Shown here piece after piece: positions 1 to 64,000 of a stretch of 64,000 nt of DNA. Made by a program: the position numbers and the translations under genes. The notes below the pieces were generated by a model, which did no database searches, had not been told where the DNA came from, and saw only the letters and a program-made list of their open reading frames with translations. Position 1 is the first letter of the stretch, and every line of letters starts with the position of its first letter. This stretch comes from Verminephrobacter eiseniae EF01-2 (GTDB taxonomy: Bacteria; Pseudomonadota; Gammaproteobacteria; Burkholderiales; Burkholderiaceae_C), in the NCBI RefSeq assembly GCF_000015565.1, contig NC_008786.1:868001-932000 (forward strand). The letters are read 5' to 3'.

Positions 1-639
1 TTCGATTCGGCATGGATCAGCCTTGCGATCACGCTGGCAACCCTGCTGCTCTCGTATCCGATTGCGCTGTATCTGCACCGCGCCTCGGGCGCCTGGCGCA
101 CCTTCCTGAGCGTTCTGGTGATCTCGCCGTTGCTCACTTCCGCCGTGGTGCGCACCTATGGCTGGATCGCGCTGCTGACCGATGACGGGCCGGTGCGGGC
201 CGTGATCTCGGCCCTGGGGCTGCCGGCGCCGAGCCTGATGTTCAATATCAAGGGCGTCTTCATCGGCCTGACCGAGATCCTGATGCCCTACATGATCTTG
301 TCGCTGATGGCCGGGTTCGGGCGGCTCGACCCGCGCATCGAAGAAGCGGCGCGCACGCTGGGCGCCAGCCCGGCGCGGACGTTTCGCAGCGTGATCCTGC
401 CGCTGACATTGCCGGGCATGGCGCTCGGTTGTCTGCTGTGTTTCGTGCTCGCGGTCTCGTCTTTCATCACGCCCAATCTGATGGGGGGCGGGCGGGTGTT
501 CCTGCTGGCCACGGAAATCTACGACCAGGCCATCGTGACACTGAACTGGCCGCTGGCGTCCACGCTGTCGCTGCTGGTGCTGATCGTTTTCGGCGCCGCG
601 CTGTGGGTCTATTCCGTGGTGCTCAAACAGCTCGACTGA
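1..639 (+). CDS. ABC transporter permease, PotB-like (5' end outside window)
   Basis: Inner-membrane subunit of an ABC importer of the spermidine/putrescine (PotB) type. The frame is open from the first base of the window, so the N-terminus is missing and 212 residues remain. Hydrophobic segments alternate with a cytoplasmic loop carrying the EAA motif (EEAARTLGASPARTFRSV, just after residue 110 of the visible part), which docks on the ATPase. It lies 12 bases upstream of a second permease, so the two probably form a heterodimer. The binding protein and ATPase are presumably upstream of the window. The substrate cannot be read from the sequence; polyamine or a related cation is the family default. 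Confidence 0.85.
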   Translation, partial: FDSAWISLAITLATLLLSYPIALYLHRASGAWRTFLSVLVISPLLTSAVVRTYGWIALLTDDGPVRAVISALGLPAPSLMFNIKGVFIGLTEILMPYMILSLMAGFGRLDPRIEEAARTLGASPARTFRSVILPLTLPGMALGCLLCFVLAVSSFITPNLMGGGRVFLLATEIYDQAIVTLNWPLASTLSLLVLIVFGAALWVYSVVLKQLD

Positions 640-651
640 AGGGGGCAAGGC

Positions 652-1449
652 ATGTTGGAAATCCACAAGACATCCTGGCCCATGCGCTTGCTGGTGCTGG
701 TCCTGTTCGCCTACCTGCTGGCGCCGGTGACCCTGGTCTTGCCGCTGTCGTTTTCGGGCGATCAGGTGCTGCGCTTTCCGCCGAGCTTCTGGTCGACGCG
801 CTGGTACACGGCATTGTTCGGGAACGCGCAAATGCTCAAGGCATTCTCGACCAGTCTGGTGTTGGCCACGATCGTCACCACGGTGTCTATCGTGGTTGCC
901 GCCCCGGCGGCCTGGGCGCTGGCCCGGCTCGACTTTCGCGGCAAGCAACTGCTGCTGAACCTGTTGACGGCGCCGCTGCTGCTGCCGAGCATCGTGCTGG
1001 GCCTGGCCATCCTGATCGTCTTTGCGGCCTTGGGTTTGCTGGCCACGATGCAGGGCCTGGTATTGGCCCATCTGGTGCTGACCCTGCCTTACGCGCTGCG
1101 GGTGCTGGCGGTGTCGCTGAGCACCCAGGACCGCGCCTGCGAGGAGGCCGCGCGCACCCTCGGGGCCAAGCCGATGGTGGTGTTCTTCAGGGTCACCGTG
1201 CCACTGATGCTGCCGGGCATCGTGGCCGCGGCGGCCCTGTGCTTTCTGGTGTCGTTCGATGAAGTGGTGATCAGCCTTTTTCTCACCGGCCCGCGCATCA
1301 CGACGCTGCCGGTCGCGCTCTACCACTACGTCTACAACCAGGCCGACCCGCTCGTTGCCGCCGCCTCGGTGTTGTTGATCTTGCTGACGCTGGCCGTGAT
1401 CATGATCGTCGAACGGGCGCTGGGATTGGGCCGGGCCTTTGTCCGATAG
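652..1449 (+). CDS. ABC transporter permease, PotC-like
   Basis: Second permease subunit (265 residues, normal for PotC/PotI). Several transmembrane segments can be seen, starting with one at about residues 13-33, and an EAA loop (CEEAARTLGAKPMVVFFRV) near residues 163-181. The start is the ATG at 652, preceded by a GGGGGCAAGG stretch. It follows the upstream permease by 12 bases and is the last gene of that transporter; the next gene begins about 350 bases on. With the preceding gene it would form the channel of a polyamine/opine-class importer. Substrate unknown. Confidence 0.85.
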   Translation: MLEIHKTSWPMRLLVLVLFAYLLAPVTLVLPLSFSGDQVLRFPPSFWSTRWYTALFGNAQMLKAFSTSLVLATIVTTVSIVVAAPAAWALARLDFRGKQLLLNLLTAPLLLPSIVLGLAILIVFAALGLLATMQGLVLAHLVLTLPYALRVLAVSLSTQDRACEEAARTLGAKPMVVFFRVTVPLMLPGIVAAAALCFLVSFDEVVISLFLTGPRITTLPVALYHYVYNQADPLVAAASVLLILLTLAVIMIVERALGLGRAFVR

Positions 1450-1796
1450 GCGGCGCTGCGATATGCGCAGGCCATGGTCTTGCAGCGGCAGGGGCCGCGT
1501 CCCGAGACGGCGGCACTGCGGCGATGCCGCTGCTGCCGAGCGCCAGTCCCGCACGGTCAGGGACAGGGCCTCGGGCATCGGGCCCGACGACACAGGCAAG
1601 CCGTCGCCGGGCGCGAGGGCATGCACGCCGTGCTGCGCTCGCGCTGCGCATACGCGCGGGGACATGCAGCGAACTGCGCCAGATGCAATGGCTGCCGATC
1701 GAATGGCCCGAGGGGTCGTGACGGGTTGGCACCGGGCGAGGTGCGTAAGAGGTGCGTAAGATATGAGCGCCTGTGCCTTCGACTGCGAAAGCTGCC
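1450..1796 (+). other. 347-base gap with an 11-bp tandem duplication
   Basis: I see no convincing gene here. The stretch is G+C rich and the open frames crossing it have shadow-like composition. The only structure noted is a perfect tandem duplication of GAGGTGCGTAA at 1738-1748 and 1749-1759, about 40 bases before the aldehyde dehydrogenase start. It lies in the probable 5' leader and could be an operator or a slippage product. No clear -35/-10 pair was found. Confidence 0.4.
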
Positions 1797-3332
1797 ATGT
1801 CCGCCACCCCTGCCACCCCCCTCGCGCATGATGCCGATGCGCTGCTGCAACGCCTGGGCGTGCCCCGGGCCGCTTACACCGGGGGCGACCTGCCGGTGCG
1901 CTCGCCGATCACCGGCGAAACGCTGGGCGCCGTGCCGCAGTCGACGCCGGCCCAGGTCGCCGCCGCCATCGGCCGCGCCCAAGCGGCGTTTCTGGAGTGG
2001 CGCAACCTGCCTGCGCCGCGCCGTGGCGAACTGGTGCGCCTGCTGGCGCAAGAACTGCGCGCCGCCCGGGACGAGCTCGGCGGGCTGGTGACGCTGGAGG
2101 CGGGCAAGATACCGTCCGAAGGGCAAGGCGAGGTGCAGGAGATGATCGACATCTGCGACTTTGCCGTGGGCCTGTCGCGCCAACTGTACGGCCTGACCAT
2201 CGCCACCGAGCGCCCCGGCCACCGCATGATGGAGACTTGGCATCCATTGGGGGTGTGCGGGGTGATCACGGCCTTCAACTTCCCGGTCGCCGTGTGGTCG
2301 TGGAACGCCGCGCTGGCGCTGGTGTGCGGCAACGCCGTGGTCTGGAAACCGTCGGAAAAAACCCCGCTCACGGCGCTGGCGACCCTGGCCATCGCCCGGC
2401 GCGCGCTGGAGCGCTTCGGTGCTGCGCCGGCAGGGCTGCTGGAACTGATCGTCGGCCAGCGCGCCACCGGCCAGGCGCTGGTCGACGATGCCCGCGTAGC
2501 CCTGCTCTCGGCCACCGGCTCCACCGCCATGGGCCGCGCCGTGGGGCCGCGCCTGGCGGCCCGCTTTGCGCGCGGCATTCTGGAATTGGGCGGCAACAAC
2601 GCCGCCATCGTCGCCCCCACGGCCGATCTGGACCTGGCCCTGCGCGGCATCGCCTTTGCCGCGATGGGCACCGCAGGCCAGCGTTGCACCACGCTGCGCC
2701 GCCTGTTCGTGCACGACAGTGTCTACCAGACCCTGGTGCCCCGGCTCATCGGGGTGTACGGCCGCGTGCAGGTGGGCGACCCGCGCAGCCCCGGCACGCT
2801 GGTGGGCCCGCTGATCGACCGCATGGCGTTCGATGGCATGCAACAGGCGCTGGCGCAAAGCCGCGCACTGGGCGCCACCGTGCACGGCGGCAACCGGGTC
2901 GAGGGCATTGCGGGCGACGCGGCCTACTATGTGCGCCCGGCGCTGGTCGAACTGGCCCGGCATGAAGGCCCGGCGCTGCATGAGACCTTCGCGCCCATCC
3001 TGTATGTGCTGCGCTACCGGTCGCTCGACGAAGCCATCGCGCTGAACAACGCCGTGGGCGCGGGCCTGTCGTCATCGATCTTCACCCTCGACATGCGCGA
3101 GGCCGAGCAGTTCCTGTCGGCGGCAGGCTCCGATTGCGGCATCGCCAACGTCAACATCGGCCCCAGCGGCGCCGAGATCGGTGGCGCCTTCGGTGGCGAG
3201 AAAGAAACCGGCGGTGGCCGCGAGGCCGGCGCCGACAGCTGGAGGGCCTACATGCGCCGCGCCACCAACACCATCAACTACTCCACGGCCTTGCCGCTGG
3301 CGCAGGGCGTGACTTTCGATATCGATGGCTGA
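1797..3332 (+). CDS. NAD(P)-dependent aldehyde dehydrogenase, ALDH7 / aminoadipate-semialdehyde type
   Basis: Oxidises a semialdehyde to the acid. The antiquitin/ALDH7 family acts on alpha-aminoadipate semialdehyde in lysine and pipecolate breakdown. The protein has 511 residues. The general-base Glu is at about 263 (LELGGNNAAI) and the catalytic Cys at about 297 (GQRCTT), both in ALDH7-type context; EIGGAFGGEKETGGGREAG near the C-terminus is also typical. The ATG at 1797 is preferred over an in-frame GTG at 1773. A binding-protein gene begins 40 bases after the stop, so the cluster probably imports and oxidises an amino acid or polyamine-derived compound. The exact substrate is inferred from family only. 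Confidence 0.85.
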   Translation: MSATPATPLAHDADALLQRLGVPRAAYTGGDLPVRSPITGETLGAVPQSTPAQVAAAIGRAQAAFLEWRNLPAPRRGELVRLLAQELRAARDELGGLVTLEAGKIPSEGQGEVQEMIDICDFAVGLSRQLYGLTIATERPGHRMMETWHPLGVCGVITAFNFPVAVWSWNAALALVCGNAVVWKPSEKTPLTALATLAIARRALERFGAAPAGLLELIVGQRATGQALVDDARVALLSATGSTAMGRAVGPRLAARFARGILELGGNNAAIVAPTADLDLALRGIAFAAMGTAGQRCTTLRRLFVHDSVYQTLVPRLIGVYGRVQVGDPRSPGTLVGPLIDRMAFDGMQQALAQSRALGATVHGGNRVEGIAGDAAYYVRPALVELARHEGPALHETFAPILYVLRYRSLDEAIALNNAVGAGLSSSIFTLDMREAEQFLSAAGSDCGIANVNIGPSGAEIGGAFGGEKETGGGREAGADSWRAYMRRATNTINYSTALPLAQGVTFDIDG

Positions 3333-3372
3333 CCTGCGCGCCGCTGGAAACAAGCACTCCCGGAGACGACCG

Positions 3373-4449
3373 ATGGCCTTTTCCCCGCGCCGCACCGTGA
3401 TCATCGCCACCGTTGCCGCCCTGGTGTGCACCGCTGGCGCGTGGGCCCAGCCATCCGGCGCAGCGCAGACCACGCTGGAGAAGATCGAGGCCAGCGGCAA
3501 GGCCGTTCTGGGGGTGCGCGAGTCATCGCCCCCGATGGCCTATGCGCTGGGCGCGAATGAAAAGTACCTGGTGTCGCGTCACCGATCAGATGTCGTAGGC
3601 TGCGCGCAGCCATCGGAGCGCAGCGCAAGGCGCATCGCTTGCCCATACCGAGCTGTATTGGCAAGCGATGCAACGCCGCGATGCGCTTCGATGGCCAGCG
3701 CGGACCGACAGATGATCGGTGACGCGACACGAGGCTACCATGTGGAACTGTGCGAGCGGGTGCTCCGGCAGATCGCGCCTGCGGCCAAGCTCGAATACAT
3801 GGCCGTGACGGCACAGAACACGCTGCCACTGGTGCGAAACGGCACGCTGGACATCGGCTGCGGCCCGACCACCAACAACCAGGCGCGCCAGCAGCAGGTG
3901 GCCTTTGCCGTGACCACTTACGTGAGCGAAGTGCGCATGGCGGTGCGCGCCGACTCGGGCATCGCTTCGGTCGACCAACTGGGCGGACGCACCGTGGCGG
4001 CATCGACGGGAACCACGGCGGTGCAGATGCTGCGCAAGCTCGAACGCACGCTGGGCGCCCCGATCACCGTCTTGCTGGGCAAGGACCATGCGGAGAGCTT
4101 TTTGCTGCTCGAATCCGGCCGGGTCGATGCCTTTGTGCTCGATGACAACCTGCTGGCCGGCATGATCGCGAGCGCCAAAAACCCGGGCCACTTCCGCATC
4201 GTCGGCCAGGCCCTGGGCAGCGAGCCGATTGCCTTGCTGATGCGCAAGGACGACCCGGCTTTCAAGGCCGCCGTCGATGGCGTGCTGATACGCCTGATGC
4301 AAAGCGGCGAGTTGGAAAAAATCTACGCCAAGTGGTTCGTCGCGCCGATCCCGCCAAAGAACCTGAGCCTGAACCTGCCGATGGGCAGCACGCTCAGGGC
4401 CTCGATCGCCAGCCCGAACGACAAGCCCCTGGAGACCTTTCTCAAGTGA
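3373..4449 (+). CDS. GltI-type amino acid ABC substrate-binding protein with an in-frame 54-residue insertion
   Basis: Periplasmic solute-binding protein of family 3 (glutamate/aspartate GltI-like). Start ATG 3373 has a GGAG about 8 bases upstream and gives a Sec signal peptide ending near AWAQ (about residue 26). The mature protein opens with the family pattern GVRESSPPMAYALG. Residues 66-119 are encoded by a palindromic repeat element (3568-3733). Without it the sequence would read ANEKY-LGYHVELCERV, the normal family continuation, and the length would fall from 358 to 304, normal for GltI. The insert sits in lobe 1 near the ligand-binding region, so function may be impaired, but no stop or frameshift is present. 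No permease or ATPase gene accompanies it. Confidence 0.85.
   Translation: MAFSPRRTVIIATVAALVCTAGAWAQPSGAAQTTLEKIEASGKAVLGVRESSPPMAYALGANEKYLVSRHRSDVVGCAQPSERSARRIACPYRAVLASDATPRCASMASADRQMIGDATRGYHVELCERVLRQIAPAAKLEYMAVTAQNTLPLVRNGTLDIGCGPTTNNQARQQQVAFAVTTYVSEVRMAVRADSGIASVDQLGGRTVAASTGTTAVQMLRKLERTLGAPITVLLGKDHAESFLLLESGRVDAFVLDDNLLAGMIASAKNPGHFRIVGQALGSEPIALLMRKDDPAFKAAVDGVLIRLMQSGELEKIYAKWFVAPIPPKNLSLNLPMGSTLRASIASPNDKPLETFLK
3568..3733 (+). mobile_element. In-frame palindromic MITE-like element, copy 1 (diverged)
   Basis: This 166-base interval includes remnants of the flanking CTAG target. The 160-bp core runs 3571-3730, with terminal inverted repeats beginning GTGTCGCGTCAC and ending GTGACGCGACAC. 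The flanking TA duplications seen in the other copies have decayed here to TG (3569-3570) and GA (3731-3732). The copy aligns end to end with those at 53419 and 55367. It differs by scattered substitutions plus a 1-base deletion and a 1-base insertion about 15 bases apart, which cancel. The central hairpin is longer in this copy (GCTTGCC pairs with GGCAAGC). The sense strand adds 54 codons to the host gene without a stop. Confidence 0.9.
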
Positions 4450-6140
4450 CCATCGACGCACCCCTTGCCAACCCCCGCCGCACGGGCGGCCAGATCCTGG
4501 TCGATCAGCTCGTCACCCACGGCGTCAAGCAGCTTTTTTGCGTGCCCGGTGAAAGCTACCTGGCCGTGCTCGACGCGTTGCACGATGCCTGCATTGCCGT
4601 CACCGTGTGCCGTCAGGAGGGCGGCGCCACGATGATGGCCGAGGCCCAGGGCAAGCTCACGGGCCAACCCGGCATCTGCTTCGTGACGCGCGGGCCGGGG
4701 GCGACCAATGCCTCGGCCGGGGTGCACATTGCGCAGCAGGATTCGACGCCATTGATCCTGTTCGTCGGCCAGGTGGCGCGCGGCGCGCTGGGGCGCGAGG
4801 CGTTTCAGGAACTGGACTACCGCGCCGTGTTCGGCACCATGGCCAAGTGGGTGGTGCAGATCGACGACCCGGCCCGCGTGCCCGAGTTGGTCGCGCGCGC
4901 GTTCCGCGTTGCCACCTCGGGCCGCCCCGGGCCGGTGGTGGTGGCGCTGCCCGAAGACATGCTGACCGAAGCCGCCACGGTGGCCGATGCCTTGCCCTGC
5001 CAGGTGACCGAAACCCATCCGGGCGCAGCGCAAATGGCCGAACTGGCCCAGCGCCTGCAAGCGGCCCGGCAGCCGGTGGCGCTCGTCGGCGGCAGCCGCT
5101 GGTCGGCACAGGCGGTGCGCGAATTCGCCGCGTTTGCTCAGGACTGGTCGCTGCCCGTGTACTGCTCGTTCCGGCGGCAAATGCTGTTTCCCGCCAATCA
5201 CGCCTGCTATGGCGGCGATGTGGGCCTGGGTGCGAACCCCAGGCTGCTGGCGCGCATCCGCTCGGCCGACTTGCTGCTGCTGGTGGGCGGGCGCCTGTCC
5301 GAAGTGCCGGCGCAGGGCTATGAACTGCTGGCCATCCCCAACCCCGCGCAGCCGCTGGTCCATGTGCATGCCGACGCCGGCGAGTTGGGCAAGCTCTACC
5401 ACCCCGCGCAGGCGATACACGCCACGCCGCAAGCCTTTGCCGCGGCGCTGCAGCGCCTGCGCCCCCAGGCCGGCGTGCCATGGCACGCCCATGCCCGGGC
5501 GGCCCATGCCGAGTACCTGGCCTGGAGCGACCCGGCAGCGATCCGGATTCCGGGCATGCTGCAAATGGGCCAGGTGATGCAGCACCTGCGCGCCACGCTG
5601 CCTGCCGACACCCTGCTGTGCAACGGCGCGGGCAACTTTGCCACCTGGGTGCACCGTTTCTGGCCGTTCACCAGCTACGCCAGCCAGTTGGCGCCCACCA
5701 GCGGCTCGATGGGCTATGGCCTGCCCGCCGGCGTCGGCGCCAAGCGCCTGTGGCCTGAGCGCGAGGTGCTGGTGTTTGCCGGCGACGGCGACTTTTTGAT
5801 GCACGGCCAGGAGTTCGCCACGGCCGTGCAATACGGCCTGCCGATCATCGTGCTGCTGCTGGACAACGCGATGTACGGCACCATCCGCATGCACCAGGAG
5901 CGCGAATACCCGGGCCGCATCAGCGCCACGCAATTGAAAAACCCCGATTTCAAGGCCTACGCCCAGGCCTTCGGCGGCCATGGCGAGCGCGTCGAGCGCA
6001 CCGAAGACTTCGCCCCCGCGCTGGCCCGCGCCCGCGCCAGCGGCCTGCCCAGCCTGCTGCACTGCCTGATCGACCCCGAGGCCATCACGCCCACGGGCAC
6101 CTTGCAGGGCATTCGCCAGGCGGCGCTGGCCAAGGGCTGA
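4446..6140 (+). CDS. Thiamine diphosphate-dependent enzyme, acetolactate synthase-like
   Basis: ThDP enzyme of the acetolactate synthase / 2-oxoacid decarboxylase superfamily, 564 residues. The cofactor-activating Glu is at about 58 (CRQEGGA), and the ThDP/Mg motif starts GDGDF at 446 with the matching Asn in LDNAMYGTIR. The three usual domains (PYR, central, PP) are all present. The start is GTG 4446, overlapping the stop of the binding-protein gene (GTGA), which implies translational coupling. No small regulatory subunit is nearby, so a catabolic role is likelier than branched-chain amino acid synthesis. The substrate is probably a 2-oxo acid from whatever this cluster imports; its exact reaction cannot be told. 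Confidence 0.8.
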   Translation: MTIDAPLANPRRTGGQILVDQLVTHGVKQLFCVPGESYLAVLDALHDACIAVTVCRQEGGATMMAEAQGKLTGQPGICFVTRGPGATNASAGVHIAQQDSTPLILFVGQVARGALGREAFQELDYRAVFGTMAKWVVQIDDPARVPELVARAFRVATSGRPGPVVVALPEDMLTEAATVADALPCQVTETHPGAAQMAELAQRLQAARQPVALVGGSRWSAQAVREFAAFAQDWSLPVYCSFRRQMLFPANHACYGGDVGLGANPRLLARIRSADLLLLVGGRLSEVPAQGYELLAIPNPAQPLVHVHADAGELGKLYHPAQAIHATPQAFAAALQRLRPQAGVPWHAHARAAHAEYLAWSDPAAIRIPGMLQMGQVMQHLRATLPADTLLCNGAGNFATWVHRFWPFTSYASQLAPTSGSMGYGLPAGVGAKRLWPEREVLVFAGDGDFLMHGQEFATAVQYGLPIIVLLLDNAMYGTIRMHQEREYPGRISATQLKNPDFKAYAQAFGGHGERVERTEDFAPALARARASGLPSLLHCLIDPEAITPTGTLQGIRQAALAKG

Positions 6141-6162
6141 ACCCCGGGACTGAAAAAAGAAA

Positions 6163-6189
6163 AGCGCCCGCCGCAATCGCGGGGGCGCT
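6163..6189 (-). terminator. Rho-independent terminator for the minus-strand operon
   Basis: AGCGCCC (6163-6169) pairs with GGGCGCT (6183-6189), and inner CCGC/GCGG extends the stem across one bulged base with a 4-base loop. On the minus strand the stem is followed by a T-rich run (complement of 6151-6162), the classic arrangement. It would end transcripts coming from the minus-strand ThDP gene about 300 bases away. On the plus strand no U-run follows. Confidence 0.5.
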
Positions 6190-6261
6190 CAGTGGTGCGG
6201 TGCTGCCGCCGTACTGCCAGTGTTACCGTACTGGCGCCGCAGCAGCGGCCTGAATAAAAAA

Positions 6262-6358
6262 GTTGCGAAGCCTCCTGAAACGAAAGAAGAGAGGGAGGGA
6301 GGAGAAGCGTTCCAAGAGATCAGTCGGTGCCGTGAGGCTTACCGAAAGGCTTCGCAAC
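6262..6358. repeat. 97-bp interval bounded by a perfect 12-bp inverted repeat
   Basis: GTTGCGAAGCCT at 6262-6273 is exactly complementary to AGGCTTCGCAAC at 6347-6358, enclosing 73 bases that include a purine-rich run. No transposase or other copy was seen in the window. It could be a short non-autonomous element or the stem of a structured RNA. Confidence 0.45.
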
Positions 6359-6484
6359 GAACAGGACTGTACATCAGGTAACGGCCTGATGCAAGGGGTT
6401 GAATGCGGCGAGTTTGGCAAATTTTCACAGTCGCGGCTGATTTTTTTCAAAAATCGCAAAAACACACTGCTTGCTGCGCTGCGC

Positions 6485-8179
6485 TCAACCCATCCATTGG
6501 CTCACGGGCGTTGCCGCATCCTGCAACTCCTGTGAGATGACATCGATCAGCGCCGGCCCGTCGTGCCGCAATGCGGCCTCGATGGCGCCATCGAGCTGCG
6601 CCGGGTCTTGCACGCGCCAGGCTTTGAGGCCAAAGGCTTCGGCGACGCGCGCATGGTCGGTGCGATCGAAGTCCACCGAGAAATAGCGCTCACCGTACCC
6701 GGCCTTCTGGCTGGCCTTGATCCAGCCGAACACGCAGTTCGAGAAAACCACCATCTTGACCGGAATCTTGCGCCGCACCATGGTCTCCATCTCGCCACAG
6801 GTAAAGCCGAAGCTGCCGTCGCCCATGACCGACACCACGACGCAATCGGGTCGGCCGATGGCGGCGCCGATGCCCGCCGACATTGCGAATCCGAGCGCCC
6901 CTTGCGCCCGGTTGGTGATGAATTGCCGTCCGGGTGTCGCCGCGTTGAAGTAGGCCGAAAAGTACGGGCAAGGCGTGCCGGGATCGGCGACGACGATCGC
7001 GTTGCCGGGCAGCAGGCGGTTCAGCGCATCCACCACGCGCTCGGGCTTGATGGGCCGGTCCAGCGAGGCTGCCAGCGGCTGGAAGTGTTTGTGCTTGGCC
7101 GCGCGCGCGGCTGCGGCAATGGCCGCGCCGTCCGCTCCGCTGCGCGGCCGCTGCGCCAGGCGGTCATGGACCAGCGCATTGAGCGCCCTCAAGGTCAGCC
7201 GGGCGTCCCCGACGAGCGCGACATCGGTGCGGTAGTTGGCGGCAATCGCCATCGGATCGACATCGAGATGCAGCACCGGGATTCGTCGTGACGGGTAAGT
7301 CCAGTGCTCGGTCGAGGTCGATCCGGCCCTGCAGCCGATGAGCAGCACCAGGTCGGCGTTGCCGAGAATGGCGCGCGTGGCATGGCTGCCGCCATTGGCG
7401 CCAACGACGCCGGCGTTGAGCGGGTGCGTGTCTGCCAGGCTGCCTTGTCCGCTGATCGTCGTCACCACGGGCGCGTTCAACAGCCTGGCCAAGGTGTCGA
7501 GCTCGCCGCAGGCGCCGGAGATGACCAGGCCGCCGCCGCACATGATGACGGGCGATTGCGCTGCGGTCAGCCGGGCTGCGGCAGTGTCGATCTCGGCCGG
7601 ATCGGCTGCATAGCGCATGGCCGGAAAGCGGTCATGGCCGGGCTGTGCCCAGATGTCCTGCGCGTCTGCCTCATGCTTTTGAACGTCATGGGGCAGGCAG
7701 ATATGCGCCGCTCCCGGACGCCCTGTGGTCATCGCGCGAAACGCGCTGCGCACGATGCCCGGGAGCTGATCGACGCGATCGACACGGGCGTTCCACTTCG
7801 TCAGCGGTCGATACAGCGCTTGCTGGTCGAGTTCGGTGAGCGGGTATTTGCCGCGCGATCCGACCGGGACATCGCTGGTGATGCCCAGCACGGCGATCGA
7901 GGATTCATTGGCCTCGACCAGGCCAGGCAGCAGGTAGGTGGCCCCGCCGCCGCTGGGGCCTTCGCAGACGCCGACTTTGCCGGTCACGCGGGCGTAGGCA
8001 TCGGCCATGTAGGCGGCGCTGCGCTCATCGCGCGTGAGGATGTGCTCCATGCCGTGGTCCAGCCGGGCCAAAGCGTCGTAGAAGGGCAGGCTGGTGTCGC
8101 CGCAGAGGCCGAAGATATGCTTGACGCCATTGAGTTGCAGCATGCGCACCATGGCCTCGGCGCCGTTCATCTTTGTCAT
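6485..8179 (-). CDS. Thiamine diphosphate-binding protein, acetolactate synthase-like
   Basis: ThDP enzyme of 564 residues. The catalytic Glu is about residue 52 (RDERSAAYMADAYAR), the ThDP motif GDGSF lies near 453, and a central domain (about 195-330) has a nucleotide-binding look. It is the third gene of a minus-strand unit after an amino acid-type binding protein and permease, 81 bases after the permease stop. It is clearly diverged from the other ThDP enzyme in this window, so it is not a recent duplicate. The substrate is unknown; decarboxylation or carboligation of the 2-oxo acid of the imported compound is the simplest idea. Confidence 0.8.
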   Translation of the reverse strand: MTKMNGAEAMVRMLQLNGVKHIFGLCGDTSLPFYDALARLDHGMEHILTRDERSAAYMADAYARVTGKVGVCEGPSGGGATYLLPGLVEANESSIAVLGITSDVPVGSRGKYPLTELDQQALYRPLTKWNARVDRVDQLPGIVRSAFRAMTTGRPGAAHICLPHDVQKHEADAQDIWAQPGHDRFPAMRYAADPAEIDTAAARLTAAQSPVIMCGGGLVISGACGELDTLARLLNAPVVTTISGQGSLADTHPLNAGVVGANGGSHATRAILGNADLVLLIGCRAGSTSTEHWTYPSRRIPVLHLDVDPMAIAANYRTDVALVGDARLTLRALNALVHDRLAQRPRSGADGAAIAAAARAAKHKHFQPLAASLDRPIKPERVVDALNRLLPGNAIVVADPGTPCPYFSAYFNAATPGRQFITNRAQGALGFAMSAGIGAAIGRPDCVVVSVMGDGSFGFTCGEMETMVRRKIPVKMVVFSNCVFGWIKASQKAGYGERYFSVDFDRTDHARVAEAFGLKAWRVQDPAQLDGAIEAALRHDGPALIDVISQELQDAATPVSQWMG

Positions 8180-8260
8180 GGGAAGGTTTTCTCGGTGGGG
8201 TGGGTCAGTCGGTATGCCGGTGCCACGCGGGGGGATCGGCGGGGATCGGCGCCGGGGCGT

Positions 8261-8926
8261 TCATCGGCGGGTTCCGAGTCTGGTCTCGACACGCTGCGCG
8301 GCGACGGTCAACGGAAACAGCACGGCGAAGTAGATCACGGCGACCACGGTGTAGACCTCCAGGGGCCGATAGATGGCCGCCGTGATCACGGCGCCCTGGT
8401 AGAGCAGGTCTGCCACGGCGATGGTCGAGACCAGGGAGGTGTTCTTCAACTGCATCACCGTCTGGTTGATGAACGATGGAATCATGATGCGCACGGCCTG
8501 GGGGAGGATGATGCTGCGCAAGGTCTGGGCATGGCGCATGCCCAAGGCCCCGCCGGCCTCCCACTGGCCTTTGCCCACCGCCTCGATGCCGCCGCGGAAC
8601 ACCTCGGCGTAGAACGCCCCGGCGTACAGCGTCAGCGTGAGAAAGCAGGCCATGATCGGCGACAGCGCCACGCCCGAGAGGACCGGCAGCGCGTAGTAGA
8701 TCCATACCAGTTGCACGAGCAACGGCGTGCAACGAAAAGCCTCTATGTAGGCGATGGCAGGCAGCCGGAGCCAGCGCGACCGGTGGGTCCGGATGACGCC
8801 GGCAACCAGCCCCAGTGCGACGCCCGCGAGGACCGTGGACAGCGTGAACAGCATCGTCACGCCCAGCCCCCGGGCGATCAGCGCGCGGTAGGGGGCCAGG
8901 GCGCCGAAACTCCAGGCGTAGTCCAT
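8261..8926 (-). CDS. Polar amino acid ABC transporter permease (HisM/GlnP family)
   Basis: Inner-membrane permease of 221 residues with the family's EAA-type loop (GQWEAGGALGMRHAQTLRSI) near residue 125. It begins 7 bases after the stop of the binding-protein gene, so the two are co-transcribed. Only one permease is present (these systems can use a homodimer) and no ATPase gene lies in the window. The pump must borrow an ATPase from elsewhere or be incomplete. Confidence 0.85.
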   Translation of the reverse strand: MDYAWSFGALAPYRALIARGLGVTMLFTLSTVLAGVALGLVAGVIRTHRSRWLRLPAIAYIEAFRCTPLLVQLVWIYYALPVLSGVALSPIMACFLTLTLYAGAFYAEVFRGGIEAVGKGQWEAGGALGMRHAQTLRSIILPQAVRIMIPSFINQTVMQLKNTSLVSTIAVADLLYQGAVITAAIYRPLEVYTVVAVIYFAVLFPLTVAAQRVETRLGTRR

Positions 8927-8933
8927 GGCGCGC

Positions 8934-9818
8934 TCAAAAGTGGATCTCGGCCGGGATGTCGCCCGCAGCGATGCCCAGTTCTACCAAGCCTTTGGTCATC
9001 CATTCGCGGGTCTGCCCGATCGCTCGGTTGTAGTCGGCCCAGACACTCAGGAAGTCGCGCCAGCGTTTGTCGGTCTCGATCCGGGTCCCGATGTTCGTCG
9101 GCAGCGAGAGGATCGGGCGCGGAATCACCATCTCGCCGAGGGTCGGGTTCTTCTTGAGCATCGGCAGCGCCAGCACCGCCAGCACGACATTCACGTCCGC
9201 CCGGCCGGTGGCGACGGCAAGCACCGCTTCGTCGCGGTTCTTGAAGGCGCTGATACCGGCTTTGGGCGCATAGCGGCGCGCAATCGACTCATGGGTCGAG
9301 CCCAGGTCGACGGCGATGCGCACTTCGGGCCGGTTCAGGTCTTCCCAGGTCTGCGGCTTGCGAAAGCCCTTGCGCGTGACCACGGTGAAAGAGTGCACCA
9401 GGATCGGCGTTGCAAAATCGATGACCAGCGCGCGCTCCGGGGTCGGGTTCACCGCGAAGGCGAGATCCACCTTGTCCGATTGCAGGTCGAGGATCTGATG
9501 GCCCCAGGTCGACTCCAGCAGTTCCACCCTGACGCCGAGCTTGGCCGCAATGTCGTTGGCCATCTCGATACAGGCCCCGCCCCACTGGCCCGTCATCAGG
9601 TCCTTGGTGAAGTACGGCGCCTGACCCAGGATGACTGCGGCTCTGAGCACGCCTCTTTTTTGCACGCGATCGAGCGTCGAGTCGGTGCGCGGCAGCGCCA
9701 CTTTCGCCGGCGCCGCAGGCGCCGCCCGGGCCGCCTGCGCCCCGGGGGCGGTCAAAGCACCCGATAGCGTGGCTGCGCCGATCAATGCAGTAGAGGCAAA
9801 AGCGTGTCTGCGTTTCAT
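8934..9818 (-). CDS. Polar amino acid ABC transporter substrate-binding protein
   Basis: Periplasmic binding protein, family 3, 294 residues. The start at 9818 is preferred because AGGGGG lies about 8 bases upstream and it gives a good signal peptide (KRR, then a hydrophobic stretch, cleavage near AQAA at about residue 28). Family motifs include LRAAVILGQAPYFTKD, and VDLAFAVNPTPERALVIDFATPI, which is the usual 'D..P..T.ER' region. It is the first gene of the minus-strand operon with the HisM-type permease and a ThDP enzyme. It is divergent from a DadA-like oxidase operon across a 272-base regulatory gap. Confidence 0.85.
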   Translation of the reverse strand: MKRRHAFASTALIGAATLSGALTAPGAQAARAAPAAPAKVALPRTDSTLDRVQKRGVLRAAVILGQAPYFTKDLMTGQWGGACIEMANDIAAKLGVRVELLESTWGHQILDLQSDKVDLAFAVNPTPERALVIDFATPILVHSFTVVTRKGFRKPQTWEDLNRPEVRIAVDLGSTHESIARRYAPKAGISAFKNRDEAVLAVATGRADVNVVLAVLALPMLKKNPTLGEMVIPRPILSLPTNIGTRIETDKRWRDFLSVWADYNRAIGQTREWMTKGLVELGIAAGDIPAEIHF

Positions 9819-9941
9819 GCGGACCCCCTGGTGGTTGGACGCTGCGGGACCGACTGGCGCCGGTCTGCGCCGACCCGTGCCGCTCTGTGCGTCAGCGCCC
9901 TGCGCCCCTGCGCCCCTGCGCATCACGCGCTGAATATCGAT

Positions 9942-9979
9942 CTGAATTCAGTGTATTGCACAGACTTGTATTCAGCAAG
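9942..9979. promoter_or_regulatory. Possible operator region between divergent operons
   Basis: A perfect 10-bp palindrome CTGAATTCAG (9942-9951) is followed by CTTGTATTCAGCAAG (9965-9979), whose ends are complementary. It lies in the A/T-rich part of the 272-base gap between the divergent starts at 9818 and 10091. CTTGTAT cores are typical of FCD-type GntR sites, and such a regulator is encoded at 12144. The assignment is inference. Confidence 0.3.
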
Positions 9980-10090
9980 TGGTACGATACACGACCACTT
10001 TCCGGAGCGCCCGATGGCCCGCGCTTTTGCCCACCTGCCACCCCCCCGGGGCAGCGCCCGCGCTGCTCCATGCACTTGCGGCCGCACGCC

Positions 10091-11386
10091 ATGACGCGCC
10101 ATGTGGTCATCATCGGGGCCGGCATCGTCGGTGCCGTCAGTGCCATCGAAGCGCTGCGCGCGGGTCTTCGGGTCACGCTGGTAGAGGCCGGCCCGGCCGG
10201 TGGCGAGCAGGCTGCGAGCTACGGCAATGCCGGCTGGCTGTCGTCGCACTCGGTCATTGCGCCGGCCGAGCCGGGCCTATGGAAAAAAGTGCCGGGCTTC
10301 GTGCTCGACCCGCTGGGGCCTTTGGCGATACGGATGCGCTATCTGCCGCAGGTGGCGCCCTGGCTGATGCGCTATCTGGCCTCGGGCTGGACCGAGGCCC
10401 GGGTCGAAAAGACGGCGCATGCGCTGCGCGCGTTGCTGGTGGATGCGCCGGCATTGCACCACGATCTGGCCAGCGCAGCCGGGGTTGCCGCGTTGATCGA
10501 ACGCCGTGGTCTGCTGCACGCCTACCCATCGCGGTCGGACTTCGAGGCCGACGGCCTGGCCTGGCGCGTGCGCCACAAAACCGGGGTTCGATGGCAGGAA
10601 CTGCAGGCCGACGCGCTGCACGCGCTCGAGCCCGCGCTGCATCCGCGCTACCAGTTCGGTGTATGGGTGGGCGAAGCCGGCCATTGCCGCGATCCGGGCG
10701 CCTATGTGGGCGCGCTGGTGGCGCATGCCTGCGCGCAGGGCGCGGCCTCGATCTGCGCGCAGGCCACGGGGTTCCGGTTCGAGTCCGGGCGCCTGCGGGC
10801 CGTCAGAGCCGCTGGCGCCGACATCGGGTGCGACGCTGCGGTGATTGCAGCGGGCGCGCACTCGCGCGCGCTCGCCGCCCTGGCCGGCGATCTGCTTCCT
10901 CTGGAGACCGAGCGCGGCTATCACGTCATCGTCGACGCGCCGCAGATGCTGCCCGAGCGCCCCCAGCTACCGCAGCTACCGGTCATGGTGTCCGACTGCA
11001 AGGCGGGAGCGACGCCGATGGAGCGCGGCTTGCGCATTGCGGGGCAGGTCGAAATCGCCGGTCTGAAGGCCGCGCCGAACTGGCGCCGGGCCGAGATTTT
11101 GCGCGACCACCTGCTGCGCATTTTCCCCGGCCTGCCTGCGCCTTTGCCCGCAGCCAGCCTGCACTACTGGATGGGCCACCGGCCCAGCATGCCCGACGGC
11201 CGGCCGTGCATAGGCTACGCCAGTGCCTCGCGTGACGTGGTGCACGCTTTCGGGCATGGGCATATCGGCCTGGCCAGCGCGGCCCGCACCGGACGCCTGG
11301 TGGCGCAACTGCTGTCCGACCGAACGCCCGAGATAGACCTGGCCCCTTTCGACCCGCGCCGGTTTGCCAGGCCCTTTGCGCCATGA
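10091..11386 (+). CDS. FAD-dependent D-amino acid dehydrogenase-like oxidoreductase (DadA family)
   Basis: Flavoprotein of the DAO/DadA family, 431 residues, oxidising an amino acid (usually a D-isomer or N-substituted one) to the 2-oxo acid. The Rossmann FAD motif is at residues 4-30 (VVIIGAGIVGAVSAIEALR), and YGNAGWLS is a DadA hallmark. GHGHIGLASAARTGRLVAQLL near the C-terminus closes the FAD site. The ATG at 10091 is chosen because the FAD motif begins at once; upstream in-frame starts would add a tail with no family match. The start of the next gene overlaps its stop (ATGA). Adjacent racemase and binding protein suggest use of both enantiomers of an imported amino acid. Confidence 0.8.
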   Translation: MTRHVVIIGAGIVGAVSAIEALRAGLRVTLVEAGPAGGEQAASYGNAGWLSSHSVIAPAEPGLWKKVPGFVLDPLGPLAIRMRYLPQVAPWLMRYLASGWTEARVEKTAHALRALLVDAPALHHDLASAAGVAALIERRGLLHAYPSRSDFEADGLAWRVRHKTGVRWQELQADALHALEPALHPRYQFGVWVGEAGHCRDPGAYVGALVAHACAQGAASICAQATGFRFESGRLRAVRAAGADIGCDAAVIAAGAHSRALAALAGDLLPLETERGYHVIVDAPQMLPERPQLPQLPVMVSDCKAGATPMERGLRIAGQVEIAGLKAAPNWRRAEILRDHLLRIFPGLPAPLPAASLHYWMGHRPSMPDGRPCIGYASASRDVVHAFGHGHIGLASAARTGRLVAQLLSDRTPEIDLAPFDPRRFARPFAP

Positions 11387-12159
11387 TGCGGCCCGCCATG
11401 AACCCACCGGCAGGCTCGACCATCGCGCGCGGCGGCAAGGCCGTCTACGGAGCGCCCCTGGGCATCTTGATGCTGGAGGCCCGATTTGCGCGCATTCCGG
11501 GGGATATGGGCAATGGCCGGACTTGGCCGTTTCCGGTGCTGTACCGGGTGGTGCCCGGCGCCAGCCCGGAAAAAGTGGTGCTCGACGGCGCGCACGGCCT
11601 GCTGCCGGACTTCATCGCGGCGGCGCAGGACCTGGTGCGCCTGGGGGCCGAGGCGATCACCACCAACTGCGGGTTTTTGTCGTTGTTTCAGCAGCAGCTT
11701 GCGGCGGCCGTGGGCGTGCCGGTGGCCACTTCTGCGCTGCTGCAAGTGCCCTGGGTGCAGTCGCTGCTGCCACCCGGCCAGCGCGTGGGCGTGCTCACGG
11801 TCAGCGCTCGCACCCTCACGCCGGCGCACCTGAGCGCAGCCGGTGTGCCGCTGGATACGCCGATCGCCGGCACGGAGGGCGGGCGCGAGTTCTTCCGCGT
11901 GCTGATCGAGGCCGAGAAAGACGATCTGGACATCGCCCTGGCCGAGCAGGACATCATCGACGCCGGGCGCGCGCTGGTATCGGGCGCTCCCGAGGTCGGG
12001 GCCATCGTTCTCGAATGCACCAACATGCCGCCGTATGCGGCGGCACTGCGCAGGCAACTGGGCCTGCCGGTCTACGACATTTACTCGATGGTGAACTGGT
12101 TTCACGCCGGCCTGAGGCCGCGCGCATTCAGTGGACAAAGCCCATGGCCAATCCCGTAG
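11383..12159 (+). CDS. Aspartate/glutamate (hydantoin) racemase-family protein
   Basis: Cofactor-independent racemase-fold protein, 258 residues. Both expected catalytic cysteines are present: Cys96 (TTNCGFLS) and Cys212 (VLECTNMP). The family includes Asp, Glu and hydantoin racemases and maleate isomerase, and the sequence does not settle which. The start overlaps the stop of the DadA-like gene and the end overlaps the GntR gene by 16 bases, so all three are translationally linked. With a D-amino acid dehydrogenase next door, conversion of an L- to a D-amino acid for oxidation is a reasonable inference. Confidence 0.75.
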   Translation: MMRPAMNPPAGSTIARGGKAVYGAPLGILMLEARFARIPGDMGNGRTWPFPVLYRVVPGASPEKVVLDGAHGLLPDFIAAAQDLVRLGAEAITTNCGFLSLFQQQLAAAVGVPVATSALLQVPWVQSLLPPGQRVGVLTVSARTLTPAHLSAAGVPLDTPIAGTEGGREFFRVLIEAEKDDLDIALAEQDIIDAGRALVSGAPEVGAIVLECTNMPPYAAALRRQLGLPVYDIYSMVNWFHAGLRPRAFSGQSPWPIP

Positions 12160-12842
12160 AGCAGGACCCGGAGCCATCGGGCGGCAGCATCGCCGATCGG
12201 GTCTACGACCAGGTCAGGAGCATGGCCATAGGCTATGCCATCAAACCCGGCGAACGGCTCAACGAGGGCGAACTCGCGCGCCAGTTGGGCGTCAGCCGGA
12301 CGCCGCTGCGCGAGGCGCTCAATCGCCTCAACACCGAAGGGCTGATGCGCCTGGTCCCCGGCAAGGGCTTTTATTGCCGCGACCTGGATGTGCACGAGAT
12401 CTTCTCGCTGTATGAACTGCGCAAGGCCGTCGAGGTCGCGGCCATCGGGCTGGCGCTGGTGCGCGCCAAGGAGGGGGACATCGATGCACTGCTGGCGTTT
12501 CTCGATGCCACCGGGCCGGACGCAGCCGGGCGCAGCACGGACCAGTTGGTCGCGCTCGATGAGCAATTTCACGAGCGCCTGATGGCGATGTCCGGCAACT
12601 TCGAGATGGTCCGCGTGCTGCGCAACGTGAATGCGCGCATCCATATCGTGCGCTGGACAGACATGGAGCGCGGCGACCGGCGGGTGACACAAAACGAGCA
12701 TCGCCAGACGCTGCTGGCCCTCAAGGCACGCGACGGCCCGGGCTGCGCGCGTTTGCTCGAGCGCCACATCGATCGCCGCATGGACCAGATCACATCGGCC
12801 CTGAAAGAGGGTTATGCGCAGATCTACATGCCGCGTGGCTGA
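12144..12842 (+). CDS. GntR-family transcriptional regulator (FCD domain)
   Basis: DNA-binding regulator of 232 residues. The N-terminal winged helix-turn-helix covers about residues 15-85 (GELARQLGVSRTPLREALNRL). The C-terminal helical FCD effector domain carries the metal-binding pattern (DEQFHERLMAMSGN, later EHRQTLLAL and LERHIDRR). It overlaps the racemase gene, so it probably controls this operon and perhaps the divergent transporter operon through the gap at 9819-10090. Members commonly respond to organic or amino acid ligands. Confidence 0.85.
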   Translation: MANPVEQDPEPSGGSIADRVYDQVRSMAIGYAIKPGERLNEGELARQLGVSRTPLREALNRLNTEGLMRLVPGKGFYCRDLDVHEIFSLYELRKAVEVAAIGLALVRAKEGDIDALLAFLDATGPDAAGRSTDQLVALDEQFHERLMAMSGNFEMVRVLRNVNARIHIVRWTDMERGDRRVTQNEHRQTLLALKARDGPGCARLLERHIDRRMDQITSALKEGYAQIYMPRG

Positions 12843-12983
12843 TTCCATTCCTGAAACATCCGTGCACTGTGCCGGCGCCGCTGGCCGTGCATTGGTACGG
12901 TCTGCGCTCCGCCTGCGCGTTCACGAACGAGGCAGAAATGGAATGCGGCTCAGCCGCGCAGCCAGACGCAACGGGCCACTCGC

Positions 12984-13817
12984 TCAGTAACCGGCAGCGC
13001 GGGGGGCTTGCCCGCCGGCGGGCACGGCGCGAAAACCGGCCAGCAGTTTTCTGGCTGCGTTGACCAGCAGTTGCGCGTCCACCCCGACCGCGACGAACAG
13101 GGCGCCGGCCGCCAGCCACTGGTGCGCCTGGGGCTCGCTGGTGACCAGAATGCCCGGGGCCTTGCCGGCGCGCAGGATGCGCCCGATGCCGTCTTGGATC
13201 GCGGCCTGCACGCTCGGGTGCTCGGGGTGGCCCGGATGGCCCATCGAGGCCGACAGGTCCGCCGGGCCGATGAACACGCCATCGACTCCCGGCGTGGCGG
13301 CGATGGCGTCGAGGTTGCCCAAGGCTTGCACGGTTTCGGCCTGCACCAGCAGGCATATCTGCTGGTCGGCCTGGTGCACATAGTCCGGATAGGACTGCCA
13401 GCGCGAGGCGCGCGCCATGGCGCTGCCCATGCCGCGCATGCCCGCCGGGGCGTAGCGCGTGGCGCGCACCAGGGCCTGCGCCTGCTCGGCCGTGTCCACC
13501 ATCGGCACCAGCAGCGTCTGCACGCCGATGTCCAGGTACTGCTTGATCAACGTCTGGTCGCCGATCGGCACGCGGGCGATCGGATGGGGCGCCGGCGCGC
13601 CGGCGGGCAGGGCACTGGTGGCGCTGGCGATGGCCTGCAACTGGTGCAGTATCGAGCGCAGGTCGTTGGGCGCATGCTCGCCGTCGACCAGCAGCCAGTC
13701 GTAGCCTGTGCTCGCAAGAAGCTCGGCGCTGTAAGCGTCGGCCAGTCCGAGCCACAGGCCGATTTGTGCCTGGCGTTGCGCGATGGCTTGCTTGAAAAGG
13801 TTGGTGGGTGTGTGCAT
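12984..13817 (-). CDS. HpcH/HpaI-family aldolase
   Basis: Class II (metal-dependent) aldolase of the HpcH/HpaI citrate-lyase-beta-like family, 277 residues. Visible motifs are [11 protein letters not shown] (about residues 43-53), the metal-ligand region [14 protein letters not shown], and [17 protein letters not shown], all diagnostic. It cleaves 4-hydroxy-2-oxo acids to pyruvate (or glyoxylate) and an aldehyde. It stands alone on the minus strand, divergent from radA, and no homoprotocatechuate genes are nearby, so its natural substrate is unclear; sugar-acid breakdown is possible. Confidence 0.85.
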
Positions 13818-13892
13818 GTCGTTGCTTTCCGGATCGAGGGTGCGGGGCCTGCCATGGTACGCGGCTGCGGGTCATGCGCGTGCTGCGGCCGC

Positions 13893-13898
13893 TATAGT
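13893..13898 (+). promoter_or_regulatory. Candidate -10 box for radA
   Basis: TATAGT lies 25 bases before the radA start in the short gap between divergent genes. No good -35 hexamer is present at the usual distance, so the call rests on position and the -10 match only. Confidence 0.25.
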
Positions 13899-13922
13899 TC
13901 GCAGCCCGCACCTTCTTTCCCC

Positions 13923-15302
13923 ATGGCCAAAGAAAAAACCATTTTTACCTGCACCGAGTGCGGCGGCGCCAGCCCCCGCTGGCTGGGCAAATGCCCGGCC
14001 TGCGGCGCCTGGAACACCTTGATCGAGGCGCTGGCCGAGACCGGGCCGGGCACGCACCGCTACAGCGCCTCCCGCTATGCCGGCCTGGCGCAGGCGCAGG
14101 GCGTGATGCCGCTGTCGGCCATCGAAGCCAGCGATGTGCAGCGCAGCCCGAGCGGCATCGGCGAGCTCGACCGCGTGCTGGGCGGTGGCATCGTCGAAGG
14201 CGGGGTGGTGCTGATCGGCGGCGACCCGGGCATAGGCAAGTCCACCTTGCTGCTGCAAGCGCTCGATGCGCTGCAACGCGCCGGCTTGCCCACGCTGTAT
14301 GTCACCGGCGAGGAAAGCGGCGCCCAGGTGGCGCTGCGCTCGCGCCGCCTGGGGCTCGAACACAGCCAGGTCAATGTGCTGGCGGAAATCCAGTTGGAAA
14401 AGATTCTCGCCGCCATCGATGCCATGCAGCCGGCCGTGGCGGTGATCGACTCGATACAGACGATGTACTCCGAGCAACTCACCTCGGCGCCGGGTTCGGT
14501 GGCCCAGGTGCGCGAATGCGCGGCCCATCTGACGCGGGCGGCCAAGGCGAGCGGCGTGGCGATCGTGCTGGTGGGCCATGTCACCAAGGAGGGCGCGCTG
14601 GCCGGCCCGCGCGTGCTCGAACACATGGTGGACACCGTGCTGTATTTCGAGGGCGACACCCACAGCCAGTTCAGGCTGGTGCGGGCGATCAAGAACCGCT
14701 TTGGCGCGGTCAACGAGATCGGCGTGTTCGCGATGACCGAAAAGGGACTGCGGGGCGTGAGCAACCCCAGCGCGATTTTCCTGAGCCAGCACAGCGAGCC
14801 CGTGCCGGGCAGTTGCGTGATGGTGACGCTGGAGGGCTCCCGGCCGCTGCTGGTCGAGATACAGGCGCTGGTCGACAGTGGCGGGCCCAGCCCCCGGCGG
14901 CTGAGCGTGGGCCTGGACAAGGACCGCCTGGCCATGCTGCTGGCCGTGCTGCACCGCCACGCGGGCGTGGCCTGCGGCGACCAGGACGTGTTCGTCAATG
15001 CCGTCGGCGGTGTGCGCATCAGCGAGCCGGCGGCCGACCTGGCCGTGCTGCTGGCCATCCACTCCAGCCTGAGGGGCCGGGCGCTGCCGCGCGGCTTTCT
15101 GGCCTTTGGCGAGGTCGGGCTGGCCGGCGAGGTGCGCCCCGCGCCGCGCGGGCAGGAGCGCCTCAGGGAAGCCGCCAAACTGGGCTTTTGCGCGGCGGTG
15201 CTGCCCCGGGCGAATGCGCCGAAAAAGCCCATCGAGGGGCTGAGCATCCACCCGGTGGAGCGGGTGGAAGAGGCGCTGAACGTGGTGCGCGATCTGACCT
15301 GA
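13923..15302 (+). CDS. radA: DNA repair protein RadA
   Basis: RecA-related branch-migration ATPase used in recombinational repair, 459 residues (family about 455-460). The N-terminal C4 zinc finger is at residues 10-28 (CTECGG ... CPACG), Walker A at about 99-107 (GDPGIGKST), and the RadA-specific KNRFG at about 257-261. The C-terminal third is the inactive Lon-protease-like domain. The start ATG 13923 matches the family N-terminus (MAKEKTIFTC). It is one of few housekeeping genes here and is flanked by catabolic genes with no functional link. Confidence 0.97.
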   Translation: MAKEKTIFTCTECGGASPRWLGKCPACGAWNTLIEALAETGPGTHRYSASRYAGLAQAQGVMPLSAIEASDVQRSPSGIGELDRVLGGGIVEGGVVLIGGDPGIGKSTLLLQALDALQRAGLPTLYVTGEESGAQVALRSRRLGLEHSQVNVLAEIQLEKILAAIDAMQPAVAVIDSIQTMYSEQLTSAPGSVAQVRECAAHLTRAAKASGVAIVLVGHVTKEGALAGPRVLEHMVDTVLYFEGDTHSQFRLVRAIKNRFGAVNEIGVFAMTEKGLRGVSNPSAIFLSQHSEPVPGSCVMVTLEGSRPLLVEIQALVDSGGPSPRRLSVGLDKDRLAMLLAVLHRHAGVACGDQDVFVNAVGGVRISEPAADLAVLLAIHSSLRGRALPRGFLAFGEVGLAGEVRPAPRGQERLREAAKLGFCAAVLPRANAPKKPIEGLSIHPVERVEEALNVVRDLT

Positions 15303-15336
15303 GTGTGGCGCGCAGCCCGGTGCGCCGCCGCCGCAT

Positions 15337-16404
15337 TCATGCATAGCTGGCGCACAGCTCGCCTTCGGCCTGCAGCGCGTCGAAGGCGCTGTAGTCCGGA
15401 TGCCAGGCGTTGCCGGCGCGCAGCGTCAGCGCCGCGAGTGCGGCGAAGGTGGCGCTGCCTTCGCGGCGCAGTTGCTCGGCGCAGCGCTCCAGGTCGGGGA
15501 AGTGCTGCAACGCCTGCCACCACAGCGCGCGCCCGGCGAGAAAGCCATGCGCGCCGGCGGCGTAGGCGTACTCCATCACGCGCAAGAACTGCGCCGGCGT
15601 GACGCCGGCCGAGAGCATGACCCATGGAATGCCGGCGCCCGCGCAGATCGCGCCCATTTGCCCGAACCAGCCCTGCGCCGCCTGATGGGCCGCGCCGCCG
15701 TCGCGCGCCGGCAGCGTGGCGCCGGGCAGCGGGCTTTCGAGCTTGAACAGGTCGACGCCGTACTCGGGCCGGGCGAACTCGCGCACGCTGGCCAGCACCA
15801 GTTCGGGCGTCTCGTCGGACATCTTTTCCGGCGCCCCGGCGGCGCCGGGGCTGTGGCTGTGGCGGTGGCTGCCGGGGAATGGATAGACCAGCAGTTCAAG
15901 CACCAAAGGAATGTCGCACTGGCGGCATTGCCGGCCGATCTGGCGCACATAGTCCTGCTGGTACGCGCGCACCTTCGGCGCGGCATCGGGGCGGTACCAG
16001 GCCAGCAGTTTCACGCCGTCGCCACCGGCGCGCTTGATCTTTTCCACGCTCCAGTCATCGATCGAGTGCGACAGCCTGCCGCCCGGCGTTTCGCGAAAGC
16101 GGTGGTCTTCCAGCGTCAACACCAGGCCGGTGTGCGCGGGCAGCCTGGGCAGCGCGGCCGGCAGCGCGTAGTTCGGGTCGAACAGCAGGGCGCTGGCGTG
16201 CGCGCCGAGCGCGTCGGCCAGTATGCCCTTGACGGCCACCATGTCGGCAAAGCTCACCTGGGCGGGCGCGATGCCGCGCTTGGCGCCGATCAACTGCGCC
16301 AACGGTGGGCGCTGGTCGAGTGCAACCATGGTGAAGTGGCCTTCGGGCGTGGCCATGCGGCGCATGCCCCGCTTCTTGCCGAGGTGCAGGGGGGGCGTTG
16401 TCAT
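15337..16404 (-). CDS. Tagatose-1,6-bisphosphate aldolase-like (LacD family)
   Basis: Class I aldolase of the DeoC/LacD superfamily, 355 residues. It is expected to split a ketose-1,6-bisphosphate (tagatose or a related sugar) into dihydroxyacetone phosphate and glyceraldehyde-3-phosphate. FTMVALDQRPPL near the start, VKLLAWYRPD with the likely Schiff-base Lys, and PWVMLSAGV with FLAGRALWWQAL near the C-terminus are typical. The start ATG 16404 follows the PfkB kinase stop by 7 bases. As the last gene of the sugar operon it would complete dehydrogenation, phosphorylation and aldol cleavage. The sugar identity is inferred. Confidence 0.8.
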   Translation of the reverse strand: MTTPPLHLGKKRGMRRMATPEGHFTMVALDQRPPLAQLIGAKRGIAPAQVSFADMVAVKGILADALGAHASALLFDPNYALPAALPRLPAHTGLVLTLEDHRFRETPGGRLSHSIDDWSVEKIKRAGGDGVKLLAWYRPDAAPKVRAYQQDYVRQIGRQCRQCDIPLVLELLVYPFPGSHRHSHSPGAAGAPEKMSDETPELVLASVREFARPEYGVDLFKLESPLPGATLPARDGGAAHQAAQGWFGQMGAICAGAGIPWVMLSAGVTPAQFLRVMEYAYAAGAHGFLAGRALWWQALQHFPDLERCAEQLRREGSATFAALAALTLRAGNAWHPDYSAFDALQAEGELCASYA

Positions 16405-16411
16405 GAGGCAA

Positions 16412-17344
16412 TTACTCCTTGATGGAATCGACGAGGGCCAGCGCGCTGGCCAGGTCCGGCAGACCGGCGCGTCCGCCGGGGCGCTGGCACTTGAGGGCCG
16501 CCACGGCGGCGGAAAAGCGCAACGCGCGGCGCACAGGCCAGCCGGCGCCCAGCGCGAAGGCGAACGCGCCGTGGAACGCATCGCCCGCGCCGGTGGTGTC
16601 CACGGCTTGCACCGCGAATGCGGGCAGGCTGTGCAGCCCGCTGGCGTCGGCCCAGCGCAGGCCATGCTCGCCGAGCGTGACGGCCGCCAGGCGGCAGCCG
16701 CGCGCGAGCGCGAAGTGCAACTGCGCGTCGAGCGTGCACGCGCCGGTTGCATAGTGCGCCAGCCCCGGCGCGGAGAAGATCGCGTGGTCGGTGTGCGGCA
16801 GCAGTTTGTCGAACCAGGCCGCATCGGCTGCATCGCCCACATCGCCGTCGAGCACCGTCGGCAGGCCCTGCTTGCGCGCCGCGCCAAACAGCGCCAGAGC
16901 GCCTTCGGGCCAGCGCGGATCGGCCAGCACGGCATCGGCACCGGGCAGCGCGGTCAACGGCAGCCAGCCCGGGTCTGCCGGCAGGCCGGTGCCACGGAAG
17001 TTGACGATCATGCGTTCGCCGCGCCGGTCGACCACGATGCCCGAGAGCGATGAGCGCGCGCCCTCGAACAGGCGCAGCTGCGTCACATCGACGCCGAGCG
17101 CGGCCAGTTGCGCCTTCATCGCGCGGCCTGCGTCGTCTGCGCCGGCGCGGCCCCAAAACTGCACCGCCGCGCCGAGTTTGGCGGCCGCCGCAGCCGCATT
17201 CGCCGCCATGCCGCCACCGCCTTCGCGCAGGTCGCTGGCGCGGCTCTTGCCGCTGCCCTGCGGCAGCGTGTCGACTTCCCAGGTGATGTCGAGCGCGGAC
17301 AGGCCCAGGCAGATCAGGCGCGCAGTGGGGCCGGGCATGTGCAT
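16412..17344 (-). CDS. PfkB-family carbohydrate kinase
   Basis: Ribokinase-superfamily sugar kinase, 310 residues. The N-terminal GGGGMAANAA region is the sugar-binding 'G-G' motif, and the catalytic signature DTTGAGDAFHGAF lies near residue 248. The ATG at 17344 overlaps the ATPase gene's stop (TGAGATG), giving tight coupling. Directly downstream is the LacD-type aldolase, so it probably makes the bisphosphate or phosphate ester that the aldolase cleaves. Confidence 0.85.
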   Translation of the reverse strand: MHMPGPTARLICLGLSALDITWEVDTLPQGSGKSRASDLREGGGGMAANAAAAAAKLGAAVQFWGRAGADDAGRAMKAQLAALGVDVTQLRLFEGARSSLSGIVVDRRGERMIVNFRGTGLPADPGWLPLTALPGADAVLADPRWPEGALALFGAARKQGLPTVLDGDVGDAADAAWFDKLLPHTDHAIFSAPGLAHYATGACTLDAQLHFALARGCRLAAVTLGEHGLRWADASGLHSLPAFAVQAVDTTGAGDAFHGAFAFALGAGWPVRRALRFSAAVAALKCQRPGGRAGLPDLASALALVDSIKE

Positions 17345-17345
17345 C

Positions 17346-18419
<1,074 letters not shown>

Positions 18420-18434
18420 GTCTTGCGCGTCCGT

Positions 18435-19409
18435 TCAGGCAAACGCCAGCATCGGCTTGAGCAGTTCACCGGCCACGAAGCGGCCGAACATCCCGGGCAG
18501 TTGGTCGATGCCGAACCGTGCGTCGACCAGTTCGCGGTAGCGCGCCTTCGCGCTGCGCAGCAGTGCCAGGTTGAGCGCGAAGTCGCCCTTGGGGAAGTAG
18601 AAGCTGCGCACCATGTAGAAGTCCTTGCGCCGGATGGCCCGGCTCTCCTGCACCGGCCAGGGCTGGTCGTTCTCGCCGATGAGGATCAGCACGCCGCGCG
18701 GCAGCACGATCTCCATGCCCAGGCTGCGCGCAGCATGCGCGCCGCTGCATTCGACGATGAGCTTGAAGCGCCGGCTGGTGTCGCCCACCGGATGGCGCTT
18801 GGCGCCGAACGACTCGGCCAGTTGCAGCCGCCGTTCCCTGGGGTCCGACACATACAGATCCGTGTAGCCGCTGCTGTGCAATGCCATCAGCGCGCCCATG
18901 CCCACCGGCCCCGCGCCCAGCACCAGCACCGGGCGGCTGGTCTCGGGCGGCACCAGCGGTTGGACGAAGCGGATGCCATGCGCGGCCGTGCCTATGGTGT
19001 CGAGCAGCAGCGGGGCCAGATCGTCCTCGATGTCGTCGGGCACCGGCAGCAGGCATGGTTCGGGCACGGTCAGGTACTCGGCGTAGCCGCCGGGGCGGTT
19101 CCAGCCGACCAGCACCGACTCGTTCAGGCACATCTGCGTGTCGCCGGCGCGGCACGCATCGCAGGCGCCACAGTGCACCGGGATATAGACCAGGCAGCGC
19201 TGGCCGTCGAGCGCATGGCCGGGCTGCTGCACCAGGCCGAGTATCTCGTGGCCGGGGGTGATGTCCGTGCCCTTGAGCCACAGCTTGGTGTCGGAGCCGC
19301 ACAGCGCGGTGCGGCGCACCTTCAGCAGCACCTCGCCGTGACCGGCAACCGGCAGGGGCGCCTCGCCGATGGTGATGTGGCGGTCGCCATGGAAAACGGC
19401 AACTTGCAT
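18435..19409 (-). CDS. Zinc-dependent medium-chain dehydrogenase (polyol/sorbitol type)
   Basis: MDR-family dehydrogenase, 324 residues. Catalytic zinc ligands are Cys37, His54 and Glu55. The structural zinc site has four cysteines (80, 83, 86, 94). The Rossmann NAD motif GAGPVGMG lies near 168. GAGGAG precedes the ATG at 19409. In this operon it most plausibly oxidises an imported sugar alcohol to a ketose before the kinase and aldolase act; galactitol to tagatose would fit the LacD-type aldolase. That assignment is inference. Confidence 0.85.
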   Translation of the reverse strand: MQVAVFHGDRHITIGEAPLPVAGHGEVLLKVRRTALCGSDTKLWLKGTDITPGHEILGLVQQPGHALDGQRCLVYIPVHCGACDACRAGDTQMCLNESVLVGWNRPGGYAEYLTVPEPCLLPVPDDIEDDLAPLLLDTIGTAAHGIRFVQPLVPPETSRPVLVLGAGPVGMGALMALHSSGYTDLYVSDPRERRLQLAESFGAKRHPVGDTSRRFKLIVECSGAHAARSLGMEIVLPRGVLILIGENDQPWPVQESRAIRRKDFYMVRSFYFPKGDFALNLALLRSAKARYRELVDARFGIDQLPGMFGRFVAGELLKPMLAFA

Positions 19410-19421
19410 GGATTCGTCTCC

Positions 19422-20231
19422 TCAACCTTTGACGGCGCCCGTGGCCAGACCCGACACCAGCCTGCGCTGCACGATGAAAGCGAGCACCAGGGGCGGCAGC
19501 GCGATCAGCGTCGCCGCCGCCATCAGCGCGCCCCAGTTGGCCGCGCCCTCGCCGATGAAGTTGAACGAGGCCGCGATCAGCGTCCTGGTCTCGCTGTTCG
19601 ATAGCACCAGCGCGAACAGGAAGTAGTTCCACGAGAACACGAACGCCAGGATCGACGCCACCACCACGCCCGGCAGCACCAGCGGCAGCGCGATGCGCCA
19701 CAGGATGCGCGGCACGCTGCAACCATCGACCTGCGCGCTTTCGAGCATGCTGCGCGGAATGCCGTCAAAAAAGGGCAGCAGCACCCAGATGACGATGGGC
19801 ATGGTGATCGCCGCATGGGTGAGGATCAGCGCCCAGTAGCTGCCGATCATGCCGGCCTCGCGGAACATCACGTACCACGGCAGCAGGAACAGCGTGCCCG
19901 GCGCCATGCGCGCCAGCAGCGTCACCGTGGCCGGCCAGGTGATGCGCGTCCATGACACCGCGAAGGCCGCCGCCGTGCCCAGCAGCAAGCCGATGGCGGT
20001 CGAGCCTGCGGTGATCACCGTGCTGTTCCATGTGTAGCGCAGGAAGGGCGTGCCGGCAAAGAGCGTGCGGTAGTTCTCCAGCGTGGGCCCGAACCACAGC
20101 CGGGGCGGGTAGGCCGTCACCTGCGCCGAGGGCTTGAACGACGAGAGCAGCATCCACGCGATGGGCAGCAATATCAGCAGCGCCATCGGCAGCAGGACCA
20201 GGCGTTGCATCGGCTTCGGGTTCATCGCCAT
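19422..20231 (-). CDS. Sugar ABC transporter permease (CUT1, UgpE/MalG type)
   Basis: Permease of 269 residues with six predicted membrane segments and the CUT1 EAA loop (ESAQVDGCSVPRILWRIALPL) around residues 160-180. It starts 13 bases after the other permease's stop. Its partner is the upstream UgpA-type permease; the ATPase is three genes on. The long hydrophobic N-terminal segment is a membrane anchor, not a cleaved signal. Confidence 0.9.
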   Translation of the reverse strand: MAMNPKPMQRLVLLPMALLILLPIAWMLLSSFKPSAQVTAYPPRLWFGPTLENYRTLFAGTPFLRYTWNSTVITAGSTAIGLLLGTAAAFAVSWTRITWPATVTLLARMAPGTLFLLPWYVMFREAGMIGSYWALILTHAAITMPIVIWVLLPFFDGIPRSMLESAQVDGCSVPRILWRIALPLVLPGVVVASILAFVFSWNYFLFALVLSNSETRTLIAASFNFIGEGAANWGALMAAATLIALPPLVLAFIVQRRLVSGLATGAVKG

Positions 20232-20244
20232 GGCAGCGCCCGTT

Positions 20245-21174
20245 TCACCACGCCACGCGCTTGCGCGCCTGGACGAGCAGCAGCACCGCGCCCAGCACGA
20301 TGGCCGACAGCGTGATCATCAGCGCGCTCGCATAGCCGAACTCGAAAAACTCGAAACCCTTGCGGAAGCCGTAGATGTTGAGCGTGTTCGATGCGTTGCC
20401 CGGCCCGCCCTGCGTGGTGATGTAGATGATGTCGAAAAAGCGCAGCAGGTCCACGCTGCGCAAAATGGCGGCGGTCACCAGCGTCGGCATGAGCAGCGGC
20501 AGCGTGATGCGCCAGAAGGTCTTGGAGCGCGAAGCGCCGTCGATCTGCGCGGCCTCATACACGCTGGGCGGCAGCGATTGCAGGCCGCCGAGCACGATCA
20601 GCGCGACAAAGGGCGTCCACTGCCAGGTATCGATCAGCGCCACGGTGGGAATCACCCACACCGGCGAGGCCAGCCAGTCCGAGCGCGGCAGGCCGGCGGC
20701 TTGCAGCAGATAGTTGACGGCGCCGATCGACGGGTCCAGCAGCACCAGCCACATCATGCCCACCACCACCGGCGGCAGCACGAAGGGCGAGATCATCAGC
20801 GTGCGCACGATGCCGGAGAGCTTCCTGGCGTTGTGCAGCAGCAGCGCCACCCAGGTGCCGAGCACCAGTTGCAGCGCCAGCGACAGCAGATACAGCAGCA
20901 GCGTGATGCGCAGCCCGTTCCAGAATTCGCCATCGCCGGCCAGCTCGACATAGTTCATGCCGAAGTTGAACCTGGGCTTGGCGCCGAAGCTGTATTCGTG
21001 CAGGCTGAACCACACCGTGTAGGCGAAGGGGAAGGCGATCATCGCGCTCGTGAAGACCACCGCCGGCAGCGACAGACAGGCCAACTGGCCGCGGGTTCCG
21101 ATGGATCGGCCCATGGGGATGGTCATGTGGATCGATCGGCCCATCGCCCGTTCACCCGGCGAGAAAACCGCCAT
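20245..21174 (-). CDS. Sugar ABC transporter permease (CUT1, UgpA/MalF type)
   Basis: Permease of up to 309 residues, with EAA loop EAAQIDGASRSKTFWRITL near residue 210 and six membrane segments. The start is uncertain. In-frame ATGs at 21174, 21144, 21126 and 21114 are all possible, because a short duplication repeats ATGGGCCGATC, giving MGRSI twice in the N-terminal tail. No ribosome site decides between them. The gene lies 45 bases after the binding-protein gene. Confidence 0.85.
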   Translation of the reverse strand: MAVFSPGERAMGRSIHMTIPMGRSIGTRGQLACLSLPAVVFTSAMIAFPFAYTVWFSLHEYSFGAKPRFNFGMNYVELAGDGEFWNGLRITLLLYLLSLALQLVLGTWVALLLHNARKLSGIVRTLMISPFVLPPVVVGMMWLVLLDPSIGAVNYLLQAAGLPRSDWLASPVWVIPTVALIDTWQWTPFVALIVLGGLQSLPPSVYEAAQIDGASRSKTFWRITLPLLMPTLVTAAILRSVDLLRFFDIIYITTQGGPGNASNTLNIYGFRKGFEFFEFGYASALMITLSAIVLGAVLLLVQARKRVAW

Positions 21175-21219
21175 CCACCGCCAGCACGCGGTGCGCGGGG
21201 GAAAACTCGAACAGCGCCA

Positions 21220-22524
21220 TCACTCTTTGGCGATCAACGCATCGAGCTGCCTGTCCGCATCGGCGCAGGCCTGTGCCGGCAGTTTCTGGCCGAGCAGCAA
21301 TTCGGTGACCGCCTGGCCGATGAGCTCGCGCGAGGCCGGATTGGCGGCGATCGGGTAGCCCACTTCGGAAGTGCCGGTGCGCGCCAGTTCGTTGACGGCC
21401 GCGACCCATTCGGAGCGCACCGGCTGCTCGTCCATCCAGGCTTTATAGCCGGGCGCCTGGGCCACGGCCGCGCGCGGCGGCGCTATCCCGTCGAGCGCCA
21501 GCCTGGCCTGGATCGCGGGGCTGGTGGCCCATTGCACGAAGTACCAGGCGGCCTCCTTGTGCTTGCTGTGCGCCGACACCGACATGATCCAGCCGATCAC
21601 GGTCGGGCGCGAGCCGCCAGGGCCCGCCGGCAGCACGGCGACCGCCGTGTCCTTCAGGCGGGCGCCGCCGTCCATCATGTTGCGCAACTCGTTCGAGGAC
21701 TCGAAGGCCATCGCCGCCTTGCCCTCCTTGTAGAGCGAGGAGATCTGATAGAAGTTGTAGTTCACGACACCCGGCGGGCCGTAGTCCTTGAGCAGTCTGG
21801 CGTACAGCGCCAGCGAGGCTTGGCCGGCCTGGCTGCACAGTTGCGATCGGCCGTCCTTCATGTACTGGCCGCCCATGTTGCGCAGGAACACGCTGTGGGT
21901 AAATGGCAGGGCAGGCTTCAAGCCGCGCGAGACGAAGGGCGCGATGCCAGGCTCGCAACGCTTGAGCTTGGCCGCCACGGCCTCCAACCCGGTCAGGCTC
22001 TCGGGCAATGCCAGGCCGCATTTGCGCAACAAGTCCTTGCGGTAGTAGAGCACCGGGCCTTCGACATTCATCGGAATGCCGGTGAGTTGCTTGCCGTAGG
22101 TGGCGTCCCGGATCATGCCGGCGCTCAAGCCGGTGGCGTCGTAGTCCCTGGCGCTCGCGCTCTTGAGCAGTTCCGCGAGGTCGGCGTACCAGCCGGCCTT
22201 GGCGAACTGCAAGCCCTCGCGCGAGGGCAGCGACATGAACACATCCACCTCGTCGCTGCGCGCATTCATCACCGTGACCAGGCGCTGGCGCATCTGCTGC
22301 TCCTGATAGGCGTCGACCTTGAGCGTCATGCCCGTTTGCTGCTCGAACTCGCCCTGGTACTTGAGCAGCGCGTTGGCCACGGGGTTGTTGTTGGCCAGAA
22401 AGGTCAATGTCTTGCCCTGGTGCTTTTTCCAGTTGAAATCCTGGGCGCCGGTGGCGCCGGCGCACAAGATTGCAACCACAGCGGCGAGGGCGTGCAGGCT
22501 CGGGCAGCGCAAGGCTTGGCTCAT
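21220..22524 (-). CDS. Sugar ABC transporter substrate-binding protein (family 1)
   Basis: Periplasmic binding protein of the MalE/UgpB-like family 1, 434 residues. The ATG at 22524 has AGGAGA six bases upstream. A signal peptide ends near TGAQ (residue 28). The mature protein opens GKTLTFLANNNPVANALLK, typical of the group, and TVIGWIMSVSAHSKHKEAAWYFVQW is the usual hinge-domain block. It is the first gene of a seven-gene operon; its promoter lies in the gap shared with the divergent lacI-type gene. Confidence 0.9.
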   Translation of the reverse strand: MSQALRCPSLHALAAVVAILCAGATGAQDFNWKKHQGKTLTFLANNNPVANALLKYQGEFEQQTGMTLKVDAYQEQQMRQRLVTVMNARSDEVDVFMSLPSREGLQFAKAGWYADLAELLKSASARDYDATGLSAGMIRDATYGKQLTGIPMNVEGPVLYYRKDLLRKCGLALPESLTGLEAVAAKLKRCEPGIAPFVSRGLKPALPFTHSVFLRNMGGQYMKDGRSQLCSQAGQASLALYARLLKDYGPPGVVNYNFYQISSLYKEGKAAMAFESSNELRNMMDGGARLKDTAVAVLPAGPGGSRPTVIGWIMSVSAHSKHKEAAWYFVQWATSPAIQARLALDGIAPPRAAVAQAPGYKAWMDEQPVRSEWVAAVNELARTGTSEVGYPIAANPASRELIGQAVTELLLGQKLPAQACADADRQLDALIAKE

Positions 22525-22542
22525 TTCTGTCTCCTGCGGTCA

Positions 22543-22556
22543 TGTAACCGTTTACA
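22543..22556. promoter_or_regulatory. LacI-family operator 1
   Basis: TGTAACCGTTTACA is a near-perfect 14-bp palindrome (half sites TGTAACC and TGTAAAC) matching the usual LacI/GalR consensus with central CG. It is 19 bases upstream of the binding-protein start and between it and the divergent LacI-type regulator, so it is the expected binding site of that repressor. Confidence 0.65.
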
Positions 22557-22667
22557 AAATTATCCCGTCGATGGCGTGCAGTGTCAATCTGGCCCAGTCG
22601 ATGAAGTCGATTATTGGTATAGGTGATTTCCCTGGATTTCGGTACTGAATGGCGATGTACCGTTTGC

Positions 22668-22681
22668 TGTAAACTGTTTCA
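22668..22681. promoter_or_regulatory. Possible LacI-family operator 2, at the lacI-type start
   Basis: TGTAAACTGTTTCA shares the exact TGTAAAC half-site with operator 1; the other half is degenerate. It ends two bases before the regulator's start codon, where binding would block its own expression. A looped pair with operator 1 (about 125 bases apart) is conceivable. Confidence 0.35.
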
Positions 22682-22683
22682 TC

Positions 22684-23778
22684 ATGAAGCCAAAATCAGT
22701 TGGAATCCGGGACGTTGCCAAACATGTGGGCGTTTCCACGGCCTCGATCTCGCGCACGCTGAACAGCCCGGAGTCGGTCAGTTCCGAACTGCGCATGCGC
22801 ATCGACGCGGCGATCGCCGAGTTGGGCTACATCCCCGATGCGGCGGCCCGCGCGCTATCGTCGCGGCGCACGCGCACCATCGGCGCGATCATTCCTACGG
22901 TGGACAACGCCATGTTTGCGCGCGGCATCGAAGCGCTGCAGAGCTACCTGTCACTGCAAGGCTACCTGCTGCTGCTGGCCACCAGCGGCTACGACCCCGA
23001 GACCGAGGCACGCCAAGCGCAGAACATGGCCAGCCGCGGCGTCGACGGGCTGATCCTGCGCGGCGACACGCACACCGATGCGTTGCGTCGGCTGCTCGCC
23101 GCGCAGCAGATCCCGTTCATCAATGTCGGCGTGTACCACCCGGACAAGCCATACGCCTCGGTCGGCGGCGACAACGGGGCCGCGGCCTGGCGCGCCTGCC
23201 GCTACTTGATCGAACTCGGCCACCGGCGCATCGGCATGGTCGCCGCCTTGACGCGCAACAACGACCGGGCCGCAGCGCGCGTCGCGGGTGTGCGGCGCGC
23301 CCTGGCCGAGAGCGGGTTGGCACTTCGGGCCTCGTGGTACATCGAAGTGCCCTATCACCTCGACGATGCGCGCCAGGGCGCACGGTGGCTGCTCTCGTCC
23401 CCCCGGGAAGATTGGCCCACGGCGGTGGTCTGCGGCAACGACGTGATCGCGTATGGCGTGCTGCTCGAGGCCGAACGGCGCGGACTGAAGGTGCCCGACG
23501 AGCTTTCCGTGATGGGCTTTGACGACCTTGAATGGAGTCGTCATCTGCGGCCCAGCCTGACGACGATGCATGTGCCGACGGATGAGGTCTGGAGCCGCGC
23601 CGGCGAATACCTGGTCAACGCGCTATCCGGCCGGCAAACCACGCTGCACCATGAAGTCGATGTGCACTTGGTGGTGCGCGAATCGACCGCGCGGCCATGG
23701 ACATCCGGCGCCGCCCACTCGGCCGGCAGCGACATGGGCACACAGGCAACGCAAGAGATTTTCCATGCTGACGGATGA
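22684..23778 (+). CDS. LacI-family transcriptional regulator
   Basis: Repressor of 364 residues. The N-terminal helix-turn-helix covers about residues 5-30 (IRDVAKHVGVSTASISRTL), with hinge helix near 48-60 (PDAAARALSSRRT). A periplasmic-binding-like ligand domain follows (about 62-335) with the typical GYDPETEARQAQNMASRGVDG block. It is divergent from the sugar operon at 15337-22524, with operators in between, so it very probably controls that operon in response to the imported sugar or its phosphate. Confidence 0.92.
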   Translation: MKPKSVGIRDVAKHVGVSTASISRTLNSPESVSSELRMRIDAAIAELGYIPDAAARALSSRRTRTIGAIIPTVDNAMFARGIEALQSYLSLQGYLLLLATSGYDPETEARQAQNMASRGVDGLILRGDTHTDALRRLLAAQQIPFINVGVYHPDKPYASVGGDNGAAAWRACRYLIELGHRRIGMVAALTRNNDRAAARVAGVRRALAESGLALRASWYIEVPYHLDDARQGARWLLSSPREDWPTAVVCGNDVIAYGVLLEAERRGLKVPDELSVMGFDDLEWSRHLRPSLTTMHVPTDEVWSRAGEYLVNALSGRQTTLHHEVDVHLVVRESTARPWTSGAAHSAGSDMGTQATQEIFHADG

Positions 23779-24003
23779 TGTATCTCTGTGGGACATCCAA
23801 CCTGTGCGCAATGCCCCCACACGGGCATCGATGAACAAGTTGGCGGGGCAGAGCCATCGGCATCGCCTGGCTTGCCCGAGCGCTGCGACCACCGGGTGGG
23901 CACGCTGGTCGTCAACGCGCAGTGCAAGCCGTCACCCTGTGCCTGTTGCAGGCCGGCGCCCGGCCCGCTGCGGCAAGCGCGCAGCCGCCGGATCGGGCGC
24001 TGC

Positions 24004-25104
24004 TCAGCGCCCGGCCACCCGCGCCAGATAAGCGGCGATCCGCGCTTCGGTCTGCGCCGTCGTCCCGTACACCCCGCGCTGCCCGGTGCGCAGCAGAACA
24101 CCGCCAGCGATCCAGCTTTGCAGCATGTGCCGCGCAACGCCGCGCGCGATCAGGTCGCTGGCGGTCACGGTCTTGGCCCTGGTCCCGCCGCGCGCCCGGC
24201 GCGGCGCTGCCGCGCTGCCGGTTTTTGCCGACGCCGCTGCGGGCGGCGCAGCCCTCACCGCCCCAGGTGGCGCAGCGGCCGGTTTCGACGCCTGCGGACG
24301 CTTGCGCGACGCTACCGGTGAACTCTGGATACGCCGAGCGGTTTGATCTGTCTGCGGGCGCTTGCGCGTCGCTGCAGCGACAGGCGGTGGCGGCGTTGCA
24401 GCGCCGATATCGATGCCAAACAAGGCCGACAGATCGCTGTCGTCCAATGTGCCTGGGGCCTCGTCCGGGGGCAGGGCGCCGATCTTCCGGGTCAACTCCT
24501 GCGGATCGACATGCCGCAGTCGAAACAGCAGTTCGGGCTCTTTGTCCAGCCGCGCGCCGACGCCGTACAACACGGCCGCGACATGCTTGCACATCGAGGC
24601 CCCGTCCGGGCAACTGCAACGCAGGCTGATTTGCCGGGGCAACGGGAACAGCCCCTGGCCCTGGTGTGTCACCGTTTCCATCACGGCCCGGGACAAGCGG
24701 CCCTGCAGCAGTTCGACCAGTGAGTCGATCTTGCCCGAGCATTTCTTGATGATCGCGTCCCACATGGTCGCCGCCAGTGGCTGCACGCCGATCTCGACCG
24801 TATAGATGTCCGAGCCGGACACCAGCGCCCGGATCTTGCCCGTCTCGACGCGCAGATCGATGACCGAGCCGTTGCGCACATAGGTTTGGCCGCGCGGCAG
24901 CCGGTTCGAGAAATCGCTGTACGCCTCCAGGTTGTCGCACCAGGCCTTGCCCCAGAAGCTCTTGGCGATGGTGCGCCCTTCGATCGCGACAGGCTGGCAG
25001 ACATACCCTTGCTGCCGTTTCAACGCTGCGATTTTCTGCCGGGCCTGGTACTGGCGTTGCGCCACGGGAATGTAAGGCGCCCAACCGCCGTATCGGAATC
25101 CCAT
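24004..25104 (-). CDS. SWIM zinc-finger domain protein
   Basis: A 366-residue protein with a SWIM zinc-binding motif CxC...CxH (CSCPDGASMCKH, about residues 161-172). The N-terminal domain begins MGFRYGGWAPYIPVAQR, typical of bacterial SWIM proteins. After residue 215 comes a long low-complexity, Ala/Pro/Lys/Arg-rich linker, then a short C-terminal domain. The ATG at 25104 is chosen because family similarity begins there; the open frame extends upstream without likely coding. Such proteins usually sit beside a SNF2/HepA helicase, as found here at 30760-33591, and are thought to act with it on DNA. The function is not established. Confidence 0.85.
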   Translation of the reverse strand: MGFRYGGWAPYIPVAQRQYQARQKIAALKRQQGYVCQPVAIEGRTIAKSFWGKAWCDNLEAYSDFSNRLPRGQTYVRNGSVIDLRVETGKIRALVSGSDIYTVEIGVQPLAATMWDAIIKKCSGKIDSLVELLQGRLSRAVMETVTHQGQGLFPLPRQISLRCSCPDGASMCKHVAAVLYGVGARLDKEPELLFRLRHVDPQELTRKIGALPPDEAPGTLDDSDLSALFGIDIGAATPPPPVAAATRKRPQTDQTARRIQSSPVASRKRPQASKPAAAPPGAVRAAPPAAASAKTGSAAAPRRARGGTRAKTVTASDLIARGVARHMLQSWIAGGVLLRTGQRGVYGTTAQTEARIAAYLARVAGR

Positions 25105-25500
25105 TGAATCGCCTTTCGTCGATTGCGTTGTCGCTGTTTCCGGGCCGATCATAGCGTGGCGCTGCGGGTGGCGATCGAATATCTGCCAGACGAACCGACT
25201 GCCGCGCAGGCAGCCCCTGCGCATGTGCCGAGGGGTCTGCGCTGGCAAACCGGCGCCGATCCCTGCGGGCTGCGCGGCGTCCGGTGGGCGTCCGGTGGTT
25301 TTTCGCCGCCACGGGCCGCCGGGCATGGCTGCGCCCGGCATCGGTGTCCAAGGGTGGCATGCGCCCTTTGAACGGCGCCGGGCAAGCATCGAATCAGCGA
25401 GCGCCCGTCGCGCCGGCTACGCATAAACAGCTATACCCGCCCCCTGCGCCATCGGGTACCCTTGTTTTTCACTCTGCCGAGGACTTCCAGGATTTACCGT
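25105..25500. other. 396-base gap between divergent genes
   Basis: This is the spacer between the SWIM gene (minus) and maeB (plus). Open frames crossing it look like composition artefacts. It should contain both promoters; GCTATACCC about 70 bases before maeB is the only -10-like string noticed and it lacks a clear -35. No repeats or stable hairpins were seen. Confidence 0.35.
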
Positions 25501-27807
25501 ATGACACAGAGCATTTCCCCCGCCGAGCAGGCACTGCGTGACGCTGCGCGTGAATACCATCGCAACCCCCGCCGAGGCAAGATTTCGGTCACTCCCACCA
25601 AGCCCCTGTCGAACCAGCGCGATCTGTCGCTGGCCTACTCGCCCGGCGTGGCCTACCCCTGCCTGGACATTGCCGCAGACCCGGCCCGGGCGTTCGATTA
25701 CACCTCGCGCGGCAATCTGGTGGCCGTGATCACCAATGGCACGGCGGTGCTGGGTCTGGGCGACATCGGCCCGCTGGCCAGCAAGCCGGTGATGGAGGGC
25801 AAGGGCTGCCTGTTCCAGAAGTTTGCCGGCGTGGATGTGTTCGACATCGAACTGGCCGAGCGCGACCCGGACAAGCTGATCGAGATCATTGCGGCGCTGG
25901 AGCCTACGCTGGGTGGCATCAACCTGGAGGACATCAAGGCGCCCGAGTGCTTCTACATCGAGCGCGAACTGTCCCGGCGCATGAACATCCCGGTGTTCCA
26001 CGACGACCAGCATGGAACGGCCATCATTTCCAGCGCCGCTTTGCTCAACGGCCTGGAACTGGTGGGCAAGGAGATCGGTTCGGTCAAGGTTGCCGTATCG
26101 GGCGCCGGCGCTGCGGCCATTGCCTGCGTGGGGGTGATGGTGGGCCTGGGGGTGAAGGCGCAAAACGTCTTCATGTGCGATTCCAAGGGCGTGATCTACG
26201 AAGACCGTCCCGGCGGCTACGATGAATCCAAGGCCCGCTACGCGCAACGAACCGATGCGCGCACGCTGGCCGACGCGGTCAACGGCGCCGATGTGTTCCT
26301 GGGCTGCTCGGCCCCGGGTGTGCTCACGGCCGAGATGGTCAAGACCATGGCGCCCCGGCCCATCATCCTGGCGCTGGCCAATCCGGAGCCCGAGATCCGC
26401 CCCGAACTGGCCCGGGCCATCCGCCCGGACTGCATCATCGCCACGGGCCGGTCGGACTACCCGAACCAGGTCAACAACGTGCTGTGCTTTCCCTATATCT
26501 TCCGTGGCGCGCTCGATTGCGGCGCGACCCGGATCACCGAGGCCATGAAGCTGGCCTGCGTGCGCCAGATCGCCGACCTGGCCAAGGCCGACATCAGTGA
26601 AGAGGTGGCCAGCGCCTACGCGGGCAAGGAGCTTGCCTTTGGCCCCGACTACCTGATACCGACGCCGTTCGACTCGCGCCTGATCCTGAAGATCGCGCCC
26701 GCCGTGGCCCAGGCGGCAGCCGATTCGGGCGTGGCCACGCGGCCCATCACCGACATGGAGGCTTACAAGGAGACCCTCACACGCTTCGTCTACCAGACCG
26801 GCATGTTGATGCGGCCGGTGATCAACGCGGCCAAGGCCCTGCCCGATGCGCAAAAGCGGGTCGCCTACGCCGACGGCGAGGACGAGCGCGCGTTGCGCGC
26901 GGCGCAGATGGCGCTCGACGACCGGATTGCGCTGCCGGTGCTGATCGGCCGGCCTGCGGTGATCGCCGCCCGCATCGACAAAGCCGGCCTGCGCATGCAG
27001 TTGGGCAAGGATGTGCAGGTCTGCAATCCGGAGGACGACCCACGCTTTCGCCAATATTGGGAGCATTACCACCAGCGCATGAAACGCGACGGCGCCACGC
27101 CCGAAATGGCCAAGGCGGCAGTGCGCCGCTCCAACACCATCATCGCCGCGCTGATGGTGGCGCTGGGCGACGCCGATGCGATGATCTGCGGCCTGGTGGG
27201 CACCTATGAAACGCATCTGGAGCGCATCCACAGCATCCTGGGCCGCCAGGAGGGCGTGAACGACTATGCCGCGCTCAACGCCCTGATGACCCAGCGTGGC
27301 ACGCTCTTCATTGCCGACACCTACGTCAACGAAGACCCCACGGCGCAGCAGTTGGCGGACATTGCCTGGATGTCGGTGCAGGAGGTGCAGCGCTTTGGTC
27401 TGCCCCCGAAGGTGGCGTTCCTGTCGCACTCCAGCTATGGCTCTTCCCGGCGCGCATCGGCCAAAAAGATGCGCCTGGCGCGCGACCTGTTCGTGGCCGC
27501 CCATCCCGACATCGAATGCGACGGCGAACTGCACGGCGACGCTGCGCTCGAGCCCAAAATCCGCAGCGCCTATCTGGCGGACTCGACGCTGACCGATTCG
27601 GCCAACCTGCTGATCTGCCCGAACATCGATGCGGCCAACATCCTGTACAACGTGCTCAAAACCACCACCAGCGGCGGCGTGACCGTAGGCCCGATCCTGA
27701 TGGGCGTCGCGGCCACGGCCTGCATCCTGACCCCGGCCGCCACCGTGCGCCGGGTGCTGAACATGACGGCACTGGCCGTTGCCAGCGCGGCTGCGCGTCC
27801 CCGGTAA
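25501..27807 (+). CDS. maeB: NADP-dependent malic enzyme with C-terminal phosphotransacetylase-like domain
   Basis: Oxidative decarboxylation of malate to pyruvate with NADP reduction. The 768-residue length is that of the large MaeB class. The N-terminal malic domain (about 15-150) has [16 protein letters not shown] and an [10 protein letters not shown] block with metal ligands. The NAD(P)-binding domain (about 165-400) includes [21 protein letters not shown]. The C-terminal third resembles phosphotransacetylase (about 435-768), thought to be regulatory, binding acetyl-CoA. The start ATG 25501 ([10 protein letters not shown]) has AGGATTT upstream and is preferred over an upstream in-frame codon. 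It is a single-gene unit of central metabolism. Confidence 0.95.
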
Positions 27808-28017
27808 CGACCAGGGGCTTGGGGCGGGCATGGCATCCCGCACCGAAAGCCGCCGTTCGGGCCTCCAACCCCTCGGGAAATGCGCACGAAGGCAGACGGA
27901 TGCGCAGTTTGGCCAGCGTCGTCGTTTGCCCGTGGGCCGATCACGCAGTCCGATCGATGGCATGGACTTTGCGACACCTGTTACACGCCAGTTCTCCAGG
28001 TATCGCGAGGCACCAAC

Positions 28018-29625
28018 ATGATGCAAATGCCGCCGAAATTTTCCAAACGCCAGCTTCTTCTTTCCATCGGAAAGACTGCCGGCGCAGCGACGATGTACCA
28101 GGCCATGACGGCCCTGGGGTTTGCGGCGGAATCCGATTACAAGGGCTCACCCCAGCTGACAGGTGCTCCCAAAGGAACCCGCGTTCTGGTTCTGGGAGGC
28201 GGCCTGGCGGGCATGACGGCGGCGTATGAATTGCGCAAAGCGGGTTATGCGGTCAGGATTCTCGAATACAACCCGAGAGCCGGCGGCCGCTGCTGGACGA
28301 TCCGCGGCGGTGACGTTTATACGGAACTGGGCGGTGCCACGCAAAAATGCGCATTCGATCCCGGGCTCTATATCAATCCCGGGCCTTGGCGCATTCCCTA
28401 TCACCACCATGCAGTCCTTGATTACTGCAAGAAGTTCGGTGTCAGACTCGAGCCGTTCATACAGGTGAACTACAATGCCCTGGTACATTCGACCAAGGCA
28501 TTTGGCGGCAAGCCGCAAATATACCGTCATGTCCAGGCCGATTTTCAAGGCCATACGGCAGAACTGCTCGGCAAGGCGATCAATGCCGGGGCGCTCGATG
28601 AGCAATTCGTGCCGGAGGACAGGGAAAAACTGCTCGATGCGCTGACGCGCTGGGGTGGGCTGACGAAGGACAGGACCTATGGCCCATCGCTGCAGTCGAG
28701 TTTGTTCCGCGGGTTTGAGGTGGCGCCGGGTGGCGGACTGATGCCGGCGCAGAAATTCTCGACACCGATGGATTACAAGGAATTGATCGCTTCGGGGCTG
28801 TGGAAAAGAATTTCCGCCGGTCAGGATATCGAATTCCAAAGCAGCATTTTCCAGCCGGCAGGTGGCATGGACATGATCTCCAAGGCATTCGAACGCGAGG
28901 TGAAAACACTCATCCGCTACAACACGAAAATCGTCAAAATTCACCAGGACGACAAGAAAGTCCGGGTCACCTTCAAGAACAGCGACGGCACCGGACAGGA
29001 GCAGACCGAGACCGCCGACTGGTGTGTCTGCACCATACCGCTGTCGATCCTGAGCCAGATTCCGCTGACGGTCGGCCCTGCCATGCACGCTGCGATCAAC
29101 GCCGTGCCATACGGGTCTTCGGTCAAGATCGGCCTGCAGTTCAAGCGCCGGTTTTGGGAGCAGGATGAGCAGATCTATGGCGGCATCAGTTATACCGACA
29201 CGCCGATCCAGCGGATAGCCTATCCGAATTCGGACTATGGCAAACCCGGAAAAGGAGTTTTGCTGGGGGCTTATCTGTGGGAGGGCGTCAACGCTTACGA
29301 GTTTACCGCCATGTCCCCGGCACAACGGATTCGCAAGGCAGTGGAATATGGCAACCTGCTGCACGAACAATATGCCAGGGAGTTCGATAACGGCGTCGCC
29401 GTGGCTTGGCACCGGGTTCCCTGGGTCAACGGCTGCTATGGCCACTGGACCGATCCGATGCGTGAAAAGCATTACAACAACCTGTGCCAAATCGACAACC
29501 GCATCGTTCTTGCCGGTGAACATGCCTCCTTCATTCCGGCCTGGATGGAAGGCGCTGTGCTGTCGGCGCTGGATGCCACCGAACGCCTGCACCAAACGAT
29601 TGTCGCCACCGCAAAAACGGCCTGA
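28018..29625 (+). CDS. Exported flavin amine oxidase/dehydrogenase
   Basis: FAD-dependent amine oxidoreductase of the monoamine oxidase superfamily, 535 residues. The FAD motif is at about 57-91 (VLVLGGGLAGMTAAYEL ... EYNPRAGGR). A C-terminal flavin-binding block is AGEHASFIPAWMEGAVLSA. The N-terminus (FSKRQLLLSIGKTAGAA) is Tat-like with KR in place of RR. A cytochrome c gene follows 12 bases after the stop, then an exported RidA. This arrangement suggests a periplasmic dehydrogenase passing electrons to the cytochrome, as known for nicotine oxidoreductase NicA2, with RidA hydrolysing the imine. The amine substrate is unknown. Codon use is more A/T-ending than in flanking genes. Confidence 0.85.
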   Translation: MMQMPPKFSKRQLLLSIGKTAGAATMYQAMTALGFAAESDYKGSPQLTGAPKGTRVLVLGGGLAGMTAAYELRKAGYAVRILEYNPRAGGRCWTIRGGDVYTELGGATQKCAFDPGLYINPGPWRIPYHHHAVLDYCKKFGVRLEPFIQVNYNALVHSTKAFGGKPQIYRHVQADFQGHTAELLGKAINAGALDEQFVPEDREKLLDALTRWGGLTKDRTYGPSLQSSLFRGFEVAPGGGLMPAQKFSTPMDYKELIASGLWKRISAGQDIEFQSSIFQPAGGMDMISKAFEREVKTLIRYNTKIVKIHQDDKKVRVTFKNSDGTGQEQTETADWCVCTIPLSILSQIPLTVGPAMHAAINAVPYGSSVKIGLQFKRRFWEQDEQIYGGISYTDTPIQRIAYPNSDYGKPGKGVLLGAYLWEGVNAYEFTAMSPAQRIRKAVEYGNLLHEQYAREFDNGVAVAWHRVPWVNGCYGHWTDPMREKHYNNLCQIDNRIVLAGEHASFIPAWMEGAVLSALDATERLHQTIVATAKTA

Positions 29626-29637
29626 GGAGAATTTCAT

Positions 29638-30063
29638 ATGCCATACCCATCCATGCCACGTGCCATCACGGTGTTTTCCCTGGCCATTGGGCTGATGACT
29701 GCGGGTGTGATGGCCGCAGACCTGACGGCCCAAGAACCCCCACCTCTTTCTTCCGGGGCAAAGTTCGTGGCGCAAACGGGGCAGCAGCTCTATCAGACCA
29801 GTTGCCAGGGTTGCCACATGGCAGATGGCAAGGGGGCGCGTGGCGTCGGCCTTTATCCCGCCTTGGCCAACAACAGAAATCTGGCGGTGTCCGAGTTCCT
29901 CATCTTTGTCATCATGAATGGCAAGAGCGGCATGCCAGGTTTTCGTGACTACATGAGCGATGAGCAGATTGCCAATGTCGCCAACCATGTGCGCAGCAGC
30001 TTTGGCAATAACCATGGCCCGGATGTCACGGCAGGTTTCGTCAAAGACTTTTCATCCCGATAA
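29638..30063 (+). CDS. Class I c-type cytochrome, periplasmic
   Basis: Small exported cytochrome, 141 residues. The signal peptide runs to about VMAAD (residue 28). One haem-binding CQGCH is at residues 56-60 and the likely axial Met99 lies in GKSGMPGF. GAGGAGA stands seven bases before the ATG at 29638. It is sandwiched between the amine oxidase and exported RidA genes, so it is the probable electron acceptor of the flavoenzyme, feeding a terminal oxidase elsewhere. Confidence 0.92.
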   Translation: MPYPSMPRAITVFSLAIGLMTAGVMAADLTAQEPPPLSSGAKFVAQTGQQLYQTSCQGCHMADGKGARGVGLYPALANNRNLAVSEFLIFVIMNGKSGMPGFRDYMSDEQIANVANHVRSSFGNNHGPDVTAGFVKDFSSR

Positions 30064-30084
30064 ACAACCGCCAGGAGTGTGTAT

Positions 30085-30585
30085 ATGATGCAGAAATCGT
30101 TTGCCGTTCTCGCCCTTGCAGGGCTGGTATTTGCCAGCAGTGCCCGTGCAGATGAGGTGATCCGCCATAAGATTCCGGGGTCGGATTTTCCGATCTCCCT
30201 GGCGATCGAGATTCCCCCGGGATCGACCGTGGTCAACCTGAGCGGTGCCGTCCCGGCTGTCATCGACCCCAAGGCCGACCCCAACAGCGTTGCCGCCTTT
30301 GGCGATACGCAAGCGCAGGTCGTCAGTGTGCTCAAAAGGATCGAGGGAACCCTGAAATCATTGAATCTGGGCATGTCCGATGTCATCAAGATGCAGGTTT
30401 TTCTGGTGAAAGACCCGGCGCTGGGAAAAGTGGATTTGGCCGGGCTGATGAAGGGATACAAACAATTTTTCGGCACGCCCGAGCAGCCCAATCTGCCAAC
30501 GCGCTCGGCCTTTGAGATTGCCGGACTTGCCAATCCTGGCTGGCTTGTCGAGATCGAGGTCAGTGCGGTGCGGCCCAAAAAATAG
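30085..30585 (+). CDS. RidA/YjgF-family protein with a signal peptide
   Basis: RidA-fold protein of 166 residues. RidA proteins hydrolyse reactive enamine/imine intermediates to ketones and ammonia. The conserved catalytic-site Arg is present in LPTRSAFEIAGLA near residue 139. Unusually for this family it begins with a Sec signal peptide (about residues 1-21, ending SSARAD). The ATG at 30085 has AGGAG seven bases upstream; a GTG at 30079 is possible but poorly spaced. It is the last gene of the amine oxidase-cytochrome unit, pointing to detoxification of the imine product in the periplasm. Confidence 0.85.
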   Translation: MMQKSFAVLALAGLVFASSARADEVIRHKIPGSDFPISLAIEIPPGSTVVNLSGAVPAVIDPKADPNSVAAFGDTQAQVVSVLKRIEGTLKSLNLGMSDVIKMQVFLVKDPALGKVDLAGLMKGYKQFFGTPEQPNLPTRSAFEIAGLANPGWLVEIEVSAVRPKK

Positions 30586-30659
30586 ATCTGAAAAATAAAC
30601 CTGATTCCCCCGGTGCCGGCGACAGTTCCGGCAAAGGCGGGACGCCGTATCGGTGCCGG

Positions 30660-30679
30660 CCCATGCGGCATGGCATGGG
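30660..30679. terminator. Weak hairpin between convergent genes
   Basis: CCCATGC (30660-30666) pairs with GCATGGG (30673-30679) across a 6-base loop in the 174-base gap between the RidA gene and the SNF2 gene. There is no T-run on either side, so it may be only part of a termination region. Apart from this the gap holds nothing recognisable. Confidence 0.25.
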
Positions 30680-30759
30680 TGCCGCACTGCCCCCCAAAGG
30701 CGCTCATACCGCAGCCGAAGGTACCCCGGTGAGCCTCGCCACCGCCGACCCAAGCTGGC

Positions 30760-33591
30760 TCACCCCGCCTTGGCCTCGCCGACCGCGCTGCCAATATCCA
30801 GCGCCACCAGGCGCAATAACTCGTCGTTGCTCAGCTCGGTCAACAGCGTTTCCCCGCCGCCTTCGATGATCTGGTTCGACAAACCCAGTTTGGCCTCGAC
30901 CAAGGCGTCGATTCTCTCTTCCACGGTGCCACGGCAAACGAATTTGTGCACCAGCACATTTTTTTTCTGCCCGATGCGATAGGCGCGGTCGGTGGCCTGA
31001 TTTTCCACCGCCGGGTTCCACCATCGATCGAAATGGACTACATGCGATGCGGCGGTCAGGTTCAGGCCGGTACCGCCCGCCTTGAGCGACAGCACGAAGA
31101 ACGGCGGCCCCTGCTCGCGCTGGAAGGCATCCACCAGCGCTGCGCGCTCCTTGACCGCAGTGCCGCCGTGCAGCACCAGCCCCGGGCGGGCGAACACGCT
31201 TTGCAAAAATTGCACAAGTGGTGCCGTCATTTCCTGGAACTGGGTGAACACCAGCACTTTCTCCTGGCGCCCGGCGACCGCCTCGGCCAGTTCCCGCAAG
31301 CGGGCGAACTTGCCGCTGTCTGACGGCCCATACGCGCCGTCGCCCAGCCATTGCGAAGGATGGTTGCAAATCTGCTTGAAGCGCATCAGAAAGGCCAGAA
31401 CCACGCCACGCCGCTCGATTCCCTCCAGCGTCTGCAATTGCCTGGCCAGCGCCTCGACCGACTTCTGGTACAGGCTCGCCTGTAGCCTGCTCAGCGAGCA
31501 GTAGGCTTTGACCTCGGTCTTGTCGGGCAGATCGGCAATCACCCGCTTGTCGCTTTTGAGGCGCCGCAGGATGTAGGGTTGCACCAGTTTGCGCAGCGGC
31601 GCGTAGTCGACATGCCCGTTTTTCGCCAGGCCGCCGACGAAGCGGGAGAAGGTGCTTGCCGAGCCGAGCAGCCCCGGGCAAACGAAGTCGAAGATCGACC
31701 ACAGGTCGCCGAGCCGGTTCTCCACCGGCGTGCCGGTCAGCGCGATGCGCACGCGGCTCTTGAGTGTCTTGATCTTGCGGGTCTGCTGCGCGCCGGGGTT
31801 CTTGATCGCCTGCGCTTCGTCGAGCACGATCAGCGACCATTGAATGTCGCTCATCCAGGGCAAGCGTGTCACGGTGCCGTAGCTGGTCACGACAATGTCG
31901 ACGCCCGCCAGCCGGTGTGCGGGCAATGCGGCCAATTCCTTCGACGGGATCACCGAAGGATGGGCGATCAGCCATTGCAGATGGGGAGCGAAGCGCTTGG
32001 CCTCGGCCTGCCAGTTGGCCAGCAGCGAAGCCGGCACGACCAGCAGATGCGGTTGCGGGTCATGCTCGCGCTTGGCCAGGCAAAACAGACCGAGCACCTG
32101 CAGCGTCTTGCCCAGCCCCATGTCGTCGGCCAGGCAGCCGCCCAGCCCCAGCCGGTGGAGCCACCACAGCCAATGCACCCCCTTGCGCTGATAAGGCCGC
32201 AGTTGGGCCTGGAGTTCCGGCTGTGGATCGGATCGATCGGCGGCCTCGACGGCCTGACCCGGGTCGCGCAGTTGCGCCAGCGTGTGGCTCAACCAATCGC
32301 CCGCCACCACGCCAGACCACTCGGCCGTGGTTTGCGCCAGCGCCTCAGCCGCCTTGTCGTCGAGCGTCACGCCCGAGAGCATGCGCATTCCGTCGGCCCA
32401 GGAAACACCGTCCTTGGCCGAGCGCTGCACCTTCTTCCAATGGGCCAGCACGGCGTCGAGCTTCTCGCGGTCGACCTCGACCCAGCGCCCCTTGAGCCGG
32501 ATCAGACCATCGCCGGCCGCATCCAATTGCGCGCGTTCTTCTTCGGACAGTGGCTCGCCGCCGAGCGTCAGTTCGACCCTGAAGTCGAGCAGCGTATCCA
32601 GGCCCAGGCCCGCCGCCTTGTGCCCCAGGCTCACCTGGACTTGCGGCCGGGTCGGGTGCCGGGGCTGCCACCAATCGGGGATGCGCACCACGAGTCCGCT
32701 GGCCTCGAACATCGGCACGTTGCGCAGAAACTGGTGCGCATCGCGGGGCGTCCAGGCCTGCGGATGAAAGACCTTGCCCGCATCGACCATGGCCTTGAGC
32801 CACGGGCTTTGCTCGGCCGCCCTGTGCACCGGCAAGAGCAGCCGCAGCAGGCCGGCGTGGTCATTGGCCGCGCCATAGCTGGCCAGCGCCCGCCCCAAAG
32901 GCACATGCTGCACGCGGGCGTCCCGGGACACATGGCTCGCGCAGGTGGCGAGAAAGGCAAACGGGGCCTGCTCATCGCGCTTGTTCTCTGCCAGGTGAAA
33001 GCAGACCCGGCCGACCAGGCTCCAGCTCGGATGCCTGCTTTGCAGCCAGGCATCGACGTCACCGGCGCTGGCCGCGATGTCCTCGCGCACTGCCGCGTGC
33101 AGATCCGACCACCAGGCCTCGAGCACCGCGCCGTCGAGGTACTCCGCCCCGGTCATCGGCGGCACCGCAGCGGCCCATTCCTCGAACTCGGCGCTCGGCG
33201 CCGGCAGCCAGACGCTGGCCCATTGCTCGGCCAACGCGGCAACGCCCGTGAACCGCGTCATGAACAAATGTGCGAACTCGCGCCCGAAGGCGAGCGACGG
33301 GGCAAGAACGCTGCCCAGTTCCGCCGCGCCCAATTGCAGCAAGCCATGCGCACCGCTGCGCCCGAAGGCGTTGACGATGCGCGCGGCGACACCGGCGACC
33401 GGAGCGTCGACAGCGCCTGGCGCACTCTCCAGATAAACCTTGCCCGCCGGTGAGATGGCAAGGTCAAAGACCCGGCCAGTCAGAGCGGCCCGACTTTCAG
33501 CCCCGGCCGTCAATCCTTCGGGAGCCGGCATGTGAGTGTCTTGTGGCACAGTTGCTGCTGCAGGGACTGCGGGGTCGTCTGAAAGTCTCAT
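30760..33591 (-). CDS. SNF2-family DEAD/DEAH-type helicase (HepA-like)
   Basis: Swi2/Snf2 ATPase, 943 residues from ATG 33591 (952 if an upstream GTG at 33618 is used; no ribosome site decides). The N-terminal 450 residues are a divergent bacterial SNF2-associated region. The helicase core has Walker A DDMGLGKT near 490, DEAQ box LDEAQAIKN near 592, motif III LTGTPVEN, and C-terminal motifs DRWWNPAVENQA and RAYRIGQ near 870. It probably remodels protein-nucleic acid complexes. SWIM proteins like the one at 24004-25104 are its usual genomic partner; here the two are separated by maeB and the amine oxidase island. Confidence 0.92.
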   Translation of the reverse strand: MRLSDDPAVPAAATVPQDTHMPAPEGLTAGAESRAALTGRVFDLAISPAGKVYLESAPGAVDAPVAGVAARIVNAFGRSGAHGLLQLGAAELGSVLAPSLAFGREFAHLFMTRFTGVAALAEQWASVWLPAPSAEFEEWAAAVPPMTGAEYLDGAVLEAWWSDLHAAVREDIAASAGDVDAWLQSRHPSWSLVGRVCFHLAENKRDEQAPFAFLATCASHVSRDARVQHVPLGRALASYGAANDHAGLLRLLLPVHRAAEQSPWLKAMVDAGKVFHPQAWTPRDAHQFLRNVPMFEASGLVVRIPDWWQPRHPTRPQVQVSLGHKAAGLGLDTLLDFRVELTLGGEPLSEEERAQLDAAGDGLIRLKGRWVEVDREKLDAVLAHWKKVQRSAKDGVSWADGMRMLSGVTLDDKAAEALAQTTAEWSGVVAGDWLSHTLAQLRDPGQAVEAADRSDPQPELQAQLRPYQRKGVHWLWWLHRLGLGGCLADDMGLGKTLQVLGLFCLAKREHDPQPHLLVVPASLLANWQAEAKRFAPHLQWLIAHPSVIPSKELAALPAHRLAGVDIVVTSYGTVTRLPWMSDIQWSLIVLDEAQAIKNPGAQQTRKIKTLKSRVRIALTGTPVENRLGDLWSIFDFVCPGLLGSASTFSRFVGGLAKNGHVDYAPLRKLVQPYILRRLKSDKRVIADLPDKTEVKAYCSLSRLQASLYQKSVEALARQLQTLEGIERRGVVLAFLMRFKQICNHPSQWLGDGAYGPSDSGKFARLRELAEAVAGRQEKVLVFTQFQEMTAPLVQFLQSVFARPGLVLHGGTAVKERAALVDAFQREQGPPFFVLSLKAGGTGLNLTAASHVVHFDRWWNPAVENQATDRAYRIGQKKNVLVHKFVCRGTVEERIDALVEAKLGLSNQIIEGGGETLLTELSNDELLRLVALDIGSAVGEAKAG

Positions 33592-33618
33592 GGTGTCGAT
33601 GCGCAAACGCACTGTCAC

Positions 33619-34027
33619 CGGGTGGCGGCAAGCGTTTCGTGTCGTTGGCGCCGATCATTATGCGGGAGATGCGCAGACGGACGCCAATGCGGGCATGAGG
33701 CGACTTGGCCTGGGCGCGGATCGTGCATGAAAATGGCGCACGATGGTGCGCCACTAGAGTTTATGGAGTCTGTTTGATACGGCGCTGGCGACGGCCAATG
33801 TTCAAAAGAGATCTGATATGCCGCGATGCCTTTCGGAAAACCGGTCGGCAGCCTGGTGCAGGCGCTGATTGCAGACATCGAAATGGCGGCACGGGATACC
33901 CTTCATGGTTTCGTCAAACGCGATGCGCGCGCCCATGACGATTTGCCGCAGCAGTAAAAGCATCATTGATTGAAGCAGAAAATGCAAAAGACATTTCATA
34001 TTCAGCCGACCGGAAAGGGCATTCGCC
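33619..34027. other. 409-base gap upstream of the Dpp-type island
   Basis: The region is less G+C rich than the neighbouring genes, particularly from about 33960. Apart from a possible 43-codon frame (33826-33957) I see no gene. The A/T-rich stretch at 33960-34010 probably contains the promoter of the following operon, but no confident -35/-10 pair can be named. Confidence 0.35.
33826..33957 (+). CDS. Possible small ORF or 3' gene remnant
   Basis: A 43-codon frame starting MPFGKPVGSLVQALIADIE and ending at TAA 33955. Composition is protein-like (amphipathic start, few rare residues), but there is no good ribosome site and a stop (TGA) lies 9 bases before the ATG. It could be the surviving 3' end of a gene once at the head of the following operon. 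No family is recognised. Confidence 0.25.
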   Translation: MPFGKPVGSLVQALIADIEMAARDTLHGFVKRDARAHDDLPQQ

Positions 34028-35542
34028 GTGCTTGATGCATCATCCCATACCGCATGCAATCGCACATCGAGTGACACCCCGAATTCCGCGCCGACGACGG
34101 CCCTGGCCGCCTTGGAGGCGCGCTTTCAGCAGGATCTGGCCTGGCTGGAATTGCCGGCCAAACCCTGGGTGCCGCCCAAGATCGTGAATGGTCGGGCCGT
34201 GCTCGACGTTGCCGTCATCGGTGGCGGGCAGGCCGGCATGGCCGCCGCAGCATCCTTGTTGCACCTCGGCATCGATGCGGTCATTTACGACCAGTCCCCG
34301 GCCGGCTTTGAAGGTCCATGGGCTACCACTGCGCGCATGGAAACCCTGCGTTCACCGAAGAAGCTGACGGGTCCGGCGCTGGGTTTCGCTGCGCTGACTT
34401 TCCGCGCCTGGTTCGAGGCGCAATTCGGGCTGCAAGCCTGGGAAGCACTCGACAAGATTCCGCGTCTGCAATGGATGGATTACCTGCGCTGGTATCGCAA
34501 AGTGCTGGCGCTGGATATTCGCAACGATCATCGCATCGATGCCATTTTGCCGCGCGCCGATGGCGTCGTGGAACTGCATATCGGTGCGCCGGCAGGCCGG
34601 TCGGTGGTGCTGGCGCGCCGTGTCGTACTGGCGACCGGCCGCGACGGTCTTGGCGGCGCCTATTTGCCGCCGCTGGCGCAGAATCTGCCGCAGGCATGGT
34701 GGGCGCATTCCTGCGATGACATGGACTACGGCAAACTGGCCGGCAAGCGTGTCGGCGTGATCGGCGCCGGCGCATCGGCCATGGACAGTGCGGCGACAGC
34801 GCTGGAGGCGGGCGCTGAACGTGTCGATCTGCTGATCCGCCGCGCACAATTTCCACGCATCAACAAGGGCAAGGGCGCAGGCAACCCGGGGCTGACCAAC
34901 GGCCATGTCGATCTGCCGGACGAATGGAAATGGCGCATTCGGCATTACATCAACGTGCAGCAGACACCGCCGCCAAGTGGCAGCGTTCAGCGCGTAGCGA
35001 AATTTGCCAATGCGCGTTTCCTTTTCGGCGCCGCCATCGACAAAGTGGATGTCGTCGACGACAGTCTGCGCGTGACCACGCCGCGCGGCCTGTTCGAGTT
35101 CGATTTTCTGATCTTTTCCACCGGTTTTCGTATCGACTGGAGCGCGCGTCCGGAATTTGCCGCCATCGCGCCGCACATCCGCAATTGGCGTGCGCGCTAC
35201 ATGCCGCCCATTGGCGACGAAGATATGGAACTATCGGATTCGCCCGACTTGGGCGCAGCGTTCGAGTTTCAGCAAAAGCACCCCGGCGGCTTGCCCGGAC
35301 TGGAGCGCGTGCATTGCTTTTGCTATCCGGCAGCCTTGGCCCATGGCACGGTGTCGGGTGACATTCCGGCGCTCAGCGACGGTGCCCGGCGGCTGGCGCA
35401 GGGTATTGCCTCCTTGCTGTATTGCGAAGATGTCGGGATGCATTACAAGAATATCCAGGCTTACGCTGAACCGGAACTGGCGGGTGACGAATGGACACCA
35501 TCGGAACCGACGGAACGGGAACGCCAGGGGGCCAGCCGATGA
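34028..35542 (+). CDS. FAD/NAD(P)-binding oxidoreductase, flavin monooxygenase-like
   Basis: Flavoprotein of 504 residues with two dinucleotide motifs: VAVIGGGQAGMAAAASLLHLG near residue 62 for FAD, and VGVIGAGASAMDSAATALEAG near 245 for NAD(P). This resembles FMO/Baeyer-Villiger-like or SidA-type enzymes. The start GTG 34028 has GGAAAGGG at about 10 bases upstream. Its stop overlaps the first permease start (ATGA), so it is translationally coupled to a complete peptide-type ABC transporter. Oxidation of the imported compound is the likely role. Substrate unknown. Confidence 0.75.
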   Translation: MLDASSHTACNRTSSDTPNSAPTTALAALEARFQQDLAWLELPAKPWVPPKIVNGRAVLDVAVIGGGQAGMAAAASLLHLGIDAVIYDQSPAGFEGPWATTARMETLRSPKKLTGPALGFAALTFRAWFEAQFGLQAWEALDKIPRLQWMDYLRWYRKVLALDIRNDHRIDAILPRADGVVELHIGAPAGRSVVLARRVVLATGRDGLGGAYLPPLAQNLPQAWWAHSCDDMDYGKLAGKRVGVIGAGASAMDSAATALEAGAERVDLLIRRAQFPRINKGKGAGNPGLTNGHVDLPDEWKWRIRHYINVQQTPPPSGSVQRVAKFANARFLFGAAIDKVDVVDDSLRVTTPRGLFEFDFLIFSTGFRIDWSARPEFAAIAPHIRNWRARYMPPIGDEDMELSDSPDLGAAFEFQQKHPGGLPGLERVHCFCYPAALAHGTVSGDIPALSDGARRLAQGIASLLYCEDVGMHYKNIQAYAEPELAGDEWTPSEPTERERQGASR

Positions 35543-36513
35543 GCGGTGCCATTTTGCGCAGCGTTTTGCAGGCGCTGGCAGTGCTGCTGGCGATGACGGT
35601 GATCGTCTTTTTCGGCCTGCACATGATTGGCAACCCGGTCGACATTCTCATTGGCCAGGATGTCGATCAAATCGATCGTTTGCGCATCATCGGGGAGCTT
35701 GGCCTGGATCAGCCGATCTGGCGGCAATATCTGGCCTTCCTCGACGGCGCGCTGCACGGTAATCTCGGCAACAGCTTCGTTTATAACGAGCCAGCCATCA
35801 AACTGATCTTCCAACGCTTGCCGGCGACGCTGGAACTGGCTTTTGCCGCGCTGATCCTGGCAGTGCTGATCGGTATTCCGCTGGGCTTGTTCGCGGGCTT
35901 GTTTCCGGAGAGCATTTTCTCGCGCATCGTCATGACCGGCAGCATCCTCGGTTTTTCGCTGCCGACATTCTGGATCGGTCTGATGCTGATCATGACCTTC
36001 AGCGTCTCACTGGGCTGGTTGCCTTCGGGAGGACGAGGGCAAACGGCGGGGCTGTTCGGCGTGCAGTGGTCGTGGCTGACGGCGGATGGTTTGCGCCACC
36101 TCATCTTGCCGGCGCTGAATCTGTCGCTGTTCAAGATCTCGCTGGTGATTCGCCTGACGCGCGCCAATGTACGCGAGGTGCTGCCGATGGACTTCGTCAA
36201 GTTTGCCCGCGCCAAAGGCCTGGCGCCGCTGCGTGTGGTGCTGATGTATGTATTGCGCAATACATTGATTCCGCTGGTGACCATCGTCGGCTTGGAACTG
36301 GGTTCGACGATTGCCTTTGCTGTCGTGACCGAAAGCATTTTCGCCTGGCCCGGTTCCGGGAAATTGATTCTCGACAGCATCAATGCGCTCGATCGCCCGG
36401 TGATCGTGGCGTACATGATGGTGATCGTTTGCTTGTTCGTGGCCTTGAATCTGATGGTCGATGTTCTGTATAAACTGCTGGACCCGCGCGTGCGGGTGGA
36501 GGTCAAAGCATGA
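35539..36513 (+). CDS. Peptide/nickel-type ABC transporter permease (DppB family)
   Basis: Permease of 324 residues. The N-terminal membrane helix (LQALAVLLAMTVIVFFGLHM), periplasmic loop (GNPVDILIGQDVDQIDRLR) and C-terminal block with MDFVKFARAKGLAPLRVVLMY are those of DppB/OppB. The ATG at 35539 overlaps the upstream stop; an in-frame ATG at 35491 would lie inside the previous gene. Its end overlaps the next permease by four bases. Confidence 0.92.
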   Translation: MSGAILRSVLQALAVLLAMTVIVFFGLHMIGNPVDILIGQDVDQIDRLRIIGELGLDQPIWRQYLAFLDGALHGNLGNSFVYNEPAIKLIFQRLPATLELAFAALILAVLIGIPLGLFAGLFPESIFSRIVMTGSILGFSLPTFWIGLMLIMTFSVSLGWLPSGGRGQTAGLFGVQWSWLTADGLRHLILPALNLSLFKISLVIRLTRANVREVLPMDFVKFARAKGLAPLRVVLMYVLRNTLIPLVTIVGLELGSTIAFAVVTESIFAWPGSGKLILDSINALDRPVIVAYMMVIVCLFVALNLMVDVLYKLLDPRVRVEVKA

Positions 36514-37514
36514 GCGGGATCTCACCGGCGAATGCAACTCCGAACGCAGCGCTGCCTTCCACGCCAGGTTCGACACCGATGACGCAGCAGGAAGTGCGCG
36601 CCAAGGTGGCGGCGCTGTCGGCATTCCAGACGCCGCGCCGCGAATCGCCCTGGCGGCGCGTGGCGCGCGACTTCCTGGCATCGAAAACCGCCATATTCGG
36701 TCTCGCTGTCGCGGCACTGCTGATGGTCGCCGCATTGACCGCGCCGTGGCTGACGCCGCAAAATCCTTACGACCTGATGCAGTTGGATGTGCTCGACGCG
36801 CGCCTGCCGCCCGGCAGCGCCAATGGTCTTGGCACTTACAGATACTGGCTCGGCACGGACGGGCAGGGGCGTGATCTGTACTCCGGCATTTTGTATGGCT
36901 TGCGCATCAGCGTCGGAATCGGTGTCGGTTCAGCCTTGCTGGCGGGTGTGATCGGCACCCTGGCCGGTTTGCTGGCAGCGTATCTCGGCGGCAAGGCCGA
37001 TGCGCTGCTGATGCGCCTGGCCGATCTGGTGCTGTCGTTTCCGGCCATTTTGGTATCGATGCTGATTCTGGCCTATCTGGGCAAGGGTATTTTCAACGTC
37101 ATGGCGGCGCTGGTCGTGCTGGAGTGGGCCTATTACGCGCGCACTGCGCGCGGCCAGGCGCTGGTGGAGCGGCACAAGGAATATGTCGAAGCCGCGCGTG
37201 GTCTGGGCGTATCCGGCTGGCGCATCATGGTGCGTCATATTCTGCCAAACTGTCTGCCGCCGCTGATCGTCATCGGCACCTTGCAGATTGCGCGAGCGAT
37301 CACGCTGGAGGCAACGCTGAGTTTTCTCGGGCTCGGCGTGCCGATTACCGAGCCGTCGCTGGGTCTGCTGATTGCCAATGGCTATCAGTACATGCTGTCC
37401 GGTGAATACTGGATCAGTTTTTACCCCGGCATTGCGTTGCTGGTGGTCATCGTCGCCATCAATCTGGTCGGTGATCGGCTGCGCGATGTCATGAACCCGA
37501 GGTGGCAAAGATGA
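36510..37514 (+). CDS. Peptide/nickel-type ABC transporter permease (DppC family)
   Basis: Permease of 334 residues with an N-terminal cytoplasmic tail (about 60 residues), then the DppC pattern: LGTDGQGRDLYSGILYGLR, and the EAA loop EYVEAARGLGVSGWRIMVRH. The start overlaps the DppB-like gene and the end overlaps the ATPase gene (ATGA both times). It pairs with the DppB-type subunit to form the channel. Confidence 0.92.
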   Translation: MSGISPANATPNAALPSTPGSTPMTQQEVRAKVAALSAFQTPRRESPWRRVARDFLASKTAIFGLAVAALLMVAALTAPWLTPQNPYDLMQLDVLDARLPPGSANGLGTYRYWLGTDGQGRDLYSGILYGLRISVGIGVGSALLAGVIGTLAGLLAAYLGGKADALLMRLADLVLSFPAILVSMLILAYLGKGIFNVMAALVVLEWAYYARTARGQALVERHKEYVEAARGLGVSGWRIMVRHILPNCLPPLIVIGTLQIARAITLEATLSFLGLGVPITEPSLGLLIANGYQYMLSGEYWISFYPGIALLVVIVAINLVGDRLRDVMNPRWQR

Positions 37515-38530
37515 GTGCGCCGGCGCCCGTGCCCACACTTGAAGTGCGCCATTTGCGCACCCACTTTTTCACGCCCGCAGGCGTGTTGCCGGCGGTCGAT
37601 GACCTGTCGCTGACGCTGGAGCGCGGCCGCATTCTCGGTCTGGTGGGCGAATCAGGGTCGGGCAAGACCGTGACCGGCTTCTCGATTCTCGGTTTGCTGG
37701 ATGCGCCGGGCCGCATTGTCGGCGGGCAAATTCTGTTCCGGGGACAAGATCTGGTGACGCTGGACAAAAAGGCGCTGCGCAGTCTGCAGGGCCATCGCAT
37801 CGCGATGATTTTCCAGGATCCGATGATGACCCTGAACCCGGTCCTGCGTGTTCAAGCGCAGATGATCGACGCCGTGCTCGCGCATGACAAGGTCAGCCGC
37901 GACCAGGCGCGCCAGCGGGCCTGCGACACGCTGGGCATGATGGGTATCGCCAGTCCGCAAGAGCGCCTGCGTGCTTATCCGCACCAACTGTCGGGCGGCA
38001 TGCGCCAGCGCGTGGCGATTGCCATCGCCTTGCTGCACAAGCCGGATCTGATCATCGCCGATGAACCGACTACGGCGCTGGACGTGACGATACAGGCGCA
38101 GATCCTGTCAGAGGTGCAAAAGCTGGCGCGCCAGCACGGTACCGCGCTGATCTGGATTACGCACGATCTGTCGGTGGTGGCGGGCTTGGCCGATGACATC
38201 GCCGTGATGTATTGCGGCCGTATCGTCGAACAGGGCAAAGTATCGGCTGTGCTCGACCAGCCGCTGCATCCCTACACGCAAGGCCTGATCGGCAGCTTGC
38301 CGAGCAATAACCGCCGTGGTCAGCGCTTGTGCCAGATTCCCGGTTTGACACCGAATCTGCTGCATCTGCCGCCAACCTGCGCATTTGCTGCGCGCTGCGA
38401 GCGCGTCAGCGAACAATGCCTGGCGCGCCCGGAGACCACAGAGCCGCTGAACGCGCATTTCGTGCGCTGTTTCCATCCGGCAGCCCCGCCCGGTGCAGGC
38501 CATGCGATGGAGTTGCATCATGGTGGATGA
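37511..38530 (+). CDS. Peptide-type ABC transporter ATP-binding protein (DppD family)
   Basis: ATPase of 339 residues. Walker A GESGSGKT is near residues 50-57, the signature LSGGMRQRV near 160, Walker [11 protein letters not shown] follows, and the C-terminal Cys-containing motif typical of DppD/OppD is present ([13 protein letters not shown]). Start ATG 37511 overlaps the previous stop; its end overlaps the DppF-like gene. It works with the following ATPase as a heterodimer. Confidence 0.92.
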
Positions 38531-39542
38531 GGCCATGGATAAAGACAGGGTGATGCCGCTGGTGGAAGTGCGCAACGTCGGCAAGCGATTTGGCGAACGC
38601 AGGCCGCGGCCGCTGGAGCGGCAACTGATTGCGCGCGGCTGGATGCGTCCGGCGGCCGTGACGCAGGCGCTCGATGCCGTCGATTTGCACGTCATGCCCG
38701 GTGAAGTGATCGGCTTGGTGGGCGAATCCGGCTGCGGCAAATCGACCTTGGGCCGGATTGTCAGCGGCTTGCTGGCGCCATCTTCCGGGCAAGTTTTGCT
38801 CGATGGCACCGACCGCAGCACGCTCAGTGCGCGGCAAGTGCACGCGGCGCGGCGCAAGGTGCAGATGATTTTTCAAAATCCGTATGCCAGTCTGAATCCG
38901 CGTCTGCGCGTCGACGAAATCGTCGGCGAAGCTGCGCTGATCCACGGCATGACCGACAAGGCCGGACTCGACGACTACGTCAGCGCGCAACTGCTGCGTG
39001 CCGGGCTCGACCCGCAACTGCGCGATCGCTATCCGCATCAGTTCAGTGGTGGCCAACGCCAGCGGATCGGCATCGCCCGCGCGCTGGCCGTGCAGCCGCA
39101 GATGCTGGTGGCCGACGAGGCCGTGGCGGCGCTGGATGTGTCGATTCAGGCGCAAATCCTGAACCTGTTCAGCGATTTGCGCGAACAATTGGGCCTGACG
39201 TATCTCTTCATCAGCCATGACCTTGGCGTGGTAGAGCATGTGTCGGATCGCGTGCTCATCATGTATCTCGGCCGCATCGTCGAGAGCGCTGCCGTCGCGG
39301 GCTTGTTTGCGCAGCCCAATCATCCGTACACCCGGGCATTGCTGGCGGACGTGCCGCGACTGCATGTGCGCAACAAATCGTTTACGGCCATCGAGGGCGA
39401 GATTCCGAGTCCATTGAATCCGCCGCCGGGTTGCCACTTCAATCCGCGCTGTCCGCATGCAATGCCGCGTTGCCGCCAGCAGACGCCGGCGCTGAAGGAA
39501 ATTGCGCCAGGGCACCTGAGCGCCTGTCATCTGAACGATTAG
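38520..39542 (+). CDS. Peptide-type ABC transporter ATP-binding protein (DppF family)
   Basis: Second ATPase, 340 residues. Walker A GESGCGKST is near residue 70, the signature FSGGQRQRIG near 180, Walker B ADEAVAALD follows. A C-terminal PPPGCHFNPRCPHAMPRC block is typical of DppF. The ATG at 38520 lies just inside the upstream gene; an ATG at 38535 is an alternative. A long insertion between strands 1 and 2 (GERRPRPLERQLIARGWM) is seen in some peptide-system ATPases. Confidence 0.9.
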   Translation: MVDEAMDKDRVMPLVEVRNVGKRFGERRPRPLERQLIARGWMRPAAVTQALDAVDLHVMPGEVIGLVGESGCGKSTLGRIVSGLLAPSSGQVLLDGTDRSTLSARQVHAARRKVQMIFQNPYASLNPRLRVDEIVGEAALIHGMTDKAGLDDYVSAQLLRAGLDPQLRDRYPHQFSGGQRQRIGIARALAVQPQMLVADEAVAALDVSIQAQILNLFSDLREQLGLTYLFISHDLGVVEHVSDRVLIMYLGRIVESAAVAGLFAQPNHPYTRALLADVPRLHVRNKSFTAIEGEIPSPLNPPPGCHFNPRCPHAMPRCRQQTPALKEIAPGHLSACHLND

Positions 39543-39637
39543 ATGGGAACGATCGAATGGGAACGACCTGTGGTGTCTTGCCGCAAGCAGCATCGCCATA
39601 CCTTATTTTTTGCCCACCACGACCGAGGATGATGAAC

Positions 39638-41206
39638 ATGAAGAAAACGCTTCTTTCCAGTTTGATGGCGGCTGCGCTACTGGGCGCCGCCTGCGCTGGC
39701 GCACAAACGCTGAACATCGCTTTTGCCGATCCGCTGTCGTCGCTGGATCCGCAATTGAACAACCATGCCGGCGACCGTTCCGTGAACCTGCATTTCTGGG
39801 ATTTGCTGGTTGAAAACAACTACAACAGGCTGCAACCGGGTTTGGCGGTCAGTTGGGAAAACATCGATGCCAAGACCTGGGAGTTCAAACTGCGTCCTGG
39901 CGTCAAGTGGCAGGACGGCAAACCATTTGCTGCCGAGGACGTGATCTTCTCGTATCAACGCGCACGCAACGTGCCGGGCAGCGTGGCGACATTCGCCGGT
40001 TATCTACGCACGGTGGAATCGGTGACTGCCAAGGATCCGCTGACACTGATCATCAAAACCAACATCGCCAATCCCGACCTGCCGCTGAATCTGGCGTCGG
40101 TGCATATCATCAGCAAGCATGTCGGTGAAAAATCGCAGACTGAAAACTACAACAGTGGCGCCGCGATGGTCGGTAGCGGCCCTTACAAATACATTTCCTA
40201 CACGCCGGGCGACCGCATCGTCATGGAACGCAGCCACGACTACTGGGGCCCGAAGCAGATCTGGGAAAAGGTCAACTACCGCTACATCAACAACGCCGCT
40301 GCGCGCACTGCCGCCTTGCTGTCCGGCGATGTCGATGTGATCGACAAGGTGTCTGCGTCCGATCTGGCCAGACTCAAGCAATCGCCGAACGTCAAGGTGT
40401 TCCAGTACAACGGCCTGCGCGTCATGCTGCTGCAGCCGACTTTCCACGAAGGTCCAAGCCCGTACATCACCGACAATAACGGCAAGCAACTCGACAATAA
40501 CCCGCTGCTCGACGTGCGCGTGCGCCGGGCCTTGTCGCTGGCGATCAACCGCAAGGCGCTGATCGATCGCATTTTGCAAGGTGCTGCGACCGAAGCCAAT
40601 CAATGGATGCCGGCCGACACCTTCGGCTATAACCCGGAGATCAAGAACATTCCCAACGACGTGAACCAGGCCAAGACATTGCTGGCGCAAGCCGGTTACC
40701 CGCAAGGCTTCAAACTGACGATTCATGTGCCGAACGACCGCTATCCGCAGGCACCGGAAATCATGCAAGCCGTGGCGCAATTCTGGACACGTATCGGCGT
40801 AAAAACGCAGGTGGAAGTCCTGCCATGGGCTTCGTATTCGGCGCGCGCCAAAAAGAATGAATTTGCCGTCAGCGTGCTGGCATGGGGCAACGGCACCGGC
40901 GAAGCCAGCTATGCGTTGGTGAATGTGCTGGCAACGGTCGACGCCAAGAAGGGCCTGGGCGCTTCCAACTGGAATTACTACAGCAACCCGGCCATCGACA
41001 AGGCATTGGCCGATTCGACCGCCGAGTTCGACGTCGCCAGGCGTGAGGCGATTTTGCGCAATGCTGCCAATATCGTTTCCGACGATGTCGGCGTGATCCC
41101 GCTGTATCACTACCAAAACATCTGGGCAGCCAGGAAGGGCTTGAAAGTGACGCCGGCCAGCAGTGATCGCACCACGGCGATGATGGTCACGCAGGACAAG
41201 CAGTAA
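39638..41206 (+). CDS. Peptide-type ABC transporter substrate-binding protein (family 5)
   Basis: Periplasmic family-5 binding protein, 522 residues. Signal peptide about 1-22 (KKTLLSSLMAAALLGAACAGAQ). The typical opening 'SLDPQLNNHAG' and the block WEFKLRPGVKWQDGKPFAAEDV are present. Among clustered ATGs (39629, 39632, 39638) the last has GAGG at the best distance. It provides specificity for the DppBCDF-like transporter. With the two AhpD/CMD genes downstream, the neighbourhood resembles the conserved cluster whose binding protein is modelled as the KPN_01854 type (recalled, not searched). The ligand is unknown. Confidence 0.9.
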   Translation: MKKTLLSSLMAAALLGAACAGAQTLNIAFADPLSSLDPQLNNHAGDRSVNLHFWDLLVENNYNRLQPGLAVSWENIDAKTWEFKLRPGVKWQDGKPFAAEDVIFSYQRARNVPGSVATFAGYLRTVESVTAKDPLTLIIKTNIANPDLPLNLASVHIISKHVGEKSQTENYNSGAAMVGSGPYKYISYTPGDRIVMERSHDYWGPKQIWEKVNYRYINNAAARTAALLSGDVDVIDKVSASDLARLKQSPNVKVFQYNGLRVMLLQPTFHEGPSPYITDNNGKQLDNNPLLDVRVRRALSLAINRKALIDRILQGAATEANQWMPADTFGYNPEIKNIPNDVNQAKTLLAQAGYPQGFKLTIHVPNDRYPQAPEIMQAVAQFWTRIGVKTQVEVLPWASYSARAKKNEFAVSVLAWGNGTGEASYALVNVLATVDAKKGLGASNWNYYSNPAIDKALADSTAEFDVARREAILRNAANIVSDDVGVIPLYHYQNIWAARKGLKVTPASSDRTTAMMVTQDKQ

Positions 41207-41229
41207 TTGGCGATCGGGAAATCAACGGC

Positions 41230-42582
41230 ATGTCTGCGCTGAACATTACCGTCACCCCCGCCGATGGCCTGATCGACAGGCCGCGTCGCATCATTGTCAC
41301 CGGCGCGGCGCCGGGTGAACCGGTGCAATTATCTAGCCGCACACTGCGCGCTGGCGTGGCGTGGCAAAGCAGTGCGCGCTTCATCGCCAATGCGACGGGT
41401 CATGTCGATCTGTCGCTGGCGCCAGCGGTCGATGGCAGCTATTCGGGTATTTCGGCCATGGGCTTGTTGTGGTCACAAAAGCCGGAGCAGGAGGGCCGGC
41501 GGGAACTATTCCACCACGACGTGCAGCAGCCGCTGGTGACGACTTTGCATGCCCATGCCATGAATGGCAATGCCGTAGCCGACGCTGTCCTGGTGCAGCG
41601 CCTGTGCGCCGACGGCGTGACACGCAGGGAAATACGCGAGCAGGGGCTGGTCGGAACATTGTTTTTGCCGCCGGCATCCACAGAAACAGGGGCAGATCAG
41701 GATTCGTACCCGGCCGTGATGATTCTCAACGGCTCGGGCGGGGGTATCAACGAGCCGCGTGCGGCTTTGTATGCCTCGCATGGTTATGCCGCTTTTGCCT
41801 TGGCGTATTTCAAGGCGCCGGGACTGTCCGATTACATCTCCAATACACCGTTGGAGTATTTTGAAAAAGGCTTGGACTGGCTGCGGACAACCGTCGCGCC
41901 GCTGAACGATTTCGTCGCCCTCAGCGGTCAATCGCGCGGCGGTGAACTGGTCTTGCTGCTGGGGGCGATTTTTCCGGAAAAGGTATCGGCCGTGTTGGCT
42001 TATGTGCCGAGTGCATTGGTGCACAGCGGGCAGAGCGCCTGCGATCCCGCGATCGGACGGGAGGGGCCGACCTGGCTGCTCAACGGCAAGCCGCTGACGC
42101 ACCAGTGGGAAAACAATCGTCATGCCAGTTGGGCGCCATTTGACGAAGGCGCACCGCCACAGCGTAATGCATTGGCAATGCTGACTGCTTTGCAGGACAA
42201 GGAAGCCGTCGCCAAGGCGCGCATTCCGGTGGAGAAAATCCAGGCGCCGGTATTGCTCTTTTCCGCGACCGACGACGGTTCCTGGCCGTCGAGCGTATAC
42301 GCAAAGATGGTCAATGACAAACTGAAAGAGGTTGCCCATCCATATGCCGTGGAGTGGCACGACTATCGGGATGCCGGTCACGCGATTTTGTTTCCGTATG
42401 TGCCGACCACGCAGATCAGCTACGCCCATCCGGTCTCCCAACGCATCCATACCGGCGGCGGCACGCCCGCTGCCAACGCACAGGCCGACCACCACGCCTG
42501 GCAGCACGCGCAGCAATTTTTAAAGAATGCGATTGCGGCAATTCAGGGACGGGCAATTTTCATGCGAAAGGAAGTTTCATGA
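41230..42582 (+). CDS. Alpha/beta hydrolase, BAAT / acyl-CoA thioesterase-like
   Basis: A 450-residue protein. The N-terminal beta-sandwich (about 1-125) matches the thioester hydrolase/BAAT N-domain (ITVTPADGLIDRPRRI). The alpha/beta hydrolase domain has nucleophile Ser235 (GQSRGGEL), likely acid Asp348 or Asp349 (SATDDGS) and His384 (DAGHAI). The family includes acyl-CoA thioesterases and bile-acid-CoA acyltransferases; here the nucleophile is Ser rather than the Cys of true BAAT, so hydrolysis is likelier. The gene is 23 bases after the binding protein and overlaps the next start, so it belongs to this transport-catabolic operon. Confidence 0.8.
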   Translation: MSALNITVTPADGLIDRPRRIIVTGAAPGEPVQLSSRTLRAGVAWQSSARFIANATGHVDLSLAPAVDGSYSGISAMGLLWSQKPEQEGRRELFHHDVQQPLVTTLHAHAMNGNAVADAVLVQRLCADGVTRREIREQGLVGTLFLPPASTETGADQDSYPAVMILNGSGGGINEPRAALYASHGYAAFALAYFKAPGLSDYISNTPLEYFEKGLDWLRTTVAPLNDFVALSGQSRGGELVLLLGAIFPEKVSAVLAYVPSALVHSGQSACDPAIGREGPTWLLNGKPLTHQWENNRHASWAPFDEGAPPQRNALAMLTALQDKEAVAKARIPVEKIQAPVLLFSATDDGSWPSSVYAKMVNDKLKEVAHPYAVEWHDYRDAGHAILFPYVPTTQISYAHPVSQRIHTGGGTPAANAQADHHAWQHAQQFLKNAIAAIQGRAIFMRKEVS

Positions 42583-43115
42583 CGACGCCAATGGAATACG
42601 ACATCGATGACGATGTCATCGACAAACTGGCTGGCCTGCCGGCCGGCAGCCATCTCCATGCATTGCGCCACCAGCGCGAAAAAGTTGCCGTCGCCTCGCA
42701 AGGCAGTTACGACAGCTTGTTCGACCCGGCATTGGAAGGCATTGGTCTCGACGAGCGTTTGCTGGTTGCGCTGTACGCCTGCCGCCTGGCCGGCGCCCAA
42801 GATGTCGCCGCGCATTACCGCGCGCGTCTGTATGCCCTGCCTGCCGATGCTGCGCAAATCGCCGTCGCTGCCGATGGTGCGCCGGAACGATTGCCGGAAG
42901 GTCGTTTGCGCGCCATGCTGGCGTTTGCGCGCGCGTTGACCGAGCGTCCGATCGAAGGCAACGAAGCGGTCCTGCACACGCTGCCTGCCGCAGGCATCAG
43001 CACACCGGCCGTGGTGGCTTTGGCGCAACTGATCGCCTTCGTCTCTTATCAGCTCCGTGTCGTTGCCGGTCTGAAGGCGATGAAATCGGCAAGCAACCAA
43101 GCGGGAACAGCATGA
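42579..43115 (+). CDS. CMD-domain protein (Avi_7170-like)
   Basis: A 178-residue protein with a carboxymuconolactone decarboxylase/AhpD-like helical domain but no CxxC pair, so the usual redox centre is absent. It starts within the hydrolase stop (ATGA) and ends overlapping the next gene by four bases, a very tight pair. Paired CMD and AhpD-like genes downstream of this class of transporter recur in proteobacteria. Its function is unknown; it may form a complex with the next protein. Confidence 0.7.
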   Translation: MTTPMEYDIDDDVIDKLAGLPAGSHLHALRHQREKVAVASQGSYDSLFDPALEGIGLDERLLVALYACRLAGAQDVAAHYRARLYALPADAAQIAVAADGAPERLPEGRLRAMLAFARALTERPIEGNEAVLHTLPAAGISTPAVVALAQLIAFVSYQLRVVAGLKAMKSASNQAGTA

Positions 43116-43702
43116 GCTCCATCATCAAATCACATGGTTTCACCAACGAAGTACTGCAATGGCACGCCTGGCTCGATGTCATCGATCTCGACCAGGCCAG
43201 CGAAGATCAGATCAAGGTTCTGGAGGAAAGCCACCCCAAGGCCAAGACCTCGGACTATTACCTGTTCCTCGGCCATCAGCCGGAAATACTGCGCCAGCGC
43301 TCTGCCGCCTTCAACGCCATCATGTACGCTCCGGGCGGTATGTCGCGCGCCGAGCGCGAACTCGGCTCGATGCTCGTCTCGCGCGTCAATGGCTGCGTTT
43401 ATTGTGCGTCGGTCCATGCCCAGCGTTTCGAGCAGTTGACCAAGCGCAACGACACCGTGCAACAGGTCTTCGATGATCCGTACACGGCCGGCGCCGACGC
43501 GCGCGAGAAAGCCATCGCGCAGTTTGCCATCGCACTGACCAAGGCGCCGAACGACATCGGCGCCACGAATATCCAGGCGCTGAAAGATGCCGGTCTGAGC
43601 GAGCAGGAGATTCTCGATCTGATTCACTCCGTTGCCATTTTCGCCTGGGCCAATCGTCTGATGCTCAATCTGGGAGAGCCGGTTTTCCCGGCAACGGAAT
43701 GA
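43112..43702 (+). CDS. AhpD-like alkylhydroperoxidase-domain protein (Avi_7169-like)
   Basis: A 196-residue protein of the peroxidase-related AhpD superfamily. The redox motif is intact: Cys95, Cys98 and His102 in VNGCVYCASVHAQRF. It would reduce peroxides or other electrophiles using a thiol relay. It is the last gene of the nine-gene island beginning at 34028, overlapping the CMD gene. A hairpin at 43733-43756 probably ends the transcript. Confidence 0.8.
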   Translation: MSSIIKSHGFTNEVLQWHAWLDVIDLDQASEDQIKVLEESHPKAKTSDYYLFLGHQPEILRQRSAAFNAIMYAPGGMSRAERELGSMLVSRVNGCVYCASVHAQRFEQLTKRNDTVQQVFDDPYTAGADAREKAIAQFAIALTKAPNDIGATNIQALKDAGLSEQEILDLIHSVAIFAWANRLMLNLGEPVFPATE

Positions 43703-43732
43703 ATTCGTCAGACCGCACGACGGGAAAAACAT

Positions 43733-43756
43733 GCCGGGCAATGCCTGGTGCCCGGC
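43733..43756 (+). terminator. Candidate terminator after the AhpD-like gene
   Basis: GCCGGGCA (43733-43740) pairs exactly with TGCCCGGC (43749-43756) across an 8-base loop. It lies 30 bases after the stop of the plus-strand island and 29 bases from the end of the minus-strand permease gene. The downstream sequence is GTGTTTG, a weak T-run, and the upstream AAAAAC would give T's on the minus strand, so it may serve both directions. Confidence 0.45.
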
Positions 43757-43784
43757 GTGTTTGCCATGCGAGGCTGTCAGGCGT

Positions 43785-44672
43785 TCACGGCACTCCGAAG
43801 TCTGACGCTACCGTGGACCTTTTGGCCGGAAGGGCTTTCGTTGCCATGCCTTCGCGGTAGGCTGCTGCCTGTTCTGCGGCGCGTTTGCGCTCTTGGCGCA
43901 GCATCCACAGGCTGCCGGCAAGCACGGCCACGGAAACGACGGCCACGGTGAGGGTTGCCACCACATTGATGGTCGGGTTCAAGCCCAAACGGGCTCTGGA
44001 CAATATGACGATGGGCAAAGTCGTCGAACCCGGACCGGACAAAAATGCGGTCAATACCACGTCATCCAGGGAAATCGTGAAAGTCAGCAGCCAGGAAGAC
44101 AGCAGCGACTGCGCAATCATCGGTAAAGTCACCAGGGTGAACACCTGAAAGGGGCGGCAGCCCAAATCCATGGCGGCTTCTTCCAGCGATTTGTCCATTT
44201 CCGTCAGGCGCGACTGGATCACCACGGCGGCATAGGCCATGCCCACCGAGGTGTGGCCCGCCCAGATGGTAAAGAGGCCGCGCTCTGGCAGGCCGAACAT
44301 GCGTTCGCACATCACGAAGAACAGCAGCAGCGATACGCCGGTGATCACCTCCGGCACCACCAGCGGCGCGTTGATGTGCGCGATGAAGGCGGTGCGACCC
44401 CGGAATTTCTTGTACTTGACCATGGCAAACGCCGCCAGCATGCCCAGAAGCACCGAGCTCGTGGCAGACAGCAGCGCAATTTTCAGCGAGAGTTTGAGCC
44501 CGTCGATGACTTCGGTGTCGCTGGCGACCAGGTCGTACCACTTGAGCGTGAAACCGCCCCATAGCGCCACCATCTTCGAGTCATTGAAGGAGAAAACGAT
44601 CAGGGTGAAGATGGGCAGGTACAAAAACAGGTAACCCAGCGAAAGCCATATTTTCCCGATGCGGCTACCCAT
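43785..44672 (-). CDS. potI: Polyamine ABC transporter permease PotI-type
   Basis: Inner-membrane permease of 295 residues, with six membrane segments and EAA loop EEAAMDLGCRPFQVFTLVTL near 185. N-terminal pattern FTLIVFSFNDSKMVALWGGFTLKWY is characteristic of PotI. It overlaps nothing but follows PotH by one base. It is the last gene of the minus-strand polyamine operon. Codon use is somewhat less G/C-biased than the sugar operon. Confidence 0.9.
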   Translation of the reverse strand: MGSRIGKIWLSLGYLFLYLPIFTLIVFSFNDSKMVALWGGFTLKWYDLVASDTEVIDGLKLSLKIALLSATSSVLLGMLAAFAMVKYKKFRGRTAFIAHINAPLVVPEVITGVSLLLFFVMCERMFGLPERGLFTIWAGHTSVGMAYAAVVIQSRLTEMDKSLEEAAMDLGCRPFQVFTLVTLPMIAQSLLSSWLLTFTISLDDVVLTAFLSGPGSTTLPIVILSRARLGLNPTINVVATLTVAVVSVAVLAGSLWMLRQERKRAAEQAAAYREGMATKALPAKRSTVASDFGVP

Positions 44673-44673
44673 G

Positions 44674-45597
44674 TCAGGCTCCCCTGCCGGCTTTGGTTTG
44701 GTGCTTATTGAAAATCACCAGCGGGAGCAAGATCAGCAGCACCATGCTGACGGCCACCGCAGAGGCCATGGACCAGTCGTTGTTGCTGAAAAATTCGTCC
44801 CAGAGCACGCGCCCTATCATCAGCGTGCCGGGGCCGCCCAGCAGTTCGGGAATCACATACTCCCCCACACTGGGAATGAATACCAGCATGGCGCCGGCAA
44901 TGATTCCGTTCTTGGACAAAGGCACGGTGACCAGCCAGAATGTCTTGAATGGCGTGGCGCCCAAATCCTTGGCCGCTTCCAGCAAGCGCAGATCCATCTT
45001 CACCAGATTGGCATACAGCGGAAGAATCATGAACGGCAGATAGGTATAGACCATGCCCAGCACCATGGAGAAACTGGTGTACATCATTTTGATGGGCTCA
45101 TCGATCAGGTGCAGCCCCATCAGGACATTGTTGAACACCCCGTTGTCGTCCAGCAGCCCTTTCCACGCATACACCCGCAACAGGTAGGAAGTCCAGAAGG
45201 GCAGGGACACCAGCATCAGCAGCGCCGGGCGCACGCTTGCCGGCGAGCGCGCCATGAAATAGGCGAAGGGATAGCCCAGCGCCAGGCAGATGAGTGTGTT
45301 GATCAGCGCGAATTTCACCGAGGAAATGTAGGTGTCCACATACAGATCGTCGGTTACCAGAAAAATATAGTTGGCCAGTTTGATCCTGATGTGGATGAAC
45401 CCGTCGGCATAGCTGCTCAGGGCCATGATCCGCGCCCCGTCCATTTCCGTCAGGCTCAAACGCAGCACCACCAGAAATGGAATGGTGAACAGCAGCGCCA
45501 AAAAGAGGTAGGGAATGCCAATCACGCTGTAACGCCCCCAGCGCCTCGTCCGGGGTTTGTCGATGGCGCTGTCGGCAGGGGTTTGATTCACGCCCAT
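44674..45597 (-). CDS. potH: Polyamine ABC transporter permease PotH-type
   Basis: Permease of 307 residues, with EAA loop EAAKDLGATPFKTFWLVTV near 225 and the PotH blocks LPFWTSYLLRVYAWKGLLDD and LGGPGTLMIGRVLW. It starts 19 bases after the PotG-type ATPase and pairs with PotI. The system should import putrescine or spermidine, in line with the adjacent gamma-glutamylation and transaminase genes. Confidence 0.9.
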   Translation of the reverse strand: MGVNQTPADSAIDKPRTRRWGRYSVIGIPYLFLALLFTIPFLVVLRLSLTEMDGARIMALSSYADGFIHIRIKLANYIFLVTDDLYVDTYISSVKFALINTLICLALGYPFAYFMARSPASVRPALLMLVSLPFWTSYLLRVYAWKGLLDDNGVFNNVLMGLHLIDEPIKMMYTSFSMVLGMVYTYLPFMILPLYANLVKMDLRLLEAAKDLGATPFKTFWLVTVPLSKNGIIAGAMLVFIPSVGEYVIPELLGGPGTLMIGRVLWDEFFSNNDWSMASAVAVSMVLLILLPLVIFNKHQTKAGRGA

Positions 45598-45616
45598 GGC
45601 AAAAACCCTGCGTGCA

Positions 45617-46747
45617 TCAGGAGGTCAGCACCACCAGGGAATCCGGCGCAAAGCTGGCATAGGCTTCCTCCCCGTCGTTGAGCATCTCGATGTGCCGGTG
45701 TTGGTGGGTGATCTGAACCTGTAACTTCCTGCCGCCTGGCAGCAGCATCCGGTACAGGGAAAAACTGCCGAAGTAGCCGCTATCTGAAATCACGCCCTTG
45801 AATACATTGCGCGAGGTGTCGGGCGGTGCGGTGCGCGAAAGATTGATTTTCTCGGGCCGCACTGCCACTGCCACAGGCATGCCGCGCGTGCCGGTGATGC
45901 CGTGGCCGATATAGAACTTGCCATATTCCGAGGCCACCACGCAGAAATCGGGTTCATCTTCGACCAGTTTGCCGTCAAAGAGATTGACGTTGCCAATGAA
46001 GTCGGCAACGAATTTGCAACTGGGGGTTTCGTAAATCTCGTGCGGCTTGCCCACCTGCATGAACTTGCCGGCGCCCATCACGGCGATGCGGTCCGCCATG
46101 GTCATGGCCTCCTCTTGGTCGTGCGTCACCAGCACGCAAGTCACCCCCACCTCCTTGATGATGGTGTGCAGCTCGAACTGGGTCTGTTCGCGCAATTTGC
46201 GGTCCAGGGCGCCCAGCGGCTCGTCGAGCAACAGCAGCCTGGGGCCCTTGGCCAGGCACCGCGCAAGCGCCACGCGCTGCTGCTGTCCGCCGGACAACTG
46301 GTGCGGCTTGCGCTTGGCATAGGGGCCGAGCTGCACGATGTTGAGCATGGCCTGCACCCGAGCGCCAATCTGGCCGGCGGGCATGCCTTCGCGCTTCAGG
46401 CCGAAGGCCACGTTCTCCCACACACTCAGATGGGGAAACAGCGCGTAGGACTGGAACATCATGTTGATCGGCCGCTCATACGGCGGCAGGCCGACGATGT
46501 CCACGCCTTCGAGGGTGATCTTTCCCGTGGTCGGTGTTTCAAACCCCGCCAGCATGCGCAGCAATGTCGACTTGCCGCAGCCGGAGGAGCCCAGGAGCGC
46601 AAAAATCTCCCCTTTGGCAATGTCCACGGACACTTCGTCGACTGCGGCGACTTCGTCGAAGCGCTTGCTCAGTTTGTCGATGCGGACAAACTGCTGATCC
46701 GCTGGCGACAATGGGCCTGGGCTGGAGGGATTGGCCATTGCGTTCAT
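45617..46747 (-). CDS. potG: Polyamine ABC transporter ATP-binding protein PotG-type
   Basis: ATPase of 376 residues. Walker A GSSGCGKST is at 53-61, the signature LSGGQQQRVALARC near 155, Walker B LLDEPLGALD near 178, VTHDQEEAMTMADRIAVM follows, and a C-terminal TOBE domain runs from about 300. Upstream, where potF is expected, only a truncated fragment remains, so the transporter may lack its own binding protein. Confidence 0.92.
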   Translation of the reverse strand: MNAMANPSSPGPLSPADQQFVRIDKLSKRFDEVAAVDEVSVDIAKGEIFALLGSSGCGKSTLLRMLAGFETPTTGKITLEGVDIVGLPPYERPINMMFQSYALFPHLSVWENVAFGLKREGMPAGQIGARVQAMLNIVQLGPYAKRKPHQLSGGQQQRVALARCLAKGPRLLLLDEPLGALDRKLREQTQFELHTIIKEVGVTCVLVTHDQEEAMTMADRIAVMGAGKFMQVGKPHEIYETPSCKFVADFIGNVNLFDGKLVEDEPDFCVVASEYGKFYIGHGITGTRGMPVAVAVRPEKINLSRTAPPDTSRNVFKGVISDSGYFGSFSLYRMLLPGGRKLQVQITHQHRHIEMLNDGEEAYASFAPDSLVVLTS

Positions 46748-46832
46748 CTCTCATTCGTCTCGCCTGGAAAAGTCGTCCTTGCGGGGAAATGTCCCCTGGG
46801 GCCCATGGGGACTTGGGTTCACGTCGTCCCGG

Positions 46833-47015
46833 TCAATGGGCGATGGTGTCGTCGCCAACGTCGTCCGACCCGTTGTAGATGTTCAGCACTTTCCCGTCAT
46901 CGGCCCGTGCCGTGCTGACAACGACGGTGAGCAAACCTGCCATCGCCAGCCCGCCGAGCAGTCGGTTCAAGAATGTGGCGGCAGAACACGGCTTCAATCG
47001 GACCCCCATCTTCAT
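46833..47015 (-). pseudogene. potF: Truncated potF-like polyamine-binding protein gene (N-terminal stub)
   Basis: The remnant encodes a signal peptide and the first mature residues of a PotF/SpuD-type binding protein: RADDGKVLNIYNGSDDVGD then DTIAH and a stop. Functional relatives continue for about 300 more residues and usually have IYNWSDY here; Trp and Tyr are both lost (WSDY replaced by GSDD). Only 85 bases separate its stop from potG, so nearly the whole gene has been deleted. It occupies exactly the expected potF position between the aminotransferase and potG. Starts at 47015 or 47009 are possible. Confidence 0.75.
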
Positions 47016-47076
47016 TCGAGAAAGTAAAACCAGGGCGCAGCATACCGGTCTGGCACCTGGCCAAAGCGTGCAATCC

Positions 47077-48474
47077 TTATGCCAGCCAGCCATTTTTTCG
47101 GACATCGGCATAGGTCGAATCGAGGCATTTCACGATCAAAGCCAGCATCTCGTCGATTTGGGCATGGGTCATCGTCAGCGGCGGTGCAATGATCATGCGG
47201 TCGCCTACCGCGCGCATGATCAATCCGTTGGCGAAACAATGCCCGCGGCACACCATGCCGACGTTCAGATCGGCCTTGAATTTCTCCCGGGTCTGTGGGT
47301 TTCTGACCAGCACCAGCCCACCGACGAATCCGCAGGTCTCGGCCACGCCCACCAGTGGATGGGTTTCGAGTTGCGCAAATGCGCGCGCCAGATACGGGCC
47401 AACGTCATCGCGCACGCGGCCTGGCAGGTTCTCGCGCTCCATGATGTCGAGGTTGGCCAAAGCCACGGCGCATGCCACCGGGTGGCCGCTGTAGGTGTAG
47501 CCGTGGGTGAACTCTCCACCCTGCTCGATCAACACCTTGGCGACGCGATTGCCCACCATCACGCCGCCCAGCGGGATGTAGCCGCCGGTAATGGCTTTGG
47601 CGAAGGTGATCAGGTCGGGTTTGTAGCCGAATTTTTCGTAGCCAAACCAGTGGCCGAGACGGCCAAACGCGCAAATCACTTCATCGCTGATGAGCAAGAT
47701 TCCATACTTGTCCACGATGCGCTGAATCTCGGGCCAGTAGCTGGCCGGCGGGATGATCACGCCGCCGGCGCCTTGCAATGGTTCGGCAATGAAGGCGGCT
47801 ACCTTTTCTGCGCCGACTTCGAGAATTTTCGTCTCCAGCCAGCCGGCGGCACGCACGCCGAAGTCTTCTGCGCTTTCGCCCGGGGCGCCGTTTTCAAAGA
47901 AATAGGGTTGCCCGATATGGGTGATGCCGGGAATGGGCAAATCGCCCTGCGCGTGCATGTCGCGCATGCCCCCCAGCGATGCGCCCGCCATCGTGCTGCC
48001 GTGGTACGCATTCATGCGGCTGATGATGGTTTTGCGCTGGGGCTGGCCCAGCAGGTCCCAGTAGCGGCGCACCATGCGCACATTGGAGTCGTTGCTTTCG
48101 CTGCCGCTGCTCGAATAAAAGACATGCTTGAAACTGCGCTCGCCCACATCCGGCGCGAGTGCGGCCAGTTTCGCGGCCAGTTTCGCGGCCGGCACGTTGG
48201 TGGTCTGAAAAAAGCTGTTGTAGTAGGGCAGCGTCATCATCTGCTGGCTGGCGGCATCCGCCAGTTCCTTGCGGCCATAGCCCACATTGACGCACCACAG
48301 GCCGCTCATTGCGTCGAGCATGCGCCGGTCTTCGGAGTCCCACACGTAAATGTCCTGGGCACGGGTGATGACCCGCGCGCCGCGCGCCTGCAGGTCTTTG
48401 AGATCGGTAAAGGGGTGCAGGAAGTGGGCGCTGTCCAGGGCCTGGATCAGCTGGGTATCGACAGCCGTGTGCAT
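47077..48474 (-). CDS. Class III aminotransferase, putrescine:pyruvate (SpuC) type
   Basis: PLP enzyme of 465 residues, moving the amino group of putrescine or a related diamine to pyruvate. The Schiff-base Lys lies near residue 292 in [15 protein letters not shown]. Other class III blocks are [30 protein letters not shown] and [15 protein letters not shown]. The ATG at 48474 is preferred over a TTG at 48492. A 12-bp unit GCGGCCAGTTTC repeated about 2.5 times near 48161-48190 gives the small AKLAAKLAA repeat. It is 46 bases after the glutamine synthetase-like gene, as in Pseudomonas spu clusters. Confidence 0.9.
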
Positions 48475-48520
48475 TTTTGAATCCCGTTTCAAACGAGCAG
48501 GTGTGGTTCAGGGGTGCGGT

Positions 48521-49891
48521 TCAGACGTGGAGCAACAGGTGCTCACGTTCCCAGGGAGAAATCACTTTCATGAACTCGTCAAACTCCAACTCCTTGATCT
48601 CGGAGTAGACCGTGACGAACTCCTTGCCCAGCACTTCGTGCAGGTCGGTTTCCTTGCGCAGCCAGTCCAGCGCCTCGGCCAGACTGCGCGGCAATGCATA
48701 TGCGCAGAGATAGGCGTCGCCCTTCATCTCCGCCTTGGGCTCGATCTTGTTCATGATCCCCAGATAGCCGCAAGCCAGCGTCATGGCCATTGCCACATAG
48801 GGGTTGGCATCGGCGCCAATGACACGGTTTTCCACGCGCCGGGCCGCTGGCGTCGAGATCGGCGAACGGATGCCCACGGTGCGGTTGTCGTAGCCCCATT
48901 CGATGTTGATCGGCGCTGCCGTGTTGCGCGACAGGCGGCGATAGCTGTTGACGTAGGGCGCCACCAGCACCATGGCGGCCGGAATGTAGCGCTGCAAGCC
49001 GCCGATGTAGTGCATGAACATCGCCGACGGCGTGCCGTCTTCGTTGCTGAACACATTTTTGCCGCTGGCCACGTCCAGCAGACTCTGGTGCACATGCATC
49101 GCGCTGCCGGGTTCGCCGGAGATGGGCTTGGCCATGAAGGTGGCATACATGTCATGGCGCAGCGCCGACTCGCGCACCGTGCGTTTGAAGAAGAACACTT
49201 CATCGGCCAGGCCCAAGGGCACGTTGTGAAAGAAGTTGATCTCCATTTGTCCGGCACCCACTTCGTGGATCAGGGTGTCTACGTTGAGCTCCATCTTGTC
49301 GCTGAAGTCGTAGATTTCTTCAAACAGCGGATCGAATTCGTTCACCGCATCGATGCTGTAGGCTTGGCGCGACGTTTCCGCGCGGCCGCTGCGCCCAATG
49401 GGCGGGCGCGGCAGCATGTTCGGGTCGGTATTGCGGGCGGTCAGATAAAACTCCAGTTCGGGCGCGACGATGGGTTGCAGGCCCTGTGCAGCGAAAAGCC
49501 CCAGCACCCGGCGCAGCACCGAGCGTGGCGCAAAAGGCACCATGTTGCCTTCGTTGTCGAAGCAGTCGTGGATGACCTGTGCGGTCGGGTCGGTGGCCCA
49601 CGGCACGATGCGCACGGACGAAGGGTCGGGCCGCAATTGCATGTCCTTGTCGGTAGGGTCGATCACGTCGTAGTAGGGGCCGCTTTGGGGGAATTCGCCG
49701 GTCACCCCCATGGCCACGATGGCCTGGGGCAAGCGCATGCCGCGGTCCTCGGTGAATTTGGCGCGGGGCAGAATTTTGCCGCGCGCCACGCCGGTCAAGT
49801 CCGGCACCAGACATTCCACTTCGGTCACATGGCGCTCGTTGAGCCACTGCTCCAGATCGTTGAAGTTCATGGGTTTGTTTTTTTCACTCAT
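48521..49891 (-). CDS. Glutamine synthetase family, gamma-glutamylpolyamine synthetase type (PuuA/SpuI)
   Basis: GS-fold ligase of 456 residues that joins glutamate to a polyamine, first step of the Puu route. Visible GS motifs are MEINF (metal site), [19 protein letters not shown] (ATP/metal site) and [20 protein letters not shown] (glutamate binding). The ATG at 49891 has AGGAG eight bases upstream. Clustering with a PuuB-like oxidase, aminotransferase and Pot transporter supports polyamine use over ammonia assimilation. Confidence 0.9.
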
Positions 49892-50263
49892 AAGGCGCTC
49901 CTGACTGCTCGGACAGTCTTATCTGCTTTGCTGAACGCGCCAATGGTAAGCCTTATCCCCGCCATTTCCCGGCTGGAAACTCCCATGGCCCGGCGACGGG
50001 GATTTTGGCCTTTGGGCCTTTGGGCTGCTGAAATCGATGGCGGGCAAGAGCGCCGGGGGCCGGGCAAGCGCCAGCACGGCGCCATCGATGCGGCATCGGA
50101 TGGTTTGCCCAAGTTTTGCGCGCAACCGCGCCACCGTCCGGACGCATCGATGTGCGCCATGCCTGCCCCGGCGCGAAGATGGCGCGGGTTGCAACGCATC
50201 CAATCCAACGGGCGCGAACCAGGGCGCCGGCCAAGGCACGCCGGGCATGGCGCGGGCAGACGC
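49892..50263 (-). other. 372-base gap inside the polyamine cluster
   Basis: Spacer between the PuuB-like gene and the GS-like gene, both on the minus strand. It is G+C rich with short CCTTTGGG direct repeats (about 50009-50026) and no coding signal I would trust. It should contain the promoter of the GS-aminotransferase-transporter unit, but no clear hexamers were found. Confidence 0.35.
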
Positions 50264-51577
50264 TCACAGCGCGTCACGCAATGCGTGGTAGGCCATGCCG
50301 AGCACCAGCGTGGGGGTGCGCAACCACGGCCCGCCGGGAAATTTGCGGTGTTGCAATCTGGCGAACACATCGAAGCGCTCGGCCTGCCCGGCCAGTGCCT
50401 GCGCCACGACGCGCCCGGCCAGGCCGGCCAGCGCCACACCGTGGCCGCTGAAACCTTGCAGGTAATACAGGTTGTCGCCCAGACGGCCAAAGTCCGGGGC
50501 GCGGTTCGCGCTGATGTCGACAAAGCCGCCCCACACGAAGTCGATGGGCACGCCCTGCAATGCCGGAAACACCCGCTCCATGCGCCGGGCCATGATCTGC
50601 CGCAACTGCGCTGGCGTGCGCGTGGAGTAGCTCACCCGCCCGCCAAACAGCATGCGGTGGTCGGCGCTGAAACGGAAATAGTCCAGAACGAAATTGTTGT
50701 CGCACACAGCGGCGTTGCGGGCAATCAGTTGCGCCGGCAACGCCGGCGCAAGCGGCGCGGTGCCGATGATGTAGGTGCCCACCGGCATGATGCGCGGCGC
50801 AATCTCGGGGGCCACCTGGGGGCCGTATGCGCTCAGCGTGCAGTTCCCGGCCAGCACGCCAAACTGCGCCACCACGGCGCCCTTGGCCGTGCGCGCCGTC
50901 AGCGGCGCGCCTTTGCGCAGTTCCAGCACCGGCGAATGCTCGAAAATCTGCACGCCCAGACTGCGCGCCGCGCGCGCCAGACCCAGGCCGTACTTCAGCG
51001 GGTGCAAATGGCCGGAGCGGTTTTCATAGGCCGAGGCGCAATACAGCGGACTCTGGATATGCCGCTGCACATCGGCGCCGCTGGCGAACTCGGTGGCCAG
51101 CCCGTAATCGCGCTGCATGGCCTGCATCCGGGCTTGCAGCGCCCGCGCCTTGCGGGCAGAGGTGGCCACATAGAGGTAGCCATCGACCCGGTCGCAATCG
51201 ATGCCGAATTGCGCGATGCGCTCGTCGATCAGATCCAGCGCTTCCAGCGACATGTCCCAGGCGCGCCGCGCACCATCCGGGCCCAACTGCTGCTCAAACG
51301 GCGCCAGGCCGCTGGCATAGCCGACGATGGCCTGGCCGCCATTGCGCCCGGAGGCGCCGCTGCACACCCGATCTGCCTCCAGCAGCGCCACCCTGTAGCC
51401 GCGCTGCGCCAACTCGATGGCGCTGGACAGGCCGGCAAAGCCCGCCCCGACCACCAGCACGTCGGCGCGCACCTCGCCTTGCAACGGCGCCGACGCCGGG
51501 TCGCGCTGGACACTGGCTTCGTAGTAGCTCTTCTGGTTGAGCTGGGTGTCGGAATCGAGCAAAGAGTCAAACGACAT
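50264..51577 (-). CDS. FAD-dependent oxidoreductase, gamma-glutamylputrescine oxidase (PuuB)-like
   Basis: DAO-family flavoprotein of 437 residues. The FAD motif is near residues 38-60 ([18 protein letters not shown]), and [14 protein letters not shown] is the usual PuuB/PuuB-like flavin loop. [21 protein letters not shown] and the C-terminal [15 protein letters not shown] close the FAD site. ATG 51577 has GGGGAGA about seven bases upstream, preferred over ATG 51592. It should oxidise the gamma-glutamylated polyamine to the aldehyde. The next enzyme (PuuC-type dehydrogenase) is not in this cluster. Confidence 0.85.
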
Positions 51578-52093
51578 ACGCTGTCTCCCCATTCAGGCCG
51601 AAGCCTGGGTCATCTGGCCGCACAGCACCTGCGGTGCGCGGCGGGCTTCCTGCGGGGCGAAGGCGCACCCGGGGCCGGTCCGCGACCGCGCCGTCAACGG
51701 GCGCGGAGGATACGGGCACGCCCGCACAGGGCGGCCCCTGCGACGCGAGGCGCGCAAGAAAGCGCTCGTGGGTGCGCTTGTGGGTGTGGGTGCGGGTGTA
51801 TGCCGATATTCCGGGGTGCATGGTGTTCTTTCACTCAGAAACTGCGAAGTTACCGCATCCCGGGCCTGGCGCCAGGGTCCATTCGCGCTCGCAGCACGGC
51901 GCAGGCCCTTGCCCTTTGCCCTTTGCCCGGCGCGCCAACCTGCGGCCGTTTGGAAAAGACTTATACTCGCGGGCTTTTCGATCCTCTGGCCGGCCGTTTC
52001 GCCCTGCGGCTTTGCTTGCAAAACCGGGGTGAGACCCTGATACGTCAATCCCGACGTTGCCACTTTGGCGCGGACAAGATCGTTGGATGGCAA
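51578..52093. other. 516-base gap upstream of rplS
   Basis: No gene is supported. It contains a GT-rich stretch (about 51770-51800, GTGGGTGTGGGTGCGGGTGT), and the leader of rplS. TATACT at 51962-51967 is a candidate -10 without a good -35. No remnant of rpsP, rimM or trmD, the usual upstream neighbours of rplS, could be recognised. Confidence 0.4.
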
Positions 52094-52480
<387 letters not shown>

Positions 52481-52502
52481 GCCGTTTGCGCTGTTTTCCG
52501 GT

Positions 52503-52530
52503 CTCATTTCCGGCAACCACCGGAAATGAG
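52503..52530. terminator. Hairpin between rplS and the biotin carrier gene
   Basis: CTCATTTCCGG (52503-52513) pairs perfectly with CCGGAAATGAG (52520-52530) over a 6-base loop, 23 bases after rplS and 5 bases from the end of the convergent biotin-carrier gene. No long T-run follows on either strand, but position and the 11-bp stem suggest a shared bidirectional terminator. Confidence 0.5.
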
Positions 52531-52534
52531 CCTC

Positions 52535-52747
52535 TCAGACGAAGGTCGCAACGGCCTGGTCTTCGCTGACCTGCTGGCCTTCGACGACCAGCATTTGGTC
52601 GATCACGCCGGCCTCTTCGGCCTCCACCGGTATCTCCATCTTCATCGATTCAACGGTCACGATCACATCGCCGACCGCGACATGCGCGCCCGGCTGTACA
52701 TGCACTTTGGCGATGACGCCAGAGACGGTCGTTTGGATTGTGCTCAT
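52535..52747 (-). CDS. Stand-alone biotin carboxyl carrier protein
   Basis: Small biotinyl domain protein, 70 residues, a single biotinyl/lipoyl fold. The biotin is carried on Lys36 in the classic VESMKMEIP motif. It is the last gene of a minus-strand set with an acyl-CoA carboxylase carboxyltransferase, a Bug-type binding protein and an NDP-forming CoA ligase. A biotin carboxylase subunit is missing from the window, so the carboxylase must draw one from elsewhere. Confidence 0.9.
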   Translation of the reverse strand: MSTIQTTVSGVIAKVHVQPGAHVAVGDVIVTVESMKMEIPVEAEEAGVIDQMLVVEGQQVSEDQAVATFV

Positions 52748-52765
52748 GGATCATTCCCTTCGTTT

Positions 52766-55066
52766 TCAGTGTGAACGGATGCGCTCGGCGCGCGCCCCGG
52801 CGCAGGGGATCACCACCGCATCCACCAGCACCGGCGCCGCCGTGCGCGACACCAGCACCGGGTTGGCGTCTATCGACGAGAATGCGCCCTGCTGCTGCAC
52901 GAACCATTGGCCCAGCGTGACCAGCATGGCGGCCAGGGCGTGCAGGTCGACGGCAGGCAGTCCTCGCGTGGCCGCAAAGCCGCGCGCGACCCTCAGCCGC
53001 GCAATCGCCGCCAGCGCCTGCGCCCGGGTGAACGGCGCCAGCAGAAACTGCATGTCCTGGTAAGCCTCCACCAGCACCCCGCCATGCCCGACCATCACGA
53101 CCGGCCCGAAGGTCGCGTCCCAATGCGCGCCCACGGCCAGTTCGAAATCGCCGCGCGCTTGCTCGGCCACGAGCAGGCCGCCGAAGTCGGCGCCCAGGCC
53201 ATCGAGCACGGTCTGGTAGTCGCGCCAGGCCGCGTGCGCTTGCTCAGGCGCGGATACGCCGAGCCGCACCAGGCCGTGCTCTGATTTGTGCGTGATGGCG
53301 GCGGACACGCCCTTGAGCACCACCGGCCGCTGCAAGGACTCCAGCGCTGCGGCAATGTCTTCTTGCCTGCGGCAGACCCGATGCCGCACCACCGGCAGGC
53401 CGGCCTGCGCGAGCAGCGCTAGTGTCGCGTCACCGATCATCTGTCGGTCTGCGCTGGCCATCGAAGCGCATCGCGGCGTTGCATCGCTTGCCAATACGCT
53501 CGGTATTGGCTGCGCGATGCGCCTTGCGCTGCGCTCCGATGGCTGCGCGCAGCCTACGACATCTGATCCGTGACGCGACACTAGGCTGGCCGGCTCGTCC
53601 CAGGCTGCGCCGCCTGCCGCTCCTGTCACCGGCAGACCTGCTGCGGCCCCGGCGCAGCCGGCAGATTCGGCGCCCGCCCGGAGCGCCGCGCGCCCTTCTT
53701 CGTAGCCCGCCAGCAAGGCCAGGCCGCGAATGGCGCGAAATTCGCTGCCGAACACTGGCAGGCCGCAAGTGCGGAACGCGCGCGCCACCCCATCTTGCAC
53801 GGCGCCGACGGCCACCGGCAGGCCGGTGGCGGCAACGAAGTCCATGGTTTGCCGGGCGAAGTACGACATGTCATAGCCTTCGCCGCCGACCGGAAAGCCC
53901 ACGAAAACGCCATGCGCGGCGCCGCTGTCGGCCACGGTGCGCAAGGCGTCGCCGTAGATGCCCGGCTGCCCGAGCAGCGCCGTCGTCATGTCGATCGGGT
54001 TGCGCACCGCGACATACGCTGGCAGCACTGCCCGCAGCGCCTGCGCATGGCTTGGTGTGAATTCGGCCGACAGCATGTCGTTTTGTTCGATCGCGTCGGC
54101 GGCCAGCACGCAGGTCGCGCCGGAGTTGCTGAGCGCCACGAGCTTGCGGCCCCGGGGGCGTTCGCGCCGCTCGAACAACTGCGCATATTCCACCAGTTCG
54201 TCGAAATCGCGCACACGGACGATGTTGTGTTGGCGCAGAAAGGCTTCGGCCAACGCATCTTCGCTGGCCAGCGCGCCGGTGTGCGAGCTGGCCGTGGCCT
54301 GCCCGGCCGGTGTGCGCGCGGCCTTTACGGCCAGGATCGGCACATCGCGCCGGGCCGACAGCGTTGCGGCTTCGGCCAGCAGCCCGGTATCGCGCAAGGC
54401 TTCGGCATACATCAGGATCAGGCGCAGCGACGGGTCTTCGAGCAGGCCCCGCACGGCGCGCGCCACATTCACGCCGGCCTCATTGCCCGTGGCCACCATG
54501 TAGCGCACGCCCAGGCCCTGGCGGCGCAGTCCGCCATACAGGATGCCCGCGCCGGCGCCGCTCTGGCTGACGATGGCGATGGCGCCGTCCTGCGGGGCGC
54601 ACTCGTTGATCATCGTGGAAAAGTTCAGCACGGCGCCGGTCTGAAAGTTCGCAACGCCCTGCGTATTCGGGCCTATCAGTCTGAGACCGGCTGCGCTGGC
54701 CCGCCGCACCAGCGCCTGCTGCGCGGCAAGCCCGGCTGCGCCCAGTTCCGCAAAGCCCGACGAGTAGATCACCGCGCAGCGCGCACCGGCCGCTATGCAT
54801 TGCGCCAGCGCAGCATCGACCTGGCTGCCGGCCAGACTGATGACCACCAGATCGGGCGCCTGCGGCAGATCAGCCAAACTGGCGTAGCAAGGCAGGCCCT
54901 GCACCTCGGTGCGCCGGGGGTTGACCGGGTAGATGTCGTCCTGAAAGCCGTAGCGGCGCATGTAGGCAATCGGCCGGCCGCCGGCCTTGACGGGGTTTTC
55001 GGAAGCGCCGAGCACGGCGACACGGCGCGGCGTCAGCAGTTGCAGCATGGATGTCGCTTCAGTCAA
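52766..55066 (-). CDS. Acyl-CoA synthetase (NDP-forming, acetate-CoA ligase family) with an in-frame 54-residue insertion
   Basis: Fused ligase forming acyl-CoA from acid, CoA and ATP/ADP through a phosphohistidine, 766 residues. It has an N-terminal CoA-binding domain (about 10-135), a ligase domain with the active-site SHTGALASEDAL, and a C-terminal ATP-grasp domain (about 550-760, LQRPVVLKGVSAAITHKSE). Residues about 495-548 come from the palindromic element at 53419-53584, exactly at the linker before the ATP-grasp part. Without it the text reads ASLALLAQAGLPVVRHR, the normal domain start, and length is 712, typical. The TTG start at 55066 has AGGAG six bases upstream; ATG 55048 is the alternative. 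Because the insert is in a linker, activity may survive. Confidence 0.85.
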   Translation of the reverse strand: MTEATSMLQLLTPRRVAVLGASENPVKAGGRPIAYMRRYGFQDDIYPVNPRRTEVQGLPCYASLADLPQAPDLVVISLAGSQVDAALAQCIAAGARCAVIYSSGFAELGAAGLAAQQALVRRASAAGLRLIGPNTQGVANFQTGAVLNFSTMINECAPQDGAIAIVSQSGAGAGILYGGLRRQGLGVRYMVATGNEAGVNVARAVRGLLEDPSLRLILMYAEALRDTGLLAEAATLSARRDVPILAVKAARTPAGQATASSHTGALASEDALAEAFLRQHNIVRVRDFDELVEYAQLFERRERPRGRKLVALSNSGATCVLAADAIEQNDMLSAEFTPSHAQALRAVLPAYVAVRNPIDMTTALLGQPGIYGDALRTVADSGAAHGVFVGFPVGGEGYDMSYFARQTMDFVAATGLPVAVGAVQDGVARAFRTCGLPVFGSEFRAIRGLALLAGYEEGRAALRAGAESAGCAGAAAGLPVTGAAGGAAWDEPASLVSRHGSDVVGCAQPSERSARRIAQPIPSVLASDATPRCASMASADRQMIGDATLALLAQAGLPVVRHRVCRRQEDIAAALESLQRPVVLKGVSAAITHKSEHGLVRLGVSAPEQAHAAWRDYQTVLDGLGADFGGLLVAEQARGDFELAVGAHWDATFGPVVMVGHGGVLVEAYQDMQFLLAPFTRAQALAAIARLRVARGFAATRGLPAVDLHALAAMLVTLGQWFVQQQGAFSSIDANPVLVSRTAAPVLVDAVVIPCAGARAERIRSH
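53419..53584 (-). mobile_element. In-frame palindromic MITE-like element, copy 2
   Basis: The 160-bp core (53422-53581) is flanked by TA duplications within CTAG on both sides. Terminal inverted repeats match at 25 of the outer 28 bases (CTAG included) and begin CTAGTGTCGCGTCAC. The central hairpin is CCAATAC-CGAGC-GTATTGG. The copy differs from copy 3 at a single base of 166. Read in the gene's direction it supplies 54 sense codons. Excision leaving one CTAG restores the host reading frame. Confidence 0.92.
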
Positions 55067-56210
55067 CGCTCACTCCTGCCCGGGCCACGGTGTTTTTCCA
55101 TTTGCCCAGTTCGCTCGCCACGAAGGCGGCGTATTGCTTTTGGTCCATGTCACCGGGGTCGGCGCCATTGTCCTTGAACCACGGGCGCGCTGCGGCGCTG
55201 TTGACGCTGGCGCGCGCCAGCGCGTTCAGGCGTTCGGCGATGGCGCTCGGCAGATGGGCCGGGCCGTAGAAGCCGATCCAGGTGATGGCCTGGTAGCCGG
55301 GCAGGCCCTGCTCGGCAATGGTCGGAACCTCGGGCAGCGCGCCGCTGCGGGTCGCAGAGGTCACGCCTAGTGTCGCGTCACCGATCATCTGTCGGTCTGC
55401 GCTGGCCATCGAAGCGCATCGCGGCGTTGCATCGCTTGCCAATACGCTCGGTATTGGCCGCGCGATGCGCCTTGCGCTGCGCTCCGATGGCTGCGCGCAG
55501 CCTACGACATCTGATCCGTGACGCGACACTAGCGCCTTGACGCGGCCGTCGCGGACATACGGCGCCATCGTCATCACGTCATGAAACAGCGCCGGTATCT
55601 GGCCGGCGAGCAGGTCGGCAAGCGCCGGCGCGGCGCCCTTGTACGGCACATGGGTCATCGGAATGCCGGCTTCGAGCCGGAGCAGTTCGCCCGACAAATG
55701 GGTGGCCCCGCCAATGCTGGAGGAGCCGAACATGCTGCCGCCGGGCTGCTTTCTGGCGTAGGCAATGAACTCGGAAAGGTTCGCGGCCGGAACGTCCTTG
55801 TGCACCACCAGCACATTCGGCGTGCTGGCCAGCAGCGCCAGCGGTGTGAAACCGCTGCGGGTGTCATACGGCAGCTTGCCACGCAAGGCCGGGTTGATCA
55901 CATGATGGGTGGCCGAGACCAGCAAGGTGTAGCCATCGGGCGCGGCCCGGTGCACATGTTCGGTGCCGATCTGCCCGCTCGCACCGGCCCGGTTGTCCAC
56001 CACCACCGACTGCCCGAGCGCGTGTTGCAAGTCCTTGGCCATGCGGCGCGCGACCACATCCGTCATGCCGCCCGGCGGAAAGGGCACGACCAGGGTGATG
56101 GGCCGGCTTGGCCATGGCGCCGCCTCGGCCGCCAGCGCGGGCGCGCTGCCCAGGCACGCCACGATGGCGGCGGCGCCGAGCTGCGCAAAATGGCGTCTGC
56201 ACTGCCACAT
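55059..56210 (-). CDS. Bug-family (tripartite tricarboxylate-type) binding protein with an in-frame 54-residue insertion
   Basis: Periplasmic binding protein of the TctC/Bug family, 383 residues. The signal peptide ends near ALAAEA (about residue 28). Family blocks are WPSRPITLVVPFPPGG, then VVDNRAGASGQIG and MTHVPYKGAAPALADLLAGQI. Residues 227-280 are encoded by the palindromic element 55367-55532. Without it KA-LGVTSATRSGALPEVPTI is the canonical Bug sequence and length is 329, the family norm. It overlaps the CoA ligase start by 8 bases. No TctA/TctB membrane genes are nearby, common for Bug proteins. The insert lies in the second lobe, so binding may be altered. Confidence 0.88.
   Translation of the reverse strand: MWQCRRHFAQLGAAAIVACLGSAPALAAEAAPWPSRPITLVVPFPPGGMTDVVARRMAKDLQHALGQSVVVDNRAGASGQIGTEHVHRAAPDGYTLLVSATHHVINPALRGKLPYDTRSGFTPLALLASTPNVLVVHKDVPAANLSEFIAYARKQPGGSMFGSSSIGGATHLSGELLRLEAGIPMTHVPYKGAAPALADLLAGQIPALFHDVMTMAPYVRDGRVKALVSRHGSDVVGCAQPSERSARRIARPIPSVLASDATPRCASMASADRQMIGDATLGVTSATRSGALPEVPTIAEQGLPGYQAITWIGFYGPAHLPSAIAERLNALARASVNSAAARPWFKDNGADPGDMDQKQYAAFVASELGKWKNTVARAGVSVD
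55367..55532 (-). mobile_element. In-frame palindromic MITE-like element, copy 3
   Basis: The core is 55370-55529, with intact CTAG (TA duplication) at both ends and terminal repeats GTGTCGCGTCAC / GTGACGCGACAC. It is 165/166 identical to copy 2, which lies about 1.8 kb away in the adjacent gene and in the same orientation. The central stem GCCAATAC/GTATTGGC has a 5-base loop. It provides the cleanest reference sequence: target CTA|G in a Leu-Gly context, both ends perfect, and the host family sequence restored on removal. Confidence 0.93.
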
Positions 56211-56259
56211 GGTTGCTGCCTGCTGCTGTCCGGCAAAACGGCCGCCCGACAGGCACTCC

Positions 56260-57804
56260 TCAGGGCCGGATGCCAAACGCTTGCTGGCCGGGCTGGCGCA
56301 AGCGCGCGGCCAGATGGACAAAGTCGAGCAGGCGCGCGCGCGTCTCGCGCGGGTCGATGATGTCTTCGATGACGAAGGCTTCGGCGCTGCGGAATGGCGA
56401 CGTCAGGCGGCGCAGCCGCTGCTCGATCTCGGCGCGCTTGCGCCCGGGGTCTTGGGCCGCTTCGATCTCGGCCTTGTAGGCGACATCCAGGCCGCCTTCT
56501 ATCGGCAGCGAGCCCCAGTTGGCCGAGGGCCATGCGTAGCGCCAATTGTGCCGCCCCATATGCTGGTGGCCGGCGGCGGCCACGCCGTAGGCGCGGCGCA
56601 CGATGATCGAGCACCATGGCACCGTCGTCTGATAAATCGCGGCCAGCGCGCGCACGCCAGAGCGCATCACGCCGGATTTCTCGGCATCGACCCCGATCTG
56701 AAAGCCCGCGACATCGACCAGGTTGACCACCGGCAAATGAAATACCTGCGCCAGGTCGACGAAGCGGATCAGCTTGTCTGAGGTGGCGCGGTCCCAGCCG
56801 CCGCCGTAGTGGTACGGATCGCTGGCCAACACGGCCACCGGCCAACCGTCGATGCGGGCCAGCCCGGTCGCCAGCGCGCGCCCCCATTTGCCGCCGAGCT
56901 CCATGAACGAGTCCGGGTCCACCAGCGTCTGCACGATGGGGCGGATTTTGTAGACCGAACGCGCATCGCGCGGAATGGCCGCCAGCAGCCATTGCTGGTC
57001 GGCGCTTGCCGCCGGCGCAGCGCCGCGCGGCGGCAACTCGAAGACCGAGGTCGGCAGGTACGAAAGAAAGCGCCGGGCACGCGCAAAGGCCTCGGCCTCG
57101 GTGTCGACCTCATCGTCGACCACCCCGTTGCGCGTGTGGATCTGGCTGCCGCCCAATTCATTCTTGCTGACCTGCTGGCCGATATGCGCGACGATCGGCG
57201 GGCCGGCGTTGAACAACTGGGACAGGCCCTTGACCATCACCGAGTAATGGCTGGCAGCCACGCGCGCCGCACCCATGCCGGCCACCGAGCCGAGCGCCAG
57301 CGAAACCACCGGCACCAGCGACATGTTCTCGACCACATGCTGCCAGACCCGCATTTCGGGCAGCAGGGTGTGGCCCTTGGTCTCTATGTTGCGCACCGAG
57401 CCGCCACCGCCGGTGCCATCGACCAGCCGGACGACGGGCAGGCGCAGATCGCCGGCCATGCGCTCGGCATGGACCAGTTTGTCGCCCACCGCGCCGTCAT
57501 TGGCCCCGCCGCGCACGGTGAAGTCGTCGCCCATCAGCACCACCGGGCGGGCGTCGATCTGCGCGTGGCCGATCACCAGATTCGAGGGCCGCAGGCCGGC
57601 GATCTTGCCGTCCGCGTCGTACTGGCCGCTGCCGGCGAGCGCGCCGATTTCCTGGAACGAGCCCGGATCGGCGATGGCCTCGATCCGTTCGCGCACCGTC
57701 AGCTTGCCGGCGTCTTTGTGCCGCTGCACTTTCTCGGCGCCGCCCATTTGCTGCGCGAGCTGCTTGCGCCATTGCAGCTCGTCGACTTCGGGTTGCCAGG
57801 ACAT
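56260..57804 (-). CDS. Acyl-CoA carboxylase carboxyltransferase (propionyl/methylcrotonyl type)
   Basis: Carboxyltransferase of 514 residues with fused N and C halves (crotonase-like folds). Visible: KLTVRERIEAIADPGSFQEIG near the start, LVDGTGGGGSVRNIETKG and GSVAGMGAARVAASHYSVMV (acyl-CoA pocket), and the C-half FLVDVAGFQIG-like block LPVVNLVDVAGFQIGVDAE. The ATG at 57804 has AAGAGG upstream; the open frame extends further without family similarity. It should carboxylate a CoA ester using the biotin carrier at 52535. The NDP-forming ligase of this operon could make that CoA ester. Confidence 0.85.
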   Translation of the reverse strand: MSWQPEVDELQWRKQLAQQMGGAEKVQRHKDAGKLTVRERIEAIADPGSFQEIGALAGSGQYDADGKIAGLRPSNLVIGHAQIDARPVVLMGDDFTVRGGANDGAVGDKLVHAERMAGDLRLPVVRLVDGTGGGGSVRNIETKGHTLLPEMRVWQHVVENMSLVPVVSLALGSVAGMGAARVAASHYSVMVKGLSQLFNAGPPIVAHIGQQVSKNELGGSQIHTRNGVVDDEVDTEAEAFARARRFLSYLPTSVFELPPRGAAPAASADQQWLLAAIPRDARSVYKIRPIVQTLVDPDSFMELGGKWGRALATGLARIDGWPVAVLASDPYHYGGGWDRATSDKLIRFVDLAQVFHLPVVNLVDVAGFQIGVDAEKSGVMRSGVRALAAIYQTTVPWCSIIVRRAYGVAAAGHQHMGRHNWRYAWPSANWGSLPIEGGLDVAYKAEIEAAQDPGRKRAEIEQRLRRLTSPFRSAEAFVIEDIIDPRETRARLLDFVHLAARLRQPGQQAFGIRP

Positions 57805-57867
57805 GCAGACCTCTTTCTTGATGATTTGCGGCAGAAAGCGCATTTTGCACGCACAGCCACGGCGCAC

Positions 57868-57891
57868 GGGGTACGGGGCGGGGTACGGGGC
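57868..57891. repeat. 12-bp perfect tandem duplication
   Basis: GGGGTACGGGGC is repeated twice in tandem (57868-57879, 57880-57891) in the 214-base gap between the divergent carboxyltransferase and allophanate hydrolase genes, followed by a shorter ACTGGCGGC repeat near 57907-57925. Probably slippage products; a regulatory role is not indicated. Confidence 0.5.
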
Positions 57892-57977
57892 AGGCGGCAC
57901 TCGGGGCACTGGCGGCACTGGCGGCGCACTGCAATCGGGAGCGATTGGCTGGCGCAGCTCTTGCAGTGGTGGCTGGG

Positions 57978-57988
57978 ATACAAGATGG
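57978..57988. promoter_or_regulatory. ATACAAGATGG motif upstream of allophanate hydrolase
   Basis: The 11-mer ATACAAGATGG lies 30 bases before the start at 58019 and recurs exactly at 62586-62596, upstream of the BMP-type transporter. The CTTGTAT core (reverse strand) is shared with the site at 9965. It could be a half-site for a common regulator of the two nitrogen-compound operons. Confidence 0.3.
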
Positions 57989-58018
57989 TACTCCAACATA
58001 CGGGACGGACCCCCTACC

Positions 58019-59749
58019 ATGGTGCAAGACGGATCAGGCGCCCCGCAGGCCTGGATAGAACGCTTCGCGCAGCCCCTGGCAGGCCGCAGCACCGGCCCGC
58101 TGGCCGGGCTGCGCTTTGCCATCAAGGACAACATCGACGCACTGGGCTGGCCCACCACCGCCGCCTGCCCGGAGTTTGCCTACCGGCCCCGGGAGCACGC
58201 CACAGTGGTGCGCAAGCTGCTCGACGCTGGTGCAAGCCTGGTGGGCAAAACCAACCTCGACCAGTTTGCCTGCGGCCTCAACGGCACGCGCTCGCCCTAC
58301 GGGGCGGTGCCGAATGCGTTTCATGCCGACTATGTGTCGGGCGGCTCCAGTTCCGGCTCGGCCTATGTGGTGGCCACCGGCCAGGTCGACTTCGCCCTGG
58401 GCACCGACACCGCCGGCTCGGGCCGCGTGCCGGCCGGGCTGAACAACATCGTCGGCATCAAGCCCAGCCGGGGGTTGCTGAGCGCGCGCGGCGTCGTGCC
58501 GGCGGCGCAGAGTGTCGACTGCGTGTCCATCTTCGCGCGCACGGTGGCCATGGCCGCCCGCGTGCTGCAGGTGGCGCAGGGGCCGGACGCGCAAGACCCG
58601 TATTCGCGCACGCTGCAACTGGCCAGCCAGCCCTTCGGCCACCGCTTTCGCTTTGGCCTGCCCGACCCGCTGGAGTTCTTTGGCGACCAGGCGGCGCAGG
58701 CCGCTTTTGCCCAGGCGGTGCAGCGCCTGAGCGCCATCGGCGGCGTGGCCGTGGCGCTCGATTACCGCCCGCTGGCGCAGGCCGCCGCGCTGCTGTATGA
58801 GAGCGCCCTGGTGGCCGAGCGCTACGCCGCCCTGCGCCCGTTCTTCGATGCCCATGAAGACCGGGTGATGGAGCCGGTGCGCAGCATCATCGCCCGGGGT
58901 CGCGGCTTCGGCGCAGCCGATCTGTGCGCCGCGCAGACGCAGTTGCAGGCCTGCGCACAGCAGGCACGCGCGCTGTGGGCCGGCATGGATGTGCTGCTGG
59001 TGCCCACCGCCCCCACCCACTACACCATTGCCGCGATGCAGGCCGACCCGGTGGCGCTGAACAGCCACCTGGGCCAGTACACGAACTTCGTCAACCTGCT
59101 CGACTACGCCGCGATTGCGGTGCCCAGCAGCATCCGCCCCGACGGCCTGCCCTTTGGCATCACCCTCATCGGCCCCTGCGGCAGCGACTGGCCGCTGGCC
59201 GAACTGGGCCAGCGCTACCACCATGCCAGCGGCATGTTGCAGGGGGCGCTGTCCCTGCCTCTGCCGGCGCCGCAGGCGCTGGCAGGGATGCAGGCGCTGG
59301 CAGACATGCCGGCACCGGCACCCGTGGCACCGGCAGGCCGGGCCGATGACACCCCGCACATGCGGCTGGCCGTGGTCGGCGCCCATTTGTCGGGCATGCC
59401 GCTCGATGCCCAGTTGATCGAGCGCGGCGCCCGCCTGCTGCAGGCCACCAGCACCGCCCCCAGCTACCGCCTGTATGCGCTGCCCGGCAGCGTGCCGCCC
59501 AAGCCGGGTCTGCGCCGTGTGGCCACCGGCGGTGCCGCCATCGCGCTGGAGCTGTGGGACATGCCGCAGGCGCAGATGGGCAGCTTTTTGGCGCTGATCC
59601 CGCCGCCGCTGGGTCTGGGCCAGGTGGAACTGGCCGATGGCAGTTGGGCCACCGGCTTCATCTGTGAAGGCTACGCGCTGCACGCCGCGCAGGACATCAC
59701 CGGACACGGCGGCTGGCGCGCTTATCTGGCGGCGTGCAAGCCCGCCTGA
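58019..59749 (+). CDS. atzF: Allophanate hydrolase
   Basis: Hydrolyses allophanate (urea-1-carboxylate) to ammonia and CO2, 576 residues. The amidase-signature domain (about 1-440) has the Ser-cisSer-Lys triad at about Lys36 (FAIKDN), Ser110 (GGSSSGS) and Ser134 (DTAGSGR). The separate C-terminal domain (about 455-576, MRLAVVGAHLSGMPL) is typical of AtzF. The start ATG 58019 heads an operon with a NitT/TauT-type ABC transporter beginning 35 bases later. Urea carboxylase is not in the window, so the allophanate source (urea, biuret, cyanurate or guanidine) is open. Confidence 0.9.
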   Translation: MVQDGSGAPQAWIERFAQPLAGRSTGPLAGLRFAIKDNIDALGWPTTAACPEFAYRPREHATVVRKLLDAGASLVGKTNLDQFACGLNGTRSPYGAVPNAFHADYVSGGSSSGSAYVVATGQVDFALGTDTAGSGRVPAGLNNIVGIKPSRGLLSARGVVPAAQSVDCVSIFARTVAMAARVLQVAQGPDAQDPYSRTLQLASQPFGHRFRFGLPDPLEFFGDQAAQAAFAQAVQRLSAIGGVAVALDYRPLAQAAALLYESALVAERYAALRPFFDAHEDRVMEPVRSIIARGRGFGAADLCAAQTQLQACAQQARALWAGMDVLLVPTAPTHYTIAAMQADPVALNSHLGQYTNFVNLLDYAAIAVPSSIRPDGLPFGITLIGPCGSDWPLAELGQRYHHASGMLQGALSLPLPAPQALAGMQALADMPAPAPVAPAGRADDTPHMRLAVVGAHLSGMPLDAQLIERGARLLQATSTAPSYRLYALPGSVPPKPGLRRVATGGAAIALELWDMPQAQMGSFLALIPPPLGLGQVELADGSWATGFICEGYALHAAQDITGHGGWRAYLAACKPA

Positions 59750-59784
59750 ACCACAAGACTTCGCCACCCCCACAGGAAAAACCC

Positions 59785-60792
59785 ATGCCCTTCGACGACG
59801 CCCCGTCCACAGCCGCCGCCCGCCGCCGCCAACTGCTGCGCCAGGGCGTCGCCACGCTGGGGGTGCTGGCCGTGCCCGCCATCGTGCGCGCCCGCAGCGC
59901 GGCCAGGATTCGCATCGGCTACTGGCCCGTGGCTGCGGGCCTGCCCTTTTACGCCGCAGTGGAAAAGGGTTACTTCAACGAAGCCGGGCTGGATGTGGCG
60001 CCGCTCAAGTTCGCCAGCGCCCAGCAGGTGATGGAGGCCATGCTGGCCGGCCGCTGCGACGGCAGTGCCAACGGCACCGGCTCGGGCAACCTGGGGGTGG
60101 GCGCGCTGGCTTCGCCCGGGCTGTTCAAGATCATTGCCACCAACCCGAGCAACGCCCGGCATGTGCTCGATGAGTTTCTGGTGCCCAAGGACAGCCCGGT
60201 CAAGACCATCGCCGAGCTCAAGGGCAAGCGCATTGCCTGCGGCCCCGGCATACAGAACAAGACACTGGCCGGCGCCGTGCTGGAGCGCGCCGGCGCCGGC
60301 GGCACCCGCGTGATCGAGTTGCCGATAGGCCAGCATCTGGCGGCGCTGGCAGCCGGCCAGGTCGATGCGGTCTACACGCTCGAGCCTACCGGCACCGTGG
60401 GCCGGCTCAACGGCAGCGCCCGCATTCTGGAAGCCGGTGTGATTGCCAAGTACATCCTGGGCGACGCGCAGGCGCCCTGGCATGGCGGCGCGGCCACGCT
60501 GACCACCGAGTTCATCGGCAAGCACCCGGCAGAAGCCAGAAAGTACATCGCCGCCTACGCCCGTGGCATCGCGCTGGTGCGCACCCGGCCGGACGAGGCG
60601 CGCCAGCACCTGACGGGCTACACCGCCATCGAAGGCCCGCTGACGGCCGCCGTGCCGCTGGCCTCGTACATGCTCTACGACGAGTTCCGGCCGGCCGACA
60701 TTGCCGCCTTTCAGAAGTTCTTCGACCTCTTTACCGACAAGGGGGTGTTCGACAAGCGGCTCGACGTGTCCGCCCTGCTGTTCAAGGACTGA
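59785..60792 (+). CDS. NitT/TauT-family ABC substrate-binding protein
   Basis: Periplasmic binding protein of the NMT1/TauA-SsuA-like family, 335 residues. The N-terminus RRRQLLRQGVATLGVLAVPA resembles a Tat signal (RRxxLL). The mature start IRIGYWPVAAGLPFYAAVEKG is the family hallmark. ACAGGAAAA lies at a suitable distance before ATG 59785. With the permease and ATPase that follow it would deliver the nitrogen compound whose breakdown ends at allophanate. Confidence 0.88.
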   Translation: MPFDDAPSTAAARRRQLLRQGVATLGVLAVPAIVRARSAARIRIGYWPVAAGLPFYAAVEKGYFNEAGLDVAPLKFASAQQVMEAMLAGRCDGSANGTGSGNLGVGALASPGLFKIIATNPSNARHVLDEFLVPKDSPVKTIAELKGKRIACGPGIQNKTLAGAVLERAGAGGTRVIELPIGQHLAALAAGQVDAVYTLEPTGTVGRLNGSARILEAGVIAKYILGDAQAPWHGGAATLTTEFIGKHPAEARKYIAAYARGIALVRTRPDEARQHLTGYTAIEGPLTAAVPLASYMLYDEFRPADIAAFQKFFDLFTDKGVFDKRLDVSALLFKD

Positions 60793-60796
60793 CGCC

Positions 60797-61591
60797 ATGG
60801 ACAGCCGTGCACGCCTTGCCGCTGCGCCGCCCAGACGCCTGCCCTGGGGCCGCTTGCTGCCCTGCATCGGGCCGGTGGCGCTGTTCGTCGCGTGGGACAT
60901 CGTGGTGCGCACCGGCATGATCCGCGCCATCTTGCTGCCGCCCCCTGCGGCCACCGTGACCACGCTGGTCACCGGCCTGCTGGGCGGGGCGCTGCTGACC
61001 GACTTTTTGTTCACGGTGTGGCGCACGCTACAGGCTTTTGGCGTGGCGGCCGTGGTCGGCGTGCCGCTGGGCGTGCTGCTGGGCAGCAACGAGAAGGCTT
61101 ACCGCAGCGTCGAGTTTCTGATCGACTTTTTCCGCTCCACGCCCAGTTCCGCGCTGATCCCGCTGTTTTTGCTGATCTTTGGCGTGTCGGACATCAACAA
61201 GGTGGCCATCGCCGCCTTTGGCTCCTTGCTGATCGTGATCTTCAACAGCGCTTATGGCGTGATCAATGCGCGCCGGCAGCGCATCATGGCGGCCAAGGTG
61301 ATGGGGGCTTCGCGCTGGCAGATCTTCAAGGACGTGCTGATCCGGGAAAGCCTGCAACCGAGCTTCGTCGGGCTGCGCTCGGCGGTGTCGATGGCGCTGG
61401 TGATCGTGGTCGTTGCCGAGATGTTCATTGGCTCGGACAACGGTCTGGGCCATCGCATCATCGACGCGCAGCAGGTGCTCAACGTCAAGACCATGTACGC
61501 CGCCATCCTGGCTGCGGGCATGCTGGGCTATGCGCTGAACGTGCTGTTCCTGGTGCTCGAGCGCCGCATCGTTCATTGGAGCGGACGATGA
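60797..61591 (+). CDS. NitT/TauT-family ABC permease
   Basis: Permease of 264 residues (SsuC/TauC-like). A cytoplasmic N-tail is followed by six membrane segments. The EAA-type loop is AAKVMGASRWQIFKDVLI near 170-187, and IGSDNGLGHRIIDAQQ is typical near the C-terminus. It starts four bases after the binding-protein stop; its own stop overlaps the ATPase start (ATGA). Confidence 0.9.
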   Translation: MDSRARLAAAPPRRLPWGRLLPCIGPVALFVAWDIVVRTGMIRAILLPPPAATVTTLVTGLLGGALLTDFLFTVWRTLQAFGVAAVVGVPLGVLLGSNEKAYRSVEFLIDFFRSTPSSALIPLFLLIFGVSDINKVAIAAFGSLLIVIFNSAYGVINARRQRIMAAKVMGASRWQIFKDVLIRESLQPSFVGLRSAVSMALVIVVVAEMFIGSDNGLGHRIIDAQQVLNVKTMYAAILAAGMLGYALNVLFLVLERRIVHWSGR

Positions 61592-62409
61592 CGCAGGTCC
61601 TCCATGGCCCGATGTACGCCGACATACCCGCGCCGGTGTTCACGCCCGGCCCGCAGGGCACGCAGATCACGGTGCGCGGGCTGACCAAGTACTTTGCCGG
61701 CTGGCCGCTGTACGAGAACTTCGACCTGAACATCCCCAAGCAAAAGATCACCTCGGTGTTCGGCCCGAACGGCTGCGGCAAGTCGACGCTGATCAACATG
61801 ATCGCCGGGCTGGTGCCGATCGACAGCGGAGAAATCCTGTTCGACGGCAAGTCGCTCGAGGACACCAAAATCGGCTACGTGTTCCAGAACTACCGCGAGG
61901 CGCTGTTTCCGTGGCTGCGCACCATCGACAACATTGCCTACCCGCTCAAGCTCGAAGGCCGCTCCAAGGCCCAGGTCGACCGCCGCATGGCCGAGTTGGT
62001 GGCTTCGTTCGACGTGAAGTTCGACCTGAACCGCTTTCCCTACGAACTATCGGGCGGGCAACAGCAGACCGCGTCCATCATGCGCGCGCTGGCGCCCCAT
62101 CCCGAGGTGCTGTTCCTCGACGAGCCGTTTTCGGCGCTGGACTTCGAGATGACGCTGTTCATCCGCGAGAAGTTGCAGCAGGTGTTCATGCAGACCGGCA
62201 CCACCATGCTGCTGGTCTCGCACGATCTGGAAGAGGCCGTGTACCTGGCCGACGAGGTACTGCTGCTGACCAAGCGCCCGACCCGGGTGGCCGAGATTTT
62301 GCGCTACGCCGCGCCGCGCCCGCGCACGCTGGAGACGCTCAGCGCGCCGGACTTCATACAGACCAGGAAGCTGAGCCTGGAGATCTTCCAGCGCGAAGTG
62401 CGGCGCTGA
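61588..62409 (+). CDS. NitT/TauT-family ABC ATP-binding protein
   Basis: ATPase of 273 residues. Walker A GPNGCGKST is near 60-68. The signature LSGGQQQTASIMRAL is slightly unusual, with TAS where most relatives have RVA. Walker B LFLDEPFSALD and VSHDLEEAVYLADEV follow. The start overlaps the permease stop. It completes the transporter, which is directly linked to allophanate hydrolase. Confidence 0.9.
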   Translation: MTQVLHGPMYADIPAPVFTPGPQGTQITVRGLTKYFAGWPLYENFDLNIPKQKITSVFGPNGCGKSTLINMIAGLVPIDSGEILFDGKSLEDTKIGYVFQNYREALFPWLRTIDNIAYPLKLEGRSKAQVDRRMAELVASFDVKFDLNRFPYELSGGQQQTASIMRALAPHPEVLFLDEPFSALDFEMTLFIREKLQQVFMQTGTTMLLVSHDLEEAVYLADEVLLLTKRPTRVAEILRYAAPRPRTLETLSAPDFIQTRKLSLEIFQREVRR

Positions 62410-62585
62410 CCGGCGCCGGCATCCTGATACGGCCATCGACTGGCAAAGACGCCCGCATGTGGCAAAGCCGCGAACGCTGCGCGCGCCAGCCGCACACCGG
62501 GTGCGCGGCGTCCGGCGGCGGCGGCGCGCCTTTCTTGACAGATGCCGGCCTGGCGCACGGGCACGGTCATTGCATTCCGTCTTGA

Positions 62586-62596
62586 ATACAAGATGG
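62586..62596. promoter_or_regulatory. ATACAAGATGG motif upstream of the BMP-type binding protein
   Basis: Second exact copy of the 11-mer found at 57978, here 60 bases before the start at 62656, in a 246-base gap that holds nothing else recognisable. Its local context (TTGAATACAAGATGGGATGCATG) is more A/T rich than its surroundings. Confidence 0.3.
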
Positions 62597-62655
62597 GATG
62601 CATGTCGTCCGCACCATTCTGACGCGCCCTTTGCACCCACAGGAGAACCGAAGCC

Positions 62656-63759
62656 ATGAACCTGCGCCCATTGAACCGTCGTGACACGCTCCAATCCCTG
62701 GCGGCCCTGGGGGCTGCGGGAACGCTGCGGGCACGGGCCGAAAAGCCGCTGACCGTCGGCGTCATCTATGTCGGCTCACGGGACGACTACGGCTACAGCC
62801 AGGCCCATGCCCAGGCGGCGGCCGAACTCAAGAAGATGCCCGGCATCGCGGTGGTGGAAGAAGAAAACGTGCCGGAAACCACGGCGGTGCAAAAGACCAT
62901 GACCGGCATGATCTTGCAAGACGGCGCTGCGCTGCTGATCCCCAGCTCGTTCGGCTACTTCGACCCGCATATCCTGGCCTTGGCGCCCAAACACCAGAAA
63001 GTGCGCTTTGCCCATTGCGGCGGCCTGTGGACGCAGGGCATTCACCCGGCCAACGTGGGCAGCTTCTTTGGCTACATCGACGAATGCCAGTACCTGAGCG
63101 GCGTGATCGCCGGCCACATGAGCCGCAGCGCAAAGATCGGCTTCATCGCCGCCAAGCCGATCCCGCAAGTGCTGCGCAACATCAACGCCTTCACGCTCGG
63201 CGCCCGCTCCGTCAAGCCCGAGATCCGTTGCAGCGTGATCTTCACCGGCGAATGGTCCATGCCGATCAAGGAGGCCGAGGCCACCAACAGCCTGGCCGAC
63301 CAGGGCGTGGATGTGTTCACGATGCATGTCGACAGCCCCAAAGTGGTGGTGGAGACTGCGGCCAAGCGCGGCAAGATGGTCTGCGGCTACCACGCCAGCC
63401 AGGCCAGGCTCGCCCCCCAGGCGTACCTGAGCGGTGCCGAGTGGAACTGGCTCACCGCTTACAAGACCATGGTCGATGCGGCCCAAAGCGGCAAGCCGCA
63501 TCCGAACTTCCTGCGCGGCGGCCTCAAGGAGGGGTATGTGCGCATGTCGGCCTATGGCGCCATGGTCGGCGAGGCGGCCAGAAAGAACGCCGAGGCCACC
63601 AAGGCCCGGATGCTGGCGGGCAGCTTCGCCATCTTCAAAGGCCCGATCGAGGACAACCGGGGCCGGGTGGTGATCGCCGCAGGCAAGGCCCTCCAGCAGA
63701 CCGACATGGAACTCGAGCGCATGAATTACCTGGTCGAAGGTGTGCTCGGCTCGATCTGA
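62656..63759 (+). CDS. BMP-family ABC substrate-binding protein
   Basis: Basic-membrane-protein-type binding protein, 367 residues. The family usually binds nucleosides or purine/pyrimidine-like ligands and rarely other heterocycles. A short Tat-like signal is seen (NRRDTLQSLAALGAAG). Diagnostic blocks are VGVIYVGSRDDYGYSQAH, then FAHCGGLW, YLSGVIAGHMSRSAKIGFI and WSMPIKEAEATNSL. ACAGGAGAA lies before the ATG. A permease of the matching type begins 24 bases after its stop. Together with allophanate hydrolase, uptake of a purine- or triazine-like nitrogen source is plausible. Confidence 0.9.
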   Translation: MNLRPLNRRDTLQSLAALGAAGTLRARAEKPLTVGVIYVGSRDDYGYSQAHAQAAAELKKMPGIAVVEEENVPETTAVQKTMTGMILQDGAALLIPSSFGYFDPHILALAPKHQKVRFAHCGGLWTQGIHPANVGSFFGYIDECQYLSGVIAGHMSRSAKIGFIAAKPIPQVLRNINAFTLGARSVKPEIRCSVIFTGEWSMPIKEAEATNSLADQGVDVFTMHVDSPKVVVETAAKRGKMVCGYHASQARLAPQAYLSGAEWNWLTAYKTMVDAAQSGKPHPNFLRGGLKEGYVRMSAYGAMVGEAARKNAEATKARMLAGSFAIFKGPIEDNRGRVVIAAGKALQQTDMELERMNYLVEGVLGSI

Positions 63760-63783
63760 CGCTGCGGCCTGCGGCCACCGACC

Positions 63784-64000
63784 ATGCGCGCCACCGCCTA
63801 CGACATGGCACTGCCGATGCTGGCCATCGCTGCGGCGCTGGCGGTATTTGGCGCCCTGGTCAGCCTGGCCGGCGTGGACCCGCTGCAACTGTGGGTGCTG
63901 CTGTTCAAGGGGGCTTTTGGCGATGCGTTTTCCTGGCAGAACACGTTGCAGCGCGCCGCGCCGCTGATGCTGACGGCGCTGTGCGTGGCGCTTCCGGCGC
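63784..64000 (+). CDS. ABC permease, BMP/sugar-type (3' end outside window)
   Basis: First 72 codons of an inner-membrane permease starting MRATAYDMALPMLAIAAALAV. The block LVSLAGVDPLQLWVLLFKGAFGD and the following NTLQRAAPLMLTALCVALPA match the permeases partnered with BMP-type binding proteins. The frame is open to the window end. Confidence 0.8.
   Translation, partial: MRATAYDMALPMLAIAAALAVFGALVSLAGVDPLQLWVLLFKGAFGDAFSWQNTLQRAAPLMLTALCVALPA

Follow-up and report, generated by a model that had tools for sequence, protein, structure and literature searches.

The window, by which we mean the whole 64-kb stretch of Verminephrobacter eiseniae EF01-2 DNA that was analysed, carries three copies of a palindromic element, each of them inside a protein-coding gene (Table 1). 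Every copy consists of 164 nt between a C and a G, adds a net 162 bp to its host, shares one codon phase and is stop-free. The sequence-only reading of this DNA had placed the three copies correctly, and its statements that they follow the orientation of their host genes and add 54 codons without a stop were borne out. Domain matches to the SBP_bac_3, CoA ligase and TctC/Bug families likewise agree with its view that the three hosts are unrelated. In the ligase, which has CoA-binding, Succ_CoA_lig and ATP-grasp domains in Pfam, the insert stands immediately ahead of the ATP-grasp domain. Relative to the majority consensus of the 133 sampled copies, copy 2 deviates at one base and copy 3 at two. 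Copy 1 shows several substitutions as well as a −1 and a +1; it belongs to a subfamily in which the left arm has a −1 change and the loop an additional T, which leaves it at 164 nt, and its terminal dinucleotides are degenerate. Repair of copy 1 in place was considered and rejected, as its corrected left arm is present in 9 of the 133 copies, copy 1 included. A fourth copy was found in the window by neither blastn nor nhmmer.

Table 1. Element copies and their host genes (positions within the 64-kb window)
Feature	Position	Strand	Description
Element copy 1	3569..3732	+	TG...GA ends, flanked by C and G; sense in host gene 1
Element copy 2	53420..53583	-	164 nt, TA...TA, flanked by C and G; sense in host gene 2
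Element copy 3	55368..55531	-	164 nt, TA...TA, flanked by C and G; sense in host gene 3
Host gene 1	3325..4449	+	Periplasmic solute-binding protein, SBP_bac_3; 374 aa including insert
Host gene 2	52766..55066	-	Acetate--CoA ligase (NDP-forming) type; 766 aa including insert
Host gene 3	55059..56321	-	Bug/TctC-type binding protein; 420 aa including insert; start codon uncertain

Natural homologues without the insert were found for all three hosts and are 97–99% identical to them outside the insert, identities being computed over aligned columns. For the Bug host, P0242 (98%) and P0243 (97%, from V. eiseniae) are without the insert and P0241 carries it; for the ligase, the insert is missing from P0002 (98%, from V. 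eiseniae, on a contig of 5,139,723 bases) and present in P0004 and P0006, and P0009 stops short of the insert site; and for the solute-binding protein, P0122 (99%) and P0123 (95%) are free of it. The distant rows of all three alignments lack it as well. These homologues, close and distant, show the element to be an insertion. For the Bug and ligase hosts, the alignments contain filled next to empty alleles in sequences that are very closely related. That the insert could instead be an ancestral domain or loop of the host protein families, and not mobile at all, has next to no probability, given the identical sequence in unrelated families, the closeness of the insert-free homologues and the location of most sampled copies outside genes.

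Throughout the contig of 5,566,749 bases, matches to the terminal 18-mer of the element with at most two mismatches number 313 in forward and 315 in reverse direction, far more than chance would give, as a reversed-pattern control has one forward and one reverse match. The V. eiseniae genome thus holds roughly 300 copies of this 164-base hairpin repeat, which, at ~313 ends on each strand and 164 nt per copy, make up ~0.9% of it. According to PMC3975124, which cites the thesis of Pinel (2009), one palindromic repeat, VeiPR1, accounts for about 2.3% of the V. eiseniae genome and is 'unique to V. eiseniae'. Because the commonest other dispersed 20-mer in 655 kb of sampled DNA occurs just 11 times, the element is almost certainly VeiPR1, an identification made from abundance. 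Both are V. eiseniae repeats, and the element is the sole abundant palindromic repeat found in the 655 kb, whereas the two differ in genome share (2.3% versus ~0.9%) and in that nine further genomes of the family contain full-length relatives of the element, against the uniqueness stated in PMC3975124. The sequence-only reading knew of no description of in-frame palindromic inserts for a GC-rich betaproteobacterium; if the identification holds, the repeat had already been named, and searches of an open-licence library showed no account of its insertion in frame.

Gene context was determined in 80 stretches around copies (655 kb with the window included), in which 136 nhmmer hits, minus three fragments scoring below 60, gave the 133 copies. 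The sample is made up of the first 100 exact end matches, 13 stretches from a high-identity list and copies met by chance, and it favours intact and recent copies because it was drawn from exact-end and high-identity matches. Coding frames were assigned by a self-trained seven-state HMM, which was trained on the same stretches and used no annotation. With a strict rule, 106 of the 133 copies fall in spacers or at gene edges, 26 within a gene with one frame on both sides and one within a gene with a frame shift. Five other rules, which require the frames on both sides to fit one interrupted gene, place 26–31 of the 133 in such a gene, 23–27 with the frame kept and 3–4 with the frame broken. Translation would continue through the element in 22 of the 26 intragenic copies (21 are 164 nt long, one is 131 nt long); the remaining four run into a stop in or at the element. 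Sixteen of these 22 read-through copies are sense and six antisense (binomial P 0.052). The statements that the repeat always lies inside a gene and always in the same orientation therefore hold for the three copies of the window and fail in the larger sample. One of the conditions named in advance as speaking against the sequence-only reading had two halves, namely copies mostly in spacers and a lack of frame preference; the former was observed, and a frame preference does exist. Twelve of the sampled copies are identical to one another, which suggests recent spread of the element.

A C and a G flank the unit in 121 of the 133 copies and TA stands at both of its ends in 86, from which the insertion site is concluded to be CTAG. 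Empty CTAG sites in the same stretches number 14 in 546 kb of coding DNA, 21 in 86.5 kb of noncoding DNA and four at edges. Measured against these, the element has no preference for genes: 27 of 133 copies lie in genes, whereas coding DNA holds 14 of the 39 empty sites (P 0.055), and for the read-through copies alone the comparison is 22 of 133 with 14 of 39 (P 0.013). Within a gene, the phase xxC|TAG is impossible because TAG is a stop codon, and the 14 empty coding sites comprise 11 in the phase CTA|G and three in xCT|AGx. In the CTA|G phase, neither strand of the consensus contains a stop, and the element adds 162 bp, equal to 54 codons, so that it can be read in frame in either orientation. 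All 22 read-through copies are in this phase, a uniformity that is partly definitional because the other phases of the element contain stops; with this restriction, the claim of a common codon frame extends from the three window copies to the whole read-through set. The single frame is largely explained by target choice together with the open frame on both strands. A rough simulation put the probability that a similar palindrome is of suitable length and open on both strands at ~0.03, so a chance origin of the open frame is conceivable. A title in the reference list of PMC2170065 refers to a preference of IS630 for CTAG.

The 22 read-through copies occupy 19 ORFs, two of which contain tandem pairs and one of which has two separate copies. 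By Pfam, the hosts are two TctC proteins, an SBP_bac_3 protein, a CoA ligase, SURF1, an isochorismatase, a thiolase, a polysaccharide deacetylase, a PDDEXK nuclease and a malonate decarboxylase gamma subunit (each with a tandem pair), an MFS transporter, a biotin carboxylase, an AcrB family protein, a helicase-like protein, two ketosynthase proteins, an NRPS ORF (two copies) and a transposase; one further host, L099, has no Pfam match at 1e-5. The insert of the biotin carboxylase lies in a linker. Several others lie within conserved domains (condensation, ketosynthase), and some hosts may for this reason be inactive. An AlphaFold2 model of the Bug host (one model, 40 sequences) has a mean pLDDT of 79.6 with the core mostly above 90 and residues 268–315 mostly below 50, and Foldseek matched it to solved Bug-type proteins (best E 7.2e-33). 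The Bug insert is thus predicted to form a disordered loop while the fold stays intact, and the 54 added amino acids, or fewer in the shortened copy, would form a floppy loop that is probably tolerated. The earlier proposal of a tolerated surface loop is upheld in so far as a floppy loop is predicted for Bug, the single host modelled, tolerance being probable. We infer that the fusion proteins are made and functional.

Alternatively, the element might be a selfish insert that inactivates its hosts, in which case the in-gene copies would mark pseudogenes-to-be and the open frame would be incidental. We consider this possible, though on balance unlikely, as full-length host frames continue past the insert in 22 copies, the biotin carboxylase and CoA ligase inserts lie in a linker and beside a domain edge, respectively, and the modelled Bug protein appears to keep its fold; on the other hand, conserved NRPS and ketosynthase domains are hit, filled and empty alleles are seen side by side, and an open frame of suitable length on both strands is, at ~0.03 in the simulation, not very improbable. 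The same alternative gains from the lack of purifying selection on the peptide and from frame-breaking copies not being significantly excluded from genes.

Among indel-free copies, those that are read through differ from the consensus by 6 synonymous, 30 nonsynonymous and 0 stop differences, and those in spacers by 54 synonymous, 98 nonsynonymous and 0 stop differences; no selection maintaining the peptide is seen in these counts. The finding of three closed 164-nt spacer copies against ~18 expected is misleading, with shared variants counted repeatedly. When each variant is counted once, three distinct stop-making variants are observed against 4.5 expected (P 0.30), and selection against stops was rejected. 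Maintenance of a peptide is thus not supported. It is also very unlikely that the repeat is a Rickettsia-type protein-coding palindrome with a peptide that is useful to the hosts and kept by selection: its size, palindromic form and in-frame placement do resemble Rickettsia palindromic elements (RPEs) as described in PMC10969869, but nonsynonymous differences prevail in the read-through copies, stop-making variants are not depleted, sense and antisense peptides both occur, and the majority of copies lie in spacers.

Copies of 165 nt form one subfamily, in which 26 of 27 share one inserted T. A near absence of this subfamily from genes (1 of 27 versus 26 of 106 with the strict rule, P 0.015) was withdrawn because the rule had dropped copies in which the decoder changes frame a few bases outside the element. 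According to the interrupted-gene rules, 165-nt copies account for 2–3 of 26–31 copies in genes and 24–25 of 102–107 elsewhere (P 0.10–0.19), and copies of any frame-breaking length for 3–4 of 26–31 in interrupted genes and 31–32 of 102–107 others (P 0.06–0.15 over five rules). All frame-breaking lengths taken together give P 0.15 with the strict rule. When every same-strand frame change is counted as intragenic, P is 0.31–0.81. The read-through subset alone gives P 0.0019, but it is conditioned on the outcome. Hence, there is only a trend for frame-breaking copies to be kept out of genes (P 0.06–0.19 when the rules are applied consistently).

The element is short, has terminal inverted repeats and is without a transposase gene, as is typical of IS630 MITEs. 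A survey of 399 genomes of the family gave a match of some kind in 50; nine besides V. eiseniae EF01-2 hold full-length or nearly full-length copies (71–92% identity), and most other matches in the family cover the element centre only. Among 399 genomes of the order, one besides V. eiseniae EF01-2 passes 1e-9, with a partial match. All these counts are lower bounds, since two candidates were scored per genome. The elements read in relatives measure 162–165 nt, after three mis-bounded hits and four duplicates had been dropped and with one locus giving none. In G381, G310 and G326, the carriers of the closest sibling elements, seven of eight elements are 164 nt long and open on both strands, and those of G328, G045, G338, G235, G298 and G131 are of other length or have stops on at least one strand. 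G328 contains a 1188-bp IS whose ends are TAGTGTCGCGTCAA and whose transposase, of the IS630 family, is split between two frames. This IS adjoins a 163-nt sibling element with identical 14-nt ends, and the sharing of ends by IS and element that characterises MITEs is therefore found in this genome. G328 has three copies of this transposase, and G298 has one relative at 73%; none was detected at 1e-20 in G381, G310, G326, G131 or G045. An element-like 13-nt end (at most three mismatches, CTAG-flanked) is present on at least one side in 67 and on both sides in 48 of 81 related IS loci (80 named loci plus one in G298), compared with means of 13.0 (maximum 42) and 0.6 (maximum 2), respectively, for 20 shuffled 13-mers. 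The IS of Polaromonas sp. CG9_12 and P. glacialis have the 13-nt end exactly on both sides.

Because its ends match those of a CTAG-sited IS630-family clade and an IS/sibling pair is present in one relative, the element is an IS630-type MITE, which bears out the palindromic mini-transposon with TA ends suggested by the sequence-only reading. A TA duplication is described for IS630-family elements in PMC2170065. The element resembles the MITEs of this family in its TA...TA ends, CTAG target, IS630-like ends, high copy number and lack of a transposase gene, and differs from them in being one long quasi-palindrome with a length conserved at ~164 nt in several genomes and, in the present subfamily, an open frame on both strands. 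In V. eiseniae EF01-2 itself, no transposase with matching ends was found, the nearest being 51% identical and part of an IS with different ends. Other IS630 groups of this genome also sit at CTAG or TA and have different ends; IS630-type elements of V. eiseniae EF01-2 were rejected as parents where their ends were read, ends being defined for only part of 27 DDE_3 matches. Unpaired element ends in the sampled stretches belong to truncated copies only. The parent IS is absent from V. eiseniae EF01-2, diverged or unsampled, and we infer that an IS630-family transposase moved the element in this species.

REP/BIME sequences, described in PMC3733652 as extragenic palindromes of 20–40 bp, are also palindromic, abundant and mainly found in spacers. 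A REP/BIME family moved by a RAYT transposase is nevertheless an extremely improbable source of a repeat of 164 nt with TA...TA ends at CTAG, IS630-like ends and 26 of 133 copies intragenic, and REP-sized units were not seen. We hypothesize instead that the 164-bp hairpin occupies the TA of CTAG and that its mobilisation is likely due to an IS630-family transposase supplied in trans. Copies in genes would be read through as 54 extra codons, their length and stop-free frame fitting the commoner CTAG phase, and would be retained wherever a loop is acceptable to the host protein, not because of a function of the peptide. We assign this account of a CTAG-sited, probably IS630-mobilised hairpin a probability of about 0.8. 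The feature is real, striking and largely explained as an IS630-type hairpin MITE that has probably been named before as a repeat; target choice, together with an open frame on both strands, confines its copies within genes to a single frame.

The best-known palindromic inserts that keep the reading frame are those of Rickettsia. To our knowledge, the RPEs have no known transposase. In PMC10969869 they are described as elements of ~150 bp with an ORF that occur in frame in unrelated genes, and the V. eiseniae element, which is palindromic, of the same size class and in frame in unrelated genes, may be said to work like an RPE; the parallel drawn by the sequence-only reading is supported as this functional likeness, and membership in the RPE families is not claimed. 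Unlike RPEs, the element has a visible transposon family and target word and is open in both orientations in one phase. QMITE1 and QMITE2 of Coxiella burnetii are, according to PMC5896051, MITEs that, like the present element, alter the protein sequence and that overlap ORFs or are fused with them; their inserts in functional annotated genes are reported there to lie at 3' ends, whereas the element is often found mid-gene with the frame kept. Target word, codon-phase rule and parental IS clade are all visible in the V. eiseniae system and filled and empty alleles coexist among very close relatives, so that it becomes testable, in an earthworm symbiont that is likely harmless, whether a protein loop is merely tolerated or useful. 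A more speculative reading, which we regard as rather doubtful, is that of a gene-safe, CTAG-targeting MITE lineage that is open on both strands in one common phase and would add a translatable 54-codon module in either orientation. If true, such a lineage would supply new protein loops much as RPEs do, and its transposon parent would be visible. In G328, where the 20 copies sampled measure 162 or 163 nt, neither of which keeps the frame, the two flanks agree in coding strand and frame label for at most two copies, and empty CTAG sites number 17 in coding and 29 in noncoding DNA; this genome was decoded with the model trained on V. eiseniae, and the numbers are too small for a test.

Rfam returned five weak matches to the element, none at gathering score. 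Folded as RNA, one copy forms a single long hairpin of −115.8 kcal/mol (z −12.4 versus shuffles), and a hairpin of such predicted stability could hinder translation.

CTAG is very rare in the fetched stretches of the V. eiseniae EF01-2 genome, with 39 empty sites in ~632 kb once the elements are left out, so a sizeable share of the element's targets may already be occupied by its copies. Head-to-tail doubles, in which two copies have a common border, are found at six approximate sites on the contig that holds the window (see table). Two of these six pairs are contained in ORFs, where they would add about twice the number of residues to the protein. In the same genome, IS630-type elements directly adjoin a MITE end in three of the fetched stretches (L122, L125 and L134), as if they had been inserted at the CTAG borne on the MITE's own borders.

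Head-to-tail element doubles in G000:C2, the own-genome contig holding the window
Feature	Approximate position
Head-to-tail double	642000
Head-to-tail double	724500
Head-to-tail double	1668900
Head-to-tail double	1734600
Head-to-tail double	3237200
Head-to-tail double	3380800

The stretch L109 (G000:C2:2759200-2768800), a polyketide/nonribosomal peptide synthetase (NRPS) region, carries three read-through copies in ~3.6 kb, two of them within a single NRPS ORF.

The centre of the element (query positions about 58-112) is matched on its own at 75-88% in many genomes of the family, and these centre-only matches are perhaps other palindromic families with a common central hairpin. A second dispersed repeat, smaller and GC-rich, with the core CCGGCCGCCCGAAGGCGCTC, occurs 11 times in the sampled stretches (at L036, L050, L061, L063, L072 and L082), its copies being spaced 60 bases apart in places. 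In another stretch, L044, an 8-bp unit is repeated in a tandem run near 7262.
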